DNA from: Sideroxydans lithotrophicus ES-1
GTDB lineage: Bacteria > Pseudomonadota > Gammaproteobacteria > Burkholderiales > Gallionellaceae
Assembly (NCBI RefSeq): GCF_000025705.1
Contig: NC_013959.1
Coordinates: 608,001 to 672,000, forward strand
Length of the DNA stretch: 64,000 bases
Direction: 5' to 3'
Positions 1 to 64,000 of this stretch are shown here, one piece after another. The notes below the pieces were generated by a model. The model did not search any database. It saw nothing but the letters and a program-made list of their open reading frames with translations, and was not told the origin of the DNA. The first letter of the stretch is position 1. The number at the start of each line of letters is the position of its first letter. The translations under genes and the position numbers were made by a program.

Positions 1-1456
1 TTTCCTGAGCTGCGCTTTGTTCGGAGATGGTCTTGAAGGCCGGTTTGATGATGCCGAACAGGAGGAAGCCGATACCGCCTGCGATCAACAGATATTTGAA
101 GATATCCTTCGCCATCGCTATGGTATCAGGTTGCTTCCACATCGGGGTTTCCGCAATGATTTCCTGCTGTTCGTTGAAAGCACTGTTGAGCAGATTCAGG
201 CTGTCGCCGCGTTTTGCGTCGAACCCTACGGTCTCCTTGACCAGGGCGGTGATCTGCGCTTTTTCAGCATCGGTATACGGACGCGAGGTGGCTTTACCAT
301 CCTTGCCGGTCGTGCTGGGGTTGTTCACCACCACCGCAATGGAAAGGCGCTTGATGCTTCCGACCGGGAGCTTGGTGTGCTGGATGGTGCGGTCCACTTC
401 ATAGTTCGTGGTCAGTTCCTTGTGCATGTTGCCTGCAGTTCCTGCTGCGGCGACTACAGCGCTGGCTGGCGTGACGATGGGGGCAGTGGCGGGAACGGGC
501 GGCTGGTTGGACAGCGCGCCGGGAACACCGCCCGTGCTGGTCGTGCCGTTCTGCGTCTCCAGCGTTTGCAGGCTGCGCACTGCAGCCTGGTTGGGCGGCT
601 GGTTCGGACGGAAAGTCTCGGCGGTCTGTTCGGTCTGGGAGAAATCGAGACTGGCGGTGACCTGCGCACGCACGTTTTGCACGCCGGTGATCGGGATCAG
701 GATATCTTCGATGCGCTTGACGTAATCCTGCTCGATCTGGCGTACGTATTTCAGCTGGGTCGCGTCCATCAGCTGCTCGGCGTTGCTGTCGCGTGCCGAA
801 CTCAACAGCGTGCCGCTCTGGTCCACGACCGTGACGTTCTGCGCATTCATGTTGGGCACGCTGCTGGAGATCAGGTGGACGATCGCGCTGACTTGTCCCT
901 CATCCAGGGAATTTCCGGCTCGCAGGGAAAGAATCACCGATGCGCTGGGCTTTTGCTGTTCTTTGACGAACACGGATTGTTTGGGGATGGCCAGGTGCAC
1001 GCGCGCGCTGGCGACAGATGCGATGGTTTCCACCGAGCGCGACAGTTCGCCTTCCAGTGCCCGCTGATAATTGACCTGCTCGAGGAACTGGCTGGTGCCG
1101 AATTTCTGGTTCTCCATCAATTCGAAGCCGACTGTCCCGCCCTTGGGCAGACCCTTGGCGGCCATCTGCAGTCGCACTTCATACACCCTGTCGGCCGGGA
1201 CCATCAGCGTGCCGCCTTCGGTGAACTTGTAGGGGATGTTCTGCTGCTGTAAGGATTCGATGACGGCACCGCCGTCGCGTTCGGACATGTTCGCATAGAG
1301 CACGCGGTAATCCGGCGTCTGTCCCCACATGAACAGACCTGCCAGAAGTGCGACTGTGGCGGCGACTGCCACGATCAGTCCGAGTTTTTGTTGACTGGGC
1401 ATGCCGAACAGCAGCCGGGTCAGGGAAACGTTCATATTTGCGTCCGTATCAGCCAT
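1..1456 (-). CDS. fliF: Flagellar M-ring protein FliF (partial, runs off left edge)
   Basis: FliF builds the MS ring of the flagellar basal body in the inner membrane. Translating the - strand gives a long open frame with no stop before the window edge (about 485 codons). An N-terminal membrane segment follows KLGLIVAVAATVALL (about residues 23-43). It is followed by a YscJ/FliF ring-building region (LYANMSERDGGAVIESLQ) and a Pro/Gln/Thr-rich periplasmic loop, and a second membrane segment (YLLIAGGIGFLLFGII) lies close to the edge. The chosen start encodes MADTDANMN and is preceded by GGAAG; a second in-frame ATG seven codons later is the alternative. The gene is divergent from fliE, and fliG and others presumably continue to the left. 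A 411-codon ORF on the + strand over this gene is a shadow. Confidence 0.95.
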   Translation of the reverse strand, partial: MADTDANMNVSLTRLLFGMPSQQKLGLIVAVAATVALLAGLFMWGQTPDYRVLYANMSERDGGAVIESLQQQNIPYKFTEGGTLMVPADRVYEVRLQMAAKGLPKGGTVGFELMENQKFGTSQFLEQVNYQRALEGELSRSVETIASVASARVHLAIPKQSVFVKEQQKPSASVILSLRAGNSLDEGQVSAIVHLISSSVPNMNAQNVTVVDQSGTLLSSARDSNAEQLMDATQLKYVRQIEQDYVKRIEDILIPITGVQNVRAQVTASLDFSQTEQTAETFRPNQPPNQAAVRSLQTLETQNGTTSTGGVPGALSNQPPVPATAPIVTPASAVVAAAGTAGNMHKELTTNYEVDRTIQHTKLPVGSIKRLSIAVVVNNPSTTGKDGKATSRPYTDAEKAQITALVKETVGFDAKRGDSLNLLNSAFNEQQEIIAETPMWKQPDTIAMAKDIFKYLLIAGGIGFLLFGIIKPAFKTISEQSAAQE

Positions 1457-1619
1457 GCTTTTCTTCCAGATGAAACAAGGGGCAATCCCTCACGCTGCGC
1501 ATTATCTGCCTGCGAGACAAGTTCAGTATGCCGAAAAGCGGGGGAAATCGGGTGCTTTTCCGCTGCTAGCCCGCTTGGGGGTACGGGTAGAGTGCATCCA
1601 GGAAAAATGGAGGTGGATC

Positions 1620-1946
1620 ATGAGTATGGACGTTTCCAATGTAGACAGTCTGCTGAGCCAGATGCGTGCGGCGATGGCCGCGGCACAAGGCCAGCCGGCC
1701 CGGGCGCCAGCCCAGACGGGTGGCGTGGATTTCGCCGATGTGTTGAAATCCTCGCTGGACGGGGTCAATCAGGCACAACACCAGGCGGAAGACCTGCAGA
1801 AAGCCTTTGTGCTGGGCGATGACAAGGTCAGTTTGAGTGATACCATGATCGCCATGCAAAAGGCCAATATCTCGTTCCAGACCGCCGTGCAGGTACGCAA
1901 CAAGGTGGTGGCGGCCTATAACGACATCATGAACATGCAGGTCTGA
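1620..1946 (+). CDS. fliE: Flagellar hook-basal body protein FliE
   Basis: FliE is the small adaptor between the MS ring and the rod and is an early export substrate. The product is 108 residues, close to the family norm of about 100. The C-terminal half carries the conserved FliE pattern (DKVSLSDTMIAMQKAN, then FQTAVQVRNKVVAAYNDIMNM). The start is set by GGAGG seven bases upstream; the open frame extends further upstream but that part has no family similarity. It is transcribed away from fliF, and the glycan-island genes follow on the same strand after an 80-base gap with no obvious terminator. The fliE/fliF divergent arrangement is common in betaproteobacteria. Confidence 0.95.
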   Translation: MSMDVSNVDSLLSQMRAAMAAAQGQPARAPAQTGGVDFADVLKSSLDGVNQAQHQAEDLQKAFVLGDDKVSLSDTMIAMQKANISFQTAVQVRNKVVAAYNDIMNMQV

Positions 1947-2026
1947 TTTGTAGAGCCGATCATGCTTCCTCAGGCAATCGGCCCGTCGAGAGTGCATTTG
2001 ATCTTTACCAAATTTGTGGCGGGCAA

Positions 2027-4369
2027 ATGACCACTGAAACTTCCACACAGCAAACCGAAACACAGTCTGTAGCACAGGCTTCTCGCGAAATTCTTGAGCA
2101 CCATCGGGATGACCACTTGCCGGGAATCGGTATGCAAAACGTCCAGAGCAAAGATATTAGGCATCAGCTTTCCAGCCAGATTTTGACAGGCGATAGCCAA
2201 GAACCTGCATCGCGAGAGGTCGATGATCTTGTAGCGCTTTTTTCGGCAGGCCGTTATCCGGAGGCGGTTGTCATGTCCAAAGAGATGACGGCTCGATTTC
2301 CGCAGTACGGGATTGGTTGGAAGATGCTTGGTGTGTTGTTCAATCAAATGGGACGTAATGCCGAGGCCTTGGGGCCAATGAGGAATGCGATTACCCTCTT
2401 GCCGAACGATGCCGAGGCGCACGGCAATCTTGGCATAATCCTTAACGGACTTGGTATGCTGGACGAGGCTGCCGCAAGCTATCGCAGGGCAATTCAGCTC
2501 AATCCGAATGTTGCCGGATGGTACTTCAATCTGGGTAATATCTTCATGGCGCAGGGAAAATGGCAGAAGTCTGAAGACTGCTACCAATGCGTTCTTATGC
2601 TCAAGGCTGATTTCCCTGAGGTTTATAACAATCTGGGCATCATCCGCAAAGCGATGGGACAGCCAGTGGAAGCAGAGGCCTGTTATAGACGTGCAATAGA
2701 GATCAGGCCGAATTATGCCGATGCCTATAATAATCTGGGTTCAGTGCTTCAGTATCTTGGGCGGCCGGTCGAAGCCGAAGTGAGCTATAAGCACGCAATA
2801 CAACTAGAACCGGCTCGTGCTGAGTCCTACAGCAATTTGGGCAATACCTTGCAGGAACTTGGGCGCTACCATGAGGCTGAAGCCAGTCTGCGGCGAGCTC
2901 TCCAGCTCCAGCCTGATCATGCTCAGGCGTATAACAATCTGGGAGGAACACTCAAGCATATGGGGCGGCTTCAGGAGGCTGAGTCCTGTTACCGCCGGGC
3001 ATTGCATATCAGCCCGGAAAAGGCTGAGGTGCATAGCAATCTGGGGGCAACGTTGATGGATATGGGACGGCTGCACGAGGCCGAACAATGCTATAGGGAA
3101 GCATTGAGGATCAATCCCGAGTATTTTCCTGCGCACAGCAATCTGTTGTTTATGATGAATTATGCATCGAACAGCAATCCCGAAATCGGCCTTGCAGAAG
3201 CGAAGTTTTATGGAATGAAAGTGAGCAGCAAAGCCTCTGCAAAGTTTCGCGACTGGTCATGCAACCGACAAGCTAAGCGTCTGCGCATCGGTTTTGTGTC
3301 TGGGGACTTTCGACAACACCCCATTGGTTATTTTCTTGAAAGCGTGTTGAAGCAAATCGATCCGGTCAGTTTGGAGTTGTTCGCTTACCCGACATATCAT
3401 GCGGCAGACGAAATCACTGCACGCCTCCAGCCGCGGTTTGCTGCATGGCGACCGTTGTGTGGTATGAGCGATGAAGATTCTGCAAGATTGATACACGGTG
3501 ATGGCCTGCATGTGTTAATCGATCTGTCAGGACACACACAGCATAACCGTTTGCCGGTATTTGCCTGGAAACCGGCGCCGATTCAGGTAAGTTGGCAGGG
3601 CTATTTGGCAACCACTGGTGTTGCCGAGATTGATTATTTTTTGGCTGATCCCTATGTGGCACCGATTCGTGAGGCAGGTCATTTCACGGAAGAGATCTGG
3701 CGATTGCCGGAGTGCTATATGTGTTTCACTGAACCTGCAGTGGCATTGGATGTCGCGCCTTTGCCATCGCTATCGACAGGTTGCATTACTTTTGGCAGCC
3801 TGAACAACTTGACTAAGATGAGCGATGCGACAGTTGCGTTATGGGCGCAGATATTGACTGCCGTGCCCGGATCCCAATTGTTTCTCAAGACCAGATTACT
3901 CAGTGCAAGTGAGATGCGTGAATCGGTGATAAGACGCTATGCACAGTACGGCATTCCGGAAAGAAGATTGATACTTGAAGGCGCCGGCACGCTTACGCGC
4001 TCGGAATATCTGGAATCTTATCGGCACATTGATATTGCGCTTGATCCGTTTCCGTATGCGGGATGCACTACGAGCATTGAAGGATTGTGGATGGGGGTGC
4101 CGCTACTCACCAAACGTGGCGATCGTTTTGAATCTCATCTGGGGGAGACCATCAATTGCAACGCAGGACTGGCGGATTGGATCGCAATCGACGAAGACGA
4201 TTATGTGGCAAAAGCGGTAAATCTTTCCTCCGATCCAGAACGACTCGCATCGCTGCGGGCAGGCTTGCGCCATCAGGTTTTGTCTTCTCCTCTGTTTGAT
4301 GCGCCCCGCTTTGCGCGCAACTTTGAGCAAGCATTGAGGGGGATGTGGGGTCGATGGTTGGAGAGATGA
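2027..4369 (+). CDS. TPR repeat protein with O-GlcNAc transferase (SPINDLY/GT41) domain
   Basis: Predicted soluble protein glycosyltransferase of 780 residues. After a Gln/Thr-rich leader of about 60 residues there are about nine consecutive TPRs (residues ~66-385, repeated NNLG...GR..EAE.SYRRAL pattern). A GT41-type catalytic region starts near residue 416 (KRLRIGFVSGDFRQHPIGYF). Family landmarks are visible: DLSGHTQHNRLP (~499), FGSLNNLTKMSD with the Lys expected to hold UDP-sugar (~597), and IALDPFPYAGCTTSIEG. In this family the TPR superhelix binds the acceptor protein. The location directly after fliE and upstream of the flagellin block suggests flagellin as target; this is inference. 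The paralogue at 16252-18756 is very similar in its catalytic half. Base composition is visibly more AT-rich than the housekeeping genes: 2701-2760 counts 27/60 G+C. Confidence 0.9.
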   Translation: MTTETSTQQTETQSVAQASREILEHHRDDHLPGIGMQNVQSKDIRHQLSSQILTGDSQEPASREVDDLVALFSAGRYPEAVVMSKEMTARFPQYGIGWKMLGVLFNQMGRNAEALGPMRNAITLLPNDAEAHGNLGIILNGLGMLDEAAASYRRAIQLNPNVAGWYFNLGNIFMAQGKWQKSEDCYQCVLMLKADFPEVYNNLGIIRKAMGQPVEAEACYRRAIEIRPNYADAYNNLGSVLQYLGRPVEAEVSYKHAIQLEPARAESYSNLGNTLQELGRYHEAEASLRRALQLQPDHAQAYNNLGGTLKHMGRLQEAESCYRRALHISPEKAEVHSNLGATLMDMGRLHEAEQCYREALRINPEYFPAHSNLLFMMNYASNSNPEIGLAEAKFYGMKVSSKASAKFRDWSCNRQAKRLRIGFVSGDFRQHPIGYFLESVLKQIDPVSLELFAYPTYHAADEITARLQPRFAAWRPLCGMSDEDSARLIHGDGLHVLIDLSGHTQHNRLPVFAWKPAPIQVSWQGYLATTGVAEIDYFLADPYVAPIREAGHFTEEIWRLPECYMCFTEPAVALDVAPLPSLSTGCITFGSLNNLTKMSDATVALWAQILTAVPGSQLFLKTRLLSASEMRESVIRRYAQYGIPERRLILEGAGTLTRSEYLESYRHIDIALDPFPYAGCTTSIEGLWMGVPLLTKRGDRFESHLGETINCNAGLADWIAIDEDDYVAKAVNLSSDPERLASLRAGLRHQVLSSPLFDAPRFARNFEQALRGMWGRWLER

Positions 4370-4425
4370 AAAAAACGATGGGCGCCAACTGGCTTTTTTG
4401 GAACGAACCTAAACGTGATTAACAA

Positions 4426-7221
4426 ATGACCCGGGAAATTTCTTTAACGCAAGCTGGTGTGCGGACGCTAGAGCTTGCGCTATTGCAAGCCGTTGAGTTG
4501 CATCAGGCCGGCCGGCTACAAGAAGCAGAGCAATGCTATCAGGCCATCTTGAAACTCGATCCACATCATGCCAAAGCAAATCACAATCTTGGGGTATTGT
4601 CGGTGCAAATGGGACAGTCAGAAGCTGGTCTTGCCTATTTCGCGGCCGCACTTGAGGCGGATCCAGCGCACGGGCAATACTGGCTGAGTTATATCGATAC
4701 CTTGCATCTGGCTGGCCAGTCGGAAGAAGCGCGACAAGTGCTGGCGCTTGCTCGACAGAGCGGGTTGCAGGGCGATGATGTCGATGCGCTGGAAGCGAGT
4801 TTGGAAGGTGCGGGCCTGTCTGGAGCAGGACATCAGCCCGAATCGGCCGGGACGAATGATCAGCTGAAGTCAACTCAACAAAGCAAAAGTCCTCACCAGC
4901 AAGAAATCAACACATTGATCGCACTGTTTACACAAGGTCGGTATGAAGAGGTCATGTCCCTCTCTCAAGTGATGACACGGCGATTTCCCCAGTATGGTTT
5001 CGGCTGGAAGATATTGGGGGTGGCCTGCAAGCAGCAGGGAAAGAACGCTGAAGCCCTGATTCCAATGCAAAAGGCGGTCGAGTTGTTGCCGAACGATGCC
5101 GAGGCACACAGCAATCTGGGGGGCGTTCTTCAGAGTCTCGGACGATTGAGCGAAGCGGAAGCGATGCTGAGTCTTGCGTTACGGATCAATCCGGATAATG
5201 CCGACGCACTGTTCAATCTGGGCATAACCCTGCAGGGACTGGACCGGCTGGACGAGGCAGAGCGCAGCTACCGAAAGGCACTGCAGATCAGGCCAGATTA
5301 TGCTGAAGTGCATGGCAGCCTGGGCGCCGTCTTGCAGGCTACTGGGCGTCTGCAAGAAGCATTGACGCATTTCCAACAACGATCCCTGCTGGCTCCGGGG
5401 AATCCCGTAGACCAGCATCTGATCGCCTCTCTGACCGGTGAGACTACCGAACGTGCGCCCGCCAAATACGTCGAGGATGTTTTCGATAGCTATGCCGATA
5501 ACTTCGACAGCCATTTGCTGCAAGTGCTCAAATATGAAACTCCCAGAAAGTTGCTGGAGTCAATTTCGCATCACCCTCCGAATGCGGACAAATGGGATGT
5601 TCTGGATTTGGGCTGCGGAACGGGACTGTTTGGAGTGGAGGTTGCACCGTTTGCAAAACAACTGGTCGGAGTGGATCTTTCCTCGAAGATGCTGGAGCAG
5701 GCGCGGGCGCGCAAGCTGTATCAGCGTCTTGAACAGGCGGATCTGGTGACCATGATGCAAGGCGAGCCTGCTGCAAGCTTCGATGTGATCGTGGCAGCTG
5801 ACGTGTTCGTATATCTGGGCAAACTCGATGACGTGATCGCCGAAGCAGGACGGTTGCTGCGGCCGGGCGGGATACTGGCGTTCTCTGTCGAGGATTGCGA
5901 TATGTCGCCGCGCCGGTCGGACGCTCAGGGCGAGGTGCCGGATTACCAGTTGAAGAACACAGGGCGTTACGGCCAATCGCTCGGTTACCTTGCACGATTG
6001 GCATCTGTTAATGGCCTTCAGATACAGGAGGAGGTTGCCACTCAACTCCGCATCGATCATGGCAAGCCGATCCTGGGACATATCTGTCTTTGGGCGAAAG
6101 AGTCCGCGACCAATGCCAAGCATGGCGCGCCATCCGCAGATCAGTTACTGCAAGGAGCAGTCAGGTGTCATCAGGCGGGTCAATTGCATGACGCCGAGCG
6201 TCTTTATCGCGAGATACTGGGAATCGATCAGAATCATTCAAAGGCAAATCACAATCTGGGCTCACTGTATATTCAGAAATCGCAGCCTGCTGCCAGTCTG
6301 CCGTTCTTTGCGGCTGCGCTGGAAGCTGATCCGGCGCACGGCCAATACTGGTTGAGTTACATCGATGCCTTGCATCAGGCAGGTCAGAAGCAGGTTGCGC
6401 GTGAAGTGCTTGCTTTGGCCAGACAATATGGATTGGGCGGAGAAGACGTGGATGCCCTGGAGATGAATCTGCGCGGCGGGCCAGCTGACATGGCAGGACA
6501 GTCGCAATCCTATTGTCCTGTTTGCGGCAGCAATCAGGTCTCCTTTTTGCCGCTTCCCGAGTTTTATCGCGAAAGCTCGCGTCTTTACGGATTCGAACAT
6601 TTTGGTAAAGGCGAAATGATCTCGCTGGAGCAATACACGTGCAATCGTTGCGGAGCGTCTGACCGTGAACGTCTTTATGCATTATGGATCGATCAACAAC
6701 TTGAGAAGAACTCATTGAGTCGTTCTGCCAAGGTCATGCATTTCGCCCCGGAAGAAGCGCTGTCGAAAAGGCTCCGGCAGCTGTTTGCCAATTACGAGAC
6801 TGCGGATTTTGGCATGGGGCAGGTCGACCATAAGGTCGACCTTCAGAACCTGCCATTTGCCGATGAGAGTTATGAATTTTTCATTTGCAGCCATGTGCTT
6901 GAACATGTGGAAAGCGACGACAGGGCGATCCGTGAGTTGTACAGGATCACCAGAACGGGCGGTTGTGGCATTCTCGTGGCACCGATCATCGTGGGGCTGG
7001 AGAGGACTGTGGAAGACCCGAGCGTGAAAGATGCGGCAGGTCGCTGGCGTCTTTATGGGCAGGATGACCACGTCAGGCTGTATGCTCATGACGATTATGT
7101 GAACAAGATCCGCAGTCACGGGTTCCACGTGGCCGAGCTGGGTGAAGAATATTTTGGTGAAGAAATATTCCATTCGCTGGGTCTGACGCACACAAGCATC
7201 CTGTATGTGGTGAGCAAATGA
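4426..7221 (+). CDS. TPR-methyltransferase-TPR-methyltransferase fusion protein
   Basis: A 931-residue multidomain protein. Order: TPR module (residues ~17-128), linker, further TPRs (~155-335), a class I SAM-dependent methyltransferase (LDLGCGTGLFGVEVAP near 393, then VIVAADVFVYLG), a second copy of the first TPR module (~572-690), a zinc-ribbon-like stretch (CPVCGSNQ at ~697, CNRCGASDRER at ~739) and a second methyltransferase (Methyltransf_11 type: FFICSHVLEHVESDDRAI). The two TPR modules are near duplicates, sharing EADPAHGQYWLSYID and GLxGxDVDALE, and the same module opens the protein at 16252-18756. Its stop overlaps the next start by four bases (ATGA), so it is in one operon with the aminotransferase. 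It probably methylates a sugar or a protein in the flagellar modification pathway; the substrate is unknown. Confidence 0.85.
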   Translation: MTREISLTQAGVRTLELALLQAVELHQAGRLQEAEQCYQAILKLDPHHAKANHNLGVLSVQMGQSEAGLAYFAAALEADPAHGQYWLSYIDTLHLAGQSEEARQVLALARQSGLQGDDVDALEASLEGAGLSGAGHQPESAGTNDQLKSTQQSKSPHQQEINTLIALFTQGRYEEVMSLSQVMTRRFPQYGFGWKILGVACKQQGKNAEALIPMQKAVELLPNDAEAHSNLGGVLQSLGRLSEAEAMLSLALRINPDNADALFNLGITLQGLDRLDEAERSYRKALQIRPDYAEVHGSLGAVLQATGRLQEALTHFQQRSLLAPGNPVDQHLIASLTGETTERAPAKYVEDVFDSYADNFDSHLLQVLKYETPRKLLESISHHPPNADKWDVLDLGCGTGLFGVEVAPFAKQLVGVDLSSKMLEQARARKLYQRLEQADLVTMMQGEPAASFDVIVAADVFVYLGKLDDVIAEAGRLLRPGGILAFSVEDCDMSPRRSDAQGEVPDYQLKNTGRYGQSLGYLARLASVNGLQIQEEVATQLRIDHGKPILGHICLWAKESATNAKHGAPSADQLLQGAVRCHQAGQLHDAERLYREILGIDQNHSKANHNLGSLYIQKSQPAASLPFFAAALEADPAHGQYWLSYIDALHQAGQKQVAREVLALARQYGLGGEDVDALEMNLRGGPADMAGQSQSYCPVCGSNQVSFLPLPEFYRESSRLYGFEHFGKGEMISLEQYTCNRCGASDRERLYALWIDQQLEKNSLSRSAKVMHFAPEEALSKRLRQLFANYETADFGMGQVDHKVDLQNLPFADESYEFFICSHVLEHVESDDRAIRELYRITRTGGCGILVAPIIVGLERTVEDPSVKDAAGRWRLYGQDDHVRLYAHDDYVNKIRSHGFHVAELGEEYFGEEIFHSLGLTHTSILYVVSK

Positions 7222-8330
7222 CAAAATCGAACGAGCCGATCTATGTAACCAAGCCGGTGCTGCCGCCCTTGGAGGAATTCCTTCCGTATCTGCAACAGAT
7301 ATGGGATAGCCGGATACTTACCAACGGTGGCTCTTTTCACCAGCAGCTGGAGCAGGCGCTGTGCGAATACCTGGGCGTCAAGTACATCTCCCTGTTTACC
7401 AATGGCACCATAGGCCTGGTCACCGCGCTGCAAGCATTGCGCATCACCGGCGAGGTGATCACAACTCCGTATTCCTTCGTAGCCACTGCGCATTCGCTGC
7501 TCTGGAATGGCATCAAACCGGTCTTCGTCGACATCGATCCGGATACGCTGAACCTTGATCCGGCCAAGATCGAAGCTGCGATCACTCCTTCCACCACGGC
7601 CATTCTGGCAGTGCATGTGTATGGACATCCCTGCGCTGTCGATGCCATCCAGAAGATCGCCGACAATTACAACCTCAGGGTGATCTACGATGCTGCACAT
7701 GCGTTTGGTGTTCAGTATCATTCCGGCAGTCTGTTGAATCATGGCGACCTGTCGGTACTGAGTTTCCATGCGACCAAGGTGTTCAATACCTTCGAAGGCG
7801 GCGCCATCGTTTCGCCGGACGCCAAGACCAAGCAGCGCATCGACCACCTGAAGAACTTCGGCTTCGTCGACGAGGTGACGGTGGTTGCACCCGGCATCAA
7901 TGGCAAGATGAGCGAGTTCAACGCGGCATTGGGGCTGCTGCAGCTCAAGGGTATTGATGCGGCAATGCAACAACGCAAGGTCATCGACGCGCGTTATCGC
8001 AAGGCTTTCGACAATGTGCAGGGGATACGCTGCTTCTCGGCCGTCCACGAAGATGTCGCCAATTACGCCTATTTCCCGATCCTGGTGCAGCCCGGTTATC
8101 CGTTGAGTCGCGATGAGCTGTACCGGAAGCTGCGCGAGCACAATATCTTTGCCCGACGTTATTTCTATCCGCTGATCAGCGACTTCCCCATGTATCGCGG
8201 CTTGCCCTCAGCGGCGCAGTCGAATCTGCGCGTGGCAAGCCAGGCCGCAAAGGAAGTGCTGTGCCTGCCGATCTATCCAGGGCTGACCGACGAGCAGCTC
8301 GATTCGGTGATCGGGTTGATCACGGGATAA
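7218..8330 (+). CDS. DegT/DnrJ/EryC1 family sugar aminotransferase
   Basis: PLP-dependent aminotransferase of 370 residues that converts a nucleotide-linked keto-sugar to an amino sugar (RffA/FdtB/QdtB-like branch). Visible landmarks: SLFTNGTIGLVTALQA for phosphate binding, VIYDAAHAFGV with the PLP-ring Asp, and SFHATKVFNTFEGGAIV with the Schiff-base Lys at about residue 187. The product sugar cannot be read from the sequence. The downstream acyltransferase suggests that the new amino group is acylated. Start ATG overlaps the stop of the upstream TPR-methyltransferase gene (ATGA), which implies translational coupling. Confidence 0.92.
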   Translation: MTKSNEPIYVTKPVLPPLEEFLPYLQQIWDSRILTNGGSFHQQLEQALCEYLGVKYISLFTNGTIGLVTALQALRITGEVITTPYSFVATAHSLLWNGIKPVFVDIDPDTLNLDPAKIEAAITPSTTAILAVHVYGHPCAVDAIQKIADNYNLRVIYDAAHAFGVQYHSGSLLNHGDLSVLSFHATKVFNTFEGGAIVSPDAKTKQRIDHLKNFGFVDEVTVVAPGINGKMSEFNAALGLLQLKGIDAAMQQRKVIDARYRKAFDNVQGIRCFSAVHEDVANYAYFPILVQPGYPLSRDELYRKLREHNIFARRYFYPLISDFPMYRGLPSAAQSNLRVASQAAKEVLCLPIYPGLTDEQLDSVIGLITG

Positions 8331-8338
8331 GCGGGCGC

Positions 8339-9040
8339 ATGAAGACCATCGCCATCATGCAGCCATACTTCCTTCCCTACATCGGTTATTTCCAGCTGAT
8401 GGCGGCGGTGGACAAGTTCGTAGTGTTTGACGATGTCCATTACATCAATCGTGGCTGGGTGAACCGCAACCGCTTGCTGCTCGATGGAGCAGCACATACG
8501 TTCACGCTGCCGTTGCGCGGCGCCAGCCAGAATCGCTTGATCTGCGAAATCGAACTGGTGGGTGAGCCGGGTTGGCGCGACAAGCTGTTGCGAACCATCC
8601 GCCAGGCTTATGCGAAGGCGCCCTGTTTTGCGGAGGTGTTCGCGCTGATGGAGCGGCTGATCACATTTCCCGCTGTGCGGCTGGATGAGTTCCTGCTCAA
8701 CAGCCTGCGCGAGGTGGCGGGCTATCTCGCGCTGGAGGTGGAGATTGAGGGCACTTCCCGGATCTATCGCAACTCGCACCTGGGTGGGCAGGAACGCATA
8801 CTCGATATCTGCCGGCAGGAGCATGCCGACATCTACATCAACCCGGTCGGTGGCGAAGATTTGTATGATCGCGCCAGCTTCCGGCAGCAAGGAATACAGC
8901 TGAAGTTCCTGCGTTCACGGCCGGTGAGCTATGCGCAAGGAAAAGGCGAGTTCGTGCCGTGGCTGTCGATCCTGGATGTGCTCATGTTCAATCCGCAGCC
9001 GGAAGCGCGGCAGCTGCTAGCCGAGATGGATCTGGCATGA
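8339..9040 (+). CDS. WbqC family protein
   Basis: 233-residue protein with the WbqC signature at its N-terminus (MKTIAIMQPYFLPYIGYFQL, VDKFVVFDDVHYINRGWVNR). WbqC proteins occur in O-antigen and flagellin glycan loci next to DegT aminotransferases. Their biochemical role is poorly defined; a transferase or acyl-donor function has been suggested for the family. The start is placed eight bases after the aminotransferase stop, because the open frame upstream of it overlaps that gene in another frame. The 3' end overlaps the next start (ATGA). Confidence 0.88.
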   Translation: MKTIAIMQPYFLPYIGYFQLMAAVDKFVVFDDVHYINRGWVNRNRLLLDGAAHTFTLPLRGASQNRLICEIELVGEPGWRDKLLRTIRQAYAKAPCFAEVFALMERLITFPAVRLDEFLLNSLREVAGYLALEVEIEGTSRIYRNSHLGGQERILDICRQEHADIYINPVGGEDLYDRASFRQQGIQLKFLRSRPVSYAQGKGEFVPWLSILDVLMFNPQPEARQLLAEMDLA

Positions 9041-9678
9041 ACGATCACAAGTACACGGCAATCATCGAGCATTACGAAGACTGCCTGGCGCAGCATGGCG
9101 ATTCCCATCTTGGGGTGGACTGGCCCAACCCGCTCGATGCGGAGAAACGCTATCGCGTGATGCTGGAGGTGGTGCGCGAAGATCCTGCGGGGCTGACCCT
9201 GCTGGATTTCGGCTGCGGGGCTTCGCATTTGTATCCGTATATGTTGAACACTCGCTTTGCTGCGCTTGAGTACCACGGTCTGGATGCCTCGCCCGCATTC
9301 TGTGAGTTGTCGCGCAGCAAGTTTCCGCAGATCGATTATACCTGCCTCGATGTACTGGATGCGCCGGAACGACTGTGCAAATTCGATTATGTCGTGATGA
9401 ACGGCGTGTTCACCGAGAAGCGCGAACTGGCATTCGACGAGATGTTCGAGTACTTCAAGCAGGTGCTGCGCATCGTTTTTCCCAAGGTGCGCCGCGGCAT
9501 GGCTTTTAACGTGATGTCCAAGGCGGTCGACTGGGAGCGCGACGACCTGTTCCATTTGCCGGCCGATCCGCTGATTGCCTTCCTGACCAAGGAGCTGTCG
9601 CGCCATTTCGTCATCCGCAACGATTATGGTCTGTATGAATACACCGTCTATGTCTACAAGGAGCCGCTTCATGTCTAA
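9037..9678 (+). CDS. SAM-dependent methyltransferase
   Basis: 213-residue class I methyltransferase. The SAM-binding motif LLDFGCGASHLYPYM lies near residue 54, followed by YHGLDASPAFCELS (acidic motif II) and FDYVVMNGVFTEKREL. It starts at the ATG overlapping the WbqC stop; upstream extension of the frame would run through wbqC and is rejected. Pathway membership (sugar O- or N-methylation) is inferred only from the tight coupling with WbqC upstream and the acyltransferase downstream (eight-base overlap). Confidence 0.85.
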   Translation: MNDHKYTAIIEHYEDCLAQHGDSHLGVDWPNPLDAEKRYRVMLEVVREDPAGLTLLDFGCGASHLYPYMLNTRFAALEYHGLDASPAFCELSRSKFPQIDYTCLDVLDAPERLCKFDYVVMNGVFTEKRELAFDEMFEYFKQVLRIVFPKVRRGMAFNVMSKAVDWERDDLFHLPADPLIAFLTKELSRHFVIRNDYGLYEYTVYVYKEPLHV

Positions 9679-10330
9679 GGTCGTGATCTTTGGCATCAGG
9701 GACTTCGCCGAGCTGGCGCACTTCTACCTGGAGCATGATTCGCCGCATGAAGTGGTCGCGTTCAGCGTCAATCGCGATTACCTGCCCGAGGGGCGCGTGT
9801 TTCGTGGTCTGCCGGTGGTGCCATTCGAAGAGGTGCAGGGTGTCTATCCACCCGGCGAGCACATGTTCTTTGCGCCCATGTCGCCGAAGAACATGAACCG
9901 CGACCGCGAACAGGTCTACAAATCCATCAAGGCCAAGGGCTACGGCTGCATCAGCTATGTCAGCAGCAAGGCGACGATGTTCGGCAACGAGATCGGCGAC
10001 AACTGTTTCATACTGGAAGACAATACCATCCAGCCGTTCACCCGGATCGGCAGCAACGTCGTGCTGTGGAGCGGCAATCACATCGGCCATCACGGCGTGA
10101 TCCACGACCACGTGACCTTCACCTCGCATGTCGTGATGTCGGGACATTGCGAGATCGGCCCATACAGCTTCTTCGGCGTGAACGCCACCCTGCGCGACGG
10201 ACTGAAGATCGCCGAAGGTACTTTCGTGGCGATGGCGGCGGCGGTGATGAAGGATACCGAGGCATGGGGGGCATACAAGGGTAACCCAGCCGAGAAATTG
10301 GCCATGCCGAGTACCAAGATAAGGATGTAA
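9671..10330 (+). CDS. NeuD/PglD-like sugar O/N-acyltransferase (left-handed beta helix)
   Basis: 219 residues. The N-terminal part (SKVVIFGIRDFAELAHFYL) is the Rossmann-like PglD/NeuD N-domain that binds the nucleotide sugar. The C-terminal part is a hexapeptide-repeat left-handed beta helix (FGNEIGDNCFILEDN, IGSNVVLWSGNHIGHHGVI) with the His pair expected to activate the amino group for acetyl transfer. It ends with the acyltransferase tail AWGAYKGNPAEK. It probably acylates the amino sugar produced by the 7218-8330 aminotransferase. The start ATG overlaps the preceding gene by eight bases; a longer frame to 9626 exists but lies inside the methyltransferase. Confidence 0.88.
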   Translation: MSKVVIFGIRDFAELAHFYLEHDSPHEVVAFSVNRDYLPEGRVFRGLPVVPFEEVQGVYPPGEHMFFAPMSPKNMNRDREQVYKSIKAKGYGCISYVSSKATMFGNEIGDNCFILEDNTIQPFTRIGSNVVLWSGNHIGHHGVIHDHVTFTSHVVMSGHCEIGPYSFFGVNATLRDGLKIAEGTFVAMAAAVMKDTEAWGAYKGNPAEKLAMPSTKIRM

Positions 10331-10339
10331 AAAACAACG

Positions 10340-11143
10340 ATGGCGCTCAAACGAGAATTTGTCCCGCTGGAAACACTGGTGGGTGCCGAGCAGCTGAACA
10401 AGGCTGATGGTTTCGACCTCGACAGTTTCAGCTATAGCACCACGGTCAGGGGAAAGAGCCTGGAGTGGCTGTGCCTGTCGCGCCGGTTGCTCTGGATGGC
10501 AAGCGGACATGAACATATCGAGCCAGAACTCCTGGACTGGATCGACTGTATCCCGCAAGGGGAGGTCTTGTACGACATTGGCGCGAGCAACGGCATCTTC
10601 GCCCTGTATGCGGCGGCATGCGGCTTGCGGGTGATTGCGATTGAGCCCGATCCGATGAATTATTTCTTGTTGTCATACAATAATTACCTCAACTCCAGGT
10701 CGACTGGCGTTGCGCTGGAAGGTTGCTACAACCTGGCGATCTCGGCTGCCATGGCGGTGGGTCGCATCCATATCAAGCGGATGGAGCTGGGTGGGCACGA
10801 AAAGATACTGGACAAGCCCAGGGATGTGTTCGGACAGGCCTTCCAGCCGGAATATTCGCATCCGGTATTGAAGTGCGCCCTGGATGATCTGAGTGGCGCG
10901 ATGGGTATGCCCAGCCCCGGGTACCTGAAGATCGATGTCGATGGCTCAGAGGCGGAGGTGCTGTCCGGTGCAGATGCCAGCCTGGCTTCGGCAAAGTCGG
11001 TATTCATCGAATTGACGCAGGAATTCATGGATGCGTTCGCGATGTCGTTCTTTGCAAGCCGCGGTTATACCTTGAAGAGCAGGGTGCAGGTGCAGAACTA
11101 CGACGGTCTGTATAACTGCATCTTTGAAAAAGGGGGAAGCTGA
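10340..11143 (+). CDS. FkbM family methyltransferase
   Basis: 267-residue protein with the FkbM methyltransferase layout: SAM site VLYDIGASNGIFALYAA near residue 77, VIAIEPDPMNY, and the typical late motif LKIDVDGSEAEVLSGA near 196. FkbM enzymes O-methylate sugars and related hydroxyls. It is the fourth methyltransferase domain in the cluster, counting two in 4426-7221 and one at 9037-9678, which indicates a heavily methylated product. It starts nine bases after the acyltransferase stop. Confidence 0.85.
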   Translation: MALKREFVPLETLVGAEQLNKADGFDLDSFSYSTTVRGKSLEWLCLSRRLLWMASGHEHIEPELLDWIDCIPQGEVLYDIGASNGIFALYAAACGLRVIAIEPDPMNYFLLSYNNYLNSRSTGVALEGCYNLAISAAMAVGRIHIKRMELGGHEKILDKPRDVFGQAFQPEYSHPVLKCALDDLSGAMGMPSPGYLKIDVDGSEAEVLSGADASLASAKSVFIELTQEFMDAFAMSFFASRGYTLKSRVQVQNYDGLYNCIFEKGGS

Positions 11144-11149
11144 TCCGTC

Positions 11150-12097
11150 ATGAAGCCAATGTGCTGGAACAAGCGCGGGTTGATCTATTCGGTGGACGAA
11201 CGGCTGCCATGGGCGCGCACCCACGCCCAGATCCCGACGGTAGACGTGCTGGATGACGAACGGTTGCGGGTGTTGTTCAGCAGCCGGGATGAGACGAATC
11301 GCAGTCTGATTGCGAGGATGGATGTGGATGCGCGGAATCCATCTACCATCCTCGCCATCCAGGCCGAACCGATATTGCCGCTGGGCCGACCGGGGACGTT
11401 TGACGATTGCGGCATGATGCCTTCTGCCATTGTTGACCGGGGCGGGCAGAAGTATCTGTATTACATCGGCTGGAACGTGCGCAACACCGTGCCATACCAC
11501 AACTCGGTGGGGCTGGCGGTGAGTGATGATGGCGGGGAGACATACCGCCGCATGTTCGAGGGGCCGGTGATGGACCGCACCGCTGAAGAGCCGTATTTTT
11601 GCGCGACGACCTGCATCCGGATCGAGAATGGCATCTGGCGCAACTGGTATCTGTCTTGTACTGGCTGGGAGATGGTCGAGGGGCGCATGGAGCCGCGCTA
11701 TCATCTCAAGTATGCCGAGTCGCATGACGGCATCCACTGGCGCAGGGAGGGGCGCGTCGCCATCGATTACGCCAGCCCTGCAGAGGGTGGCATCGTGCGT
11801 GCCAGCGTGCGCAAGGATGGTTTGCTCTATCGCATGTGGTACAGCTACCGCAGCCATGCCGATTACCGCAGCGCACGGGCGAACAGTTATCGCATCGGCT
11901 ATGCCGAGTCTGGCGACGGGTTGGTGTGGACGCGGCTGGATGACATGGCAGGAATAGTGCCGAGCGCCGAGGGATGGGATTCATTCATGCTGGCCTACCC
12001 CGAAGTGGTGGATGTCGGCTCCCGCCGTTACATGTTCTACAACGGCAACGGTTTCGGGCAGACCGGGTTCGGTTATGCCGAATTGACGGAGGCGTGA
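11150..12097 (+). CDS. Five-blade beta-propeller glycosidase-like protein
   Basis: 315-residue soluble protein without a signal peptide. Repeated blade-like segments (KYLYYIGWN, SVGLAVSDDGGETY, HLKYAESHDGIHWRREG, YRIGYAESGDGLVW) and acidic residues in FDDCGMMPSA resemble the GH32/43/62/68 five-blade superfamily that is often seen in glycan gene clusters. No catalytic triad can be assigned by eye. The absence of an export signal argues for a cytoplasmic sugar-processing or binding role rather than polymer digestion. It lies six bases after fkbM and three bases before the dioxygenase gene. Confidence 0.6.
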   Translation: MKPMCWNKRGLIYSVDERLPWARTHAQIPTVDVLDDERLRVLFSSRDETNRSLIARMDVDARNPSTILAIQAEPILPLGRPGTFDDCGMMPSAIVDRGGQKYLYYIGWNVRNTVPYHNSVGLAVSDDGGETYRRMFEGPVMDRTAEEPYFCATTCIRIENGIWRNWYLSCTGWEMVEGRMEPRYHLKYAESHDGIHWRREGRVAIDYASPAEGGIVRASVRKDGLLYRMWYSYRSHADYRSARANSYRIGYAESGDGLVWTRLDDMAGIVPSAEGWDSFMLAYPEVVDVGSRRYMFYNGNGFGQTGFGYAELTEA

Positions 12098-12100
12098 GCG

Positions 12101-13072
12101 ATGACTGCGGAGCTGGCAAAATTCAATTCGGACGGGTTCTTCATCGCGAAGAACCTGCTCGACAGGCAACGCGTGCAGAAGGTCGTGCATTCCTTGGGCA
12201 AGACTTTTGCCGACCAGTTGCGCGGGCAATCGGGCAGCGCAGAAAGCGATGTATTTTCTGCCATGCAAACGCTGCACCGGTGTGATCTGGGCAGATACAA
12301 GAAAGTCGCCGCGGCATTGTGGCGGAAACTCGATGTCTACCAGTTGACCCATGATCCAAGGATCAGCGGTTTCCTGCGCGACAGGTTCGGCTGGCGGGAC
12401 ATCTTCGTCGCTGGCGGGCAGGTGGTCCATATCATGGCGCACGAATTGAAGATCCCCGACGGCTATTTTGGCTTGGTCACCCATCAGGATTTTCCCTCGG
12501 TGCAGGGGAGTCTGGATGGCGTGGTCGTGTGGATTCCGCTGGTGGATGTGGACAGGGACAACTTTCCGCTGGAAGTGATCCCGGGCAGCCATAAGCGCGG
12601 CTTGCTGCCCATGACAGGATGCGGTAGCGCATCATGGGAGGTGGCGCCCGATCAGTATCGGGAGGCGGATTTTATTCCGGCAGAGGTTGAAGCGGGTGAC
12701 GTGATCTTCATGTCCATGTTCACCGTCCATCGCAGTTCCACCAGCGGCACCGATGGCAGATGCCGGCTGGCGGTCTCCACCCGGTTCGACAATGCCGACG
12801 AGCCGACCTTCGTGGACCGCTGTTATCCAAGCGCCTACGAGCGTTCGGTTCATCGCACACAGTATTTCCCCGATTTCCCTTCCATTGAGCAGGTTGCGGC
12901 GGTGTTTCAGAGCGCGGAAAAAACTGAATTAGATTGCGGAACTAGTACATTGGTTGAAGCATCAAGTAACATCGTTCGACAATATAAACAGACTGTGAAT
13001 AGTGAATATGCCAAAAGTCTCGATCATCCTTTCCTCATACAACCATGCAAAATTCGTTCGCGAATCGATTGA
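12101..13072 (+). CDS. Phytanoyl-CoA dioxygenase (PhyH) family protein
   Basis: 323-residue Fe(II)/2-oxoglutarate oxygenase candidate. The facial triad is intact: THQDFPSV supplies His-x-Asp (about residues 128 and 130), TVHRSS supplies the distal His (about 210), and RLAVSTRF supplies the 2-oxoglutarate Arg. Such enzymes hydroxylate small molecules or sugar side groups. The last ~22 residues are encoded in a segment that overlaps the start of the glycosyltransferase gene by 65 bases in another frame. That tail (from about SEYAKSLDH) does not look like part of the fold, so the original stop may have been lost. Confidence 0.85.
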   Translation: MTAELAKFNSDGFFIAKNLLDRQRVQKVVHSLGKTFADQLRGQSGSAESDVFSAMQTLHRCDLGRYKKVAAALWRKLDVYQLTHDPRISGFLRDRFGWRDIFVAGGQVVHIMAHELKIPDGYFGLVTHQDFPSVQGSLDGVVVWIPLVDVDRDNFPLEVIPGSHKRGLLPMTGCGSASWEVAPDQYREADFIPAEVEAGDVIFMSMFTVHRSSTSGTDGRCRLAVSTRFDNADEPTFVDRCYPSAYERSVHRTQYFPDFPSIEQVAAVFQSAEKTELDCGTSTLVEASSNIVRQYKQTVNSEYAKSLDHPFLIQPCKIRSRID

Positions 13073-15419
13073 AAATACGCTGAACCAGACCTTTGCCGAT
13101 TTCGAGCTGATTATTTGGGACGATGGCTCTTCGGATAACTCCTGGGAGTTGATCAAGCAATATTCCGATCCGCGTATCAAGGCATATCGCAATGAGAAGA
13201 ATGTCGGCGGTGTGTTCGGGGTGAACAAGGCAATTTCAGAAATCGCAACAGGCGAGTACATCGCCATCCATCATTCTGACGATGTATGGGAACCGGACAA
13301 GTTGCAGAAGCAGGTCGATTGCCTTGCGGCCAATCCGCAAATCGGCGCGGTGTTCACCAATACCCAGCCGATCGACGAACGCGGCCAGCCACTGGCCGAT
13401 CAATCGCATTTTTATTACAACATCTTCAACCAGCCCAATCGCTCGCGCCAGGAATGGTTGCGGCAGTTCTTCTTCCGCGGCAATGCGCTGTGCCATCCCA
13501 GCATCCTGATCCGCAAGCAGTGCTACGAGGATTGCGGACTGTATCTGGATGCATTGGCCCAGCTGACCGATTTCGACATGTGGGTGCGGCTGTGCCTAAA
13601 GTATGAGATCCATGTGCTGCCGGAGCGGCTGGTCAGATTCCGTGTGCGGGATGCCGAGATGAATGCCAGCGGCAACCGGCCTGAGGTGCGCATCCGCGAC
13701 CGTTCCGAGTACCTCCACGTCCTGAAGCATTTTCTGCGCATCAGCACCTTCGAGGAACTGGTGGCCATCTTTCCGGAGGTGGAACAGTACCGTCGGCAGA
13801 ACGGCTGTGTCCCCCAATTCGTCTTTGCCGTGGCGGCCTTGGGCGATGCCGCGATGCTATGGGCGAAACTGTTGGGCATAGACACGCTGTTCGATCTGCT
13901 GGCAGACCCAGATACCAAGGAGAGGATCAAGTCGCTGTACCAGTTTGATTACCGCGATTTTACCGCGTTGACCGGAAAGCACGACCTGTTCTGCCTGGAG
14001 ACTGTCATGAACCAGAGGACGGAGCTCACTGAGCGGGATGTGGTCATTGCCAAGCAGACGGAACAGATTGCGCAGCTTGCCAGGTCAGCAAGAACCGGCA
14101 GCCCTGCTGTGCGGCAGGCTGCGTCGCGAACCAATGCAAACAAGGTCGAAATGCCGGCTGACAGGAGTGCCTATGAAAAGGCGGCACGTCTGCTTGAAGC
14201 GGGGCAGGTTGCAGAGGGCAAGGCGCTGCTGGAAGCGCTGGCAGAAAAAGGCAGTAGCTGCTGGGATGTGTACAACGATCTGGGCGTGCAGTACTTCAAC
14301 GAAGGCGATCTCGCCAGGGCGTCCGTCTGCTTCGAGCACGGCTTGGCGCTGGAAGGCAATGCCGGCACCACAGCGCGGAATTATGCTTCGATGCGGCTGG
14401 CGGCGGGGGATGTGGATGGAGCGCTGGCGACCTGGGGCGGGATATTGCATGAGCAACCGCAGGATGGAGCGGTGCTGGAGATCGTGCGTGAGGTATTGTC
14501 GAATATCAATCCGATCTCGCCGAGTGCATGGCAGCGACTGGTGTCTGACATTGCAAAGGGGCGGGATGAGATAGACGAAAATTCTGGCTGCTCAACAGTC
14601 GGGCCGGAAAAAGAGATCCGGATCTTTCAGATCTTCTACGACGCGAATACAAGATCGCTGGTCGACCCGAGTTTTATCCCATTGGACAACATCGAAAATG
14701 CCCGGCCAGACTGGTGCGAATACTGGTCTATACGCAAAGTTCTGTTGAGCCAATCCTTTAGTGACGACACTTATCTGGGTTTCTTTTCGCCGAGATTCTT
14801 CGAGAAAACCGCCATGTCCGGAAGCCAGGTGTTGGAGTTCGTGCGGAACTCCAGCGCGGACGTCATCAGCTTCTCACCCTATTTTGATCAAGGGGCGCTT
14901 CACCCCAGTCCTTTCTATCATGGGGAAAGCCATCATCCCGGCCTGCTCAAAACTACCCAGAATGTGTTGACATTGCTCAATGTGAATCTGGACTTGAATG
15001 CCCTGATTTGCGACCAGACCACGACAATCTTCTCGAACTACTTCGTTGCACGTTACTCGTTCTGGAAGAAATGGTTTGCGTACGCCGAGAAGATATTCAA
15101 TGTGTGCGAGGGACCGGATTGCGAGCTGAAGCACAGCCTGGTCGATCTGACGCAACACAGGAATTCCTCCAGTTATGCAATGAAGGTCTTTATCCTGGAG
15201 CGGCTGGTTACCATTGTCATGGCAGAACAGCGCATCAGGAGTGAAGTGGCCATAGACATACGGAAGGCGCCACTTTCGTTTCCGCAATCACGAGCAATTC
15301 TGGATAAGTTGATGGTGTGCGATGCCTTGAAAAGTCAGTTCTTGCAGACTGGGCTGCCGCCATTCATTGAGACGTACGTCCTGTATCGGAACAAGTTGCT
15401 GGAAGCCAAACTGACTTGA
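13008..15419 (+). CDS. GT2 glycosyltransferase-TPR fusion with uncharacterised C-terminal domain
   Basis: 803 residues in three parts. Residues ~1-230 are a GT-A family 2 transferase (VSIILSSYNHAKFV, FELIIWDDGSSDNSW, AIHHSDDVW acidic metal site). Residues ~385-510 are a TPR-like segment (YNDLGVQYFNEGDLARA). From ~533 a distinct domain begins with EIRIFQIFYDANTRSL and contains YLGFFSPRFFEKTAMSG and FSPYFDQGALHPSPF. I recall similar C-terminal domains in other surface-glycan proteins but no function. Start ATG (MPKVS) is preferred over a GTG two codons upstream. The ribosome site is poor, suggesting coupling to the overlapping PhyH gene. Probably adds a sugar during flagellar glycan assembly. 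Confidence 0.85.
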   Translation: MPKVSIILSSYNHAKFVRESIENTLNQTFADFELIIWDDGSSDNSWELIKQYSDPRIKAYRNEKNVGGVFGVNKAISEIATGEYIAIHHSDDVWEPDKLQKQVDCLAANPQIGAVFTNTQPIDERGQPLADQSHFYYNIFNQPNRSRQEWLRQFFFRGNALCHPSILIRKQCYEDCGLYLDALAQLTDFDMWVRLCLKYEIHVLPERLVRFRVRDAEMNASGNRPEVRIRDRSEYLHVLKHFLRISTFEELVAIFPEVEQYRRQNGCVPQFVFAVAALGDAAMLWAKLLGIDTLFDLLADPDTKERIKSLYQFDYRDFTALTGKHDLFCLETVMNQRTELTERDVVIAKQTEQIAQLARSARTGSPAVRQAASRTNANKVEMPADRSAYEKAARLLEAGQVAEGKALLEALAEKGSSCWDVYNDLGVQYFNEGDLARASVCFEHGLALEGNAGTTARNYASMRLAAGDVDGALATWGGILHEQPQDGAVLEIVREVLSNINPISPSAWQRLVSDIAKGRDEIDENSGCSTVGPEKEIRIFQIFYDANTRSLVDPSFIPLDNIENARPDWCEYWSIRKVLLSQSFSDDTYLGFFSPRFFEKTAMSGSQVLEFVRNSSADVISFSPYFDQGALHPSPFYHGESHHPGLLKTTQNVLTLLNVNLDLNALICDQTTTIFSNYFVARYSFWKKWFAYAEKIFNVCEGPDCELKHSLVDLTQHRNSSSYAMKVFILERLVTIVMAEQRIRSEVAIDIRKAPLSFPQSRAILDKLMVCDALKSQFLQTGLPPFIETYVLYRNKLLEAKLT

Positions 15420-15433
15420 ACAGGATGGGGCGG

Positions 15434-16135
15434 TTACCGCTGGTTGACCGGCTTTTCCCATTTCTCGAGATATTTTAAATATCCTGCAAGCCAGGCCTCC
15501 GAGCCAAAGTTGCCAAGGCTCTCATGGATGGTCGAGATCGACCAAGTACCCATTTTGATCCCCAGCTTCTCCGCCTCACGGCAAAAATCCATATCATAGA
15601 AATGGAAGTCGAATCTTTCATCGAATTTCAAGCCGTGTTTCAGCAAGGTGCGGCTGTCGCACGCCATGAACAAGCCATCCAGCAACTTCACTTCTCGGCC
15701 GGGAGGACCGAATTGTTTTATGTTCGCGGGCGGGAATCCTGTCCCGTGCCCGACCATGCCGCTCAGATTCTCCTGGGTATCCCAGGTGAACTTGGCATCC
15801 ACGAAACACCAGGCTGGTTGATAAGTGACTCTTCGTCTGTTGCCGGCAAGGCCAATCAGTTGGAAGTGATCGAGTCCTTCCACGATCTCGGCGGGCCAGT
15901 TGAACCCGCATAGATGCACATCGTCGTGAACAAATACCAATATCGCCGGATCCTGTTTCGCGGCTTCGATTGCCATGTTGTAGACAGCAGGCAGGCCGAG
16001 TTTATTCTGATCGAACAAGGCGATCTCGATTTGCGGGTAGTTGTAGAGCGCCAAGGATTTTCCCAATGCGGTCTTGAACAGAAAGTCCTCTCTGCTTTCT
16101 CTCGTGGCAACAACGATTCTGATTTTATGTTGCAT
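15434..16135 (-). CDS. Glycosyltransferase family 2-like protein
   Basis: 233-residue protein of the short GT2-like type (resembling PF13712, Glyco_tranf_2_5). Visible: IRIVVATRESREDF at the N-terminus, LPAVYNMAIEAAKQD, an acidic metal site in LVFVHDDVHLCGFNW, and a late FHFYDMDFCREAEKLG with WSISTIHESLG. It converges with the GT2-TPR gene with only 14 bases between stops. It lies downstream of the TPR-OGT gene on the same strand (116-base gap) and may be cotranscribed with it. Acceptor and donor are unknown. Confidence 0.82.
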   Translation of the reverse strand: MQHKIRIVVATRESREDFLFKTALGKSLALYNYPQIEIALFDQNKLGLPAVYNMAIEAAKQDPAILVFVHDDVHLCGFNWPAEIVEGLDHFQLIGLAGNRRRVTYQPAWCFVDAKFTWDTQENLSGMVGHGTGFPPANIKQFGPPGREVKLLDGLFMACDSRTLLKHGLKFDERFDFHFYDMDFCREAEKLGIKMGTWSISTIHESLGNFGSEAWLAGYLKYLEKWEKPVNQR

Positions 16136-16169
16136 GGTTCGTTCCCTTGTTCAAAATTTCGGCTGTTCC

Positions 16170-16186
16170 CGCCCGGTGCCCGGGCG
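16170..16186 (-). other. Short perfect hairpin upstream of the 15434-16135 gene
   Basis: Arms CGCCCGG and CCGGGCG around a three-base loop, in the 116-base gap between the TPR-OGT stop and the glycosyltransferase start. No run of T follows on the - strand, so it is not a typical intrinsic terminator. It could attenuate or stabilise the message. Confidence 0.4.
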
Positions 16187-16251
16187 AGGCGATGATATTT
16201 GGCAAACCGGGTTTTGGTGAATGCCGCGGTGCTTATGTACGCCCTGCGTCC

Positions 16252-18756
16252 TCAATTCTCTCTTTGTGCCAGCCATTTCTTCCACATTCCCCACATCGCG
16301 TTTTCGAAGTGCCCGGCAAAGCGGGGCGCGTCGAATATCGGGGAGGACAGCACTTGCGAGCGCAATCCTGCACGCAACTTGGCGAGTCGAGCCAGGTCCG
16401 AAGAGAATGATACTGCCTTGGCGAGATAGTCATCCTCATCAGTCGCGACCCAGGTATCCAAACCGGCATTGCAGGCGATTGTTTCACCCGCGTGGGCAAG
16501 GAAACGATCGCCGCGTCTGGTGAGGACCGGCACGCCCATCCACAGGCTTTCCATGCTGGTCGTTCCGCCGGGATAGGGAAAAGGGTCGAGCGCGATATCG
16601 ACCCGATGGTAGCTGGCCAGATATTCGGCGCGTGGCGATGAGCCTTCCAGTATCAGTCGCTCCTTGCCGATGCCATGCATGGCGTAGCGTTGCAGCGTGG
16701 CATCGCGTACTGACGGGTCGTTGAGCTGGCTGTACTTGAGGAATAATTTCGCCCCGGGGATGGCCGACAAGATCTTTGCCCAGAGCGCTACGACAGCATC
16801 ATTCATCTTGCTCAAATTGTTGAAGCAGCCAAAGGTGATGTGACCAGCCTGCAGGGCCGGCAGGGCAGAAACCTCTACCTTCGAGTCGGGTGCAGAAAAG
16901 CACCAGTAGCACTCCGGCAATTGCCAGATGCTTTCGCTGAAGTGCGCCGACTCCCCGACCGGAGAAACATAGGGGTCGCCGATGACGTAATCGATCTCGG
17001 CGACCCCAGTGGTGGCGAAGTAGCCCAGCCAGCTGGCCTGGATTGGGGCCGGCTTCCAGGCGAAGATCGGCAGGCGGTTGAGTCGGGTGTGGCCGGACAG
17101 GTCGATCAATATGTGGATCTTGTCGTCGTGTATCAGGCGTGCCGCCGCTTCGTCGCTCATCCCATGGATAGGGTGCCAGGCGGAAAAATGCCGCTTGATC
17201 CTGGCAGTGAGTTCGTCACTTTTGTGGAAAGCAGGGTAGGAGAACAATTCGACTGAGCTGGTGGCAAGCTGAGCGAGTACGCTTTCCAGGAAATACCCGA
17301 CCGGATGGTTCCTGAGGTCGGCAGATACCAAGCCAACCCGTAGTCGTTTGGGGCTTATTGCGACTGGCCATCGGTTGAATTTTGCAGCTGCTTTGCTGCT
17401 GACGATCTCGCCGTAGCGGCATGCCTCTGCCAGACAATCTTCAGGAGAGGAGCTGGACGAGTAATTCAGGCTGAACAGAAGGTTGCTCCTCGCCTTGAGG
17501 AAATCAGGCTTGTACTCCAGCGCATCCCTGAAGCAGCGCACGGCTTCTTCCTGCAGCCCCATGGTCATCAGCGTATTGCCAAGATTGCTCAATATCTCTG
17601 CATGGTCAGGTTTGATTCGTAGTGCCTTCTCATATTCGGACCTGGCCTCTTCGAGGCGGCCCATATCGTGCAGCGTACTGCCCAGGTTGCTATAGGCTTC
17701 AAGCGAATCCGGATTGCTTTGCAGCACATTGCGCAGGATCGTTTCGGCCTCAGCCAGTTTGCCCTGCGCTTGCAGGGCGGCCCCCAGATTACTGGACGCG
17801 CCAACCAGTCCCGGCGCGATTTGCAGCGCCTTGCGATAACTGGCCACGGCCTCTTCCAGCTTGCCTTGGCTCTTGAGGGTGTTTCCCAGGTTGTAATGCG
17901 CCTCGGCCAATCCCGGCTTGAGCTGAATGGCGCACCGGTAGCTCACCTCGGCCTCGCCGAAGCGGCCGAGATCATGCAGGGTCGCCCCCAGATTCAGGTG
18001 TGCTTCGGCGAAATCCTTATTGATCTTCAGCGCGCGACGGAAGCTTGTTTCGGCCTCGTCGAGCCTGCCCAGATAGCTGAGCGTGTTGCCAAGATTGCTG
18101 TGCGCCTGCGCGTCTTTCGGCGCAAGCTCCACCGCTCTTTGCATTGGCTGCAGCGCTTCCTCGTTCCGCCCCAGATGCTGCAGCACCACCCCCAGCGTCG
18201 CCCAGCCGAAGCTGTGCGAAGGGAACTGCATGGTCATAGCCCGGGCGGAATCCGCCACGTCTTGATAGCGGCCCTGATTGAACAGGGCGACCAGGGCATC
18301 AATCTGTTGCTGGCTTGGGTTGCTGGTGTTTTGCTGCGGATGGCCCTTTGCAGGCTTGTCCGATTTTGCTTTACCGGAATTTGCTGCCTGGGTGGGGGCG
18401 CTGCCTTTTACCCTGGTTTCCAGCGCATCGACATCGTCTCCGTGCAGGCCGTTCTTCCTCGCCATCGCCATGACTTCTCTTGCAGCTTCCAGCTGGCTGG
18501 TCTGGAACAATGCTTCGATATAGCTGAGCCAGTACTGGGCACGCGCCGGATCTGCCTCCAGCGCTTTCATGAAATGCATCTGCGCTACAGCCGGCTGCTG
18601 CTTCTGCAAAGCTATGCTGCCTATGTTGTGATTTGCTTCGGGATGGCCGGGATGGATCAGAATGATGGAACGGTATAATTGCTCGGCATCATCGAATTGA
18701 CCAGCCCGATGATGGGCGACGGCACGCTGCAGGAGCTGTTCGATTTCTGCTGACAT
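16252..18756 (-). CDS. TPR repeat protein with O-GlcNAc transferase (SPINDLY/GT41) domain, second copy
   Basis: 834 residues. An N-terminal TPR module (residues ~5-118: LLQRAVAHHRAGQF, KALEADPARAQYWLSYIE, GLHGDDVDALE) matches both module copies in the 931-residue protein at 4426-7221. After a Lys/Gln linker, about nine TPRs follow (NLGATLHDLGRFGEAEVSYR pattern). The GT41 catalytic part begins near residue 469 (KRLRVGLVSADLRNHPVGYF), with DLSGHTRLNRLP, FGCFNNLSKMND and ALDPFPYPGGTTSMES. Start: the ATG preceded by GGAAG is preferred; a TTG ten codons upstream extends the frame. It is a paralogue of 2027-4369 and lies next to the flagellar brake and flagellin genes, so flagellin or an associated cap protein is the likely acceptor (inference). 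Confidence 0.9.
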   Translation of the reverse strand: MSAEIEQLLQRAVAHHRAGQFDDAEQLYRSIILIHPGHPEANHNIGSIALQKQQPAVAQMHFMKALEADPARAQYWLSYIEALFQTSQLEAAREVMAMARKNGLHGDDVDALETRVKGSAPTQAANSGKAKSDKPAKGHPQQNTSNPSQQQIDALVALFNQGRYQDVADSARAMTMQFPSHSFGWATLGVVLQHLGRNEEALQPMQRAVELAPKDAQAHSNLGNTLSYLGRLDEAETSFRRALKINKDFAEAHLNLGATLHDLGRFGEAEVSYRCAIQLKPGLAEAHYNLGNTLKSQGKLEEAVASYRKALQIAPGLVGASSNLGAALQAQGKLAEAETILRNVLQSNPDSLEAYSNLGSTLHDMGRLEEARSEYEKALRIKPDHAEILSNLGNTLMTMGLQEEAVRCFRDALEYKPDFLKARSNLLFSLNYSSSSSPEDCLAEACRYGEIVSSKAAAKFNRWPVAISPKRLRVGLVSADLRNHPVGYFLESVLAQLATSSVELFSYPAFHKSDELTARIKRHFSAWHPIHGMSDEAAARLIHDDKIHILIDLSGHTRLNRLPIFAWKPAPIQASWLGYFATTGVAEIDYVIGDPYVSPVGESAHFSESIWQLPECYWCFSAPDSKVEVSALPALQAGHITFGCFNNLSKMNDAVVALWAKILSAIPGAKLFLKYSQLNDPSVRDATLQRYAMHGIGKERLILEGSSPRAEYLASYHRVDIALDPFPYPGGTTSMESLWMGVPVLTRRGDRFLAHAGETIACNAGLDTWVATDEDDYLAKAVSFSSDLARLAKLRAGLRSQVLSSPIFDAPRFAGHFENAMWGMWKKWLAQREN

Positions 18757-18805
18757 CCATTCTTCCAGATTGATGTTGGTGGCCAAAATGGCCGCAACGT
18801 ACGAA

Positions 18806-19573
18806 TCAGCGCTCGGATTTTACGGCGGCCATTCTCTGCTGCATCTGTGCCACGTAGCGCTGCAACTGCATGGTGGTCTTGCCGTCCGGTTTGACGAACA
18901 CGCAGCCTGCGCGGCGTTTCACCTTGCCGTTGCGGTCGGTGATCTCGAAGGTGTTTTTCACTTCGATGGTTGCCTCCAGCTTGCCGACCTCCGGCAGTTC
19001 GATCTGGCAATGTTCATACACCATGCCGGGTTGTAACTCGATACCGCTGGCTTCGCAGACCAAGGCCACGCCGCCGATGCTGATGTCCATCACGGTGACT
19101 TCATGCTGGATGTGGGCCTGGCTTGCGACGGGGCGGATGATGCATTTGAGCGCACCGTGTTCGGGAGTAACGAGCCGGTAATAGTCGCGCCTTTGCAATC
19201 GCAGCAGTTTTCTTGGCAGTGCCAGACTGAACGCAGCAGCATCCTCGTATGTGCCGAGTACGACATCGCCGGCGACGAACTGCACCTTGGCCTGATTGTG
19301 AGTAGTGACGAATATGATGCGTTTGCTGCGCTCAATGAGGCGGTTGTCGTGCGGATTCGAGGCTGCGTCGACCCAGACACCATGATCGTCTACCGCCAGG
19401 ATCATGGTCAGTACCATGCTGTTGCCCTCGTTGTAGTACAGGGCGACGCGCGATTTGCGCTGCGCGATGGTTTGCAGGATGGAGACGATCTCTTTTGGGT
19501 TGCTGACGAGATAGTCGTTTTCCTCGTCTGCCGAGAACATCTCTATCTTTAGCGGAATCTCTTTGGTACGCAT
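18806..19573 (-). CDS. ycgR: Flagellar brake protein YcgR (PilZ domain)
   Basis: 255 residues. The N-terminal YcgR domain (to ~110) is followed by a PilZ domain with the c-di-GMP motif RRDYYR (RxxxR, about residue 130) and DISIGGVAL (D/NxSxxG). In this family c-di-GMP binding lets the protein slow the motor at the MotA/FliG interface. The diguanylate cyclase at 24525-26186 lies in the same flagellar block and is a plausible source of the signal. It is downstream of the fhlB gene on the same strand. Confidence 0.9.
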   Translation of the reverse strand: MRTKEIPLKIEMFSADEENDYLVSNPKEIVSILQTIAQRKSRVALYYNEGNSMVLTMILAVDDHGVWVDAASNPHDNRLIERSKRIIFVTTHNQAKVQFVAGDVVLGTYEDAAAFSLALPRKLLRLQRRDYYRLVTPEHGALKCIIRPVASQAHIQHEVTVMDISIGGVALVCEASGIELQPGMVYEHCQIELPEVGKLEATIEVKNTFEITDRNGKVKRRAGCVFVKPDGKTTMQLQRYVAQMQQRMAAVKSER

Positions 19574-19583
19574 GGGGCAATCG

Positions 19584-19925
19584 TCAACGTAGTTTCATCG
19601 GCGGCGATTGTAGCGGTTTTGCAATGGGCTCAGTACGGGGAATTGCGCTGTTTTCTCCCCGTTCCAGACGGTATAGCCAGGCCAGCAGCTCGGCCACTGC
19701 CAGGTAGAGTTGTGGCGGGATGTGTTGATCCAGCTCCACCTGCATCAGCATGCCGACCAGCTCTTCGGATTCATGCACATAGACGCCGTGTTCCTTGGCG
19801 CGTTCGATGATGGCCTGGGCGATGAGGCCCCTCCCGCTGGCTACCACCTTGGGAGCGGCATCGCCATTGCGGTAGGCAAGGGCGACAGCCAACTGCCTGG
19901 ATGGGGGTTTATCCGGCGTGCTCAT
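19584..19925 (-). CDS. FlhB-like C-terminal domain protein (FhlB)
   Basis: 113 residues corresponding only to the cytoplasmic C-terminal subdomain of the export switch FlhB: RQLAVALAYRNGD, APKVVASGRGLIAQ, HGVYVHESEELVGML. There are no membrane helices, and the autocleavage Asn-Pro-Thr-His is absent, so it resembles the free post-cleavage fragment. Such stand-alone proteins occur beside fliK and may modulate export specificity. The start overlaps the fliK 3' end by 17 bases. Confidence 0.85.
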   Translation of the reverse strand: MSTPDKPPSRQLAVALAYRNGDAAPKVVASGRGLIAQAIIERAKEHGVYVHESEELVGMLMQVELDQHIPPQLYLAVAELLAWLYRLERGENSAIPRTEPIAKPLQSPPMKLR

Positions 19926-20982
19926 TCTGGGTGATCTGCGTATGGACTACCGGAATGCCGCGTTCTGACAATGCTGCGATCAACTGCGAGCTGGCACTGC
20001 CCAGTTTGTCGCGAGTTTGGGTATCGGATACATCGAAAACAAGATTCAGCGCGCTGCCATTGAAGCTCAGACGAGCTGAAACATCGCCAAGATTGGGCAG
20101 GTTGAGATCGACCTGGGTGGTCCACTGCCTCTCATCTGCCCCCTGTGGGTTGGGGCGCGGCGATTCTTCGCGCACCTCCCAGCGCATTTCCTGTCCCTGC
20201 CAGACTTGTCCTTGCCACAACACCTGCCGTGTTTCCAATGCGTTCATCTGCTGTTGCACCAATGTTTGCAGGTGGTCGGGAATATGAGGCGTAGCAATGC
20301 GTTGCTCGGTTCCGGCTGAGGCGGTTGTCATCGGGGTGCTCGCGGCTTCGACAGCTTTTGAGCTCATGGCCTGCTGCGACTGGTTCGGTTGTACTTGAGT
20401 GCGCAGCAACTGACTTTGTGGCAATTGGTTTTGCGGTTCCAGCAACAATTGTGTGGTGGGGCGAGTGCCCGCTATCCATTGTGCCTGGTGCGACTCGTAG
20501 AACAGGCCGCTGTGGCTGAGTGCGTCATGCAGTTTGTTGGCGAGCTGTGCCGTATCGGGCATTGCCTGTTCACCGGTCCACAACGGCGCACTCTGGATCG
20601 GGCGCACATAGCTTTTTTCCAGAGGCTGCTGCGATAGTGAAGACAGCAGGCGGGAAGTGGCGCTGAGCGATTCGGGAGTGGAAACCGGGTTGGAGGATGC
20701 CGCCAGCGTGAAGGTCAGGCGCGGTTGCAGGGAAACGACTTGCAGGGTGATGATGTCGCCCGAGCGGATGAACGCAGGAAGTTGCATCTGCAGCATCTGG
20801 TTGGCGACGCGGACGTTGAATACATTTGGGGCGACCTGCGCTTGTACCGCGCCTTGTACCTTTTGTCCCAGCTCGAATTGCTTGCCGGCATTCGCGGTAT
20901 TCTTGTCCGGCGTTGCGGTAATGAGCGGCTTATCGTTGAGTGATAGTGCCTTGAGCGTCGAGATGAGGTTGGCAGGCAGCAT
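19909..20982 (-). CDS. fliK: Flagellar hook-length control protein FliK
   Basis: 357 residues. FliK measures hook length and triggers the switch of export specificity. The N-terminal and middle parts are Gln/Ser/Thr-rich and low complexity, as expected for the ruler. The C-terminal Flg_hook domain is recognisable: QWTTQVDLNLPNLGDVSARL, LNLVFDVSDTQTRDKL, LIAALSERGIPVVHTQI. It sits between fliT and fhlB and overlaps fhlB, consistent with joint function in export switching. Confidence 0.85.
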   Translation of the reverse strand: MLPANLISTLKALSLNDKPLITATPDKNTANAGKQFELGQKVQGAVQAQVAPNVFNVRVANQMLQMQLPAFIRSGDIITLQVVSLQPRLTFTLAASSNPVSTPESLSATSRLLSSLSQQPLEKSYVRPIQSAPLWTGEQAMPDTAQLANKLHDALSHSGLFYESHQAQWIAGTRPTTQLLLEPQNQLPQSQLLRTQVQPNQSQQAMSSKAVEAASTPMTTASAGTEQRIATPHIPDHLQTLVQQQMNALETRQVLWQGQVWQGQEMRWEVREESPRPNPQGADERQWTTQVDLNLPNLGDVSARLSFNGSALNLVFDVSDTQTRDKLGSASSQLIAALSERGIPVVHTQITQNEHAG

Positions 20983-20997
20983 GCATCTTGAGGCTGG

Positions 20998-21318
20998 CTA
21001 GTAATTGGCCAGATAGGTCTGCTGCAGGCGCTGTTCGCTGCGCGTGCTCTGCATGATGCGCTGAAGCTGTTCCATCCAGCTCTCTGTACGGCTGCGGATG
21101 TCGGCATCGTCGGCGAGGATCTTCTTGAGCAGTGCCAGTTTCTGGGCACGTTCTTCCGGATTGGAAGGGACGATATCGCGCGGCTTGATCTCTTCGACCT
21201 TGCGTTTGCACTCCTGCTCCAGCGAGATCAAGCGATCCCATTCGCCAGATGCAGCGGCATTGCGCATCTCTCCGGTGATGCCCGAAAGGCGCTGGTAGTC
21301 TTCGAGCAACAAGGACAT
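20998..21318 (-). CDS. fliT: Flagellar protein FliT
   Basis: 106 residues, mostly alpha-helical, with the FliT pattern (LLEDYQRLSGITGEMRNAA, GEWDRLISLEQECKRKV, NPEERAQKLALLKKILADD). FliT is the export chaperone of the cap protein FliD. It starts three bases before the end of fliS and belongs to the fliD-fliS-fliT series. Confidence 0.85.
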   Translation of the reverse strand: MSLLLEDYQRLSGITGEMRNAAASGEWDRLISLEQECKRKVEEIKPRDIVPSNPEERAQKLALLKKILADDADIRSRTESWMEQLQRIMQSTRSEQRLQQTYLANY

Positions 21319-21321
21319 CGC

Positions 21322-21786
21322 TCAGCCTCTTCCGTAGACGAGTGCGGGCTGTTTGTTGACCGACTCGGGCGAATAAGGAGTGGTCGACTGTGGAGCGTTG
21401 CTCTTTGGCCGAATCTCGTCCCATGCACTCTTGATGTCGCCAAGCAGACGAGCCACTTCATCCAGGATCTCGACATCGTTCTTCAGGTTGGCATTCACCA
21501 GACGCACGCACATGTATTCGTACAATGCATCCAGGTCATATGCCAATTGCCCCCCCACATTCTTGTCCAGACTGGCCCTCAGGCCTTCGCTGATGATGCG
21601 GATGGCGTGGGTGATGGCTTTGCTTTTGGCCGGGATGTCCTTGCGCAGCATGCTGTTCCTGGCATTGGCGATCGCCAGCAGGGCGCCTTGGAACAACATG
21701 GCGATCAGTTTGTGCGGATCTGCGGCAAGCAGGCTGGACTCTACTTCGACGCGGGCGTAGGTATTGGTAGCTGTATTCGCGTTCAT
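21322..21786 (-). CDS. fliS: Flagellin export chaperone FliS
   Basis: 154 residues. Family core is clear: YARVEVESSLLAADPHKLI, MLFQGALLAIANARNSM, QLAYDLDALYEYM, NDVEILDEVARLLGDI. FliS caps the flagellin C-terminus in the cytoplasm. The start encodes MNANTATNTY, three bases after the fliD stop; the longer open frame that enters fliD is rejected. The C-terminal ~30 residues are a Ser/Pro/Asn-rich extension beyond the usual ~125-130 residues. Confidence 0.93.
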   Translation of the reverse strand: MNANTATNTYARVEVESSLLAADPHKLIAMLFQGALLAIANARNSMLRKDIPAKSKAITHAIRIISEGLRASLDKNVGGQLAYDLDALYEYMCVRLVNANLKNDVEILDEVARLLGDIKSAWDEIRPKSNAPQSTTPYSPESVNKQPALVYGRG

Positions 21787-21788
21787 GA

Positions 21789-23195
21789 TCAAGCTCCCGT
21801 TTTGGTGAATTGTTGGGTCAGGTATGCGCTGGTGCTGTTCATGCTGGTCAGCAGCATATTCAGGTTGCTGTATTGCGTGGTGTAGTAGGCCTGCAGAGCG
21901 GTCATGCGATGCTCCAGTTGGCTGATCTGGTTGTTGAGGCCGGTGATGGTCGTGTTTATGCCGGTGATGTGATTGGAGATCAATCCGCCTGGTGTGACAG
22001 CCGAGGTGGCCCAAGTATCCAGCCGGGTCAGGAATCCGCTTGCAGAGGTGAACAGGTTGACCACGTCGCTATAATTATTCGACATCGCACTGTTGAGTGC
22101 CGTGCTGTCCAGTTTGAGTGTGCCGTCTGTCTGGGTGGAGATGCCGGCCTGAGCGAGCATGGTCAGGCTTCCCCCAGCTGCGGGTGTGGCGGGCGCCATG
22201 AAGATGCCTTGCAATTGACTCATCATCATGTGCACCGTTCCGTCACCGGCCAAAGATCCGGCTGTCGCAGTGGCATTGCCATAAGCGGATCGGGACTTCA
22301 ACTGGGTGTACATGGCGTTATACGCATTAACGAAGTTGGTGGCGGCCGTGTTGACCGCAGCCGTATCGTGGGCAATGGTCAAGGTGGCCGGTGAAGCAGT
22401 GACACTGCTCAGTGTGAACGACACCCCCTGGATGGCATTGGTGACCGTATTGGATGCACTGGTCATCGCGATGCCATTGAGCGTATAGCTTGCATTCTGG
22501 GCGGCAACAGTCTGGGTCAGGTTCTTCGTCCCGGCAGGGTCGTATGCCAGCAGGCTGTCTACGCCGTTGCCGGCGCCATTGGTGGTGATCTTGAGACTGT
22601 TACTGGCACCGCTGCTGTTCGAGGCCAGTACGAGGCGATAGGGGGTGGCACTTCCATCGTTGACGATGGTCGCTGTTACGCCGATATTCGCGGCATTGAT
22701 CGCATCGCGTATGCCTTGCAAGGTGTTGTTGGTGCTGTCGATGGTGATGCTCTTGGTGCCGGTGCCATTGGAGGTGAAAGTGGCTCCAGTGGTGGTGCCG
22801 AAATCGAACGTGACCGTCGTCGACGTGCCTGCGTTGATGGTGGCGGTGGTGCTGGTTTGGCCGACAGCAACCAGGTTCTGCGCCTGTGCCAGTGCGCTTA
22901 CTGACAACGAGTAAGCACCTGGTACGGCTGAGCTGGTGGCAGAGGCGGCAATGCTTGTGCTGGACGAGACGGCACTGAACGCTTGCAAGCTGGTGTTCAG
23001 GCTTAGTTCGGCACTTTGAAAACTGGAGACCAGTCCCTGGATCGTGCCTAAGGATGAGATCCGAGACTGGTAACTGGCGACTGTGGTATTGAGCTTGTTG
23101 ATGGGTTGACGTTCGACCGTCATCAACTGCGAAACGAGGCTGGGGACGTCAATAGTCCCCAAGCTCGATGAAGCTGCTACCGATGATGTTGCCAT
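21789..23195 (-). CDS. fliD: Flagellar filament cap protein FliD
   Basis: 468 residues. The N-terminal FliD_N region (DVPSLVSQLMTVERQPIN, ISSLGTIQGLVSSFQSA) and C-terminal FliD_C region (GISTQTDGTLKLDSTALN, ISQLEHRMTALQAYYTTQY) match the filament cap family. The middle is Thr/Ser/Ala-rich, which makes it a conceivable second target of the nearby glycosyltransferases. It is tightly followed by fliS. Confidence 0.95.
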   Translation of the reverse strand: MATSSVAASSSLGTIDVPSLVSQLMTVERQPINKLNTTVASYQSRISSLGTIQGLVSSFQSAELSLNTSLQAFSAVSSSTSIAASATSSAVPGAYSLSVSALAQAQNLVAVGQTSTTATINAGTSTTVTFDFGTTTGATFTSNGTGTKSITIDSTNNTLQGIRDAINAANIGVTATIVNDGSATPYRLVLASNSSGASNSLKITTNGAGNGVDSLLAYDPAGTKNLTQTVAAQNASYTLNGIAMTSASNTVTNAIQGVSFTLSSVTASPATLTIAHDTAAVNTAATNFVNAYNAMYTQLKSRSAYGNATATAGSLAGDGTVHMMMSQLQGIFMAPATPAAGGSLTMLAQAGISTQTDGTLKLDSTALNSAMSNNYSDVVNLFTSASGFLTRLDTWATSAVTPGGLISNHITGINTTITGLNNQISQLEHRMTALQAYYTTQYSNLNMLLTSMNSTSAYLTQQFTKTGA

Positions 23196-23211
23196 GATGC
23201 TGCCTCCTGCC

Positions 23212-23583
23212 CTATGCCTGTTGCTTCAACAATAATCCTTGCTTCAATTGATGTGCACTCAGGTATTCGTCTATCGATTGCGCGATCCCCAATACTGCTT
23301 CGGAGGGGAATTGGCTGATCACCTTGCCGGTTTCCGTATCCGTCATCTTGACGACAGGTGTCTTGGTACTGGAATCGACTGTGAACTCGATATTCTGACT
23401 CGATTGCTGCATCGCCTTATTGATGCTGGTCACTGCACTCTTCAGCTGTTCGGCCGAAGGGGTTTGCGGAACGGCTGGCGAGGTTGTCGGTGTCGGCGAT
23501 TCGGGCGTAACAGCGGGCGCGTCATTGCTGACGAGCCTTGCGGGTATCGCTCCCGAACTACTACCAATATTCTGGATGATCAT
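23212..23583 (-). CDS. flaG: FlaG family flagellar protein
   Basis: 123 residues. A Pro/Ser/Thr-rich N-terminal segment is followed by the FlaG domain (LKSAVTSINKAMQQ, IEFTVDSSTKTPVVKM, GKVISQFPSEAVLGI). FlaG proteins affect filament length and commonly lie between flagellin and fliD, as here. Confidence 0.9.
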   Translation of the reverse strand: MIIQNIGSSSGAIPARLVSNDAPAVTPESPTPTTSPAVPQTPSAEQLKSAVTSINKAMQQSSQNIEFTVDSSTKTPVVKMTDTETGKVISQFPSEAVLGIAQSIDEYLSAHQLKQGLLLKQQA

Positions 23584-23607
23584 TTTGGATCTCCTTTGAC
23601 TTCAATT

Positions 23608-23633
23608 TGCCTGATCGGGTGACCGATCAGGCA
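23608..23633 (-). terminator. Strong hairpin after the flagellin gene
   Basis: Perfect 11-base inverted repeat (TGCCTGATCGG and CCGATCAGGCA) with a four-base loop, 20 bases after the flagellin stop. No T run follows, so it may act as a leaky terminator or 3' stabiliser that sets a high flagellin:flaG-fliD ratio. Confidence 0.6.
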
Positions 23634-23652
23634 TGCTCTAAGTTTAACTTAA

Positions 23653-24369
23653 TTAACGTAACAGGGTCAGCACACTATTCGGTGTCTGGTTGGCCTGTGC
23701 CAGCACCGCACTACCTGCCTGTTGCAAGATGTTGTTGCGGGTCATCGCTGTCGACTCAGCAGCATAGTCGGTATCCATGATGCGGCTGTAGGCAGCTGAC
23801 AGGTTCACCGAGGTGACCTGCATCGTGGCGACAGCAGAACCGAAGGTCGCCATGTCGGCACCATATTGCGAACGTGCGGTGTTCACAGTGCCAAGATCTG
23901 TCGTGATGCCGGCGACTGTAACGTTCGTAGGCGCTGTGATCTTGGCGCTCACACCTGTCTTCGTGGTTCCGTTGCCGTCCACGGTCACCGCAGTAGCGGC
24001 AGTGGTCAGGCCGGCGATACGTGCATTCTCGGCCGTCAGCGCAGTAGTTTCAGCGCCGGAAGCGGTGCCGCCCAGCTGCACGGCGATCTCATACAGGCGT
24101 TGCAGGTTGGCGATGATCTGTCCGGCATAGCCGTCATTGGTTTGAGCAGTCGAGATCGCGTTATTGGCACCCTGGATGGCGATGTTGGTGCCGCGAATCT
24201 GGCTGTCGTAGTCGGTGGCGATGACCAAGCCGGTGGGGTCGTCCTTTGCGCTGTTGATGCGCAGGCCCGAGGACAGGCGTTGCTGGGCGGTTTGCAGTGC
24301 GAGAGCCGATTTGTTCAGGGCTGCACCGGCGAACAGGGCCGCAACGTTGGTATTGATGACTTGTGCCAT
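23653..24369 (-). CDS. fliC: Flagellin (short form)
   Basis: 238 residues, much shorter than typical flagellins. The N-terminal D0/D1 region (MAQVINTNVAALFAG, RLSSGLRINSAKDDPTGLVI, NNAISTAQTNDGYAGQI) and C-terminal D0 (QQAGSAVLAQANQTPNSVL) are present. Between them the central part is reduced to a Thr/Ala-rich stretch at about residues 105-160 with no D2/D3 domain. A sigma-28 promoter and a strong ribosome site (AAAGGAGAACTAAA before ATG) precede it. It lies ~5.6 kb from the TPR-OGT gene at 16252-18756. The Thr-rich centre offers likely O-glycosylation sites. Confidence 0.93.
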   Translation of the reverse strand: MAQVINTNVAALFAGAALNKSALALQTAQQRLSSGLRINSAKDDPTGLVIATDYDSQIRGTNIAIQGANNAISTAQTNDGYAGQIIANLQRLYEIAVQLGGTASGAETTALTAENARIAGLTTAATAVTVDGNGTTKTGVSAKITAPTNVTVAGITTDLGTVNTARSQYGADMATFGSAVATMQVTSVNLSAAYSRIMDTDYAAESTAMTRNNILQQAGSAVLAQANQTPNSVLTLLR

Positions 24370-24465
24370 TTTAGTTCTCCTTTAACTTGGTTCACTTGTG
24401 CGGCTTGGCTGCCGCCTACTTTGGTTCGCCTTTGTTCAGAAGCTTGGCAACCGCTGTTGAACCAG

Positions 24466-24492
24466 TTATCGGAGCATTACGGGAAAACTTTA
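24466..24492 (-). promoter_or_regulatory. Sigma-28 (FliA) promoter of the flagellin gene
   Basis: On the - strand TAAAGTTT, 11 bases, then TCCGATAA: seven of eight bases of the -10 element GCCGATAA and all of the -35 element TAAAGTTT of the FliA consensus. It lies about 97 bases upstream of the flagellin ATG, leaving a leader of roughly 90 bases. Confidence 0.85.
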
Positions 24493-24524
24493 GAGCAGGT
24501 TCATCAATTTCATTGCTGGCACGC

Positions 24525-26186
24525 CTATCCAGCGGTCATTACACGGTTCTTGCCGGCCTGCTTGGCTTGGTACATCGCCTTATCGGCACGTCCGATCAGG
24601 TCTTCGGCCTCTTCATCCTCTCCGCGCAATGCCACGCCGGCGCTGAAGGTGACCAGGATGCGCTCGTTGTTGTGCAGGAAGAACTTCTTGGTCAGGTCGC
24701 GTTGCAGGCGCTGCATGGCCTCTACGGCAGCTTTCAGGCCGGTATCGGGCAGTACGATGAGGAACTCCTCACCGCCGTAACGTCCTACTGTATCGGCAGG
24801 GCGCAGCGTTTCTTTAATGACTTTTGTCAGGTGTATCAGGGCGCGGTCGCCAGCCAGGTGTCCGAGGGAGTCGTTCAATTGCTTGAAGTTGTCGATGTCG
24901 AGCAGGGCGACGCTGACAGGTGTTTTGCTGCGGTCTGAGCGCTTCAGCTCGCGATCCAGGGTTTCGTCCAGGCCGCGCCGGTTGAGCGCGCCCGTAAGCT
25001 GGTCTTCGCGTACCAGTTCGCTGATCTGCTCAAGTTCATTCTCCAGCTCCCTGATGCGCGTTTCGGCTTCGTCGGCCTGTTTCTTTGAGGAAAGCAGTTC
25101 TTCGTGCGAGCGCATGGCGCTGGCCTGGATGACGCGAGTGTCGTGCATCACGTCCTTCAGGATATGGCTGAGCTCGGTCAGGTTGTCGGCCTTGCCGATC
25201 TTCTGGCTGTAGCCCTCGATCTTGTTGTGGTATTCGCCGGTACTGGCGGTCAGGTCACCCAGGCGGTCGATGAATGTGGTCATCAGGCTCTTCAGGGTGG
25301 CCTTGGCATCGGTCAGGCTTTGCTTGAGCGTACCCTGTTTGATGATGACATCGCGCAAGTTGCGCTCGGCGTCGGCGATGGAACGCTTGTCCAGCGGGTT
25401 GGTGATGATCTCCTGCAGCGCAGTGATCTGACCGCGCAGCCATTTGTCGTCTTCCACCATTTCGCTGACATTCTCTACCAGCAGGCGCAACAGGCGCACC
25501 AGACCTTCCTGTATCTTCGCCTTGTCGCCGCCGCGCAGTTCCAGCTTGAGCCAGAACTGGCGCAGTTGCTTGGCGAGGTCGTTGAGACGATCCTTGTTGT
25601 CGGATGCGCGGACCTGTGCGATCAGTGTCTGTATCTCGCTTTCCAGCTCCGGCTGGCTGGAGCGCATGCTCTCCAGCGTCTGTGCCAGCAGCTCGCGCAA
25701 CTGACTGATCAGTTCCTGGTGTTCGGCCTGAACCGGGGGTACGGATGGGGCTGAGGTTGCTGGCGAGGAGGTGGGAGGAAGTGTTGTGCCGGGTTTGACG
25801 GAAGGGACCAGTTCGTCCGGGCTGGCTCCAGCCGGGGCGGTGGACCAGGAACGCAGCAGGCTCTGCAATTTACCGAACAGCACTTCCGGATCCTTGGAGA
25901 ATCGTGTCAGAACGGTCTCCACACCGTCTTTCTTGCGGGTGATGGTGATGCCTTTGTGTGGTGTCTCCAATTGGCGCAGCAAGTCCCGGATCAATTCCGA
26001 CCAGGCGGGAACGAGCTTGCCTTTGCTGGTCGTCGCGCCGATGTCGGGAGAAGGCGCCGGGGCGGGTTCGCCGCTGATCTCGCGGTACATCTGCGCGTAA
26101 TTCTCCGGCGTTGGTGCCAACTTGCGAAAGGCGAGCGCGGTCAGCGTCTCGCGGGCGATCTCTGAAGGAGCCTTGGGGTTACTCAT
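24525..26186 (-). CDS. Diguanylate cyclase (GGDEF domain)
   Basis: 553 residues, no membrane segment. The N-terminal ~60 residues (IARETLTALAFRKLAPTPENY) form a conserved helical segment; then comes a Pro-rich linker and a long coiled-coil region (~150-380). The C-terminal GGDEF domain has VALLDIDNFKQLNDSLGH and an active site GRYGGEEFLIVLP near residue 470. The inhibitory site RPAD stands five residues ahead, so both activity and product feedback are expected. Converts 2 GTP to c-di-GMP, probably read by the YcgR-type brake at 18806-19573. Confidence 0.9.
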   Translation of the reverse strand: MSNPKAPSEIARETLTALAFRKLAPTPENYAQMYREISGEPAPAPSPDIGATTSKGKLVPAWSELIRDLLRQLETPHKGITITRKKDGVETVLTRFSKDPEVLFGKLQSLLRSWSTAPAGASPDELVPSVKPGTTLPPTSSPATSAPSVPPVQAEHQELISQLRELLAQTLESMRSSQPELESEIQTLIAQVRASDNKDRLNDLAKQLRQFWLKLELRGGDKAKIQEGLVRLLRLLVENVSEMVEDDKWLRGQITALQEIITNPLDKRSIADAERNLRDVIIKQGTLKQSLTDAKATLKSLMTTFIDRLGDLTASTGEYHNKIEGYSQKIGKADNLTELSHILKDVMHDTRVIQASAMRSHEELLSSKKQADEAETRIRELENELEQISELVREDQLTGALNRRGLDETLDRELKRSDRSKTPVSVALLDIDNFKQLNDSLGHLAGDRALIHLTKVIKETLRPADTVGRYGGEEFLIVLPDTGLKAAVEAMQRLQRDLTKKFFLHNNERILVTFSAGVALRGEDEEAEDLIGRADKAMYQAKQAGKNRVMTAG

Positions 26187-26285
26187 GTGCGGCCATATAT
26201 CGGTGGTTCATGCTCGGCATTATCCGGTTGTATTGCGGTTGCGAAACGACGAATAGTGGCAATTTATCGTTTTAATTTGAGTTGG

Positions 26286-26942
26286 TCACTCGATCAGATG
26301 ATTGCTGATGGCGTAATGGATCGCTTCGGCGTTGGTTTTCAACTTCATTTTCTCCAGAAGGCGGGAGCGATATACGCTGACGGTTTTTGGACTCAGCGAC
26401 ATGATCTTTGCCATTTCGCTCAATTTTTTTCCGGAAGCCATCAGACATAGCGTCTGGTACTCGCGGTCGGAAAGAGTTTGGTGAATCAACTCCTTGTAAC
26501 CTTCCGATAAACCGTTGGCGAGTTGTTCGGCGAGTTCGGTGCTGATGTATTTCCTGCCAATGGCAACGTTCCTTATGGCAGTCAGCAGCTGGGCCGGTGC
26601 ACTTTGTTTGTTCAGGTAACCGGCTGCTCCTGCTTTCATGGAGCGGACAGCGTATTGTTCTTCAGGATGCATGCTGAGCATGAGTATGGGGGTGTTGGGG
26701 CAATTGGCCTTGATCTGCTTGAGTACATCGATGCCGTTCTTGTCCGGCAGGCTGATATCGAGCAGTATCATGTCGTACTGGTTCTGCAGCGACATCTGGA
26801 TGGCCTGCATGCCGTTCTCGGCCTCTCCGGTCACGCGCATGTCGGCAGAGTCATCGACGATTTGCTTGAGACCTTTGCGTATGAGTGCGTGATCGTCTGC
26901 TATCAGTATCTTGATCATCTTGTCGTTCTGCCATGCATGCAA
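26286..26942 (-). CDS. NarL/FixJ-type response regulator
   Basis: 218 residues. Receiver domain: IKILIADDHALIRKGL with acidic pocket, MILLDISLPDKNGID with the phospho-Asp, MLSMHPEEQYAVRSMKAGAAGYL. C-terminal LuxR-type helix-turn-helix: LSDREYQTLCLMASGKKLSE, LSPKTVSVYRSRLLEKM. It starts six bases after the kinase stop; an in-frame ATG eight codons later (MIKILIADDH) is an alternative start. Forms a two-component pair with the adjacent kinase; targets are unknown. Confidence 0.92.
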   Translation of the reverse strand: MHAWQNDKMIKILIADDHALIRKGLKQIVDDSADMRVTGEAENGMQAIQMSLQNQYDMILLDISLPDKNGIDVLKQIKANCPNTPILMLSMHPEEQYAVRSMKAGAAGYLNKQSAPAQLLTAIRNVAIGRKYISTELAEQLANGLSEGYKELIHQTLSDREYQTLCLMASGKKLSEMAKIMSLSPKTVSVYRSRLLEKMKLKTNAEAIHYAISNHLIE

Positions 26943-26948
26943 TGAGTC

Positions 26949-28136
26949 TCAGAACAGTGATTGCTGGGTGCGCGCAAGTCTAGCACTGTTCGGGGAGTCG
27001 CCGGAGAAGTGGGGGATTTTCACATACACCCTGGTTCCCTGTTCTGGCGTGCTGCTGATGCTGACTTCGCCTCCAAAATGCGCAACCCGCTCCTGGATCC
27101 CGCGCAGTCCGAACGACCGCGGCTTGGAGCGTGCATCCTGACTGAAGCCGCAGCCATTGTCGCTGATGGTCAATTCGATGTGCTCCTGGCTGTTGTGAAT
27201 CAGGACTTCGACCTTGTTGGCACGCGAGTGTTTCATGATATTGGTAAGGGCTTCCTGAAAAATGCGGAACAACGCGATGGAGACATCCGGGTGGAGTTCC
27301 AGCTCTTCATCTTCTTCCTCGTTGTGGGCGAGCAGGCATTTGATGCCGGTGCGTTGTTCGAATTCGCTTGCCTCCATTTCGATTGCGGCAACGATACCGA
27401 AGCTGTCGAGGTAGCCCGGTCGCAAACTGTGCGCAAGATTGCGTGCGGCAGTCATGGCCTTGCCCACCATGTTCTCGATGGCAGAGGTCTTGTCGGTCAG
27501 TATCTTTTTGCTTTTGGGCAGGCGCTCCTTGATCCATGCCAGATCCATCTTGATGGCGGTGAGCAGGCCGCCGATCTCGTCGTGAACTTCGCGTGCGATA
27601 CGCAGGCGTTCCTGCTCCTTGGCGTCCTGGATATGCGAGGAGAATTCCCGCAATTGTTGTTGCGAGCGCAGGAGTTCGATTTCATCAAGTTTGGCCTTGG
27701 TGACGTTGACAGCCAAGCCTTCCCATTCGATTTTGCCGTTTTCCCCGGATTGCGGGGTCGATCCCAGGACGAGCCATTTCATTTCGCCATTTGCAAGGGT
27801 GACGCGCCCTTCCCAACTCCAGAAACTCATGGTTTGCGCAGAGTGCTCCATGCTTTCGCGAAAGGATGGACTGTCTTCCGGGTGGATCAAATGTAAAAAA
27901 GTATTGATGTCAGACTCAAGCTGAAGCGGGCTTAATCCAAGCAAAGCCAGACTTCCTTCACCAATGTAGGAAAAGGAAAACACGCCATTGCTCTCCAGTA
28001 CAAGCTGGAACGCCATGCATGGGAGATTGGCGATGAAGTTGTCTAGCCGCAAAGGCTTTTGTGTGATTTCTGACACGATCTGTGCTGGTCTCTTCTCCAG
28101 GGCTGCTGGCGGTATGAGGGAGATGTTGTTCGCCAA
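26949..28136 (-). CDS. PAS-domain histidine kinase (NarX/DegS type, cytoplasmic)
   Basis: 395 residues. A PAS fold (residues ~35-160; LALLGLSPLQLESDINTFLH, WSWEGRVTLANGEMKWL) is followed by a HisKA_3 dimerisation segment with the phospho-His in RIAREVHDEIGGLLTAI (~185). The HATPase domain has NIMKHSRANKVEVLI, ISDNGCGFS and GLRGIQERVAHFGG. There is no transmembrane segment, so it senses an internal signal. Divergent from hisC; about 190 bases lie between. Confidence 0.92.
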   Translation of the reverse strand: MANNISLIPPAALEKRPAQIVSEITQKPLRLDNFIANLPCMAFQLVLESNGVFSFSYIGEGSLALLGLSPLQLESDINTFLHLIHPEDSPSFRESMEHSAQTMSFWSWEGRVTLANGEMKWLVLGSTPQSGENGKIEWEGLAVNVTKAKLDEIELLRSQQQLREFSSHIQDAKEQERLRIAREVHDEIGGLLTAIKMDLAWIKERLPKSKKILTDKTSAIENMVGKAMTAARNLAHSLRPGYLDSFGIVAAIEMEASEFEQRTGIKCLLAHNEEEDEELELHPDVSIALFRIFQEALTNIMKHSRANKVEVLIHNSQEHIELTISDNGCGFSQDARSKPRSFGLRGIQERVAHFGGEVSISSTPEQGTRVYVKIPHFSGDSPNSARLARTQQSLF

Positions 28137-28268
28137 CCAGCGATTATTATTATGTCGATGCCCGTATTGATGTGAGGGAGGTTACTACACGCACCTTGGT
28201 TTGGGCAATTCCTTTGTACTTGCCGCCGCTAGCCATTTTCAAGACAGCTTGGGCCGGTAACAATTCAT

Positions 28269-28296
28269 TTGGACTGGGGGTCAATTACGATAGAAT
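28269..28296 (+). promoter_or_regulatory. Candidate sigma-70 promoter of the his operon
   Basis: TTGGAC, 16 bases, TAGAAT, ending 27 bases before the hisC ATG. A TAGAAT element also precedes glyA (48621) and ribBA (52241), which supports it as the local -10 form. No histidine-rich leader peptide or attenuator was seen in front of hisC. Confidence 0.55.
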
Positions 28297-28323
28297 GCCA
28301 CCTGCTAACGAACTTGCCACATC

Positions 28324-29418
28324 ATGTCTTCCGCCAATCCAGCCGTTGCCCCTGAGAACCTGTTCCGCCCGGAAGTGCTGGAGCTGCATGCATATCATGT
28401 CCCTCCCGCCAGTGGCATGATCAAACTGGATGCGATGGAGAATCCGCATTTGTTGCCGCAGAGCTTGCGCGACGAGATCGCACGAATGGTGGCGAATGCG
28501 GAGATCAATCGTTATCCCGATGCGGGCGCGCATCGGCTCAAGGCGGAGATCCGCAAGGCAGTCAAACTTCCGGCAGGTATGGAGGTGTTGCTGGGAAACG
28601 GTTCGGACGAGATCATCCAGTTGCTGGCCATGGCGGTTGCCAAACCGGGTGCAGTCCTGTTGAGCGTAGAACCTTCGTTCGTCATGTACAAGATGATCGC
28701 CACTTTCGTCGGGATGGGATATGTCGGCGTTCCACTGGGCAAGGATTTTGCGCTTGACCTGAATGTCATGCTGGATACGATCAAGCGCGAGCGGCCGGCA
28801 CTGGTGTTCCTGGCCTATCCTAACAATCCCACCGGCAACCTGTTCGACACTTCCTCCGTCGAGCGGATCATCGAGGCGGCGCCAGGCTTGGTGGTGGTGG
28901 ATGAAGCCTATTACGCTTTCGCCAGCGATAGTTTCATTCCGCATCTTGCCCGTTATGCCAATCTGCTGGTGATGCGGACTTTCTCCAAGCTGGGCATGGC
29001 GGGGTTGCGGCTCGGTTTTCTGGCCGGATCCGTGGCCTGGTTGAGCCAGCTGGAAAAGCTGCGCTTACCGTATAATGTGGGCGTCCTGACGCAATTGGTC
29101 GCGGCAAAGTTGCTGGAGCATCACGATGTACTGCTGACCCAGGCGGAGAACATCAAGCGGGAGCGTACTGAGTTGTCGGGCGCATTGGCCGTTATCAGAG
29201 GTGTTCATGCGTATCCCAGCGAGGCAAACTTCATCCTGTTCCGTGTGGCAAAAGCCACGCAGGTCTTCGAGGGGTTGAAACAGCGCGGGATACTCATCAA
29301 GAACCTGAACGGCGGACATCCGGCACTGGCTGATTGTCTCCGCGTTACGGTAGGGACACAACATGAGAACGGGCAGTTCTTGATTGCATTGCAAGATACC
29401 ATTAACCAACTCGCATAA
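28324..29418 (+). CDS. hisC: Histidinol-phosphate aminotransferase
   Basis: 364 residues, PLP enzyme that transaminates imidazole acetol phosphate with glutamate in histidine synthesis. Landmarks: [56 protein letters not shown], and the PLP Lys in [16 protein letters not shown]. First gene of the his operon; hisB follows after eight bases. Confidence 0.96.
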
Positions 29419-29426
29419 GGCGGATC

Positions 29427-30014
29427 ATGCGCAGCGCAAAAGTCACACGCAACACCCTGGAGACCAGGATCACGGTCGAGGCGAATCTCGACGGTACTGG
29501 CAAGATCAAACTGGATACCGGCCTGCCTTTCCTTGAGCACATGCTGGACCAGATCGCCCGGCACGGCTTGCTCGATCTGGATATCAACGCCAAGGGCGAT
29601 CTGCATATCGATGCGCATCACACCGTAGAAGACATCGGCATCACACTGGGGCAGGCGTTCTATCAGGCGATCGGCGACAAGAAAGGCCTGCGTCGTTACG
29701 GCCACGCTTACGTGCCGCTGGACGAGGCCTTGTCACGTGTGGTGCTGGACATCTCTGGGCGCCCGGGGTTGGTGTTCAATGTGGAGTTCGTGCGTTCCAA
29801 CATAGGCGAGTTCGAAGTCGACCTGATTCGCGAATTTTTCCAGGGCTTCGTCAATCACGCTCTGGTCACCCTGCATATCGACAATCTGGCGGGCGACAAT
29901 GCCCACCATCAGGCCGAAACCATCTTCAAGGCCTTCGGTCGTGCGTTGCGTGTGGCGCTGGAGATCGATCCGCGCATGGCAGGCGTCATGCCTTCTACCA
30001 AGGGAACGTTATAA
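29427..30014 (+). CDS. hisB: Imidazoleglycerol-phosphate dehydratase
   Basis: 195 residues, monofunctional IGP dehydratase without the phosphatase domain found in enterobacteria. Metal-binding motifs: [63 protein letters not shown]. Placed between hisC and hisH. Confidence 0.97.
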
Positions 30015-30023
30015 CGTCTCATC

Positions 30024-30743
30024 ATGGTTGATATCGCTGTTGTAGATTACGGCATGGGTAACTTGCGCTCGGTGCAGCAGGCCGTGCGTAAAGTCGCGCC
30101 GCACGCTGATATTGCAGTGACCGGCGAGGCCGAAGTGATCGCCAGGGCTGGGCGGGTGATTTTCCCGGGGCAAGGCGCAGCCCCCGACTGCATGCGCGAG
30201 ATTCGCTCGCGCGGCCTCGATGGCGTGATCGCCGACGTCGTCAGTGGCGGGAAACCCTTTCTGGGCATCTGTATGGGGTTGCAAGTGCTGTTCGATCACA
30301 GCGAGGAAGGGGACACGCCGTGCCTGGGGATATTCCCCGGAGAGGTCAAACGGTTCGCTTCCGGCCTGCATGATGAGCAGGGCAACAAACTCAAGGTCCC
30401 GCACATGGGCTGGAATCAGGTGCATCGAGGGGTTGATCCTCAACTCCCACAGGGAGTTGAGGCGGTAGCCCTTCCCCCCACCGGGGGGAAGTTGGAAGGA
30501 GGGACCGCTCCCGAACACCCCCTCTGGTCTGGAATTGAACAGGATGCGCGGTTCTATTTCGTGCACAGCTACTATGTGCAGCCGCGCGAAGCGGCGATTG
30601 CCCAGGCAACCAGCAACTACCCGCAACCCTTTGTCTGTGCCATAGCGCGTGATAATTTGTTTGCCGTTCAGTTTCACCCTGAAAAGAGCGCTGCAGCTGG
30701 TTTGAAGTTGCTGCAGAATTTTATCAACTGGAATCCTGTGTAA
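30024..30743 (+). CDS. hisH: Imidazole glycerol phosphate synthase glutaminase subunit, with internal insertion
   Basis: 239 residues; class I glutamine amidotransferase that feeds ammonia to HisF. The nucleophile Cys is in GICMGLQVLFDHSEEG, and the His-Glu pair is in VQFHPEKS near the end. Usual length is about 200-215. The excess lies at residues ~136-162, between HMGWNQVH and HPLWSGIEQD. There a segment reading GVDPQLPQGVEAVALPP and so on is encoded by two back-to-back palindromes (see repeat entry). The frame is kept, both flanks align with normal HisH and the catalytic residues are intact, so the enzyme probably still works with an enlarged surface loop. Confidence 0.95.
   Translation: MVDIAVVDYGMGNLRSVQQAVRKVAPHADIAVTGEAEVIARAGRVIFPGQGAAPDCMREIRSRGLDGVIADVVSGGKPFLGICMGLQVLFDHSEEGDTPCLGIFPGEVKRFASGLHDEQGNKLKVPHMGWNQVHRGVDPQLPQGVEAVALPPTGGKLEGGTAPEHPLWSGIEQDARFYFVHSYYVQPREAAIAQATSNYPQPFVCAIARDNLFAVQFHPEKSAAAGLKLLQNFINWNPV
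30438..30491 (+). repeat. Double-palindrome element inserted in frame inside hisH
   Basis: First palindrome: arms CCTCAACTCCC and GGGAGTTGAGG with a three-base loop (30438-30462). Second palindrome: arms CTTCCCCCC and GGGGGGAAG with a three-base loop (30471-30491), followed by GGAAGGAGGG. The composition (two G/C-rich hairpins) looks like an intergenic REP/MITE-type repeat, but it lies within coding sequence and adds about 27 codons without breaking the frame. The full element may extend over ~30429-30515. Confidence 0.8.
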
Positions 30744-30752
30744 TCATTAATC

Positions 30753-31514
30753 ATGGATACTAAAACACTGATTATTCCCGCGATCGATTTGAAAGATGGC
30801 CAATGTGTGCGCCTGAGGCAAGGTGTGATGGAGGGAGCGACCGTGTTCTCCGATGATCCTTCCGCGATGGCCAAACACTGGCTGGCGCAGGGCGCACGCC
30901 GCCTGCATCTGGTCGACCTGAACGGTGCTTTCGCCGGCAAACCGAAGAACGAAGCGGCGGTGCGCGGCATCGTCGAAGCGGTGGGTGGCGAGATCCCGGT
31001 GCAGTTGGGTGGCGGCATCCGCGATCTGGAAACCATCGAGCGCTATCTTGATCTCGGTGTGACCTATGTCATCATCGGCACCGCTGCGGTGAAAGTGCCG
31101 GGCTTTTTGCATGAGGCCTGCGATGCTTTTCCCGGGCACATCATGGTCGGCCTCGATGCCAAGGGCGGCAAGGTCGCAGTGGATGGATGGTCGAAACTGA
31201 CCGGGCACGACGTGGCCGATCTGGCAAAACGTTTCGAGGGTTACGGGGTGGAGGCGATCATCTATACCGACATCGGGCGCGACGGCATGATGACCGGCGT
31301 GAACATCGAGGCGACAGTGGAACTGGCGCGTCCATTGCATGTTCCGGTCATCGCCAGCGGCGGCATCACCAACCTGGATGATGTGCGCAACCTGTGCGCG
31401 GTGCGTTCCGAAGGCATCACCGGCGCGATCACCGGACGCGCCATCTATGAGGGCACGCTGGATTTCAAGGCGGCGCAGGCCCTGGCGGACGAACTTTCGC
31501 CTGTCGTGATTTGA
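30753..31514 (+). CDS. hisA: ProFAR isomerase (phosphoribosylformimino-5-aminoimidazole carboxamide ribotide isomerase)
   Basis: 253 residues, a (beta/alpha)8 barrel. N-terminal catalytic Asp in [18 protein letters not shown]; the half-barrel repeats have [14 protein letters not shown] and [15 protein letters not shown] (second catalytic Asp) and [13 protein letters not shown] phosphate loop. It overlaps the hisF start within TGATG. Confidence 0.97.
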
Positions 31515-32272
31515 TGCTGGCAAAACGCATCATTCCCTGCCTGGACGTGACCGCCGGACGCGTGGTCAAAGGCGTCAGTTTCGTCGAGCTGCGCGACGCC
31601 GGCGACCCGGTGGAGATCGCCCGCCGCTACGACGAGCAGGGTGCAGACGAACTCACTTTCCTCGATATCACCGCCAGTTCCGACGACCGTGGCATCATCT
31701 TTCGCATCATCGAGCAGGTGGCGGAACAGGTGTTCATCCCCTTGACGGTGGGAGGCGGGGTGCGCGAAGTGGGTGATGTGCGCAACCTGCTCAATGCGGG
31801 TGCGGACAAGGTGAGTATCAATACTTCGGCAGTGGTCAATCCGCAATTGGTGGCGGATGCGACGGCAAAATACGGTTCGCAATGCATCGTGGTCGCCATC
31901 GATGCCAAACAGGTCGCCCCGGGGAAATGGGAGGTATTCACCCATGGCGGACGCAAGGCCACCGGTCTGGATGCGGTGGAATGGGCAAAGAAGATGCAAA
32001 GTCTGGGCGCAGGAGAGATATTGTTGACCAGCATGGACAAGGACGGACAAAAGAACGGTTTCGACCTGGCGCTGACACGTGCAGTGACGGATGCCCTGGA
32101 GATCCCGGTGATCGCCAGCGGTGGTGTCGGCAACCTGCAACATCTTGCCGATGGCGTGAAACTGGGCGGTGCCGATGCGGTGCTGGCTGCCAGCATCTTC
32201 CATTTCGGCGAATACACGGTGCAGCAGGCCAAAGAATATATGGCGAAGCAAGGTATCGAAGTGCGGCTATGA
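31514..32272 (+). CDS. hisF: Imidazole glycerol phosphate synthase cyclase subunit
   Basis: 252 residues. Catalytic Asp residues in [16 protein letters not shown] and [11 protein letters not shown]; barrel motifs [15 protein letters not shown] and [13 protein letters not shown]. Partner of HisH. Start ATG overlaps the hisA stop; a TTG one codon upstream is ignored. Its stop overlaps a further ATG (ATGA) that opens the small ORF between hisF and hisI. Confidence 0.97.
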
Positions 32273-32427
32273 ATACGAAAAACATTTTGCCACAGAGCAC
32301 ACAGAGAGAGCCCGCTGCACTTGAAGGATTGGCTGCGTTCTCTGATATGACTACTTGCCATTCGACTAGGCTGTCAAACAACGCCAGCCAAGTCGCTGGT
32401 TATGTGGCTGGATTGGGGTTTAAATGA
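32269..32427 (+). CDS. Hypothetical 52-residue ORF bridging hisF and hisI
   Basis: 53 codons starting [15 protein letters not shown] and ending [10 protein letters not shown]. Its ATG overlaps the hisF stop as ATGA and its stop overlaps the hisI start as ATGA, so coupled translation would run from hisF through it into hisI. No similarity is recognised. The DNA begins with a purine-rich stretch (GCCACAGAGCACACAGAG) of a kind common in intergenic repeats. It is more probably a translated insertion than an old gene. Confidence 0.4.
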
Positions 32428-32813
32428 CCGAAAGCTGGCTGAATAAGGTGAATTGGTCGGAAGACGGCCTGGTTCCGGCCATCGCACAGGATGCTGCGAC
32501 CGGGCGCGTGCTGATGGTGGCGTGGATGGATCGCGACGCGCTCAAACGCACGGTCGATTCCGGTGAGGCGGTGTACTGGTCGCGTTCGCGCAAGAAACTC
32601 TGGCACAAGGGTGAGGAATCCGGGCATGTGCAGAAGGTCAAAGAGATACGTCTCGATTGCGACAGCGATGTGATCCTGCTGCAAGTGGAACAACAGGGCG
32701 GCATCGCCTGCCACACCGGGCGCGAGAGCTGTTTCTTCAGCAGGCTGGAACAAGGACATTGGGTAGAGACGGATGCCGTGCTAAAGTCTCCCGACGAGAT
32801 ATACAAAAAATGA
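32424..32813 (+). CDS. hisI: Phosphoribosyl-AMP cyclohydrolase
   Basis: 129 residues. Zinc and substrate motifs: [51 protein letters not shown], and the C-terminal Cys pair in [12 protein letters not shown] separate gene from hisE, as usual in betaproteobacteria. hisE overlaps its stop (ATGA). Confidence 0.96.
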
Positions 32814-33127
32814 GCAACGATATCCTGCAACGCTTGGCCGAGACACTGGATGCGCGCAAACAGGCTGCGCCGGAGTCTTCCTACGTCGCAAAACTGTTCA
32901 GCAAGGGCGACGATGCGATCCTGAAGAAGGTGATCGAGGAGGCGGGCGAAGTGTTGCTGGCAGCCAAGGACGGTGACAGGCAGCATCTGGTTTATGAAGT
33001 GGCCGATCTGTGGTTTCACTGCATGGTGTTGCTGGCGCATAAAGGATTGAGCGCCGCCGACGTGCTTGAAGAGCTGGCACGCCGCGAAGGGGTGTCCGGT
33101 GTGGTTGAAAAGGCGAATCGGAAATGA
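32810..33127 (+). CDS. hisE: Phosphoribosyl-ATP pyrophosphohydrolase
   Basis: 105 residues, all-alpha NTP pyrophosphohydrolase fold with the metal-binding pattern [17 protein letters not shown] and [14 protein letters not shown]. Opens the second step of histidine synthesis. The start ATG overlaps hisI; the larger frame beginning at 32657 is a shadow inside hisI. Its stop overlaps the HIT gene start. Confidence 0.95.
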
Positions 33128-33474
33128 GCGACAATTGCCTCTTCTGCAAGATAGTGCGCGGCGAGATCCCGAGCCGCAAGCTGTACGAGGATGATGAAGT
33201 GATCGCTTTTCACGACATCAATCCGGTGGCGCCCGTGCACTTCATGCTGGTTCCCCGGCTGCATCTGGGGTCGCTACTGGATGTCGAGGAAGCGCATGCA
33301 GCCCTGCTGGGCAGGATGTTGCTGCTGGCGCCCAGGCTGGCGCGCGAACAGGGTCTGGAGCACGGCTTCCGCACTGTGATCAATAGCGGCAAGGGCGGAG
33401 GGCAGGAAGTGTTCCATTTGCACATTCATGTCATTGGCGGCGGCAATATCCCGCCGATGGTCAAACGTAGTTAA
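33124..33474 (+). CDS. HIT family (HinT-like) nucleotide-binding protein
   Basis: 116 residues. The zinc-type N-terminus [19 protein letters not shown]-equivalent [15 protein letters not shown] and the histidine triad HLHIHVIGG identify a HinT-type purine nucleoside phosphoramidase. Position between hisE and tatA is a conserved betaproteobacterial arrangement. Confidence 0.94.
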
Positions 33475-33491
33475 TCGACAAGGAGCGCATC

Positions 33492-33710
33492 ATGGGTTCA
33501 TTAAGTATCTGGCATTGGTTGATCGTGTTGCTGGTGGTCGTGCTGATCTTCGGTACCAAGAAGTTGCGCAATATCGGCGAGGACCTGGGCGGTGCGGTCA
33601 AAGGCTTCAAGGAAGGCATGAAGAGCGAGGAAGAGTCCCACAAACAGCTTGCGCAGGACGACAAGACCATCGAGGGCGAAGCGAAAGAGAAGACTCAAAC
33701 CAAGGTTTGA
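33492..33710 (+). CDS. tatA: Sec-independent translocase subunit TatA
   Basis: 72 residues. N-terminal membrane helix ([17 protein letters not shown]) ending in FGTKKL, then an amphipathic helix ([16 protein letters not shown]) and a charged tail. Forms the variable-size translocation assembly. It has AAGGAGC before the ATG. Tat export is needed for the ActB1 subunit encoded downstream, which has an RRDFLK signal. Confidence 0.96.
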
Positions 33711-33725
33711 GCCTGATAGTGCATC

Positions 33726-34112
33726 ATGTTTGATTTCAGCTTTTCCGAACTGGTCGTCATCATGGTGGTGGCGCTCATCGTCATCGGTCCCGAGCGCCTG
33801 CCCAAAGTGGCTCGCACCATGGGGCTGCTGTGGGGCAGGGCACAGCGATACATCAATGGTGTCCGTGCGGATATCGAGCGCGACATGCAGATGGAAGAGC
33901 TGAAGCAGCTCAAGCTCAAAGTGGAGCAGGAAGCTGCCGCCGCAGCGCAAACCGTCAGCAGCGCCAGCCGGACGCTGGATGATCATCTGCAAGGATTGCA
34001 GGAACAGGAGTCGATGCCGGTTGAGCAGGCCAAGCCGCGCAGTGTGCCGGCCGCAGGAACTGCGCCGAAAGAACAAACAGTCCCCGAACAGAAGCAGTTT
34101 CCGACCGACTAG
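33726..34112 (+). CDS. tatB: Sec-independent translocase subunit TatB
   Basis: 128 residues. Glu-containing membrane helix (FSFSELVVIMVVALIVIGPERLP), a long amphipathic/charged helix, then a Pro/Gln-rich tail. With TatC it forms the receptor for twin-arginine signals. Placed between tatA and tatC with 15-base gaps. Confidence 0.96.
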   Translation: MFDFSFSELVVIMVVALIVIGPERLPKVARTMGLLWGRAQRYINGVRADIERDMQMEELKQLKLKVEQEAAAAAQTVSSASRTLDDHLQGLQEQESMPVEQAKPRSVPAAGTAPKEQTVPEQKQFPTD

Positions 34113-34127
34113 TCATTTCCATTCATC

Positions 34128-34847
34128 GTGAGCACCAGCGAAAACCTGATCTCCCACCTGCTTGAGCTGCGCAAACGCCTGCTCAATTCCGCCGTCGCCC
34201 TGCTGCTGGTGTTCATCTGCCTGTTTCCATGGGCGTCGAACCTGTATGCCTTGCTGGCGCGGCCATTGCTGTCAAAACTCCCTGCGGGCGGACAGATGAT
34301 CGCGACCGACGTCACCACGCCGTTCTTCGTGCCGCTCAAGGTTGCAATGATGGCGGCATTCCTGATCGCGCTTCCTTATATTCTGTACCAGGCGTGGCGC
34401 TTCGTTGCGCCGGGCTTGTATGTGAACGAGAAGCGCTGGATATTGCCGCTGCTGGTTTCCAGCGTACTGCTGTTCTTCAGCGGCATGGCTTTTGCCTATT
34501 TCGTGGTTTTCCCGGTGGTGTTCGGGTTCATTACTTCGGCCGCCCCGCACGGGGTGGCGGTCATGACCGACATCGACAAATATCTCAGCTTCGTGCTGAG
34601 CATGTTCATGGCGTTCGGCCTGGCTTTCCAGGTGCCCATCGCAGTCGTGCTGCTGGTAAAGACCGGCGTGGTGAGCACGGCCAAACTGCGCGAGGCCCGG
34701 CCCTATGTCGTCGTTGGCGCCTTTGTCGTCGGGGCGATCTTCACCCCGCCTGATGTGGTGTCACAGTGCATGCTGGCCACCCCGCTGTGGCTGCTCTACG
34801 AAGCAGGCATCGTGGTGGCGAGCTGGATGGGGCAGAAAACGGCGTAA
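34128..34847 (+). CDS. tatC: Sec-independent translocase subunit TatC
   Basis: 239 residues with six predicted membrane helices. The N-terminal signature ENLISHLLELRKRLLN and later FVAPGLYVNEKRWILPLL, FGLAFQVPIAVVLLVKTG and ARPYVVVGAFVVGAIFTPPD are typical. The start is GTG; no better ATG is available. It converges with the htrA gene across 83 bases without an obvious intrinsic terminator. Confidence 0.96.
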   Translation: MSTSENLISHLLELRKRLLNSAVALLLVFICLFPWASNLYALLARPLLSKLPAGGQMIATDVTTPFFVPLKVAMMAAFLIALPYILYQAWRFVAPGLYVNEKRWILPLLVSSVLLFFSGMAFAYFVVFPVVFGFITSAAPHGVAVMTDIDKYLSFVLSMFMAFGLAFQVPIAVVLLVKTGVVSTAKLREARPYVVVGAFVVGAIFTPPDVVSQCMLATPLWLLYEAGIVVASWMGQKTA

Positions 34848-34930
34848 GTCCGGCTTTGCGGCCCGGTCACGGGAGGTGTGGATGGTGCATCCGAGCAGTG
34901 TACCGATCCCCACTGCAGCCCCCTGCAATC

Positions 34931-36088
34931 CTATTCCTGGGGTTTGGGTTTTGGCCGTTTGCCGACCTTGACCTGGACTACCACTTCCGACTGGTTGCGC
35001 AGCAGCTTGAGCATGGTTACTTTCCCCGGCGGCAGCGAGGATATCGTTTCCAGCATGATCGTGGAATCGGTCAGTGGTTTGTCCGCGATGCTGAGCAGGA
35101 TGTCGCCGGCTTTGACGCCGGCCTTGTCTGCCGGGCTACCACGCACCACTTCAGCGATCAGTACGCCTTTCACGTCGCCGAGCTTGAACGATTCCAGCAG
35201 CTCCGGAGTGAGGTCCTGTACTGCCACGCCGATCCAGCCGCGCGTGACCGAGCCGTTCTGGATGATCTGTTCCATGATCTTCTTGGCCGTGCTTTCCGGG
35301 ATGGCGAAGCCGATGCCGAGCGAGCCGCCATTGGGGGAATAGATCGCGCTGTTGATGCCGAGCAGGTTGCCTTCCGCATCCACCAGGGCGCCCCCCGAAT
35401 TGCCGGGATTGATGGCTGCATCGGTCTGGATGAAGTTCTCGAAGGTGCTGAGCCCAAGATGGTTGCGCTTCAGCGCACTGACGATGCCCATGGTCACGGT
35501 CTGCCCTACGCCGAAAGGATTGCCGACGGCGAGCACGATGTCGCCGACATGCGCCTGATCGGACTGGCCGAACGTGATGGCGGGCAGGTTGCTGCCCAGA
35601 TCGACCTTGATGACGGCGAGGTCGGTATCCGGATCCGAACCGATGACGCGTCCCTTGGCAGTGCGGCCATCGGCAAGGGCAACCTCGATCTGGTCTGCAC
35701 TTTCGATGACATGGTGGTTGGTGAGTATGTAACCGTCATGGCTGACGATGACACCCGAACCCAGGCTGGAACTCTGCTGGGGAACGTTGTTGTCGAATTC
35801 ATCGCCGAAAAAAAAGCGGAAACGCGGATCGTCCATGAAGGGCGAAGTCGGGGCCTTCACTTCGCTGCTGGTGAATACGTTCACCACTGCAGGCATCACT
35901 TTCTGCGCTGCCCGGCTGAAGCCTTCGGCAGGCAAGCTGCCGTTATTGTTGGCGCTGTTCTCATACAGTGTCACCACACCGCTGCGCGCCGCATTGGGCA
36001 GCAGCGATGGCCTGAGCGTGTGGATGACGAACAGCATCGCGAGGCCGACTGTGGTAGCTTGGGCGAACAAGAGCCAGAATTTGCGCAT
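34931..36088 (-). CDS. Membrane-anchored S1C serine protease with one PDZ domain (DegS/HtrA-like)
   Basis: 385 residues. An N-terminal membrane anchor (FWLLFAQATTVGLAMLFVI) is followed by a trypsin-like domain with catalytic His in ILTNHHVIES, Asp in DTDLAVIKVD and Ser in NPGNSGGALVD. A single PDZ domain is near 285-370 (GVLIAEVVRGSPADKAGVK). One PDZ and an uncleaved anchor make it DegS-like in build, with periplasmic protein quality control as the likely role. Conserved neighbour of nif3, from which it diverges with 38 bases between. Confidence 0.93.
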   Translation of the reverse strand: MRKFWLLFAQATTVGLAMLFVIHTLRPSLLPNAARSGVVTLYENSANNNGSLPAEGFSRAAQKVMPAVVNVFTSSEVKAPTSPFMDDPRFRFFFGDEFDNNVPQQSSSLGSGVIVSHDGYILTNHHVIESADQIEVALADGRTAKGRVIGSDPDTDLAVIKVDLGSNLPAITFGQSDQAHVGDIVLAVGNPFGVGQTVTMGIVSALKRNHLGLSTFENFIQTDAAINPGNSGGALVDAEGNLLGINSAIYSPNGGSLGIGFAIPESTAKKIMEQIIQNGSVTRGWIGVAVQDLTPELLESFKLGDVKGVLIAEVVRGSPADKAGVKAGDILLSIADKPLTDSTIMLETISSLPPGKVTMLKLLRNQSEVVVQVKVGKRPKPKPQE

Positions 36089-36126
36089 GATATGATTTAA
36101 GCCGCTAAATTTATGGGACGAACCCG

Positions 36127-36873
36127 ATGCGATTGAATGAGTTGCGCGATTATATCGGAACCGAGCTGGGGGCCGGCCGTTTTCGTGATTACTGCCCGAA
36201 CGGTCTGCAGGTTGAAGGCAGGGCGGAAGTGCGGCGTATCGCTAGCGGCGTCACAGCCTCGCAAGCTGTGCTGGAAGCGGCAACGGCCTGGGGGGCGGAT
36301 GCCATCCTCGTTCACCATGGATATTTCTGGCGCAGCGAAGATGCCGCCATCACCGGGATCAAAAAGCGCCGTGTCGCGCATCTGCTGAAACACGACATCA
36401 GCCTGCTGGCCTATCATCTTCCGCTCGATGCCCATCCCGAATTCGGCAACAACGCCCAGCTCGGGATGAAGCTCGGCTTCGATGAGCAGGGGCGTTTCGG
36501 TGAGCAGGACATCGCCATGCACGGGGCTTTGGTGCATCCGCAAACCCTGCATCAACTTGCCCTGCATATCCAGACTGTCCTGCAGCGTGTGCCGCAGGTC
36601 ATCGGGCATGCCAACCCGAGCATCGCCCGCATCGCGTGGTGCAGCGGTGGGGGGCAGGGGTATTTCGAGCAGGCGGTCGCACTGGGTGTGGACGCTTTTC
36701 TGACCGGCGAGATATCGGAACAGAACGTGCATGTCGCGCAAGAGACCGGCGTCGCTTTCATTGCGGCCGGGCATCACGCCACCGAACGTTACGGTGTACA
36801 GGCATTGGGCGAGCATCTGGCAGGCCGGTTCGGATTGGAACACCGGTTCTTCGACCAGGATAATCCGGTCTGA
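36127..36873 (+). CDS. Nif3-like dinuclear metal-binding protein
   Basis: 248 residues, NIF3/YbgI family. Metal-site residues in ADAILVHHGYFWRSE, LLAYHLPLDAHPEFGNN, and the C-terminal FIAAGHHATERYG. Exact function of the family is unsettled; GTP cyclohydrolase 1 type 2 is an old label. In many betaproteobacteria petABC follows directly. Here three - strand genes and the act operon follow. Confidence 0.93.
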   Translation: MRLNELRDYIGTELGAGRFRDYCPNGLQVEGRAEVRRIASGVTASQAVLEAATAWGADAILVHHGYFWRSEDAAITGIKKRRVAHLLKHDISLLAYHLPLDAHPEFGNNAQLGMKLGFDEQGRFGEQDIAMHGALVHPQTLHQLALHIQTVLQRVPQVIGHANPSIARIAWCSGGGQGYFEQAVALGVDAFLTGEISEQNVHVAQETGVAFIAAGHHATERYGVQALGEHLAGRFGLEHRFFDQDNPV

Positions 36874-36879
36874 ACAGAC

Positions 36880-37629
36880 TCAGTTTCTCGCATGCGCGAG
36901 CGAAAAATCTTCCACGCCCTGCAGGGTGCTCAACCCGCTGGCCAGTTCGTTCATCGCCGCACCGCTGTTCTTGCTGAGGGCGACGGCGACGAAATGCCAT
37001 TCCAGTTTTTCGTTGCTGGAACGTATGGCGAAGGAGCCGGAGGCGATCTCGTAGCCGTGCGAGTAAACGACTTCGCGCAAGGTGTGTTCCAGCGGCACGA
37101 AGTTCTTCTGGAACTCAAGTGTGACCGCGATAGCCGGCCGTGAAGGCAGCCAGTTCTCCAGTTTGGATATCCACATCATGATCAACGCGGAAAGGAGCGT
37201 GAGCATGATCGCCGATGCGTAGAAGCCGACACCGACCATGATGCCGATGGCGGAACAGGTCCAGATGGAAGCGGCGGTGGTGAGTCCGCTGATATTGAGG
37301 CCGTCGCGCATGATGACGCCCGCCCCGAGGAATCCGATGCCGGTGACGATGCCCTGGATGACGCGAGTAGGATCGCCGGCGAGATAGGTGTTCGCCTGAC
37401 CACCGAACCAGTAGGCCGGATAGCCGGCGATGACGGTGAGCGCCGCAGCAGCCATGCAGACCAGGCCATAGGTGCGCATGCCCGCCGCGCGACCGTGGTA
37501 GGAGCGCTCATAACCGACGATCAGGCCGAGTATGAGCGCGCCCAGCAGATTGAAAAAAACGATCAAATTGGTCGCCACTTCCGGCGCCGACCAGTAAGCC
37601 GATAAATTCAAAAACGAACCTTCTCCCAT
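36880..37629 (-). CDS. MgtC/SapB family membrane protein
   Basis: 249 residues. Four or five N-terminal helices with the family motifs LLGALILGLIVGYERS, GIVTGIGFLGAGVIM and GLTTAASIWTCSAIGIMVG, then a soluble C-terminal domain of ~90 residues (ACT-like position). MgtC proteins inhibit the F-type ATP synthase or affect Mg2+ homeostasis in studied species. It converges with nif3 with six bases between. Confidence 0.92.
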   Translation of the reverse strand: MGEGSFLNLSAYWSAPEVATNLIVFFNLLGALILGLIVGYERSYHGRAAGMRTYGLVCMAAAALTVIAGYPAYWFGGQANTYLAGDPTRVIQGIVTGIGFLGAGVIMRDGLNISGLTTAASIWTCSAIGIMVGVGFYASAIMLTLLSALIMMWISKLENWLPSRPAIAVTLEFQKNFVPLEHTLREVVYSHGYEIASGSFAIRSSNEKLEWHFVAVALSKNSGAAMNELASGLSTLQGVEDFSLAHARN

Positions 37630-37723
37630 TCCTGCTCCCCTTGGTTATTGTGATGCGAGTGTACAAGAATCGGCGGCGGATTTCCGTCGGGCTGCATTGC
37701 GAAATGCGGGCGGAAGGGCGGGT

Positions 37724-38359
37724 CTAGCGGTTCGATTTGGTGCGCAGTTGTTCCAGCGAGATGGCAACGCTGCGCGGTGCCTTGCCCAGTGCAAGGTTGG
37801 CCAGATTCAATTGTCCGCCGTAGTCCGCCAGCAGGGCCTGCCACGGGCGCAATGCATCATCCAGCAATTCGTTGCGGCCGGTGACGAAGCGCAAAAGGAA
37901 GTCGCGGCGGCGGGGATGCCAAGGCAGCCATTGCCAGGCAAGGAAACTGTCGCTGTGTTTGAGTCCTGCATCGCCCAGGCTGGCACGCAATGCTTCCACC
38001 TCAGGTTGGGCTTTCCGGGTAGCGTCCGGCACGGTGTTCCACATCAGGCCGTGGAAGATGCGATAGCTGTCGCCGAGGAATTGCTGTTCCATGAACGGAC
38101 GCAAAAACAAATGCAGGTCGTCTTTCGGCTGCAGATGCAGTCCGACCAGGCATTCTTCGTTGTTGCGGTCTTCGGTAATCAGGGTGCTCCACGGCAATGC
38201 TTGCTGCGCCAGCCATGCGTCCAGCCGTTCCCGCAGGGCGGTCCAGAATTCATTGTTGAGGCGCAGTCGGATGGCGTCGAGGTGCTCTGCTGCGATCAGC
38301 GCCAGCGGCAGGTTCTCTTCCTGTGCGAAAAAATCCAGGACGGCTTGTTCGTCGTTCAT
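37724..38359 (-). CDS. Hypothetical protein
   Basis: 211 residues, no signal peptide or membrane segment. Not recognised. Trp-rich in the second half (SFLAWQWLPWHPRRRDFL) and leucine-rich toward the C-terminus (LADYGGQLNLANLALG). It lies between mgtC and the GbsR-type regulator on the same strand and may share a transcript with them. Coding is supported by length and by the codon bias shared with its neighbours. Confidence 0.75.
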   Translation of the reverse strand: MNDEQAVLDFFAQEENLPLALIAAEHLDAIRLRLNNEFWTALRERLDAWLAQQALPWSTLITEDRNNEECLVGLHLQPKDDLHLFLRPFMEQQFLGDSYRIFHGLMWNTVPDATRKAQPEVEALRASLGDAGLKHSDSFLAWQWLPWHPRRRDFLLRFVTGRNELLDDALRPWQALLADYGGQLNLANLALGKAPRSVAISLEQLRTKSNR

Positions 38360-38449
38360 GTCGATTCGTTGTATGAGAATTGTTTGTTGGGCCCGCCGCC
38401 GGTGGGATGGAGCAACGATAGCGGGCTGCTTGCGTCAGGCTGGTGCGAA

Positions 38450-39031
38450 CTATTCGGGGACTTCTTCCTTGCTCAGACCGGCAAATGATAACAAACGATT
38501 CTTGGCATGCAGCAGCTTTTTCGCTTGCGCGCCGAGATGCATCAGCGAGGTGAGGTCTTCCGCGCTCAGTTTCTGGATGTCGATGAACCACTCGTTGGCC
38601 ATGGAGATAAGGTCGTACATGGCCTGCATGCGCTGGTGGAAGTGTTCGTCCTCGGGCGTATTCTTGGGGTCGAGCAGGCATTCGCGCAACACCGACAGGG
38701 TCGGCTCGACTTCGCGCCGGCGCCGTTCGTCCGCCAAAGTGCGGAATATCTCCCAGACGTCATCCGGCGCCTTGAAATACTCGCGGCGGTCGCCGGCACG
38801 GTATTCGGAACGCAACAGGCGCCAGCTTTGCAACTCCTTCAATCCCATGCTCACGTTGGAACGGGAGAAGGAAAGCAGGTAAGTGATATCGTCCGCGTTC
38901 AGTGGCACATGAGAGATGTAAAGCAGCGCATAGATCTGGCCAACGGTGCGACTGATTCCCCAGCGGCTCCCCATTTCTCCAAAGTGATGTATGAATCGCC
39001 AGGTAGTATCTGAAAGGTGTTCCATTTCCAT
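38450..39031 (-). CDS. GbsR/MarR-type transcriptional regulator
   Basis: 193 residues from the chosen start (MEMEHLSDTTWRFIHHFGE). Winged-helix segment: WGISRTVGQIYALLYIS, ADDITYLLSFSRSNVSMGL, LQSWRLLRSEYRAGDRREYF, as in the GbsR (COG1510) family. The open frame continues 56 codons upstream but that part is Pro-rich and unlike the family, so it is taken as leader. It is divergent from the alternative complex III operon and therefore a candidate regulator of it. An inverted repeat lies just in front of its start. Confidence 0.85.
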   Translation of the reverse strand: MEMEHLSDTTWRFIHHFGEMGSRWGISRTVGQIYALLYISHVPLNADDITYLLSFSRSNVSMGLKELQSWRLLRSEYRAGDRREYFKAPDDVWEIFRTLADERRRREVEPTLSVLRECLLDPKNTPEDEHFHQRMQAMYDLISMANEWFIDIQKLSAEDLTSLMHLGAQAKKLLHAKNRLLSFAGLSKEEVPE

Positions 39032-39039
39032 TATCGAAC

Positions 39040-39057
39040 TTTCAGGGATTTCTGAAA
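39040..39057 (-). promoter_or_regulatory. Inverted repeat before the GbsR-type regulator, possible operator
   Basis: TTTCAG, six bases, CTGAAA, ending nine bases from the regulator start, in the shared intergenic region with actA. The size and position suit an autoregulatory operator of a MarR-fold dimer, but this is inference. Confidence 0.35.
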
Positions 39058-39291
39058 TTAATGCAACTACTTTCACCCAAAGGGTTTTTTTTGGCGGAAG
39101 TCGGGATGATCCGGGCGCTGTGTTGACACCCCTATTTGAACTGTAGAAGATGCCCTGCCTCATCGGTACTGGCGTCGTTTTTTGGCGCAAAAAAAGCACC
39201 GGATGGGAAATGTTAAAGGGAAGTTAAGGCTGGTCGGGCAAGTCCGGTTGGTCATAAATAATCATCAGGTTTTATCAGGGGGCTACTTACG
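39058..39291 (+). promoter_or_regulatory. Divergent control region of the regulator and act operon
   Basis: 234 bases without a gene. On the + strand TTGACA occurs at about 39122 followed after 15 bases by TAGAAG, and an AT-rich CATAAATAATC lies ~35 bases before the actA ATG. Neither is a perfect sigma-70 promoter. AGGGGGCT supplies the actA ribosome site. No terminator or repeat was seen. Confidence 0.4.
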
Positions 39292-39897
39292 ATGCAGCAT
39301 ATTTTGCGTTTGTTCATTCTGCTTGTCGGGCTGTTTGCAGGTACTGCAAGTCACGCTGCCGACGCTGCGCCAAAATTGACCACGCCGGACGATCTGGGTC
39401 CCCAGATCGAACAACCGATAGAGTTTCCCCATTTTCGCCATGCCGGCGATGCCAAGGATGGCGGCATGCAGATCAATTGCATGTATTGCCATACCTATGC
39501 GCGCCGCAGCATGGTTGCGGGCATTCCGCCGGTGCAGAAGTGTATCGGCTGCCATCAGAGCATCGAATCGGTGAGGGACAAGCCGCGTATCAAGAAGCTG
39601 TTCGAATACTGGGATGCCAAGAAGCCGATCCCGTGGAAGAAGGTGCATGATCTGCCCGATTTCGTGCGTTTCAACCACGAACGTCATATCCAGCGTTTCT
39701 ATTTCCAGCAGGACCGCCCCTATCAGGAGGTTTGCGGCTACTGCCACGGCAATGTGAAGACCATGACGGTGGCGCGCCGCCAGAAACCGCTGACCATGGG
39801 CTGGTGTGCAAGTTGCCACCAGAAGGATCATCCGGTAAGCGCCAATTCGAGCAAGACCGGGCATGGTCCGAACGATTGCTTCACGTGCCATAAGTAA
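39292..39897 (+). CDS. actA: Alternative complex III subunit ActA, pentaheme cytochrome c
   Basis: 201 residues. N-terminal membrane/signal helix (LRLFILLVGLFAGTASHAA), then five heme sites: CMYCH (~63), CIGCH, CGYCH, CASCH and CFTCH at the C-terminus, the cytochrome c7-like pattern of ActA. In characterised complexes it passes electrons from the iron-sulfur subunit toward the monoheme ActE and the oxidase. First gene of a seven-gene operon that occupies the place of petABC. Confidence 0.93.
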   Translation: MQHILRLFILLVGLFAGTASHAADAAPKLTTPDDLGPQIEQPIEFPHFRHAGDAKDGGMQINCMYCHTYARRSMVAGIPPVQKCIGCHQSIESVRDKPRIKKLFEYWDAKKPIPWKKVHDLPDFVRFNHERHIQRFYFQQDRPYQEVCGYCHGNVKTMTVARRQKPLTMGWCASCHQKDHPVSANSSKTGHGPNDCFTCHK

Positions 39898-39941
39898 GCT
39901 ACGTGACGATTACCACAAGCAAGATATCAGGGGATTATGTG

Positions 39942-42173
39942 ATGACAGAGAACGATTTTAATCGGCGTGATTTTTTGAAGGTACTGGGGTGGGGCGGTAC
40001 GGCCGTTGCTTTGAGCGGCTGCGGCAATACCTCGATCCAGGATGGACAGGAGACCGTGACTTCCTATGTGGAGTTGCCTTCCTATGTCATTCCCAGCATC
40101 TCGAACTACTTCAATTCCACCTGTGCGCAGTGCGACGCCGGGTGCAACATCATGGGGCGCGTGCGCGAAGGCCGCGTGCTCAAAGCGGAGGGTAATCCGA
40201 ATTCGCCGATCAACCGCGGCAAGATGTGCGGCCTGGGGCAGTCGGGCGTACAGGCGCACTACAATCCGGATCGTGTGCGCCAGCCGTTGCTCAAGGGTGA
40301 GGCGATCACCTGGGACAAGGCGCTGGGTGTGATCGCGCAGAATCTGAGCGCCGTAAAGGGCGCGGAAGTCGCCTTCCTGACCGGCGGCATGAGCGGACAT
40401 GTGCAGGCCTTGCTGGGCAACTACATGGATGCGCTGGGCAGCAAGAACCATTTCTCCTATGAGGCGATCTCTCCCGCTGTACTGCGCGCCGCCAACAAGA
40501 AAGCCTACGGAGTATCGATGCCGCGTTACCGCATCGACAAGGCCAAGGTGGTGGTGTCGTTCGGCGCAGACTTCCTGGGTGCATGGGTCTCCCCGGTGCA
40601 CTTTACCCAGCAGTATGCGCAGTTCCGCAAGGGCAATCGTCCCGAAGGTCGCGGCGTGCTGGTGCAGATCGAGCCGAAAATGACGCTGACGGGTGCGAAC
40701 GCAGATCGCTGGATCGCCGTGCGTCCCGGTACCGAAGGCGTGCTGGCGCTGGGTATCATCAATGCGCTGGGCAAGGCTGGTCTGTCCATCCCGGCGGATA
40801 TCGCGGCGGTGAGCAATGCCTATACGGCTGAGCGCGTGAGCGGCGAGACCGATGTCTCTGCAGAGCAGATCGGCAAGCTGGCTGCCTTGCTGAAAGAGCG
40901 CACTCCAAGCCTGGTACTGGCGGGTGGTGCGGTGGAAGGCTATGCGCACGGTTCGCAGAATGCGACGGCCATCGCGCTGCTCAATCGGGTGCTGGGCAAC
41001 GTCGGCAAGACCGTGGAGGCGACCGCCAGCGTGCCGTTCCCGCAGATCGCGCCGACCGTGGGCAACCGTTCTTCGCTGATCGGTCTCAACGACGGCCTGG
41101 CTGCAGGCAAGTACAAGGTGGTGTTCAGCTACGGCGTCAATCCGGTGTTCAGTGCACCGGCTTCGTTGAAGTTCAGGGACAACTTCGCCAAGGCCGAATT
41201 CAAGGTCGCGTTCGCGCAGTACATGGACGAAACCGCGTTGGCCGCCGATCTGGTGCTGCCGCTGGATTCCGCCATGGAAGACTGGGGAACGGTGGTGCCC
41301 GAGTACATGGCTGCGCCGGCAGAGGATCACTCGGCTGCTTATGCGCAGATGAGCTTCCGCCAGCCGTTGATGCAAAAGGTGTTTCCGGATACCCGCGGTG
41401 TCGGCGACATCCTGCTGGCCTTGCTCAAGCAGCGCGAGGCAGACAAATACAAGGAATTTGAAGACTTCTATTCCTATCTGCGCAGTGCCGTATTGAAGAA
41501 CAAGGTGGCTCTAGGCGGCAAGGCAACAGATGATGACGAAACCTTCTGGGATAACACGCTGAGCCAGGGTATCGTGCCGTTCAAGGGTATCGCCAACCCG
41601 GTGTCTGCCAAAGCTTCTGCGGCGGGTTTGAAACTGCCATCGGCCGTTACGGCAGATTCGTCCTATCCGCTGCGCCTGATTCCGGCTGTGTCCGCCAGCA
41701 TGCGCGATGGACGCAATGCCAACGAGCCGTGGCTGCAGGAGTCTCCCGATCCGTTGACCACCATCGTGTGGGATTCCTGGGTCGAGATCAATCCCAAGAC
41801 CGCGGCCAAGCTGGGCATCGTCGAGGGTGACATCGTCGAAGTGGCCTCAAAAAGCGGTTCCATCAGGACACAGGCTTACCTGTTCCCCGGCATCCATCCG
41901 GATGCGGTTTCCGTGCCGGTCGGCTACGGTCATGAAGCGATGGGACGCTACGCCAAGGGTGTCGGCGCCAACGTATTTGGCATGCTGGATACGGTGTTCG
42001 ACAAGGAGACCGGCGAGCTGGCGCTCAATGAGACCAGCGTCAAGATCAGCAAGGTCGGTCAGCGCGTCATCATCGTCAAGGAAGAGGGTCCTGTCGGCGG
42101 CAGCCAGGATGGTAAGAAGAAGATTGCGGTCCAGGTATCGGCCGACAAAGTTGATCTTTCGAAGGAGGTCTAA
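39942..42173 (+). CDS. actB1: Alternative complex III subunit ActB1 (molybdopterin-oxidoreductase-like), Tat lipoprotein
   Basis: 743 residues. The Tat signal NRRDFLKVLGWGGTAVALSG leads to a lipobox Cys at about residue 27. The chosen ATG follows AGGGGATTATGTG; an upstream ATG adds 13 residues and spoils the signal layout. The fold is that of molybdopterin oxidoreductases (large, middle and C-terminal cap domains; VEIAxK-like WVEINPKTAAKLGIVEGDIVE). A Cys quartet, CAQCDAGC (61, 64, 68) and KMCGLG (96), matches the N-terminal [4Fe-4S] site of that superfamily. In characterised complexes this half of ActB binds no cofactor, so the quartet is unusual. It is split from ActB2, whereas many species fuse them. 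Confidence 0.9.
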   Translation: MTENDFNRRDFLKVLGWGGTAVALSGCGNTSIQDGQETVTSYVELPSYVIPSISNYFNSTCAQCDAGCNIMGRVREGRVLKAEGNPNSPINRGKMCGLGQSGVQAHYNPDRVRQPLLKGEAITWDKALGVIAQNLSAVKGAEVAFLTGGMSGHVQALLGNYMDALGSKNHFSYEAISPAVLRAANKKAYGVSMPRYRIDKAKVVVSFGADFLGAWVSPVHFTQQYAQFRKGNRPEGRGVLVQIEPKMTLTGANADRWIAVRPGTEGVLALGIINALGKAGLSIPADIAAVSNAYTAERVSGETDVSAEQIGKLAALLKERTPSLVLAGGAVEGYAHGSQNATAIALLNRVLGNVGKTVEATASVPFPQIAPTVGNRSSLIGLNDGLAAGKYKVVFSYGVNPVFSAPASLKFRDNFAKAEFKVAFAQYMDETALAADLVLPLDSAMEDWGTVVPEYMAAPAEDHSAAYAQMSFRQPLMQKVFPDTRGVGDILLALLKQREADKYKEFEDFYSYLRSAVLKNKVALGGKATDDDETFWDNTLSQGIVPFKGIANPVSAKASAAGLKLPSAVTADSSYPLRLIPAVSASMRDGRNANEPWLQESPDPLTTIVWDSWVEINPKTAAKLGIVEGDIVEVASKSGSIRTQAYLFPGIHPDAVSVPVGYGHEAMGRYAKGVGANVFGMLDTVFDKETGELALNETSVKISKVGQRVIIVKEEGPVGGSQDGKKKIAVQVSADKVDLSKEV

Positions 42174-42176
42174 AGC

Positions 42177-43052
42177 ATGTCAGTTTCCAATCTGTTAGAA
42201 AACTGGTCGAAGTTCCGCCATACCCATCCGGTCGAGGATAAAGGGGTTCCGGACTGGGAGGCCTATCCATCCGAGATCAAATGGGCGATGGCCATTGACC
42301 TCGATGCCTGCACCGGCTGCAATGCCTGCAGCGTGGCTTGCTACGCCGAGAACAATCTGCCGGTGGTGGGCAAGGAAAAATATTCGCACGGCCAGGCCAT
42401 GCACTGGATGCGCATCGAGCGTTACTGGGATGAGAATGACGGCCAATTCGTGGCCGACCAAGGTGCGCGATTCCTGCCGATGATGTGCCAGCAGTGCGAA
42501 GCGGCACCGTGCGAAACAGTGTGTCCGGTGGGTGCCACCAACCACACCGAGGACGGGCTGAACTCGCAGATCTACAACCGTTGCATCGGTTCGCGTTACT
42601 GCTCGGCCAACTGTCCGTACAAGGTGCGTTATTTCAACTGGTACGACTATCCGTCCACCAAGGACGTGTGGCCGTCGCCGCTGAACGAGCAGCTCAATCC
42701 GGACCTGACTGTGCGCGGCAAGGGCGTGATGGAAAAATGCACGTTCTGCAAGCAGCGTACTTACACTGCACGCAACAATGCGAAGACCGAGGGGCGCGAG
42801 GTGAAGGACGGCGACGTGCAGACCGCATGCCAGGAAGCGTGCCCGGCCGGCGCGATCTCATTCGGCAACCTGCATGATCCGGAATCCAGGGTCGCCAAAC
42901 AGTGGCAGAGCCAGCAGGTCGAACTGGCGAAGGAAAAGCAGGAAAAGGACGAGAAGGAAGGCAACCGCCTGCGCGGTTACCGCATCCTGGAAGAGTTGCG
43001 TCCCTATCCTTCAGTGATGTATCTGGAGCGGGTGCGCGAAAGCGCAGTGTAA
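42177..43052 (+). CDS. actB2: Alternative complex III subunit ActB2, iron-sulfur protein
   Basis: 291 residues. Cys groups for four clusters: CTGCNACSVACYAENN, CQQCEAAPCETVCPVGA, CIGSRYCSANCPYKVR (spacing suggests the [3Fe-4S] site), and CTFCKQR with ACQEACPAGAISFG. It lacks its own export signal and is expected to travel with ActB1 through Tat. It transfers electrons from the quinol site in ActC to the hemes of ActA. Starts three bases after actB1, ribosome site AAGGAGG. Confidence 0.93.
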   Translation: MSVSNLLENWSKFRHTHPVEDKGVPDWEAYPSEIKWAMAIDLDACTGCNACSVACYAENNLPVVGKEKYSHGQAMHWMRIERYWDENDGQFVADQGARFLPMMCQQCEAAPCETVCPVGATNHTEDGLNSQIYNRCIGSRYCSANCPYKVRYFNWYDYPSTKDVWPSPLNEQLNPDLTVRGKGVMEKCTFCKQRTYTARNNAKTEGREVKDGDVQTACQEACPAGAISFGNLHDPESRVAKQWQSQQVELAKEKQEKDEKEGNRLRGYRILEELRPYPSVMYLERVRESAV

Positions 43053-43076
43053 GGCACAAGGGAAGGAAAAGAGAAA

Positions 43077-44444
43077 ATGGGAAAAGATATCCGCGAAGAC
43101 ATAGCCTGGGCACAGATCAATAGGGACGTGCTCAAGAGCCTGGAGTCGCCTCGCAAGCTTTACTGGGTCATCATCTTTGCAGCAATGCTCGTGTTCAGCG
43201 TGGGCGTGGGCTGCGAGATTTATCAGTACAACACGGGGATGGGAGTTGCCAACCTGGACAACCCGCATGTGTGGGGATTGTATATCGCCACCTTCATCTT
43301 CTGGATTGGCATGAGCCACTCGGGGACGTTGCTGTCGGCGATCCTGCACCTGATGCATGCCGACTGGCGCAAGCCGATCTATCGTTTTGCCGAGGCGATG
43401 ACCACGTTCTCGCTGATGACGGCCGGTTTGTTCGTGATGGTGCACCTGGGGCGTCTGTGGCAGTTCTACTATGCCGTGCCCTATCCGAACGAGCGCTGGA
43501 CCTGGCCTAACTTCCAGTCGCCGCTGCTGTGGGACGCGATGGCGATCTTCACCTACCTGAGTTCGTCGGTGATCTTCCTGTATGTGGGCATGATCCCCGA
43601 CCTGGCGATCTGCCGCGACCATCTGCATCCTGGCTGGCGCAAGAAGCTGTATACCCTGCTGGCATTGGGTTGGGAAGGCACCGACCGCCAGTGGCGCAAT
43701 TTCCGCATGACCTACCTGACGGTAGCCTGTTTCCTGATCCCGCTGGCGGTGTCGGTGCACTCCATCGTGGCATCGGACTTCGCCATGTCGCAGCAACCCG
43801 GTTGGCACGTGACATCGTTCCCGCCGTACTTCGTGGCCGGCGCGCTGTATTCCGGCTGTGCCGCGATCATCACGCTGTTCATCATTCTGCGCTACGTGTT
43901 CAGGTTCGAGGAATACATGACGCTGCCGATCCTGAAGAAGACGGTGCGTCTGACTTTCGCCATCGCCATGGTGTGGACTTACCTGAACTGCATCGAGTTC
44001 GCTTCGGTGTGGTACAGCCATGACCAGGTAGCCAAGGATGTGCTGATCCAGAAGGCGACCGGAACCTACGCACCGTTCTGGTGGGCGATGATCTTCTGCG
44101 GCTCCGTAGTGCCGTTCGCGATGATGGTCAAGAAATGGCAGACCAATATCCCGGTGATGTTCGCGGTGTCGCTGTTGTTGAACCTGGGAATGTGGCTGGA
44201 ACGCTGGATGATCGTGTCGCCGACTTTCTCGCACGGTTACTACCCTTGGACATGGGATCACAACCAGTGGCCTAGCATGATTCAGTGGGGCATCGTGTTT
44301 GGCAGCTTCGGCTGGTTCACCCTGTTGTTCATGGTGTTCTGCAAGGTGTTCCCATCCGTTTCCATGTATGAAGTGAAGGAGATGGTGTACCACCGCAGCC
44401 TTGAACTGAAGAAGAAAGAACTCGCCGCGAAGGGAGCCAACTAA
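43077..44444 (+). CDS. actC: Alternative complex III subunit ActC, NrfD-like quinol-binding membrane protein
   Basis: 455 residues with about ten hydrophobic helices (YWVIIFAAMLVFSVGVGCEI, TFIFWIGMSHSGTLLSAIL, FSLMTAGLFVMVHLG and others). NrfD/PsrC family; the HSGTLLSA segment with its His lies near the periplasmic quinol site in related structures. It is expected to oxidise quinol and carry protons together with ActF. Directly abuts actD (no gap). Confidence 0.94.
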   Translation: MGKDIREDIAWAQINRDVLKSLESPRKLYWVIIFAAMLVFSVGVGCEIYQYNTGMGVANLDNPHVWGLYIATFIFWIGMSHSGTLLSAILHLMHADWRKPIYRFAEAMTTFSLMTAGLFVMVHLGRLWQFYYAVPYPNERWTWPNFQSPLLWDAMAIFTYLSSSVIFLYVGMIPDLAICRDHLHPGWRKKLYTLLALGWEGTDRQWRNFRMTYLTVACFLIPLAVSVHSIVASDFAMSQQPGWHVTSFPPYFVAGALYSGCAAIITLFIILRYVFRFEEYMTLPILKKTVRLTFAIAMVWTYLNCIEFASVWYSHDQVAKDVLIQKATGTYAPFWWAMIFCGSVVPFAMMVKKWQTNIPVMFAVSLLLNLGMWLERWMIVSPTFSHGYYPWTWDHNQWPSMIQWGIVFGSFGWFTLLFMVFCKVFPSVSMYEVKEMVYHRSLELKKKELAAKGAN

Positions 44445-44975
44445 ATGAGCAAACGTTATTTACTTGCCCTGTACAACAACTTCGAAGAGGCCGAAGCGGT
44501 CGTCAGCGAACTGCGCAACACCGATATCAAGGGGTTCAGCTCCGCCGACGACCTGGTGGTCAAATCGCCGATCGAGCATCCTGAAGTGGAAGCGTTCCTC
44601 GGTGAGAAGCCTGTATACGTGCAGTGGTTCACCCTGGTTGGCGCAACGCTGGGCGGATTGCTGGCGTTCTCGCTGATCGCCGGCTCGCAGGCCAACTTCT
44701 ATGCCCAGATGAAGGGCGGCAAGCCGATCGTGCCGTTGCCCCCCGATTTCGTCCTGACCTACGAGATGTTCATTCTGGGCGGCGTGTACATCACGGTGCT
44801 GGGCTTCCTGATCTGTGCCGGCCTGCCGGCACGGCGTTCGCCCCTTTATAGCGCCAAGGTGTCGGAAGACCAGATCGGTATCCTGGTGAAATCTGAAGAA
44901 GGCTCGGTGTCCAGATTCAAGGATATTTTCACCAAGCACAAGGCATTGGAAATTCAGGAAGAGGCTGGCAGATGA
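44445..44975 (+). CDS. actD: Alternative complex III subunit ActD (DUF3341)
   Basis: 176 residues. Cytoplasmic N-terminal domain (LLALYNNFEEAEAVVSEL), then two membrane helices (VGATLGGLLAFSLIAGSQ and MFILGGVYITVLGFLICAG) and a C-terminal soluble tail (ILVKSEEGSVSRFKDIF). Matches the ActD subunit that packs against ActC and ActF. Overlaps actE by four bases. Confidence 0.92.
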   Translation: MSKRYLLALYNNFEEAEAVVSELRNTDIKGFSSADDLVVKSPIEHPEVEAFLGEKPVYVQWFTLVGATLGGLLAFSLIAGSQANFYAQMKGGKPIVPLPPDFVLTYEMFILGGVYITVLGFLICAGLPARRSPLYSAKVSEDQIGILVKSEEGSVSRFKDIFTKHKALEIQEEAGR

Positions 44976-45508
44976 AAAAGATAACTTTAGCAATCGCATT
45001 GCTGATCGCGCCTGCAGTGGCGCAAGCGTGGCCCTGGTCCAAGGATATGTCGGAACAGATCAGCATCAAGCCACAGGAAAGCGTCGATCCGGACCATCCG
45101 GGCATGGAGCCCTATCCGGAGCACTCGATACCGGTTCCCGGCACCACCAGTTTCGTGCAGGACATGGATGGGGCAGACAAGCAGAAGAACCCGGTGCCGG
45201 CGACCCAGAAATCGGTCGAGTTCGGTGGCAGGCTGTTCGGCATCTACTGCACGCCTTGCCACGGTTACGCGGGAAAGGGAGACGGCCTGGTGGGACAGAA
45301 ACTGGTTCTGCAGCCCTATAACCTGACCGCCGACCATGCCAAGGGGGTCAGCGACGGCTATATCTGGGGGATGATGACGTTCGGGGGGGCGGTGATGCCG
45401 TCTTATGCCAACGACCTGTCGCCGACGGAACGCTGGAATGTGGTCAACTATGTGCGCAAGGTACTGCAACAGGGCGGAACTGTGCAGGCCAACGTTAACG
45501 GCCGGTAA
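44972..45508 (+). CDS. actE: Alternative complex III subunit ActE, monoheme cytochrome c
   Basis: 178 residues. Sec signal peptide (ITLAIALLIAPAVAQA) and one heme site CTPCHGYAGKGDG at about residue 91, with a probable Met ligand in GGAVMPSYANDLSP. No lipobox is evident, so it may be soluble or peripherally bound. Exit point for electrons to soluble cytochromes or an oxidase. Confidence 0.93.
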   Translation: MKKITLAIALLIAPAVAQAWPWSKDMSEQISIKPQESVDPDHPGMEPYPEHSIPVPGTTSFVQDMDGADKQKNPVPATQKSVEFGGRLFGIYCTPCHGYAGKGDGLVGQKLVLQPYNLTADHAKGVSDGYIWGMMTFGGAVMPSYANDLSPTERWNVVNYVRKVLQQGGTVQANVNGR

Positions 45509-45525
45509 CCAAGGGGGAATTGAGT

Positions 45526-46542
45526 ATGCTTTCTTACAGTAATTGGTCGGTTCTGACCGCCAGTTTCATGGTGGTCACTTATCTGGCGCTGAGCGGAGTG
45601 GCGCTGTGTTCGGTACTCTATCTGGTAGGTGCCAAGTGGCGTTTCCAGGTACACGGACTGGCGGTGTCACTGTATGCGTTGTTTCCAATGGCTTTTGCCA
45701 TGATGGTGGTTCTGCTGATCGGTGGCAATCAGACTTTCCCGTGGATCGGTCACGTTTCCCACGGCGAGGATGTGCACATGCCGGGATGGTACACACTGCC
45801 GTTGCTGGCCGCACGTGAAGTGATCGGCATGCTGACGATCATGTTCATATGGCGGTTGTTCATCAAGCGCCAGGAAGTCGCTGACCGCAGCGAGGAAGAT
45901 CGACTGAAATTCCACCATGTAGCCTGCTGGGTTCCATTCTTCACCGTGTTGTATGCCACCATGATTGCGTGGGACTTCGAGATGACACTGAAGCCTTCCT
46001 GGCATAGCGCGATCTACGGCATGCAGAATCTGGTCAGCAATTTCGGCATGTTCCTGGCCTTCCTGTTGATCTGGATCTATGTGCTCAATACACGCGACAA
46101 GCTGGTGAAACGGGTAGAGGAATTCGTCTATAACTACCTGGCGCAGATGATGCTGGCGTTCACTTTGCTGTGGATGTACACCTTCTTCGCCCAGTATCTG
46201 ACGATCTGGTACGGCAACCTCGGCGACGAGCGCGACCGCATCGACGGTATGCAGAATGGCGATTTCAGCGTGGTGTGGTGGACCATGGTTGCGTTGAAGT
46301 TCGTGGTTCCGTTCGTCACCTTGTGTTTCCCGGTGACCCGTCACAATCCCAAGCTGACGGTGGCTGTTGCGGTGGGGATCATCGCCGGTACATTGTGCGA
46401 ACGCTTTGTCTGGATCGCCGGTGTCAACGGGACGGGAACGATACCTGTTCTGTGGGGAGGGCTGGTCAGCATAGGTGTCATCATGGTAGGGTATCAACTG
46501 GTACGCAGCACAATGGCGCGTAACCAATTGATAAAAGGATAA
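45526..46542 (+). CDS. actF: Alternative complex III subunit ActF, polytopic membrane protein
   Basis: 338 residues with about nine or ten membrane helices (LTASFMVVTYLALSGVAL, LYALFPMAFAMMVVLL, FGMFLAFLLIWIYVLNT, FVVPFVTLCFPVTRHNP). ActF resembles ActC structurally and is considered a proton-path subunit. ATG preferred over a TTG two codons upstream, because AAGGGGGAA is better spaced. Last gene of the operon; sspA follows after eight bases, so the act and ssp genes are probably cotranscribed. Confidence 0.9.
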   Translation: MLSYSNWSVLTASFMVVTYLALSGVALCSVLYLVGAKWRFQVHGLAVSLYALFPMAFAMMVVLLIGGNQTFPWIGHVSHGEDVHMPGWYTLPLLAAREVIGMLTIMFIWRLFIKRQEVADRSEEDRLKFHHVACWVPFFTVLYATMIAWDFEMTLKPSWHSAIYGMQNLVSNFGMFLAFLLIWIYVLNTRDKLVKRVEEFVYNYLAQMMLAFTLLWMYTFFAQYLTIWYGNLGDERDRIDGMQNGDFSVVWWTMVALKFVVPFVTLCFPVTRHNPKLTVAVAVGIIAGTLCERFVWIAGVNGTGTIPVLWGGLVSIGVIMVGYQLVRSTMARNQLIKG

Positions 46543-46550
46543 TTTGCTAC

Positions 46551-47150
46551 ATGATGACATTGTATTCGGGGACAACCGATCCCTATAGCCACCGCTGTCG
46601 CTTCGTTTTGTTTGAAAAAGGCATGGATTTCCAGGTCATCGACGTGGATGTATATAACAAGCCGGAAGACCTGGCTGTGATGAATCCATATAACACCGTA
46701 CCGGTTCTGGTCGAGCGCGACCTGATCCTGTACGAAGCCAACATCATCAACGAATACATCGACGAGCGCTTCCCGCATCCTCAGCTGATGCCGCCGGATC
46801 CGGTGATGCGTGCGCGTGCCAGGTTGTTCCTGCATCGTTTCGAAAACGAACTGTTCTGCCATATCCCCGGCCTTGAGAGCAGCAATGCCAAGGTCGCGGA
46901 GAAGGCGCGTGCATCAGTGCGCGAGAACCTGACGCAGATATCACCAGTCTTCACCAAGCAGAAGTTCATGCTGGGCGATGAGTTCTCCATGCTCGACGTG
47001 GCGATCGCACCGCTGCTCTGGCGTCTGGATCACTACGGTATCCAGCTCGACAAGGAAGCTGCGCCGTTGATGAAGTATGCCGAGAGGCTGTTCTCGCGTC
47101 CCGCCTACATCGAGGCCATGACGCCTGCCGAAAAGGCGATGCGTAAGTGA
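46551..47150 (+). CDS. sspA: Stringent starvation protein A
   Basis: 199 residues, glutathione-S-transferase fold without GST activity in the studied homologues; RNA-polymerase-associated regulator. N-terminal thioredoxin-like part: MTLYSGTTDPYSHRCRFVL, NPYNTVPVLVERDLILYEAN, IINEYIDERFPHPQLMP. In most betaproteobacteria it lies directly after petC; here it follows actF. Confidence 0.95.
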   Translation: MMTLYSGTTDPYSHRCRFVLFEKGMDFQVIDVDVYNKPEDLAVMNPYNTVPVLVERDLILYEANIINEYIDERFPHPQLMPPDPVMRARARLFLHRFENELFCHIPGLESSNAKVAEKARASVRENLTQISPVFTKQKFMLGDEFSMLDVAIAPLLWRLDHYGIQLDKEAAPLMKYAERLFSRPAYIEAMTPAEKAMRK

Positions 47151-47163
47151 GCTCAGGTTTGTG

Positions 47164-47568
47164 ATGAGCGAGCCGTCTACCAAGCCCTATCTGATCCGCG
47201 CCATCTATGAGTGGTGTGCCGATGCCGGGCATACCCCCTATCTGGCGGTGCAGGTGGATGATTACACCCAGGTGCCGATGGCTTACGTCAAGGATGGCAA
47301 GATCGTCCTGAATATCGGCATGGATGCAGTGCGCAACCTGCAGCTTGGCAATGAAGACATCACCTGCGGCGGACGTTTCGGCGGGGTCGCGCACCAGATC
47401 ATCGTCCCGATGAGCGCAGTGATCGGCATCTTTGCCAAGGAGACCGGTCAAGGTCTGGTGTTCCAAGGGCAGGAGTCTTCCCCGATGGGAGCATCCGTGG
47501 ACAGTGGGGGCGGACCGCCTGATGACCCGCAACCGCAGGGCAAGCCGACGCTCAGGGTAGTGAAGTAA
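47164..47568 (+). CDS. sspB: ClpXP protease specificity-enhancing factor SspB
   Basis: 134 residues. The folded SspB domain (KPYLIRAIYEWCADAGHTPY, VVQ-like LAVQVDDYTQVPMAYV, FGGVAHQIIVPMSAVIGIFA) binds ssrA-tagged substrates. The acidic-Pro linker leads to a C-terminal ClpX-binding tail (PTLRVVK). ATG chosen over a GTG one codon upstream. A strong terminator follows. Confidence 0.95.
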   Translation: MSEPSTKPYLIRAIYEWCADAGHTPYLAVQVDDYTQVPMAYVKDGKIVLNIGMDAVRNLQLGNEDITCGGRFGGVAHQIIVPMSAVIGIFAKETGQGLVFQGQESSPMGASVDSGGGPPDDPQPQGKPTLRVVK

Positions 47569-47584
47569 CCAAAGTAGTGAAATG

Positions 47585-47615
47585 AAAAAAGCCGCAGAAC
47601 CCTGCGGCTTTTTTT
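47585..47615 (+). terminator. Intrinsic bidirectional terminator between sspB and rpoH
   Basis: Stem GCCGCAG/CTGCGGC with a four-base loop, flanked by six A on one side and seven T on the other. It can end both the act-ssp transcript and the convergent rpoH transcript. Confidence 0.92.
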
Positions 47616-47628
47616 GTTGGCCGATCCT

Positions 47629-48498
47629 TTATGCAGTGGCAGGTGCGGCTAACAGCGCCTGCATCTTGCTCAATGCCTTTTGCTCTATCTGGCGGATACG
47701 TTCGGCAGAGACCTTGAATTCGTCGGCCAATTCGTGCAGTGTTGCCGCATGTTCCTCCTCATCGCGCAGCCAGCGCGCTTCAACGATGCGACGGCTGCGT
47801 TCATCCAGACTTGCCAAGGCTTGCGCCAATCCAGCAGTATGCAGGTGCTCACGTTCGGCAGCTTCCAGAATGTACGATGGCTCGTGCTCGGCGTTGTCCG
47901 CCAGATAACTGATAGGTGCGTAGCTCTCGTCTTCTTCGCCAGAAAGCGGTTCAAGCGCTACCTCATGCCCGGCAAAACGCGCTTCCATCTCCACCACGTC
48001 GCGCTCGCTTACATTGAGTTGCTGGGCGATCTCGCGCACTTGCTGCGGCTTGAGCGGTTCCAGCCCCTGTTTCATGCTGCGCAGGTTAAAGAACAGCTTG
48101 CGTTGCGATTTGGTCGTTGCGATCTTTACCAAGCGCCAGTTGCGCACCACATATTCGTGAATCTCAGCCCGGATCCAGTGCAAGGCGAACGACACCAGAC
48201 GGACGCCGCGCGTTGCGTCATAGCGCTTCACCGCTTTCATCAAGCCGATGTTGCCTTCCTGGATCAGATCCGCTTGCGGCAGGCCATAACCGGCATAACC
48301 GCGCGCAACGCTGACGACCACGCGCAGGTGAGAAAGCACTAACTGACGCGCTGCGTCCAGATCGTTGTGGGCTTTGAAGCGATTCGCCAAGGAGAGCTCT
48401 TCCTCATGCGACAGCACAGGAAAGCGATTTACGGCCTGAACATAGCTTTCCAGACTGCCCACGGCAGACGGAATCGGCAGACTCATGGATGCATTCAT
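47629..48498 (-). CDS. rpoH: RNA polymerase heat-shock sigma factor RpoH (sigma-32)
   Basis: 289 residues. Region 2 (LPQADLIQEGNIGLMKAV, FALHWIRAEIHEYV), the RpoH box TKSQRKLFFNLR that separates sigma-32 from other sigma factors, and region 4 (LHELADEFKVSAERIRQIE). Directs heat-shock genes. It is preceded by a strong ribosome site (AAAAGGAGGAAATATC before ATG) and a CIRCE-like operator. Confidence 0.97.
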   Translation of the reverse strand: MNASMSLPIPSAVGSLESYVQAVNRFPVLSHEEELSLANRFKAHNDLDAARQLVLSHLRVVVSVARGYAGYGLPQADLIQEGNIGLMKAVKRYDATRGVRLVSFALHWIRAEIHEYVVRNWRLVKIATTKSQRKLFFNLRSMKQGLEPLKPQQVREIAQQLNVSERDVVEMEARFAGHEVALEPLSGEEDESYAPISYLADNAEHEPSYILEAAEREHLHTAGLAQALASLDERSRRIVEARWLRDEEEHAATLHELADEFKVSAERIRQIEQKALSKMQALLAAPATA

Positions 48499-48522
48499 GA
48501 TATTTCCTCCTTTTGATTGATT

Positions 48523-48549
48523 CTAGCACTCGGGGTATATGAGTGCCAG
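48523..48549 (-). promoter_or_regulatory. CIRCE-like HrcA operator upstream of rpoH
   Basis: Inverted repeat CTGGCACTC, nine bases, GAGTGCTAG on the - strand. The CIRCE consensus is TTAGCACTC-N9-GAGTGCTAA; here 7 of 9 and 8 of 9 positions match with the exact spacer. It ends 25 bases before the rpoH start. HrcA would repress rpoH here, linking the two heat-shock circuits, an arrangement reported for some betaproteobacteria. Confidence 0.82.
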
Positions 48550-48669
48550 CAGGTCAAAAGGTTCGGCAAATGCCAATGAAAGGGGGCGAGGCGGCCTGTC
48601 AGGCCATCATTGCGGCATGGTAGAATCCGCGTCTTCCTGTTTTACAACTATATTTTAGGGATGCATGCC

Positions 48670-49917
48670 ATGTTCTCCAGCAAAAACACCATCGCCTCGA
48701 CTGACCCGGAATTGTGGGCCGCGATCCAGAACGAAAACCGCCGTCAGGAAGATCACATTGAACTGATCGCCTCGGAAAACTATACCAGCCCGGCGGTGAT
48801 GGAAGCGCAAGGCAGCAAGTTGACCAACAAATATGCAGAAGGCTATCCCGGCAAGCGTTACTACGGCGGTTGCGAATACGTCGACGTGGCAGAGCAACTG
48901 GCCATCGACCGCGCCAAGGCACTGTTTGGCGCTGAATACGCCAACGTGCAGCCGCATTCCGGTTCCCAGGCCAACCAGGGGGTGTATGTCTCCGTGCTCA
49001 AGCCGGGCGACACCATCCTCGGCATGTCGCTGGCACATGGCGGCCACCTGACCCACGGTGCCACCGTGAACATCAGCGGCAAGCTGTATAACGCCATCCA
49101 GTACGGATTGAACGACAAGGAAGAGATCGACTACGACCAGGTGCAGAAACTGGCCAACGAGCACAAGCCGAAAATGATCGTGGCCGGTGCTTCCGCCTAT
49201 TCGCTGGTCATCGACTGGAAGCGCTTCCGTGCGATCGCAGATAGCGTCGGCGCCTACCTGTTCGTGGACATGGCGCACTATGCCGGCCTGGTCGCTGCTG
49301 GCTATTACCCCAATCCGGTCGGCATCGCCGACTTCGTCACCACCACCACGCACAAGACCCTGCGCGGTCCGCGCGGCGGCCTGATCCTGGCCAAGGCGGA
49401 GCATGAGAAGGCGCTGAATTCAGCCATCTTCCCGCAACTGCAGGGCGGTCCGCTGATGCATGTGATTGCGGCCAAGGCGGTGGCTTTCAAGGAAGCGGCG
49501 AGCAAGGAGTTCAAGGAATACCAGAAACAGGTCATCGACAATGCCCGCGTGATGGCGAAGGTGCTGACCGAGCGCGGCGTGCGCATCGTCTCCGGCCGCA
49601 CCGACAGCCACGTGTTCCTGGTCGACCTGCGCGCCAAGAAGCTGACCGGCAAGGATGCCGAAGCTGCATTGGGCCGCGCCCACATCACCGTGAACAAGAA
49701 CGCCATCCCCAACGACCCGGAGAAACCCTTCGTCACCTCCGGCATCCGCATCGGTTCGCCGGCCATGACCACGCGCGGCTTCAAGGAACTGGAAGCCGAG
49801 AAGCTGGCTCACCTGATCGCTGACGTGCTGGATGCGCCGAACGACGACGCGGTGATCGCGCGTGTCATCGGCGAAGTGAAAAAGCTGACCACACAGTTCC
49901 CGGTGTACGGCGCTTAA
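48670..49917 (+). CDS. glyA: Serine hydroxymethyltransferase
   Basis: 415 residues. PLP Lys in [17 protein letters not shown]; substrate motifs [42 protein letters not shown]. Interconverts serine and glycine with tetrahydrofolate. Of three nearby ATGs the third has correct spacing from AGGG. A TAGAAT box at 48621 is a probable -10 element. Followed by nrdR after nine bases. Confidence 0.97.
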
Positions 49918-49926
49918 GCTGAAATC

Positions 49927-50403
49927 ATGCGGTGCCCATTCTGCAAAGGTCCGGATACCCAAGTGGTGGACACTCGTGAGAACGAGGAGGGCGACAGCAT
50001 CAGGCGCCGCCGGCGTTGCATTGCATGCGACAAACGCTTCACCACTTATGAAACGGTGGAGTTGCGCATGCCGCAGGTGGTGAAGCAGAACGGCATGCGC
50101 AGCGAGTTCGATGAAGAAAAGCTGCGTACCAGCTTCACCCGTGCACTGCATAAGCGACCGGTTCCTACCGAACTGGTCGATGCGGCCATCGATCATGTCA
50201 CCCAGAAGGTCTTTGCCCTGGGCGAGCGCGAGATCGGTTCGCGCCAGATCGGCGAGATGGTGATGAAGGAACTGCTCAAGCTCGACAAGGTCGCCTATAT
50301 CCGCTTCGCTTCCGTCTACAAGAGTTTCCAGGACGTTGGCGACTTTTCCGACGCCATCGACGCCGTCAAGAATACCCGGCGCCGCAAGAGCGACAAACAA
50401 TGA
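49927..50403 (+). CDS. nrdR: Transcriptional repressor NrdR
   Basis: 158 residues. Zinc ribbon ([34 protein letters not shown]) followed by an ATP-cone domain ([17 protein letters not shown]). Represses ribonucleotide reductase genes according to the ATP/dATP balance. Overlaps ribD by four bases (ATGA), the usual arrangement. Confidence 0.97.
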
Positions 50404-51491
50404 ACGCAGCCGACAGCCAGTGGATGGCTCTGGCGCTGCGCCTTGCAGAACAAGGTTTGTACACGACAAGCCCGAACCCGCGGGTCGGCTGCGTGCTGGT
50501 GAAGCAGCATGAGGTCGTCGGCACAGGCTGGCACGAACGTGCCGGCGAACCCCATGCCGAGGTCCATGCCTTGCGTGCGGCAGGGAAATCGGCAAAAGGT
50601 GCGACAGCTTACGTCACGCTGGAGCCGTGCAGTCACCACGGGCGTACACCGCCCTGCGCGGATGCGCTGGTCGCGGCGGGCATCAAGCGCGTCGTAGCGG
50701 CGATGCAAGATCCGAACCCGCAAGTGGCAGGGCAAGGCATTGCAAGGTTGCGTGCAGCCGGGATAGGGGTTGAATGCGGCCTGATGGAGGTCGCGGCGCG
50801 CGAACTCAATATCGGCTTCGTTTCACGCATGACGCGCGGCATACCCTGGGTGCGCAGCAAGGTTGCGGCAAGCCTGGACGGGCGCACCGCGCTGGCGAAC
50901 GGCAGCAGCAAATGGATCACCGGCGAGGCGGCCCGGTGCGACGTGCAGCATTGGCGGGCGCGATCCTGCGCAGTCCTCACCGGAATCGGTACCGTGCTGG
51001 CAGACGACCCGCAGCTCAACGTCCGGGAGATGCCAGCAGCGCGTCAGCCTCTGCGCGTGGTGCTGGACAGCGAGTTGCGCATATCTTCACAGGCTGAAAT
51101 ATTGCGCAACGGGCACGCGCTGGTCTACACCGCATGCACTGTGGATGCCAAGCTTAAAGCATTGTCGGCTCGGGGTGCGGAAGTGGTGACGCTGGCGGGG
51201 CTGGATGGGAAGGTGGACTTGTTTGCCGTGATGCGTGACCTGGCCCGCCGAGGCATCAACGAGGTGCTCGTCGAGGCAGGGCGCGAATTGAATGGCGCTT
51301 TGCTCAAGGCGGGGCTGGTGGACGAAATGGTTCTGTATCTCGCGCCGCAATTGTTGGGCGATGCGGCACGCGGATTGGCCGAACTGGGCGAGTTGACGCA
51401 ATTGCAGCAGCGTGTGCCGTTGCAGTGGCAGGATGTACGGCAAGTGGGCAGTGATTTGCGCATCGTTGCAAAAATTTCCAGGGAGAAATGA
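50400..51491 (+). CDS. ribD: Bifunctional riboflavin deaminase/reductase RibD
   Basis: 363 residues. The deaminase zinc site [14 protein letters not shown] and [17 protein letters not shown] is in the N-terminal domain. The C-terminal reductase domain has [20 protein letters not shown] and [17 protein letters not shown]. Performs the second and third steps of riboflavin synthesis. Translationally coupled to nrdR. Confidence 0.97.
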
Positions 51492-51493
51492 TC

Positions 51494-52090
51494 ATGTTCA
51501 GCGGAATCGTGGCTGATGTCGGCCTTATCAGAACGGCGCAGGACCGGGAGGGCGGTTTGCGCCTGACTGTGATAACCGAAACGCTGGGGATGGATGACGT
51601 GCAGCTTGGCGACAGTATCGCGGTGAACGGCGTTTGCCTCACTGTGGTAAAGATCGACGGCAACGATTTCACTGTGGATGTTTCGCGCGAGACCCTGAAC
51701 TGCACCATCGGCCTGGAAAGACAGGGTGGTCACGTCAATCTGGAGAAGGCACTGCGCTTGTCCGACAGGTTGGGCGGACATCTGGTCAGCGGCCATGTGG
51801 ATGGCGTGGGCGAGGTGGTGGCTTTCAACGACATCGGCGAAAGCTGGCGCCTGGTTGTGCGTGCGCCGCAGCAGCTGGCAAAGTACATCGCGGTGAAGGG
51901 TTCCATCACCATCAATGGCGTGAGTCTGACGGTGAACCAGGTTTCGGGATCGGAGTTCGAAGTGAACCTCATCCCGCATACGCTGGAGGTGACGACATTG
52001 AATGAACTGCAGGTCGGAACGAAGGTGAACCTGGAGATCGACCTGATCGCACGTTATGTCGAACGCATGCTGACAGCTGACGCGAAGTGA
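51494..52090 (+). CDS. ribE: Riboflavin synthase
   Basis: 198 residues, two similar lumazine-binding halves: FSGIVADVGLIRTAQ, DSIAVNGVCLTVV and VSGHVDGVGEVV, GSITINGVSLTVNQ. Converts two 6,7-dimethyl-8-ribityllumazine to riboflavin. The start MFSGIV is preferred because it is eight bases from GGGAG; an ATG two codons upstream overlaps the ribD stop. Confidence 0.96.
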   Translation: MFSGIVADVGLIRTAQDREGGLRLTVITETLGMDDVQLGDSIAVNGVCLTVVKIDGNDFTVDVSRETLNCTIGLERQGGHVNLEKALRLSDRLGGHLVSGHVDGVGEVVAFNDIGESWRLVVRAPQQLAKYIAVKGSITINGVSLTVNQVSGSEFEVNLIPHTLEVTTLNELQVGTKVNLEIDLIARYVERMLTADAK

Positions 52091-52280
52091 TCCGGATATA
52101 AAAGGCACGGAGCGTTTGGCTCTGCGCGCCTGTTTCCGGAGCTGTTGCCCAAGTGGCCGATTTCAACACGGCAACATATTTTCGCTGATCAATACCCGCG
52201 GGTGCCATACGCGCCAAGGCTGGAGTCGCAGCGATGATGATAGAATCCGCAACCTTATATCGAACCCCTGAACCGCTCAC
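52091..52280 (+). promoter_or_regulatory. Intergenic region before ribBA with hairpin and -10 element
   Basis: 190 bases between ribE and ribBA. A bulged hairpin (GGCACGGAGC with GCTCTGCGCGCC, 52104-52130) lies 14 bases after ribE, flanked by two copies of TCCGGA. A TAGAAT box at 52241 suggests a separate promoter for ribBA. The conserved blocks of an FMN riboswitch were looked for and not found. Confidence 0.4.
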
Positions 52281-53381
52281 ATGACTGACATAGCACCGAT
52301 AACAGAAATCATAGAAGAGATCCGCGCCGGACGCATGGTCGTGCTGGTGGACGAAGAGGACCGCGAGAATGAAGGCGATCTGCTGTTCGCTGCCGAGTTC
52401 GTCACGCCCGAAGCCATCAATTTCATGATTCGCCATGCGCGCGGCCTGGTTTGCCTGACGCTGACCGAAGAACGCTGCCGCCAGCTCGGCATTTCGCACA
52501 TGGCACGCGACAACAAGAGTCCGCTCGGCACCAATTTCACTGTTTCCATCGAGGCTGCTGAAGGAGTGACCACCGGTATTTCTGCTTCAGACCGTTCCAC
52601 CACCATCCGGGCTGCGGTGAAAAGGGATGCAGGTCCGGCGGACATCGTCCAGCCAGGGCACATCTTTCCGATCATGGCGCGACCGGGCGGCGTGCTGGTA
52701 CGTGCCGGACATACCGAAGCAGGCTGCGACCTGGCGCAGATGGCCGGAGTGACGCCGGCAGCGGTGATCTGCGAGATCATCAAGGAAGACGGCGAGATGG
52801 CCCGTCTGCCGGACCTGATCCCGTTCGCCAAGGAGCACGGCCTGAAGATCGGCACCATCGCCGACCTGATCGAATACCGCATCCATAACGAAACGCTGGT
52901 CGAACGCGTTGCGCGCCGCGCGGTGCAGACCGCCTACGGCGAATTCGATCTGGTGACCTACACGGACAAGACCACGCAGCGCACCCATCTGGCACTGGTG
53001 AAGGGCGATATCAAACCGCAGACCGAGACCGTGGTGCGCGTGCACGAGCCGTTGTCGGCGCTGGATTTCCTCGAGCAGGTCAGTCTGCCCAATACCACCA
53101 GCGTGCACGATGCGCTGAACAAGATCAGCCAGTCTGAAGCGGGCGTGCTGGTGCTGATGCATCACACCGAAACTTCGGCGAACCTGCTGGAGCGCGCTGC
53201 AGCCAAACCCGAGGCGCACCATGCCCAGTGGGATCCGCGCAGTTACGGCATCGGTGCACAGATCCTGCGCGACCTCAAGGTCGGCAAGATGTGCCTCATC
53301 GCCACCCCGCGCAAATTGCCCAGCATGGCCGGCTTTGGACTGGAAGTGGTGCGTTACTGTCAATGCAGGGAAGAGAAATGA
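52281..53381 (+). CDS. ribBA: 3,4-dihydroxy-2-butanone 4-phosphate synthase with degenerate GTP cyclohydrolase II domain
   Basis: 366 residues. The N-terminal RibB domain is complete: [42 protein letters not shown]. The C-terminal domain aligns with GTP cyclohydrolase II but lacks the zinc Cys trio and the GRGIGL active-site segment; only [17 protein letters not shown] and GFGLEVVRY near the end remain. This matches the RibBX type described in other proteobacteria, so cyclohydrolase II activity must come from a ribA gene elsewhere. Overlaps ribH by four bases. Confidence 0.93.
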
Positions 53382-53830
53382 AAGAGATCGAACAGAACCT
53401 GAGCGGCAAAGGCCTGCGCATCGGCATCGTGCAGAGTCGTTTCAACGAAGTGGTGTGCGAAGGCCTGCTGGCGGCATGCCGCGCACAACTGGTGCAGAGC
53501 GGCGTGAGCGAGAGCGACATCACGCTGGCCAATGTTCCCGGCGCGCTGGAGATCCCGCTGGTGCTGCAAACCATGGCGCAAAGCAAGAAGTTCGATGCCC
53601 TCATCGCGTTGGGAGCCGTGATACGCGGCGATACCTATCACTTCGAAGTCGTCTCCAATGAGTCTGCGCGCGGCGTGGGCGAGGTGCAGCTGCACACCGG
53701 CGTGCCGGTCGCCAATGCCATCCTCACCACGGATACCGACGAGCAGGCCGAGGTGCGCATGAACGTGAAGGGGGCGGAAGCCGCGCTGGTCGCCATCGAA
53801 ATGGTGCACCTGCTGAAAGCGCTCGCATGA
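53378..53830 (+). CDS. ribH: 6,7-dimethyl-8-ribityllumazine synthase
   Basis: 150 residues. Substrate motifs [49 protein letters not shown] with the catalytic His, and [10 protein letters not shown]. Forms the penultimate riboflavin intermediate. The start ATG overlaps the ribBA stop; its own stop overlaps the nusB start. Confidence 0.97.
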
Positions 53831-54279
53831 GCGACGCCAAACACAGCAACCCGGCCAAAAGCATGCGCCACCGTGCGCGTGAATTGGCCATGCAGGGCGT
53901 CTACGAGTGGCGTCTGTCCGGCAAGAATGCGAAGCTGATCGAGAATGGCACGCGCGACGAAAAGAGCCTGGGGCGGTATGACACGGAATTCTTCGGGCAA
54001 TTGCTTAACGGTGCGATCGCCCACCATGAAGCTTTGTCTGCGCAGATCGCGCCGCATCTGGATCGCAAGCTGGATGAATTGAGTCCCGTAGAATATTCCG
54101 TACTGCTGCTGGGCGCGTATGAATTGATTCACCATCCCGAAGTACCCTACCGCGTCGTCATCAACGAAGCGGTGGAATTGGCCAAGACCTTCGGTGGCAG
54201 CGACGGACACAAGTTTGTCAACGGCGTGCTGGACAAGCTGGCAGCCGAGGTGCGCGCGACCGAGGTCGCGGCGAAATAA
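53827..54279 (+). CDS. nusB: Transcription antitermination factor NusB
   Basis: 150 residues, all helical. [19 protein letters not shown] at the N-terminus and [50 protein letters not shown] near the C-terminus are the family signatures. Binds boxA RNA with NusE in rRNA antitermination. Usual ribH-nusB-thiL order. Confidence 0.97.
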
Positions 54280-54294
54280 CCCATCGGAGCCGCC

Positions 54295-55242
54295 TTGTCG
54301 GAGTTCGATCTCATCCAGCGCTTCTTTACCCGCGCAACGCCGGGCGCGATCCTCGGAGTGGGAGACGATGCAGCACTGCTGCATGTAGCCGAAGGGATGG
54401 AGCTGGCTGTCTCCACCGACATGCTGGTGAGCGGCACGCACTTCCTGCCCGATGCCGATCCATTCCTGTTGGGGCATAAGACCCTGGCGGTGAACCTCTC
54501 CGATCTGGCGGCCATGGGTGCAGTCCCGCGCTGGGCGACACTGGCCCTGTCGTTGCCCGCTGCCGACACAGACTGGTTGCAACGATTCAGTACAGGTTTC
54601 TTTGCCTTGGCCGACGAGCACGGCGTCGAACTGGTCGGCGGCGATACCACGCGCGGCCCGCTCTGCCTGAGCGTCACTATCATGGGTGAAGTGCCCAGAG
54701 GCAAGGCCTTGCGCCGCAGCGGAGCGGAGGCTGGCGACGATATCTGGGTGTCGGGCATGCTGGGGCATGCTGCATTGGGCCTGGCGCACCTGCAGGGCAG
54801 GACAGAGCTGCCCGAAGATGTCCGTGTTTGCTGCCTTGCAGCCTTGCACCAGCCGCAGCCGCGCGTTGCACTCGGCTTGGCGTTGCGCGATATCGCCAGC
54901 AGTGCCATCGATATTTCCGACGGCTTGCTGGCCGACCTCGGCCATATCCTGGAGCGTTCGCATGCAGGCGCCGAGGTGAAGTTTGATGAGATACCGACCG
55001 GCATCGCACGCGCTATCGATGAGCCGCTGTTTCGCCATTGCGTGTTATCCGGCGGTGACGATTACGAATTGTGTTTCACTGCCTGCGCGGCAAAACGCAG
55101 CGAGATCGAGGCCGTCGCAAAGCGGCTGGGATTGCCGCTAACGCGCATCGGCAAGATCGTTACAGGACAAGGATGCACCGTGCGTTCGGCTAAAGACGGT
55201 GTGATGACGATAAAGGAAAGCGGATATGACCACTTCGCATGA
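54295..55242 (+). CDS. thiL: Thiamine-monophosphate kinase
   Basis: 315 residues. N-terminal SEFDLIQRFFTR, metal site LGVGDDAALL, STDMLVSGTHFL, NLSDLAAMGAVPRW, VGGDTTRG and ISDGLLADLGHIL. Phosphorylates thiamine monophosphate to the diphosphate. Start is TTG with CGGAG upstream; no ATG fits the conserved N-terminus. Confidence 0.96.
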   Translation: MSEFDLIQRFFTRATPGAILGVGDDAALLHVAEGMELAVSTDMLVSGTHFLPDADPFLLGHKTLAVNLSDLAAMGAVPRWATLALSLPAADTDWLQRFSTGFFALADEHGVELVGGDTTRGPLCLSVTIMGEVPRGKALRRSGAEAGDDIWVSGMLGHAALGLAHLQGRTELPEDVRVCCLAALHQPQPRVALGLALRDIASSAIDISDGLLADLGHILERSHAGAEVKFDEIPTGIARAIDEPLFRHCVLSGGDDYELCFTACAAKRSEIEAVAKRLGLPLTRIGKIVTGQGCTVRSAKDGVMTIKESGYDHFA

Positions 55243-55729
55243 TCAGCTGAGATTCCAGCCGGACTGGCGCTTCCTGTTCAGTCATCCGGCCCATTTCTTG
55301 TCCTTCGGTTTCGGTGCGGGCCTGTTCCCGCGTTCGCCCGGTACGGCAGGTACGCTGGTCGCCTTCCCGATGTATTGGTACCTGGCGCCGCGCCTGACCG
55401 ATGCGATGTTCATCCTCGTGCTGATCTGGACTTTCGCTTTCGGTGTATGGATATGCGACAAGACCGGCAAGGCGCTGGGGGTGGCCGACTACGGCGGCAT
55501 CGTCTGGGATGAGATCGTCGCCTTCCTGCTGGTGCTGTTCTTCACGCCGCCGGATTTGGCATGGCAAGCACTGGCCTTCCTGCTGTTCCGCTTTTTCGAT
55601 ATCGTCAAACCGCAGCCCATCCGCCATTTCGACCAGACCTGGCATGGCGGCCTGGGCGTGATGTTCGACGATATCCTCGCGGCTGGATATGCCCTGCTGT
55701 GTCTGGCAATGTTAAAAAGCTTTCTATGA
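55226..55729 (+). CDS. pgpA: Phosphatidylglycerophosphatase A
   Basis: 167 residues with several membrane helices. Conserved GFGAGLFPRSPGTAGTL, GIVWDEIVAFLL and FRFFDIVKPQPI. Dephosphorylates phosphatidylglycerophosphate. Overlaps thiL by 17 bases and the nuclease gene by four. Confidence 0.95.
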   Translation: MTTSHDQLRFQPDWRFLFSHPAHFLSFGFGAGLFPRSPGTAGTLVAFPMYWYLAPRLTDAMFILVLIWTFAFGVWICDKTGKALGVADYGGIVWDEIVAFLLVLFFTPPDLAWQALAFLLFRFFDIVKPQPIRHFDQTWHGGLGVMFDDILAAGYALLCLAMLKSFL

Positions 55730-56403
55730 GAATCGTCGCAGTGCTGTGCTGTTGCCTTGCGCTGAGCGCACAGGCGGAGACTTTCAGCGCCAGAGTGATC
55801 GCGGTGATGGACGGCGATACCGTCATGGTGTTGCGGCAGGGGCAAAGGATCAAGATCCGCCTGGCCAACATCGATGCGCCGGAAAAAGACCAGCCTTTCG
55901 GCCCGCAATCGCGTGACTCGATGCTGGAAATGGTGGACAAGAAGCAAGTCCAGGTCGACAGCCAGGCCGTGGATCAATACGGGCGCATCGTCGGCCTGCT
56001 TTCGGTGAATGGACTCAGCGTCAATCAGGCGCAGGTGAAGCGCGGCATGGCCTGGGAGTATTCGCATTACCACTCCGACAAGACCTACCTCGCCCTGCAA
56101 AGCGAAGCACAGCGATTGCGGCTTGGCTTATGGTCGCAGGCACAACCGGTCCCGCCGTGGCAGTGGCGGGAACTCCACCCTTCCGTGCTGCCTGCCGGGC
56201 AAATCCAGTCCGGACAATACGGTGCGCGCAGCCATGCAGCTCCGGTGAAGCAGTACGATGCAAGTTGCGACAAGAAGCATCTTTGTTCGCAGATGGAATC
56301 ATGCGAAGAAGCGAATTTCTACTTCATGCATTGCGGTATAAAGACCCTGGACGGAAATCACGACGGCATGCCGTGCGAGAGCCTGTGCGAAAAAAAGGAC
56401 TGA
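55726..56403 (+). CDS. Secreted thermonuclease (SNase-like) with excalibur domain
   Basis: 225 residues. Short signal peptide (IVAVLCCCLALSAQA); SNase core with DGDTVMVL, RLANIDAPEKDQPFG and YHSDKTYLALQSEAQ. The C-terminal excalibur segment DGNHDGMPCESLC is a Ca2+-binding DxDxDGxxCE motif with a nearby Cys cluster. Likely an exported DNA/RNA hydrolase. Start overlaps the pgpA stop. Confidence 0.92.
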   Translation: MRIVAVLCCCLALSAQAETFSARVIAVMDGDTVMVLRQGQRIKIRLANIDAPEKDQPFGPQSRDSMLEMVDKKQVQVDSQAVDQYGRIVGLLSVNGLSVNQAQVKRGMAWEYSHYHSDKTYLALQSEAQRLRLGLWSQAQPVPPWQWRELHPSVLPAGQIQSGQYGARSHAAPVKQYDASCDKKHLCSQMESCEEANFYFMHCGIKTLDGNHDGMPCESLCEKKD

Positions 56404-56501
56404 CTGCAGTCCCGTTTGCGGGTGTTCGGCGACCGGCATGCAGGCGATGGATTATTCCGCCATGCAACACCTTGCAGGATGCTGCCGGGAGTCGTCGGTT
56501 G

Positions 56502-56981
56502 TCACAAGTCAGCCAGAGGCTTGTCGGCAAGCTTGTCATCCCGCATGCGCAATTCGCCGATCAGTTCGACCAATGAGTCGTCCAGACTGGACAATGCCGA
56601 TTCGGACAATGCCTGCAGGGCTTCCGGCAACAGTCCCTCGGCAGGCCCCGGAGCAACCTTGAGTATGCCTGATGCTTCCGCGCTCAAGCTCAGGCCGACC
56701 CTGCGTTGATCGATCTTGCTGCGCTCCTTGATGATCAGGCCGCGCGCAACGAGTTTTTCCACCAGCTGGCTGCAAGTGGACTGGTGGATGGAGAGCCTTT
56801 CTGCAAGTTCTGAAACGCCCAGGTCGGGTGTCTTTGAGACTTCCTGCAATATCCACAGTTGCGAACCCGTGATGCCGCATGTCTGTTCAACATCGCGGAA
56901 ATGCTGGCGTACCGAGCCGAAGATGATCCTGAATTTTTTTAAAACCTGGAGTGATAGCTGATTCTTGCTGCGTCGGCTCAA
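56502..56981 (-). CDS. MarR family transcriptional regulator
   Basis: 159 residues. Winged helix-turn-helix: GITGSQLWILQEVSKTPDL, VSELAERLSIHQSTCSQLV, KLVARGLIIKERSKIDQRRV. The basic wing is intact. It lies opposite the hypothetical gene at 57176; a perfect palindrome and a -10 TATAAT are present upstream, so autoregulation is likely. The ligand is unknown. Confidence 0.92.
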   Translation of the reverse strand: MSRRSKNQLSLQVLKKFRIIFGSVRQHFRDVEQTCGITGSQLWILQEVSKTPDLGVSELAERLSIHQSTCSQLVEKLVARGLIIKERSKIDQRRVGLSLSAEASGILKVAPGPAEGLLPEALQALSESALSSLDDSLVELIGELRMRDDKLADKPLADL

Positions 56982-57023
56982 TTTGTGTCCCTTTGACGTT
57001 CATTTTACAAAGTATCCGAATCC

Positions 57024-57062
57024 ATTATATGTCTTGCGAATGGAATGTATACGATATACATT
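57024..57062 (-). promoter_or_regulatory. MarR-gene promoter with perfect operator palindrome
   Basis: AATGTATA, three bases, TATACATT at 57044-57062 is a perfect inverted repeat. On the - strand its TATACA overlaps a -35 position, with TATAAT 16 bases further (57029-57024). Binding of the MarR dimer would block this promoter. It can also serve the divergent gene at 57176. Confidence 0.7.
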
Positions 57063-57175
57063 GGTATCAATTCAATTGGCGGCGATCACGGAGCAGTGAC
57101 TCGCAGCCGAACTTGGTCCTGTATCCTTAATTTTGAAATCAACCATGTTCCTTTGGCAGCCCGGTACTCATTTTT

Positions 57176-57670
57176 ATGCTTGAAACCCTTACCATCATCA
57201 CTTTGGCCACTTTGTGGCTGATTTTCTTCCGTCCCGGCAAAACGCCTCCGCTGGAAAGTCAATTGAAGATTGAACGGCCCGGACGTTATCAGATCGTCCT
57301 CGCCCCCAAACTGAATCTGGCCCAGCCGTTCCTCGAGGCGATCGCGCAGCGGTTTGCTGCGCAGGATTCGACGCTGAATGGCGCCATGCAGTGTTTCGCA
57401 GTACGCGACAAACATGTCAGCGCACACGGCAGCGCAGTCTATCTGCTGGCGATTTCCGCCCGCAACGGGATGCTGTATTTCCAGGGAACGCCACCTTTGT
57501 CGGATGATCCGGGCAACTATCTGGAGACGATCAGGAAATTCGCCAAAGAAGTGCTCATGCCAGAAGCGGGAAGCGGGAAACCCGGTCCACAGGGTGCTGC
57601 AAGCATCGTCGATGCGGTGAACGCTGTGGCGCAGCAGCATGGCATCGAAATCGAGCATCTGACTGACTGA
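57176..57670 (+). CDS. Hypothetical membrane-anchored protein
   Basis: 164 residues. An N-terminal hydrophobic helix (MLETLTIITLATLWLIFF) is followed by a soluble domain (LESQLKIERPGRYQIVLAP, ISARNGMLYFQGTPPLS). No family recognised. It is divergent from the MarR gene and shares its control region, which makes it a candidate target. The ribosome site is weak. Confidence 0.7.
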   Translation: MLETLTIITLATLWLIFFRPGKTPPLESQLKIERPGRYQIVLAPKLNLAQPFLEAIAQRFAAQDSTLNGAMQCFAVRDKHVSAHGSAVYLLAISARNGMLYFQGTPPLSDDPGNYLETIRKFAKEVLMPEAGSGKPGPQGAASIVDAVNAVAQQHGIEIEHLTD

Positions 57671-57762
57671 GTTTTCCCGTCGCGCTCTCGCATGATCCGC
57701 GGCACCTAAAGTGCAGTTGCCGTATGATGAAGCCTGCCCCGAAACCGCTATCCGGAATCGAT

Positions 57763-58845
57763 ATGCCCCATCTGTTCGAACCGCTCAAGCTGCGTGACAT
57801 CGTCCTCAACAACCGCATCGGCATCCCGCCGATGTGCCAATACTCGGCGCGCGACGGTGTCGCAGCGGACTGGCATTTCGTGCATTACGGCAGCCGTGCC
57901 GTCGGCGGCGCCGCGTTGATGATCATCGAGGCGACGGCTGTGGCTGCGGAAGGAAGAATCAGTCCTGGCGACCTCGGCATATGGGATGACAAACAGATCG
58001 ACCCCTTGGCGAGAATCGCCAGTTTTGCCAGAACGCAGGGCTGCGTGACTGCGATACAGCTGGCGCATGCTGGGCGCAAGGCGAGTGTCGGACTGGGTTG
58101 GCAGGCGCAGAATACGCTGAGCGAGGCCGCAGGGGGGTGGCAAGCCGTTGCACCTTCACCCGTAGCATTCGGCGACGGTTATGCCGTGCCAGCAGAACTC
58201 GACGAGAGCGGCATTCGCCAAGTGATCGCCCATTTTGTGTCCGGCGCACGCCGGGCGCGCGAAGCCGGCTTTCAGGCTGTCGAGATCCATGCGGCACACG
58301 GCTATCTGCTGCATCAATTCCTGTCGCCACTTTCCAACCAACGCAAGGATGCCTACGGCGGCAGTTTCGAGAACCGTACCCGCTTGGTGCGCGAAGTGGT
58401 GAGCGCAGTACGCGCCGAATGGCCGCAGCGGCTTCCACTGCTGATCCGCCTATCTGCTACCGACTGGACCGACGGCGGCTGGAATGTCGATGAAACGGTC
58501 GAGTTATGCCGCCTGCTGAAGGGGCTCGGTGTCGACCTGGTGGATGTCTCGTCCGCCGGCCTGCTTCCGACAGCGAGCATTCCTGCCGGGCCCGGCTTTC
58601 AAACCGAATTTGCCGCACGGGTTCGGCATGAGGCCGGTATCGCGACTGCTGCCGTCGGCTTGATCACCTCGCCGGCACAAGCCGACCACATCATCCGCAG
58701 CGGCCAGGCCGATATCGTGTTGCTCGGCCGCGAGATGCTGCGCAATCCCTACTGGCCGCTGGCTGCGGCACAGACTCTGGGACACCAGGTTCCCTGGCCG
58801 CAACAATACCTGCGCGCAGCACCTTCCGGTTCTGCAGGCCGCTAG
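57763..58845 (+). CDS. NADH:flavin oxidoreductase/old yellow enzyme family (YqjM-like)
   Basis: 360 residues from the preferred start MPHLFEPLKLRDI; an ATG 13 codons upstream is possible. FMN barrel with PPMCQYSARDGVAADWH (the Cys typical of the YqjM branch), IQLAHAGRKAS, IHAAHGYLLHQFLSPLSN with catalytic His pair, and YGGSFENRTRL. Reduces activated C=C bonds, often in stress detoxification. Its last four bases overlap the convergent GGDEF/EAL gene. Confidence 0.93.
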   Translation: MPHLFEPLKLRDIVLNNRIGIPPMCQYSARDGVAADWHFVHYGSRAVGGAALMIIEATAVAAEGRISPGDLGIWDDKQIDPLARIASFARTQGCVTAIQLAHAGRKASVGLGWQAQNTLSEAAGGWQAVAPSPVAFGDGYAVPAELDESGIRQVIAHFVSGARRAREAGFQAVEIHAAHGYLLHQFLSPLSNQRKDAYGGSFENRTRLVREVVSAVRAEWPQRLPLLIRLSATDWTDGGWNVDETVELCRLLKGLGVDLVDVSSAGLLPTASIPAGPGFQTEFAARVRHEAGIATAAVGLITSPAQADHIIRSGQADIVLLGREMLRNPYWPLAAAQTLGHQVPWPQQYLRAAPSGSAGR

Positions 58846-61800
58846 GTTAGCTGGGCCAGTTTGATTTCCAGTTCTTCGATCGGCATCGGTTTGGCATAGA
58901 GGTATCCCTGATAAGCCTGGCAACCGCGCAGGTCGAGGAATTCGCGCTGCTCCTCAGTCTCCACTCCTTCGGCGATCACCTCCATGCCCAGGCTTAATGC
59001 CATGGAGATGATGGTCTGGACGATGGCGGCATCGTGCTGGTCGGTGGTGGTGATGTCGCGCACAAAAGACTGGTCGATCTTGAGCTGGTCGAGCGGCAGT
59101 CGGCTAAGGTAGGAAAGGGAGGAGTACCCTGTGCCAAAGTCATCCATGGAGAACTTCACTCCCAGGTTCTTCAATGCTTCCATCTTGAGTATGCTGTCGT
59201 TGATATCGTCCAGCACCAGGCTTTCCGTCAGTTCCAGTTTCAGCAGCCATGGCTGGATACCGCTCTGTTGCAATACATTGCGGACTTTGGCGACAAACGC
59301 GGCTTCGCGGAACTGGATGGCGCTGACATTGACGGCGATGCAGAGACGATTGAAGCGGGGGTCGGATTGCCAACGGGCCAGCTGCGCGCATGCCGTCTCA
59401 AGGACCCAATGGCCGATCGGCAGGATCAGGCCGGACTCTTCCGCTACCGGAATGAATTGCACTGGCGAGACGCTGCCAAGCTTGGCGTTGTTCCAGCGCA
59501 GCAGGGCTTCGGCACCGATAGGGCGGCCCGAACTGTCCATTTGCAACTGGTAATGCAGCAGGAATTCCTTGCGTTCAAGCGCGCCGCGCAGCGCAGTTTC
59601 CAACTGGCCGCGCTTTTCCAGTATCTCCTGCATGGATGAATCGAAAAAACAGATGGCGTTGCGTCCTTTGGCCTTGGACTGGTACATCGCGGTGTCCACG
59701 TGAGCGAGCAATCTTTCCGGATCGTCCGAGTGGCCGCGAAACAGAACGATCCCGATGCTGGAGCTGGAGTGGTGCTCCGTTTTGTCGAGCTGATAGGGCC
59801 TGCACAATTCGTTGCGGATCTTTTCGGCGATCAGCTCGGCACGTATCGCGGCCTCGTTCTGTTCGCTACCCAGGCCGTTGAGGATGACCAGGAATTCATC
59901 CCCGCCCATGCGTGCGACGGTATCTTCCTCGCGTACGCATGAGGTCAAACGCCGGGCAACTTCGATCAGCAGCTTATCACCCATGCTGTGGCCAAAGGTA
60001 TCGTTCAATCGTTTGAACTGGTCCAGGTCGAGCGATAGCAGGGCGCCATACCTGCCGCTGCGTGCGCCGGCAGAGATCGCCTGGCGGAACCGGTCGGCAA
60101 ACAGGCGCCGGTTCGGCAGATTGGTCAGCGTATCGAAGTTGGCCTGTTCCCAGATCAGCTCGTCCTTGCGCTTTTTCTCCGTGATGTCGGAGAATTGTCC
60201 TACATGCCTGTAGATGCTGCCGTCCGCGCGGCGGATGACGCTGATGCTGAGCCACTTGGCGTGAAGCTCGCCATTCTTCTTGAGGTCCCATATTTCGCCC
60301 TGCCAATGCCCATCGTCCAGGATCGATTGCCACATCTGCTGATAGAACTGCGCATCGTGTTTGCCCGACTGGAAGATGCCGGGATCCTTGCCGCGAACAT
60401 CCTCCAGCGTATAGCCGGTGATCCGGGTGAAAGCCGGATTGACGTCCAGAATGCGGTTCTTCTCATCGGTGACCAGGATGCCGTCATTGCTCGATTGATA
60501 GACCGAAGAGGCAAGTTTCAACGCCTCATCCTTTTGCCTGCGCTCGGAGATGTCTTCAAAGACGACCACTGCGCCTTCCATCTCGCCATGGCTGCGGATC
60601 GGGTGGGAAGAATAGTCGACATACAGTTCGCTGCCGTCCTTGCGCCATAACACCTCGTCGATCCCCATGCGGGGCTTGCCGTCGACCAGGGTGGCATGCA
60701 TCGGGCAACGCTCCGCCGGATAGTGTGTGCCGTCCGGATAGGAGTGGTGTATGGTGGCGTGCATGGGCTTGTCGAACAGTTCTTCCGGCGTGTAGCCCAG
60801 CATGTCGGCTGCGGCGGCATTGACGAAAGTGGTATTGCCATCCTTGTCCAAACCCCAGATGCCGTTGCTGACCGAACCCAGGATCAGGCGCAAACGTTGC
60901 TCGCTTGCCGCCACTGCCGATCTGGATTGCCTGATGGAACGGAAATAGAAAGTCAGACTAACGACAGTAAGGAGCGTCACGCTGCCCAGCAGCCAGAGCA
61001 GCAGGAAGTTGCTTCTCCGCTGGTTTAAAAGCAGCGGCAGATTTGGCAGATCCGCTTCGGAATGTATTTCGAGGCCGTACTCGGGTAAATCCGTTACAGC
61101 CTGGATATGCGGGTAATCCTCGTTGCCGATATGCCGCAAGCGCACATCGGCCATTTCCTGCCAGGGGGTGATCCTGAGCTCGGGGAAATCGGTTCTGCCG
61201 TAGAGCTCCAGTCTTTGCTGTGCTGCCAATCTGTTCACCTTGGCATCGGTGACCGCCATCATCAGCATCTCCGGATCATGTGCCAGAATGATGACGCCAT
61301 TGGAATCGGTCACGAACGCATCGGCCTGACGGGTCAGGAACGACAGCGAGGTCAGGTCGATCTTGGAAATGACCGCCCCTCTGAAATGACCGTCGATCAT
61401 GATCGGGGAAGAGAAATAGAGTCCGCCGATATGGGTGGTCTTGCCCATGGCATATTGCATGCCGGGGGTTCCGCCGAGAGATTCCGCATACCACTTGCGG
61501 TCCCTGAAATTCGTTCCGATCGGCGAGCCCGAAGTATCCCAGTTGCTGGCTGCGATGCAATCCCCCGCAGAGTTGACCACAAACATCAGATCGATCCCCA
61601 GGGAGCTCTGGATCAATTTCAGCTGGACGTTCAGGTCTTTCAGCACCGGATCGGCGGTCCAGCGCTTGATCAAGGTTGGCTTGGGCAACGGGCTCGCTTG
61701 TGTCTCAGGCCCGAATTCGCCAGCTGCATTCACAAATCGAAGGCCGCGCTGGAACGTGGCAGAAATACCTGCGACAAAATGCAGGTTGCGGCGGAAACTG

Positions 61801-62000
61801 TCGGCTATATCAAGAGAGACATTTTGCGCGCGAACCTGTTCTTTTTTGATCTGCGTGTCGAGCTCGTGCGTGAAGTACTGTTTGGCGACGTACCATGACA
61901 GTAGTCCCCAGAGGATCAACATCAGGGCCAGCCAAACAAGGATATGGAGTTCCTTCTTGTTATTGATCTGCAACATCGATCTCCAGATGTTTAGGCGCAC
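58842..62000 (-). CDS. Membrane sensor GGDEF-EAL protein with two PAS domains
   Basis: 1052 residues. Two membrane helices (~21-41, LHILVWLALMLILWGLLSW; ~335-357, LLLWLLGSVTLLTVVSL) flank a periplasmic Cache-type sensor (SLGIDLMFVVNSAGDCIAAS, WYAESLGGTPGMQYAMG). Then PAS1, PAS2, a GGDEF domain with RMGGDEFLVIL and an EAL domain with IGAEALLRWNN, DDFGTGYSSLSYL. Both active-site motifs look intact, so the net activity on c-di-GMP cannot be predicted. Start may be eight codons later (MLQINNKKEL). Confidence 0.93.
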   Translation of the reverse strand: MRLNIWRSMLQINNKKELHILVWLALMLILWGLLSWYVAKQYFTHELDTQIKKEQVRAQNVSLDIADSFRRNLHFVAGISATFQRGLRFVNAAGEFGPETQASPLPKPTLIKRWTADPVLKDLNVQLKLIQSSLGIDLMFVVNSAGDCIAASNWDTSGSPIGTNFRDRKWYAESLGGTPGMQYAMGKTTHIGGLYFSSPIMIDGHFRGAVISKIDLTSLSFLTRQADAFVTDSNGVIILAHDPEMLMMAVTDAKVNRLAAQQRLELYGRTDFPELRITPWQEMADVRLRHIGNEDYPHIQAVTDLPEYGLEIHSEADLPNLPLLLNQRRSNFLLLWLLGSVTLLTVVSLTFYFRSIRQSRSAVAASEQRLRLILGSVSNGIWGLDKDGNTTFVNAAAADMLGYTPEELFDKPMHATIHHSYPDGTHYPAERCPMHATLVDGKPRMGIDEVLWRKDGSELYVDYSSHPIRSHGEMEGAVVVFEDISERRQKDEALKLASSVYQSSNDGILVTDEKNRILDVNPAFTRITGYTLEDVRGKDPGIFQSGKHDAQFYQQMWQSILDDGHWQGEIWDLKKNGELHAKWLSISVIRRADGSIYRHVGQFSDITEKKRKDELIWEQANFDTLTNLPNRRLFADRFRQAISAGARSGRYGALLSLDLDQFKRLNDTFGHSMGDKLLIEVARRLTSCVREEDTVARMGGDEFLVILNGLGSEQNEAAIRAELIAEKIRNELCRPYQLDKTEHHSSSSIGIVLFRGHSDDPERLLAHVDTAMYQSKAKGRNAICFFDSSMQEILEKRGQLETALRGALERKEFLLHYQLQMDSSGRPIGAEALLRWNNAKLGSVSPVQFIPVAEESGLILPIGHWVLETACAQLARWQSDPRFNRLCIAVNVSAIQFREAAFVAKVRNVLQQSGIQPWLLKLELTESLVLDDINDSILKMEALKNLGVKFSMDDFGTGYSSLSYLSRLPLDQLKIDQSFVRDITTTDQHDAAIVQTIISMALSLGMEVIAEGVETEEQREFLDLRGCQAYQGYLYAKPMPIEELEIKLAQLT

Positions 62001-62149
62001 TTCGAAGCCTGTTTGCTGTCATTGAGTCGTGCGGAATGCAATGCGCGAACTGGCCACACACTACCATAAACCTACTTCGTTGACATGGAGTCGCTCGGGC
62101 GCCCAGGATTTTGCGCCGTGGAAGAGGGCTGGGCGTTTACAATGGCGCG

Positions 62150-62392
62150 ATGGATCCGGAACAACTGCAATTACTCGTCACTCGCGTCATGCCCTACGGC
62201 AAATACAAGGGGCGCGTGATCGCCGACTTGCCGGGGAATTACCTGAATTGGTTCGCGCGCAAAGGCTTCCCGCCCGGGGAGATCGGCAGGCTGCTGGCAT
62301 TGATGCAGGAGATCGATCACAACGGCCTTGCCGCCCTGCTAAAGCCGCTGCGAGATCGCCATGCAGCCGGACTTGATTCAGTTGCGAGATAG
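62150..62392 (+). CDS. DUF3820 family protein
   Basis: 80 residues with the family pattern TRVMPYGKYKGRVIADLPGN, YLNWFARKGFPPGEIGRLLA. Small putative nucleic-acid-associated or QueF-region protein family of unknown function. Starts at the ATG after a GGCGCG stretch and ends 38 bases before the YgjP-like gene. Confidence 0.85.
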   Translation: MDPEQLQLLVTRVMPYGKYKGRVIADLPGNYLNWFARKGFPPGEIGRLLALMQEIDHNGLAALLKPLRDRHAAGLDSVAR

Positions 62393-62430
62393 CGTTCTAC
62401 CATCGAGCCACATTCCTTATCCGACCACTC

Positions 62431-62964
62431 ATGCACCCGAAGCTTCCGTCGAATTATCTGGCCGGCTATCCTCTTCCCTTGGTCGAACAGGTGCGGCAAT
62501 CGATCGAACAAGGTCGACTGGCCGGTCTGTTGCGGCAGAAATATCCGCTGGCGCACGATGTACGCACCGACAAGGCGCTGTACGACTATGCGCTGCAACT
62601 GAAGAGCGCCTATTTGCGTAACGCCGGACAACTGAGCAAAGTGGCGTTCGACAGCAAGCTGCATGTGATCAGGAACGCGCTGGGGATGCACACCAGCATC
62701 TCGCGCGTGCAGGGCGGCAACCTCAAAGCCAAGCGCGAGATCCGCATCGCAGTCATGTTCAAGGAGATGCCGGAGGAATTCCTGCGCATGATCGTGGTGC
62801 ACGAACTTGCGCACATGAAGCAGCGCGAACACGACAAGGCTTTCTATCAACTGTGCATGCACATGGAGCCGGACTATGCGCAGCTGGAGTTCGATCTGCG
62901 CGCCTATCTGATGTATCTGGATGCCGGCGGTACGAGGTTATGGGGTGGAGTCGATGGGAATTGA
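62431..62964 (+). CDS. YgjP-like zinc metallopeptidase domain protein
   Basis: 177 residues. Zinc motif VVHELAHMKQREHDKAFY (HExxH with a downstream His) of the YgjP/SprT-like group; N-terminal part LVEQVRQSIEQGRLAGLL. No signal peptide, so intracellular. Substrate unknown. Confidence 0.88.
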   Translation: MHPKLPSNYLAGYPLPLVEQVRQSIEQGRLAGLLRQKYPLAHDVRTDKALYDYALQLKSAYLRNAGQLSKVAFDSKLHVIRNALGMHTSISRVQGGNLKAKREIRIAVMFKEMPEEFLRMIVVHELAHMKQREHDKAFYQLCMHMEPDYAQLEFDLRAYLMYLDAGGTRLWGGVDGN

Positions 62965-63134
62965 ATTGTCCGAGAGCGGACAGCAGCGACTGTTGCCACC
63001 AATTCTTTCCAGTCGTTCAACTTTTCTTCTATGCCTTCATTCGATCTGTTACAGAGTATACGCGTTAGCGGCATTGCCATCCAATATTCATACCGGAAGT
63101 GATAATCTTCTCAGGAAACCAACAGGAGCTTGCC

Positions 63135-63464
63135 ATGAAATTTTCAAAAAGAATGCTGGCTATCATTGCCATAGTGTCGCTGTTTGCCGGCTTGAGTGGA
63201 TGTGCAAACAACATCTTCATCGGCGTTCGAGAAGGAGCCGATCGAGTGGTTCTGGCGGAAGCAAACCAGGTTGGCAGCTGTCAGTCCAAAGGGGCGATCA
63301 TCATTAGCGTCTTTGCCAAATTTCGAATTGAAAAAGACGTGGAGGCAAATATGTATCAAATGGCGCGCAATGAGGCTGTTGATGCAGGTGCAGATACGGT
63401 CGTGAAGGGTGACTCGCCTGAATTCGGCAAGCGAACTTTTAAATTGTACAAATGCCGACCCTGA
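63135..63464 (+). CDS. DUF4156 family lipoprotein
   Basis: 109 residues. Lipoprotein signal (MLAIIAIVSLFAGLSGC) with the lipobox Cys at about residue 23; the mature part (ADRVVLAEANQVGSCQSKG, ARNEAVDAGADTVVKGD) fits the DUF4156 family. The ATG after AGGAGCTTGCC is used in place of one 12 codons upstream. Function unknown, outer-membrane attachment likely. Confidence 0.88.
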   Translation: MKFSKRMLAIIAIVSLFAGLSGCANNIFIGVREGADRVVLAEANQVGSCQSKGAIIISVFAKFRIEKDVEANMYQMARNEAVDAGADTVVKGDSPEFGKRTFKLYKCRP

Positions 63465-63608
63465 TTGGATGATTCTGATGATCTTCCATCACTACCGAAT
63501 GCCCTCCGCATGAAACTGATTGCCCGTTGCTGGCCGATGGCAGAGGTCCACCCATAATCTCTCAATGCCGGGAGCCATTCGCGCCTATCCTTATTCAGCC
63601 GTGAAAGC

Positions 63609-64000
63609 TCAATCTTCCAGCGCGCGCACCTTCACCGTCTTGCCTTTCACTTTTCCTGCCGACAATCGCTTCACTGCCTCGCGCGCGATGTTGCGCGCGA
63701 CGGCAACGTAAGTGGACATATCTGTCACGGTGATCTTGCCGACCTGTTCGCGGGTGAATCCGGCTTCGCCGGTCAAGGCGCCCAGCACATCGCCGGGGCG
63801 GATCTTTTCCTTGCGGCCGCCGAGGATCTGCAGCGTCACCATCGGCGGGATCAGCGGTTTGTCGTTTGCGCGCTTCACCGATTCCAGCGTGTGCCACTCC
63901 GGTTCGCTGCCCACCATCTTGGCGATGTTGGAGATGCGGTGCATGTCGGCCGGGCTGGCCAGGCTCAGCGCCCAACCCTCTGCGTCGGCGCGTCCGGTGC
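63609..64000 (-). CDS. dbpA: ATP-dependent RNA helicase DbpA (3' part, runs off right edge)
   Basis: The open frame continues past the window edge. It begins within helicase motif VI (GTGRADAEGWALSLASP) and contains the DbpA C-terminal RNA-binding domain (MVTLQILGGRKEKIRPGDV, GALTGEAGFTREQVGKITV, STYVAVARNIAREAVKRL). In the family this domain binds hairpin 92 of 23S rRNA during 50S assembly. Any internal ATG, e.g. at 63944, is not the true start. Confidence 0.93.
   Translation of the reverse strand, partial: TGRADAEGWALSLASPADMHRISNIAKMVGSEPEWHTLESVKRANDKPLIPPMVTLQILGGRKEKIRPGDVLGALTGEAGFTREQVGKITVTDMSTYVAVARNIAREAVKRLSAGKVKGKTVKVRALED

Follow-up and report, generated by a model that had tools for sequence, protein, structure and literature searches.

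How O-linked flagellin modification acquires its specificity is poorly understood (PMC7591256). According to the same paper, FlmG of Caulobacter crescentus is a cytoplasmic flagellin O-glycosyltransferase, of which the TPR part binds flagellin. For Maf-1 it has been reported that the TPR domain gives acceptor and site specificity towards flagellin (Unay et al. 2024, as cited in PMC13317340), and the presence of TPRs has already been used to pick flagellin glycosyltransferases (PMC13317340). Flagellin islands of Enterobacteriaceae carry GT41 genes together with DegT, FkbM, SAM methyltransferase and NeuD genes beside flagellin, and most of the GT41 proteins encoded there also have methyltransferase domains (PMC4875605). 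Flagellin methylation alongside glycosylation is described for Aeromonas and Shewanella (PMC9290775).

The locus described here encodes two GT41 proteins, OGT1 and OGT2, and a double methyltransferase of 931 residues, MT931, which draw on two TPR modules, A and B. In architecture OGT1 and OGT2 resemble FlmG, as they combine an N-terminal TPR domain with a C-terminal GT-B head. However, FlmG as described is one enzyme with one head and pseudaminic acid, whereas the cassette in the window occurs with several unrelated heads, and the glycosyltransferase is of the GT41/SPINDLY-like type. Maf-1 differs in its Maf catalytic domain, its C-terminal TPR and its reported transfer of nonulosonic acid; neither the NeuB nor the Maf family was found among the scanned island genes. 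The Enterobacteriaceae islands are inserted between fliC and fliA, instead of between fliE and ycgR, and the main text of PMC4875605 contains neither TPR nor tetratricopeptide as a word, and no shared docking module was noted in its description. The TPR superhelix followed by a GT41 head is also the arrangement of OGT and SPINDLY, but the A domain on a flexible linker, as predicted here, is an addition that is shared with non-GT41 enzymes. The first-pass annotation had suggested an undescribed scaffold-based modification system. The docking of flagellin by TPRs is in fact a published principle (FlmG, Maf-1), so this part of the claim does not stand; what looks new is that one specific, tethered cassette is reused across unrelated catalytic classes near flagellar genes. 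Among the matches listed in open-licence literature on TPR-type flagellin-modifying enzymes and on flagellin modification in Sideroxydans or Gallionellaceae, no report of one module shared by different heads was found.

The window, by which we mean the whole stretch of 64,000 nucleotides that was analysed, is part of the source genome, which consists of one contig of 3,003,656 bp. The interval between fliE and ycgR is filled by two facing sets of genes, a plus-strand set from OGT1 to a long GT2 glycosyltransferase gene, and a minus-strand set of OGT2 and a GT2-like gene (Table 1). Past ycgR follow a fliK-like gene, fliS, fliD, flaG and fliC, and just beyond the window lie genes for FliP, FliM and FliG (confirmed by Pfam) and fliR, fliK and fliJ (named by eye). 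The flagellar setting noted in the first-pass annotation is therefore well founded, both in the fliE and ycgR flanks and in the closeness of fliS, fliD, flaG and fliC. As in flagellin glycosylation islands, the insertion lies among flagellar genes with fliC nearby, and the gene set of such islands is represented by two GT41, two GT2, a DegT, a hexapeptide acyltransferase and an FkbM gene. A promoter scan returned 11 sites versus 10.2 in shuffled sequences, and a terminator scan 14 versus 17.1.

Table 1. Genes, modules and catalytic heads of the fliE-ycgR island and its surroundings (positions in the window)
Feature	Position	Strand	Remarks
fliE	1620..1946	+	Left island edge; Pfam FliE 112.6 bits
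OGT1	2027..4369	+	780 aa; module B, TPR array and GT41 head, without module A
Module B of OGT1	2222..2467	+	Residues 66-147
MT931	4426..7221	+	931 aa; [A-linker-B-TPR-methyltransferase] fused to [A-Cys4-methyltransferase]
Module A of MT931, copy 1	4462..4839	+	
Module B of MT931	4909..5154	+	Residues 162-243
MTmid head of MT931	5380..6120	+	Methyltransf_11/12/25
Module A of MT931, copy 2	6136..6507	+	
MTend head of MT931	6508..7218	+	CPVC/CNRC Cys4 motif and methyltransferase domain
DegT/DnrJ/EryC1/StrS sugar aminotransferase	7218..8330	+	Start codon overlaps the MT931 stop
WbqC-like protein	8339..9040	+	
Small SAM methyltransferase	9037..9678	+	
Hexapeptide acyltransferase, NeuD/PglB/VioB-like	9626..10330	+	Scores 137 bits, short of the NCBIfam cut-off (160.8)
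FkbM methyltransferase	10340..11143	+	
Protein with weak match to mannobiose phosphorylase model	11150..12097	+	41.8 bits versus a cut-off of 450; no match in Pfam scan
PhyH-family dioxygenase	12101..13072	+	
GT2 glycosyltransferase, long C-terminal region	13002..15419	+	GTG at 13002; family scans covered 13077-15416, without the first 25 residues
GT2-like glycosyltransferase	15434..16135	-	
OGT2	16252..18756	-	834 aa from ATG; module A, linker, module B, TPR array and GT41 head; alternative TTG start possible at 18786
Module B of OGT2	18055..18300	-	
Module A of OGT2	18385..18744	-	
ycgR (PilZN-PilZ)	18806..19573	-	Right island edge
fliC, flagellin	23653..24369	-	238 aa; Flagellin_N and Flagellin_C matches; proposed substrate

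We propose that the fliE-ycgR island probably serves flagellin modification, through separate enzymes that bear one and the same substrate-recruitment cassette, a reading built on the computed specificity of the modules, the variety of their heads, their flagellar linkage, their fusion history and their predicted fold. Genes of the GT2, FkbM, WbqC and DegT types occur in O-antigen clusters too, and on this basis the enzymes might decorate a lipid-linked or envelope glycan, with the TPRs holding a membrane or polymerase partner and the flagellar siting being incidental. GT41 enzymes, however, glycosylate proteins; the scanned island genes include no flippase, polymerase or ligase families, and the fliE and ycgR neighbourhood recurs in other genomes, which makes an envelope glycan a highly improbable target.

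Module A comprises about 110 residues and module B about 82. The motifs QYWLSYI and DVDALE of module A are found at residues 84 and 118 and again at 640 and 674 of MT931, and at residues 74 and 108 of OGT2, in agreement with the alignment and with the early description of two copies in MT931 and one near the start of OGT2. Module B is present once per protein, with L.ALF..GRY at residue 68 of OGT1, 164 of MT931 and 155 of OGT2; the QYGxGWK motif that had been ascribed to all three copies is present in OGT1 and MT931, but reads SHSFGWA in OGT2. Identity to the first copy is 60 and 48% for the remaining two A modules and 61 and 56% for the remaining two B modules. In leave-one-out profile searches of the three proteins, the held-out A copies scored 134.0-158.4 bits and the held-out B copies 98.4-119.1 bits, whereas the top-scoring TPR stretches outside the copies reached 21.7-24.9 bits (A profiles) and 29.5-47.0 bits (B profiles). 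These scores rule out generic TPR similarity as an explanation of the modules. The reuse of two recognizable TPR modules in three proteins thus survived scrutiny: all the ORFs are open where the first-pass annotation placed them, and the module-by-module alignment that it had called for yielded similarity above the generic TPR level. A profile search of the whole genome recovered three full A and three full B modules, all at this locus, and the next matches after the true copies, from which the models were built, reached 31 bits (A) and 40 bits (B). The search for DNA repeats (minimum length 40 bp, seed 12) reported none, so the module duplications do not appear to be recent; a recent DNA duplication as the origin of the copies is accordingly not supported.

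The catalytic heads are, as had been annotated, two of the GT41 type and two methyltransferases. Pfam Glyco_transf_41 matched OGT1 with 163 bits and OGT2 with 169.5 bits (cut-off 25), preceded by seven TPR_1 stretches in OGT1 and five in OGT2, and MT931 contains two SAM-methyltransferase domains. Among solved structures the OGT1 head is closest to SPINDLY (258 bits, versus about 149 for human OGT). The genome also encodes a third, unrelated GT41 protein (L098).

In an AlphaFold2 model of the A-B region (11 aligned sequences, mean pLDDT 87.6, pTM 0.49), A is predicted to form three helical hairpins and a capping helix (residues 107-118), followed by a linker (residues 120-143) with pLDDT below 50, after which B opens a new series of hairpins. 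We read A as a tethered, closed three-TPR domain rather than as a segment of a single rigid superhelix. A model of A joined to MTend was of low quality, with a mean pLDDT of 54 from four sequences.

From the sequences and the model we infer that A and B are binding modules, with flagellin as their probable target. The mechanism that we propose would be as follows. A, consisting of three TPRs and a capping helix, would be tethered by a flexible linker of about 20-30 residues to B, which would form the first part of a continuous TPR array leading into the catalytic head. Together, A and B would grip the conserved D0/D1 parts of freshly synthesized flagellin while it is still in the cytoplasm, ahead of export, and the head would then act on nearby residues or on a sugar that had just been attached. 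GT41 heads would place the first sugar on Ser or Thr, methyltransferase heads would transfer methyl groups to the sugar or to the protein, and glycan synthesis or extension would fall to the products of the DegT, WbqC, NeuD-like, FkbM, PhyH and GT2 genes. New chemistry could be gained by fusing a further head to the cassette, as MT931 may exemplify. All of these chemical steps are putative, deduced from domain content. As OGT1 has no A module, A cannot be obligatory. For FliD, which had been named as a further docking candidate, we found no special support other than its proximity.

The most plausible origin of MT931 is the fusion of an A-B-MTmid protein with an A-MTend protein, because its two A modules group separately and because stand-alone relatives of the second part exist. 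The second A groups with the A of two stand-alone A-MTend proteins (support 93-94, not starred). These proteins, of 377-378 residues, are encoded directly behind fliE in two genomes (G113 and G016), and MT931 matches them in its C-terminal third with identities of 73 and 71%. In contrast, the first A of MT931 clusters with A copies that are joined to an MTmid head. A different fusion, of A-B-MTmid with A-B-GT41, occupies the place behind fliE in G054. In G101 (a genome that is 69% complete) an orthologue of MT931 directly follows fliE, and the only GT41 gene on the 16.5-kb contig is the orthologue of OGT2, implying that OGT1 is absent from that place.

Module A was detected in 38 of 150 sampled Gallionellaceae genomes (E<=1e-20), which together have 63 A-bearing ORFs with 67 A copies; eight of these ORFs are cut by the ends of contigs or fetched stretches. 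B accompanies A on 58 of the 63 ORFs, with a median gap of 21 residues. A GT41 head is found on 45 of them (two of these, in G112, through frames matching GT41). The remaining 18 include MT931 and its orthologue, one MTmid protein, two MTend proteins and three sulfotransferases (Sulfotransfer_3 and _4), as well as one GT9-like protein and one protein that combines FkbM, Methyltransf_23 and a GT9-like domain, GT9-like being a weak label here since Glyco_transf_9 covers about 33 residues with 20-29 bits (cut-off 22). The GT9-like heads do form one family by BLAST. The heads of four further proteins belong to a single methyltransferase family and have an extra region: Pfam matches were obtained for L068 and L089, the head of L072 is 51 and 61% identical to these (no Pfam match when scanned in two pieces), and the head of L076 reads as near-identical to that of L068. 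Finally, L104 has a head without Pfam match, L103 has no head, and two ORFs are cut by contig ends. In addition, two of the GT41 proteins carry a DegT domain, identified by Pfam in L079 and by near-identical sequence in L081. The search for A with other heads that the first-pass annotation had proposed has thus returned GT41 heads, methyltransferase heads of several families, GT9-like and sulfotransferase heads, GT41 with DegT, and fusions of methyltransferase and GT41.

Among 399 genomes of the order, a 54-row profile for A matched 50 (1e-15), and a class-wide search with a three-row model matched one of 369 (1e-20), this being the source genome itself; both counts are lower bounds, as at most 11 first-look candidates were scored per genome. 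The matches across the order rule out that A is confined to Gallionellaceae. There were 46 matching genomes outside the family, of which 22, scoring from about 85 bits upwards, were followed; 24 with no more than 78 bits, many of them spanning the first two repeats only and G816 and G644 among them, are possibly generic and were excluded from the linkage counts. B was also detected beyond the class, with 25 of 398 genomes matching at 1e-15, and therefore B alone is a less specific mark.

One alternative is that A and B are an inherited N-terminal cap for folding or dimerization, shared by ancestry, on which the heads have been exchanged without any common target. In the A tree, in which 49 of 91 inner branches are open, the A modules of MTmid proteins group with MTmid and those of MTend proteins with MTend, and such tracking of A with its head, which is frequent, is what simple descent would give. 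Also, OGT1 and OGT2 are clear paralogues (52% identity over 723 residues), and A and B resemble ordinary TPRs in profile and fold searches, as Foldseek with the A-B model returned ordinary TPR proteins. An N-terminal cap, however, needs none of the other positions in which A occurs: C-terminal to the GT41 head in G138 (L073), ahead of MTend without B (L060, L065), and, in fused proteins, between one head and the next (L058, L023, L096). Moreover, flagellar linkage spans head types and families. We consequently regard shared ancestry alone as an unlikely explanation. On the A tree a minimum of 14 head changes is required for the seven head classes, which suggests head exchange; we give this little weight, the tree being poorly resolved and the count lacking a shuffled control.

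The linkage of A to flagellar genes was examined contig by contig. A and FliD share a contig in 29 of the 38 A-positive family genomes, with the nearest A never more than 25 kb away. Four of the other nine have a flagellar gene within 5.3 kb, namely fliE (G101, G095), flaG (G145) and fliC (G060). No linkage was seen in the remaining five (G119, G093, G084, G002 and G125): in G093 and G084 A is at a contig end, with no flagellar match across the approximately 19 kb visible on the other side, and in G002 and G125 it is on contigs of 5.5 and 4.7 kb. An extra A copy in G088 is 167 kb from FliD. At closer range, 25 of the 38 genomes have no more than 500 bp between an A gene and fliE, fliC, ycgR, fliD or flaG, and for 14 A-bearing family ORFs fliE is the nearest flagellar gene, at 42-95 bp. 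Of the 22 genomes followed outside the family, 16 likewise show linkage, 15 with FliD within 35 kb and G682 via FlgB. In the six unlinked ones A is on the same contig as FliD but 0.5-1.5 Mb apart (G670, G776), FliD had no match (G613, G538), or FliD is on another contig (G595, G639).

Two comparisons put these numbers in perspective. The flagellin family PF00669, which we take to match FlgL as well, was found in 37 of 38 A-positive versus 73 of 112 A-negative family genomes (one-sided Fisher p=2e-5, uncorrected for relatedness). Secondly, among 77 listed GT41 genes, those with A are mostly close to FliD (30 within 36 kb, one farther, eight on contigs without FliD), versus four, four and 30, respectively, for those without A; the 38 genes on contigs without FliD are uninformative in this comparison. 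Two of the four A-less GT41 genes near FliD encode proteins with B, i.e. OGT1 of the window and a 754-residue protein of L060. The occurrence of the same cassette on varied modification enzymes near flagellar genes of iron-oxidizing bacteria and their relatives suggests a reusable address tag, which would take different decorating enzymes to a single target protein, the flagellar filament being the likeliest.

The cassette could also dock a partner other than flagellin, such as FliS, FlhA, FliD, another island enzyme (as a scaffold) or surface proteins generally. This would fit two A enzymes that adjoin flgB instead of fliC (L172, L176), and two A-bearing Sulfotransfer_3 enzymes at non-flagellar loci, one beside a 1330-residue DUF4214 protein (L168, G639) and the other beside a 1131-residue protein without Pfam match (L095, G119), neighbours that look like secreted surface proteins. 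In G119, which has an A-B-sulfotransferase, neither PF00669 nor FliD was found. On the other hand, fliC, fliD or flaG lies within 500 bp of the A gene for ten family ORFs, and the TPR-type flagellar glycosyltransferases described in PMC7591256 and PMC13317340 are known to act on flagellin, so that we judge a different partner decidedly unlikely. For flagellin as the docked substrate, a shared docking site would have to be located in its conserved ends, since the flagellin-like ORFs in the fetched loci vary in length from 203 to 1276 residues. Other occurrences away from flagellar genes concern GT9-like A proteins of G734, G705 and G670, for which no flagellar match was seen in the 20 kb fetched; in G734 and in G705 this is a second A protein. 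Members of the same GT9-like head family are also found beside fliC, ycgR or flaG (L090, L096, L174, L023).

A wider reading, which we put forward tentatively and regard as somewhat doubtful, is that A-B is an address cassette, independent of head and position: a tethered mini-TPR domain open to fusion with any modifying enzyme, whether a glycosyl-, methyl-, sulfo- or aminotransferase. Its destination would be a surface protein capable of self-assembly, in most cases flagellin and, away from flagellar loci, perhaps an S-layer-like protein. If true, this would amount to a modular code by which one cytoplasmic substrate is decorated in several steps ahead of its export. With one docking cassette on at least seven head types, these proteins form a natural set in which to ask whether the TPR portion by itself sets the substrate, and the cassette would serve as a ready-made tag for directing new enzymes to flagellin. 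It would likewise provide a sequence mark for candidate flagellin-modifying enzymes, including sulfotransferases and methyltransferases.

Module A (about 110 residues) is position-independent, since in one GT41 (OGT/SPINDLY-like glycosyltransferase) protein, from stretch L073, it follows the catalytic head. Modules A and B (about 82 residues) can also be strung together with several heads, as in the large L096 protein, which reads FkbM, A, Methyltransf_23, B, GT9-like, A, B, GT9-like (GT9-like denoting short, near-cut-off matches to Pfam Glyco_transf_9), and whose two GT9-like regions share 94% identity. A single open frame of 4629 residues with at least four GT41 matches was observed on contig C216 of genome G106, with no module A among the matches listed.

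Locations of the proteins discussed
Feature	Location	Strand
GT41 protein, B N-terminal, A C-terminal	L073:9822-12239	-
1964-aa multi-domain protein adjoining fliC	L096:8226-14117	
A-B-GT9-like protein, divergent from NeuB-family gene and TPP enzyme	L163:8139-13719	
A-B-Sulfotransfer_3 protein and large surface-like neighbour (1131 aa)	L095:2987-8665	
A-B-Sulfotransfer_3 protein and large surface-like neighbour (1330 aa, DUF4214)	L168:1235-7592	
Protein weakly similar to beta-1,2-mannobiose phosphorylase	window 11150-12097	+
MTend head, Cys4 motif	window 6508-7218	+

Relatives of the phosphorylase-like window protein are present in several islands carrying module A. Class I methyltransferases usually have a glycine-rich motif I; at its usual place MTend, the C-terminal head of the 931-residue window protein, has VMHFAPE. 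Judged from sequence, MTend is a putative methyltransferase, the activity of which should not be taken for granted.

Two genomes of another class (G933 and G987) each have 13 module-B matches. In four stretches from them (L187-L190), module B is joined to GT41 heads, to FkbM heads and to heads with a weak GT9-like character, and no flagellar genes were found there. None were found in the L163 stretch. Both sulfotransferase loci also contain genes that, by eye, resemble nucleotide-sugar enzymes; the 1131-residue neighbour gave no Pfam match. These two loci possibly represent use of the A-B cassette outside a flagellar context.
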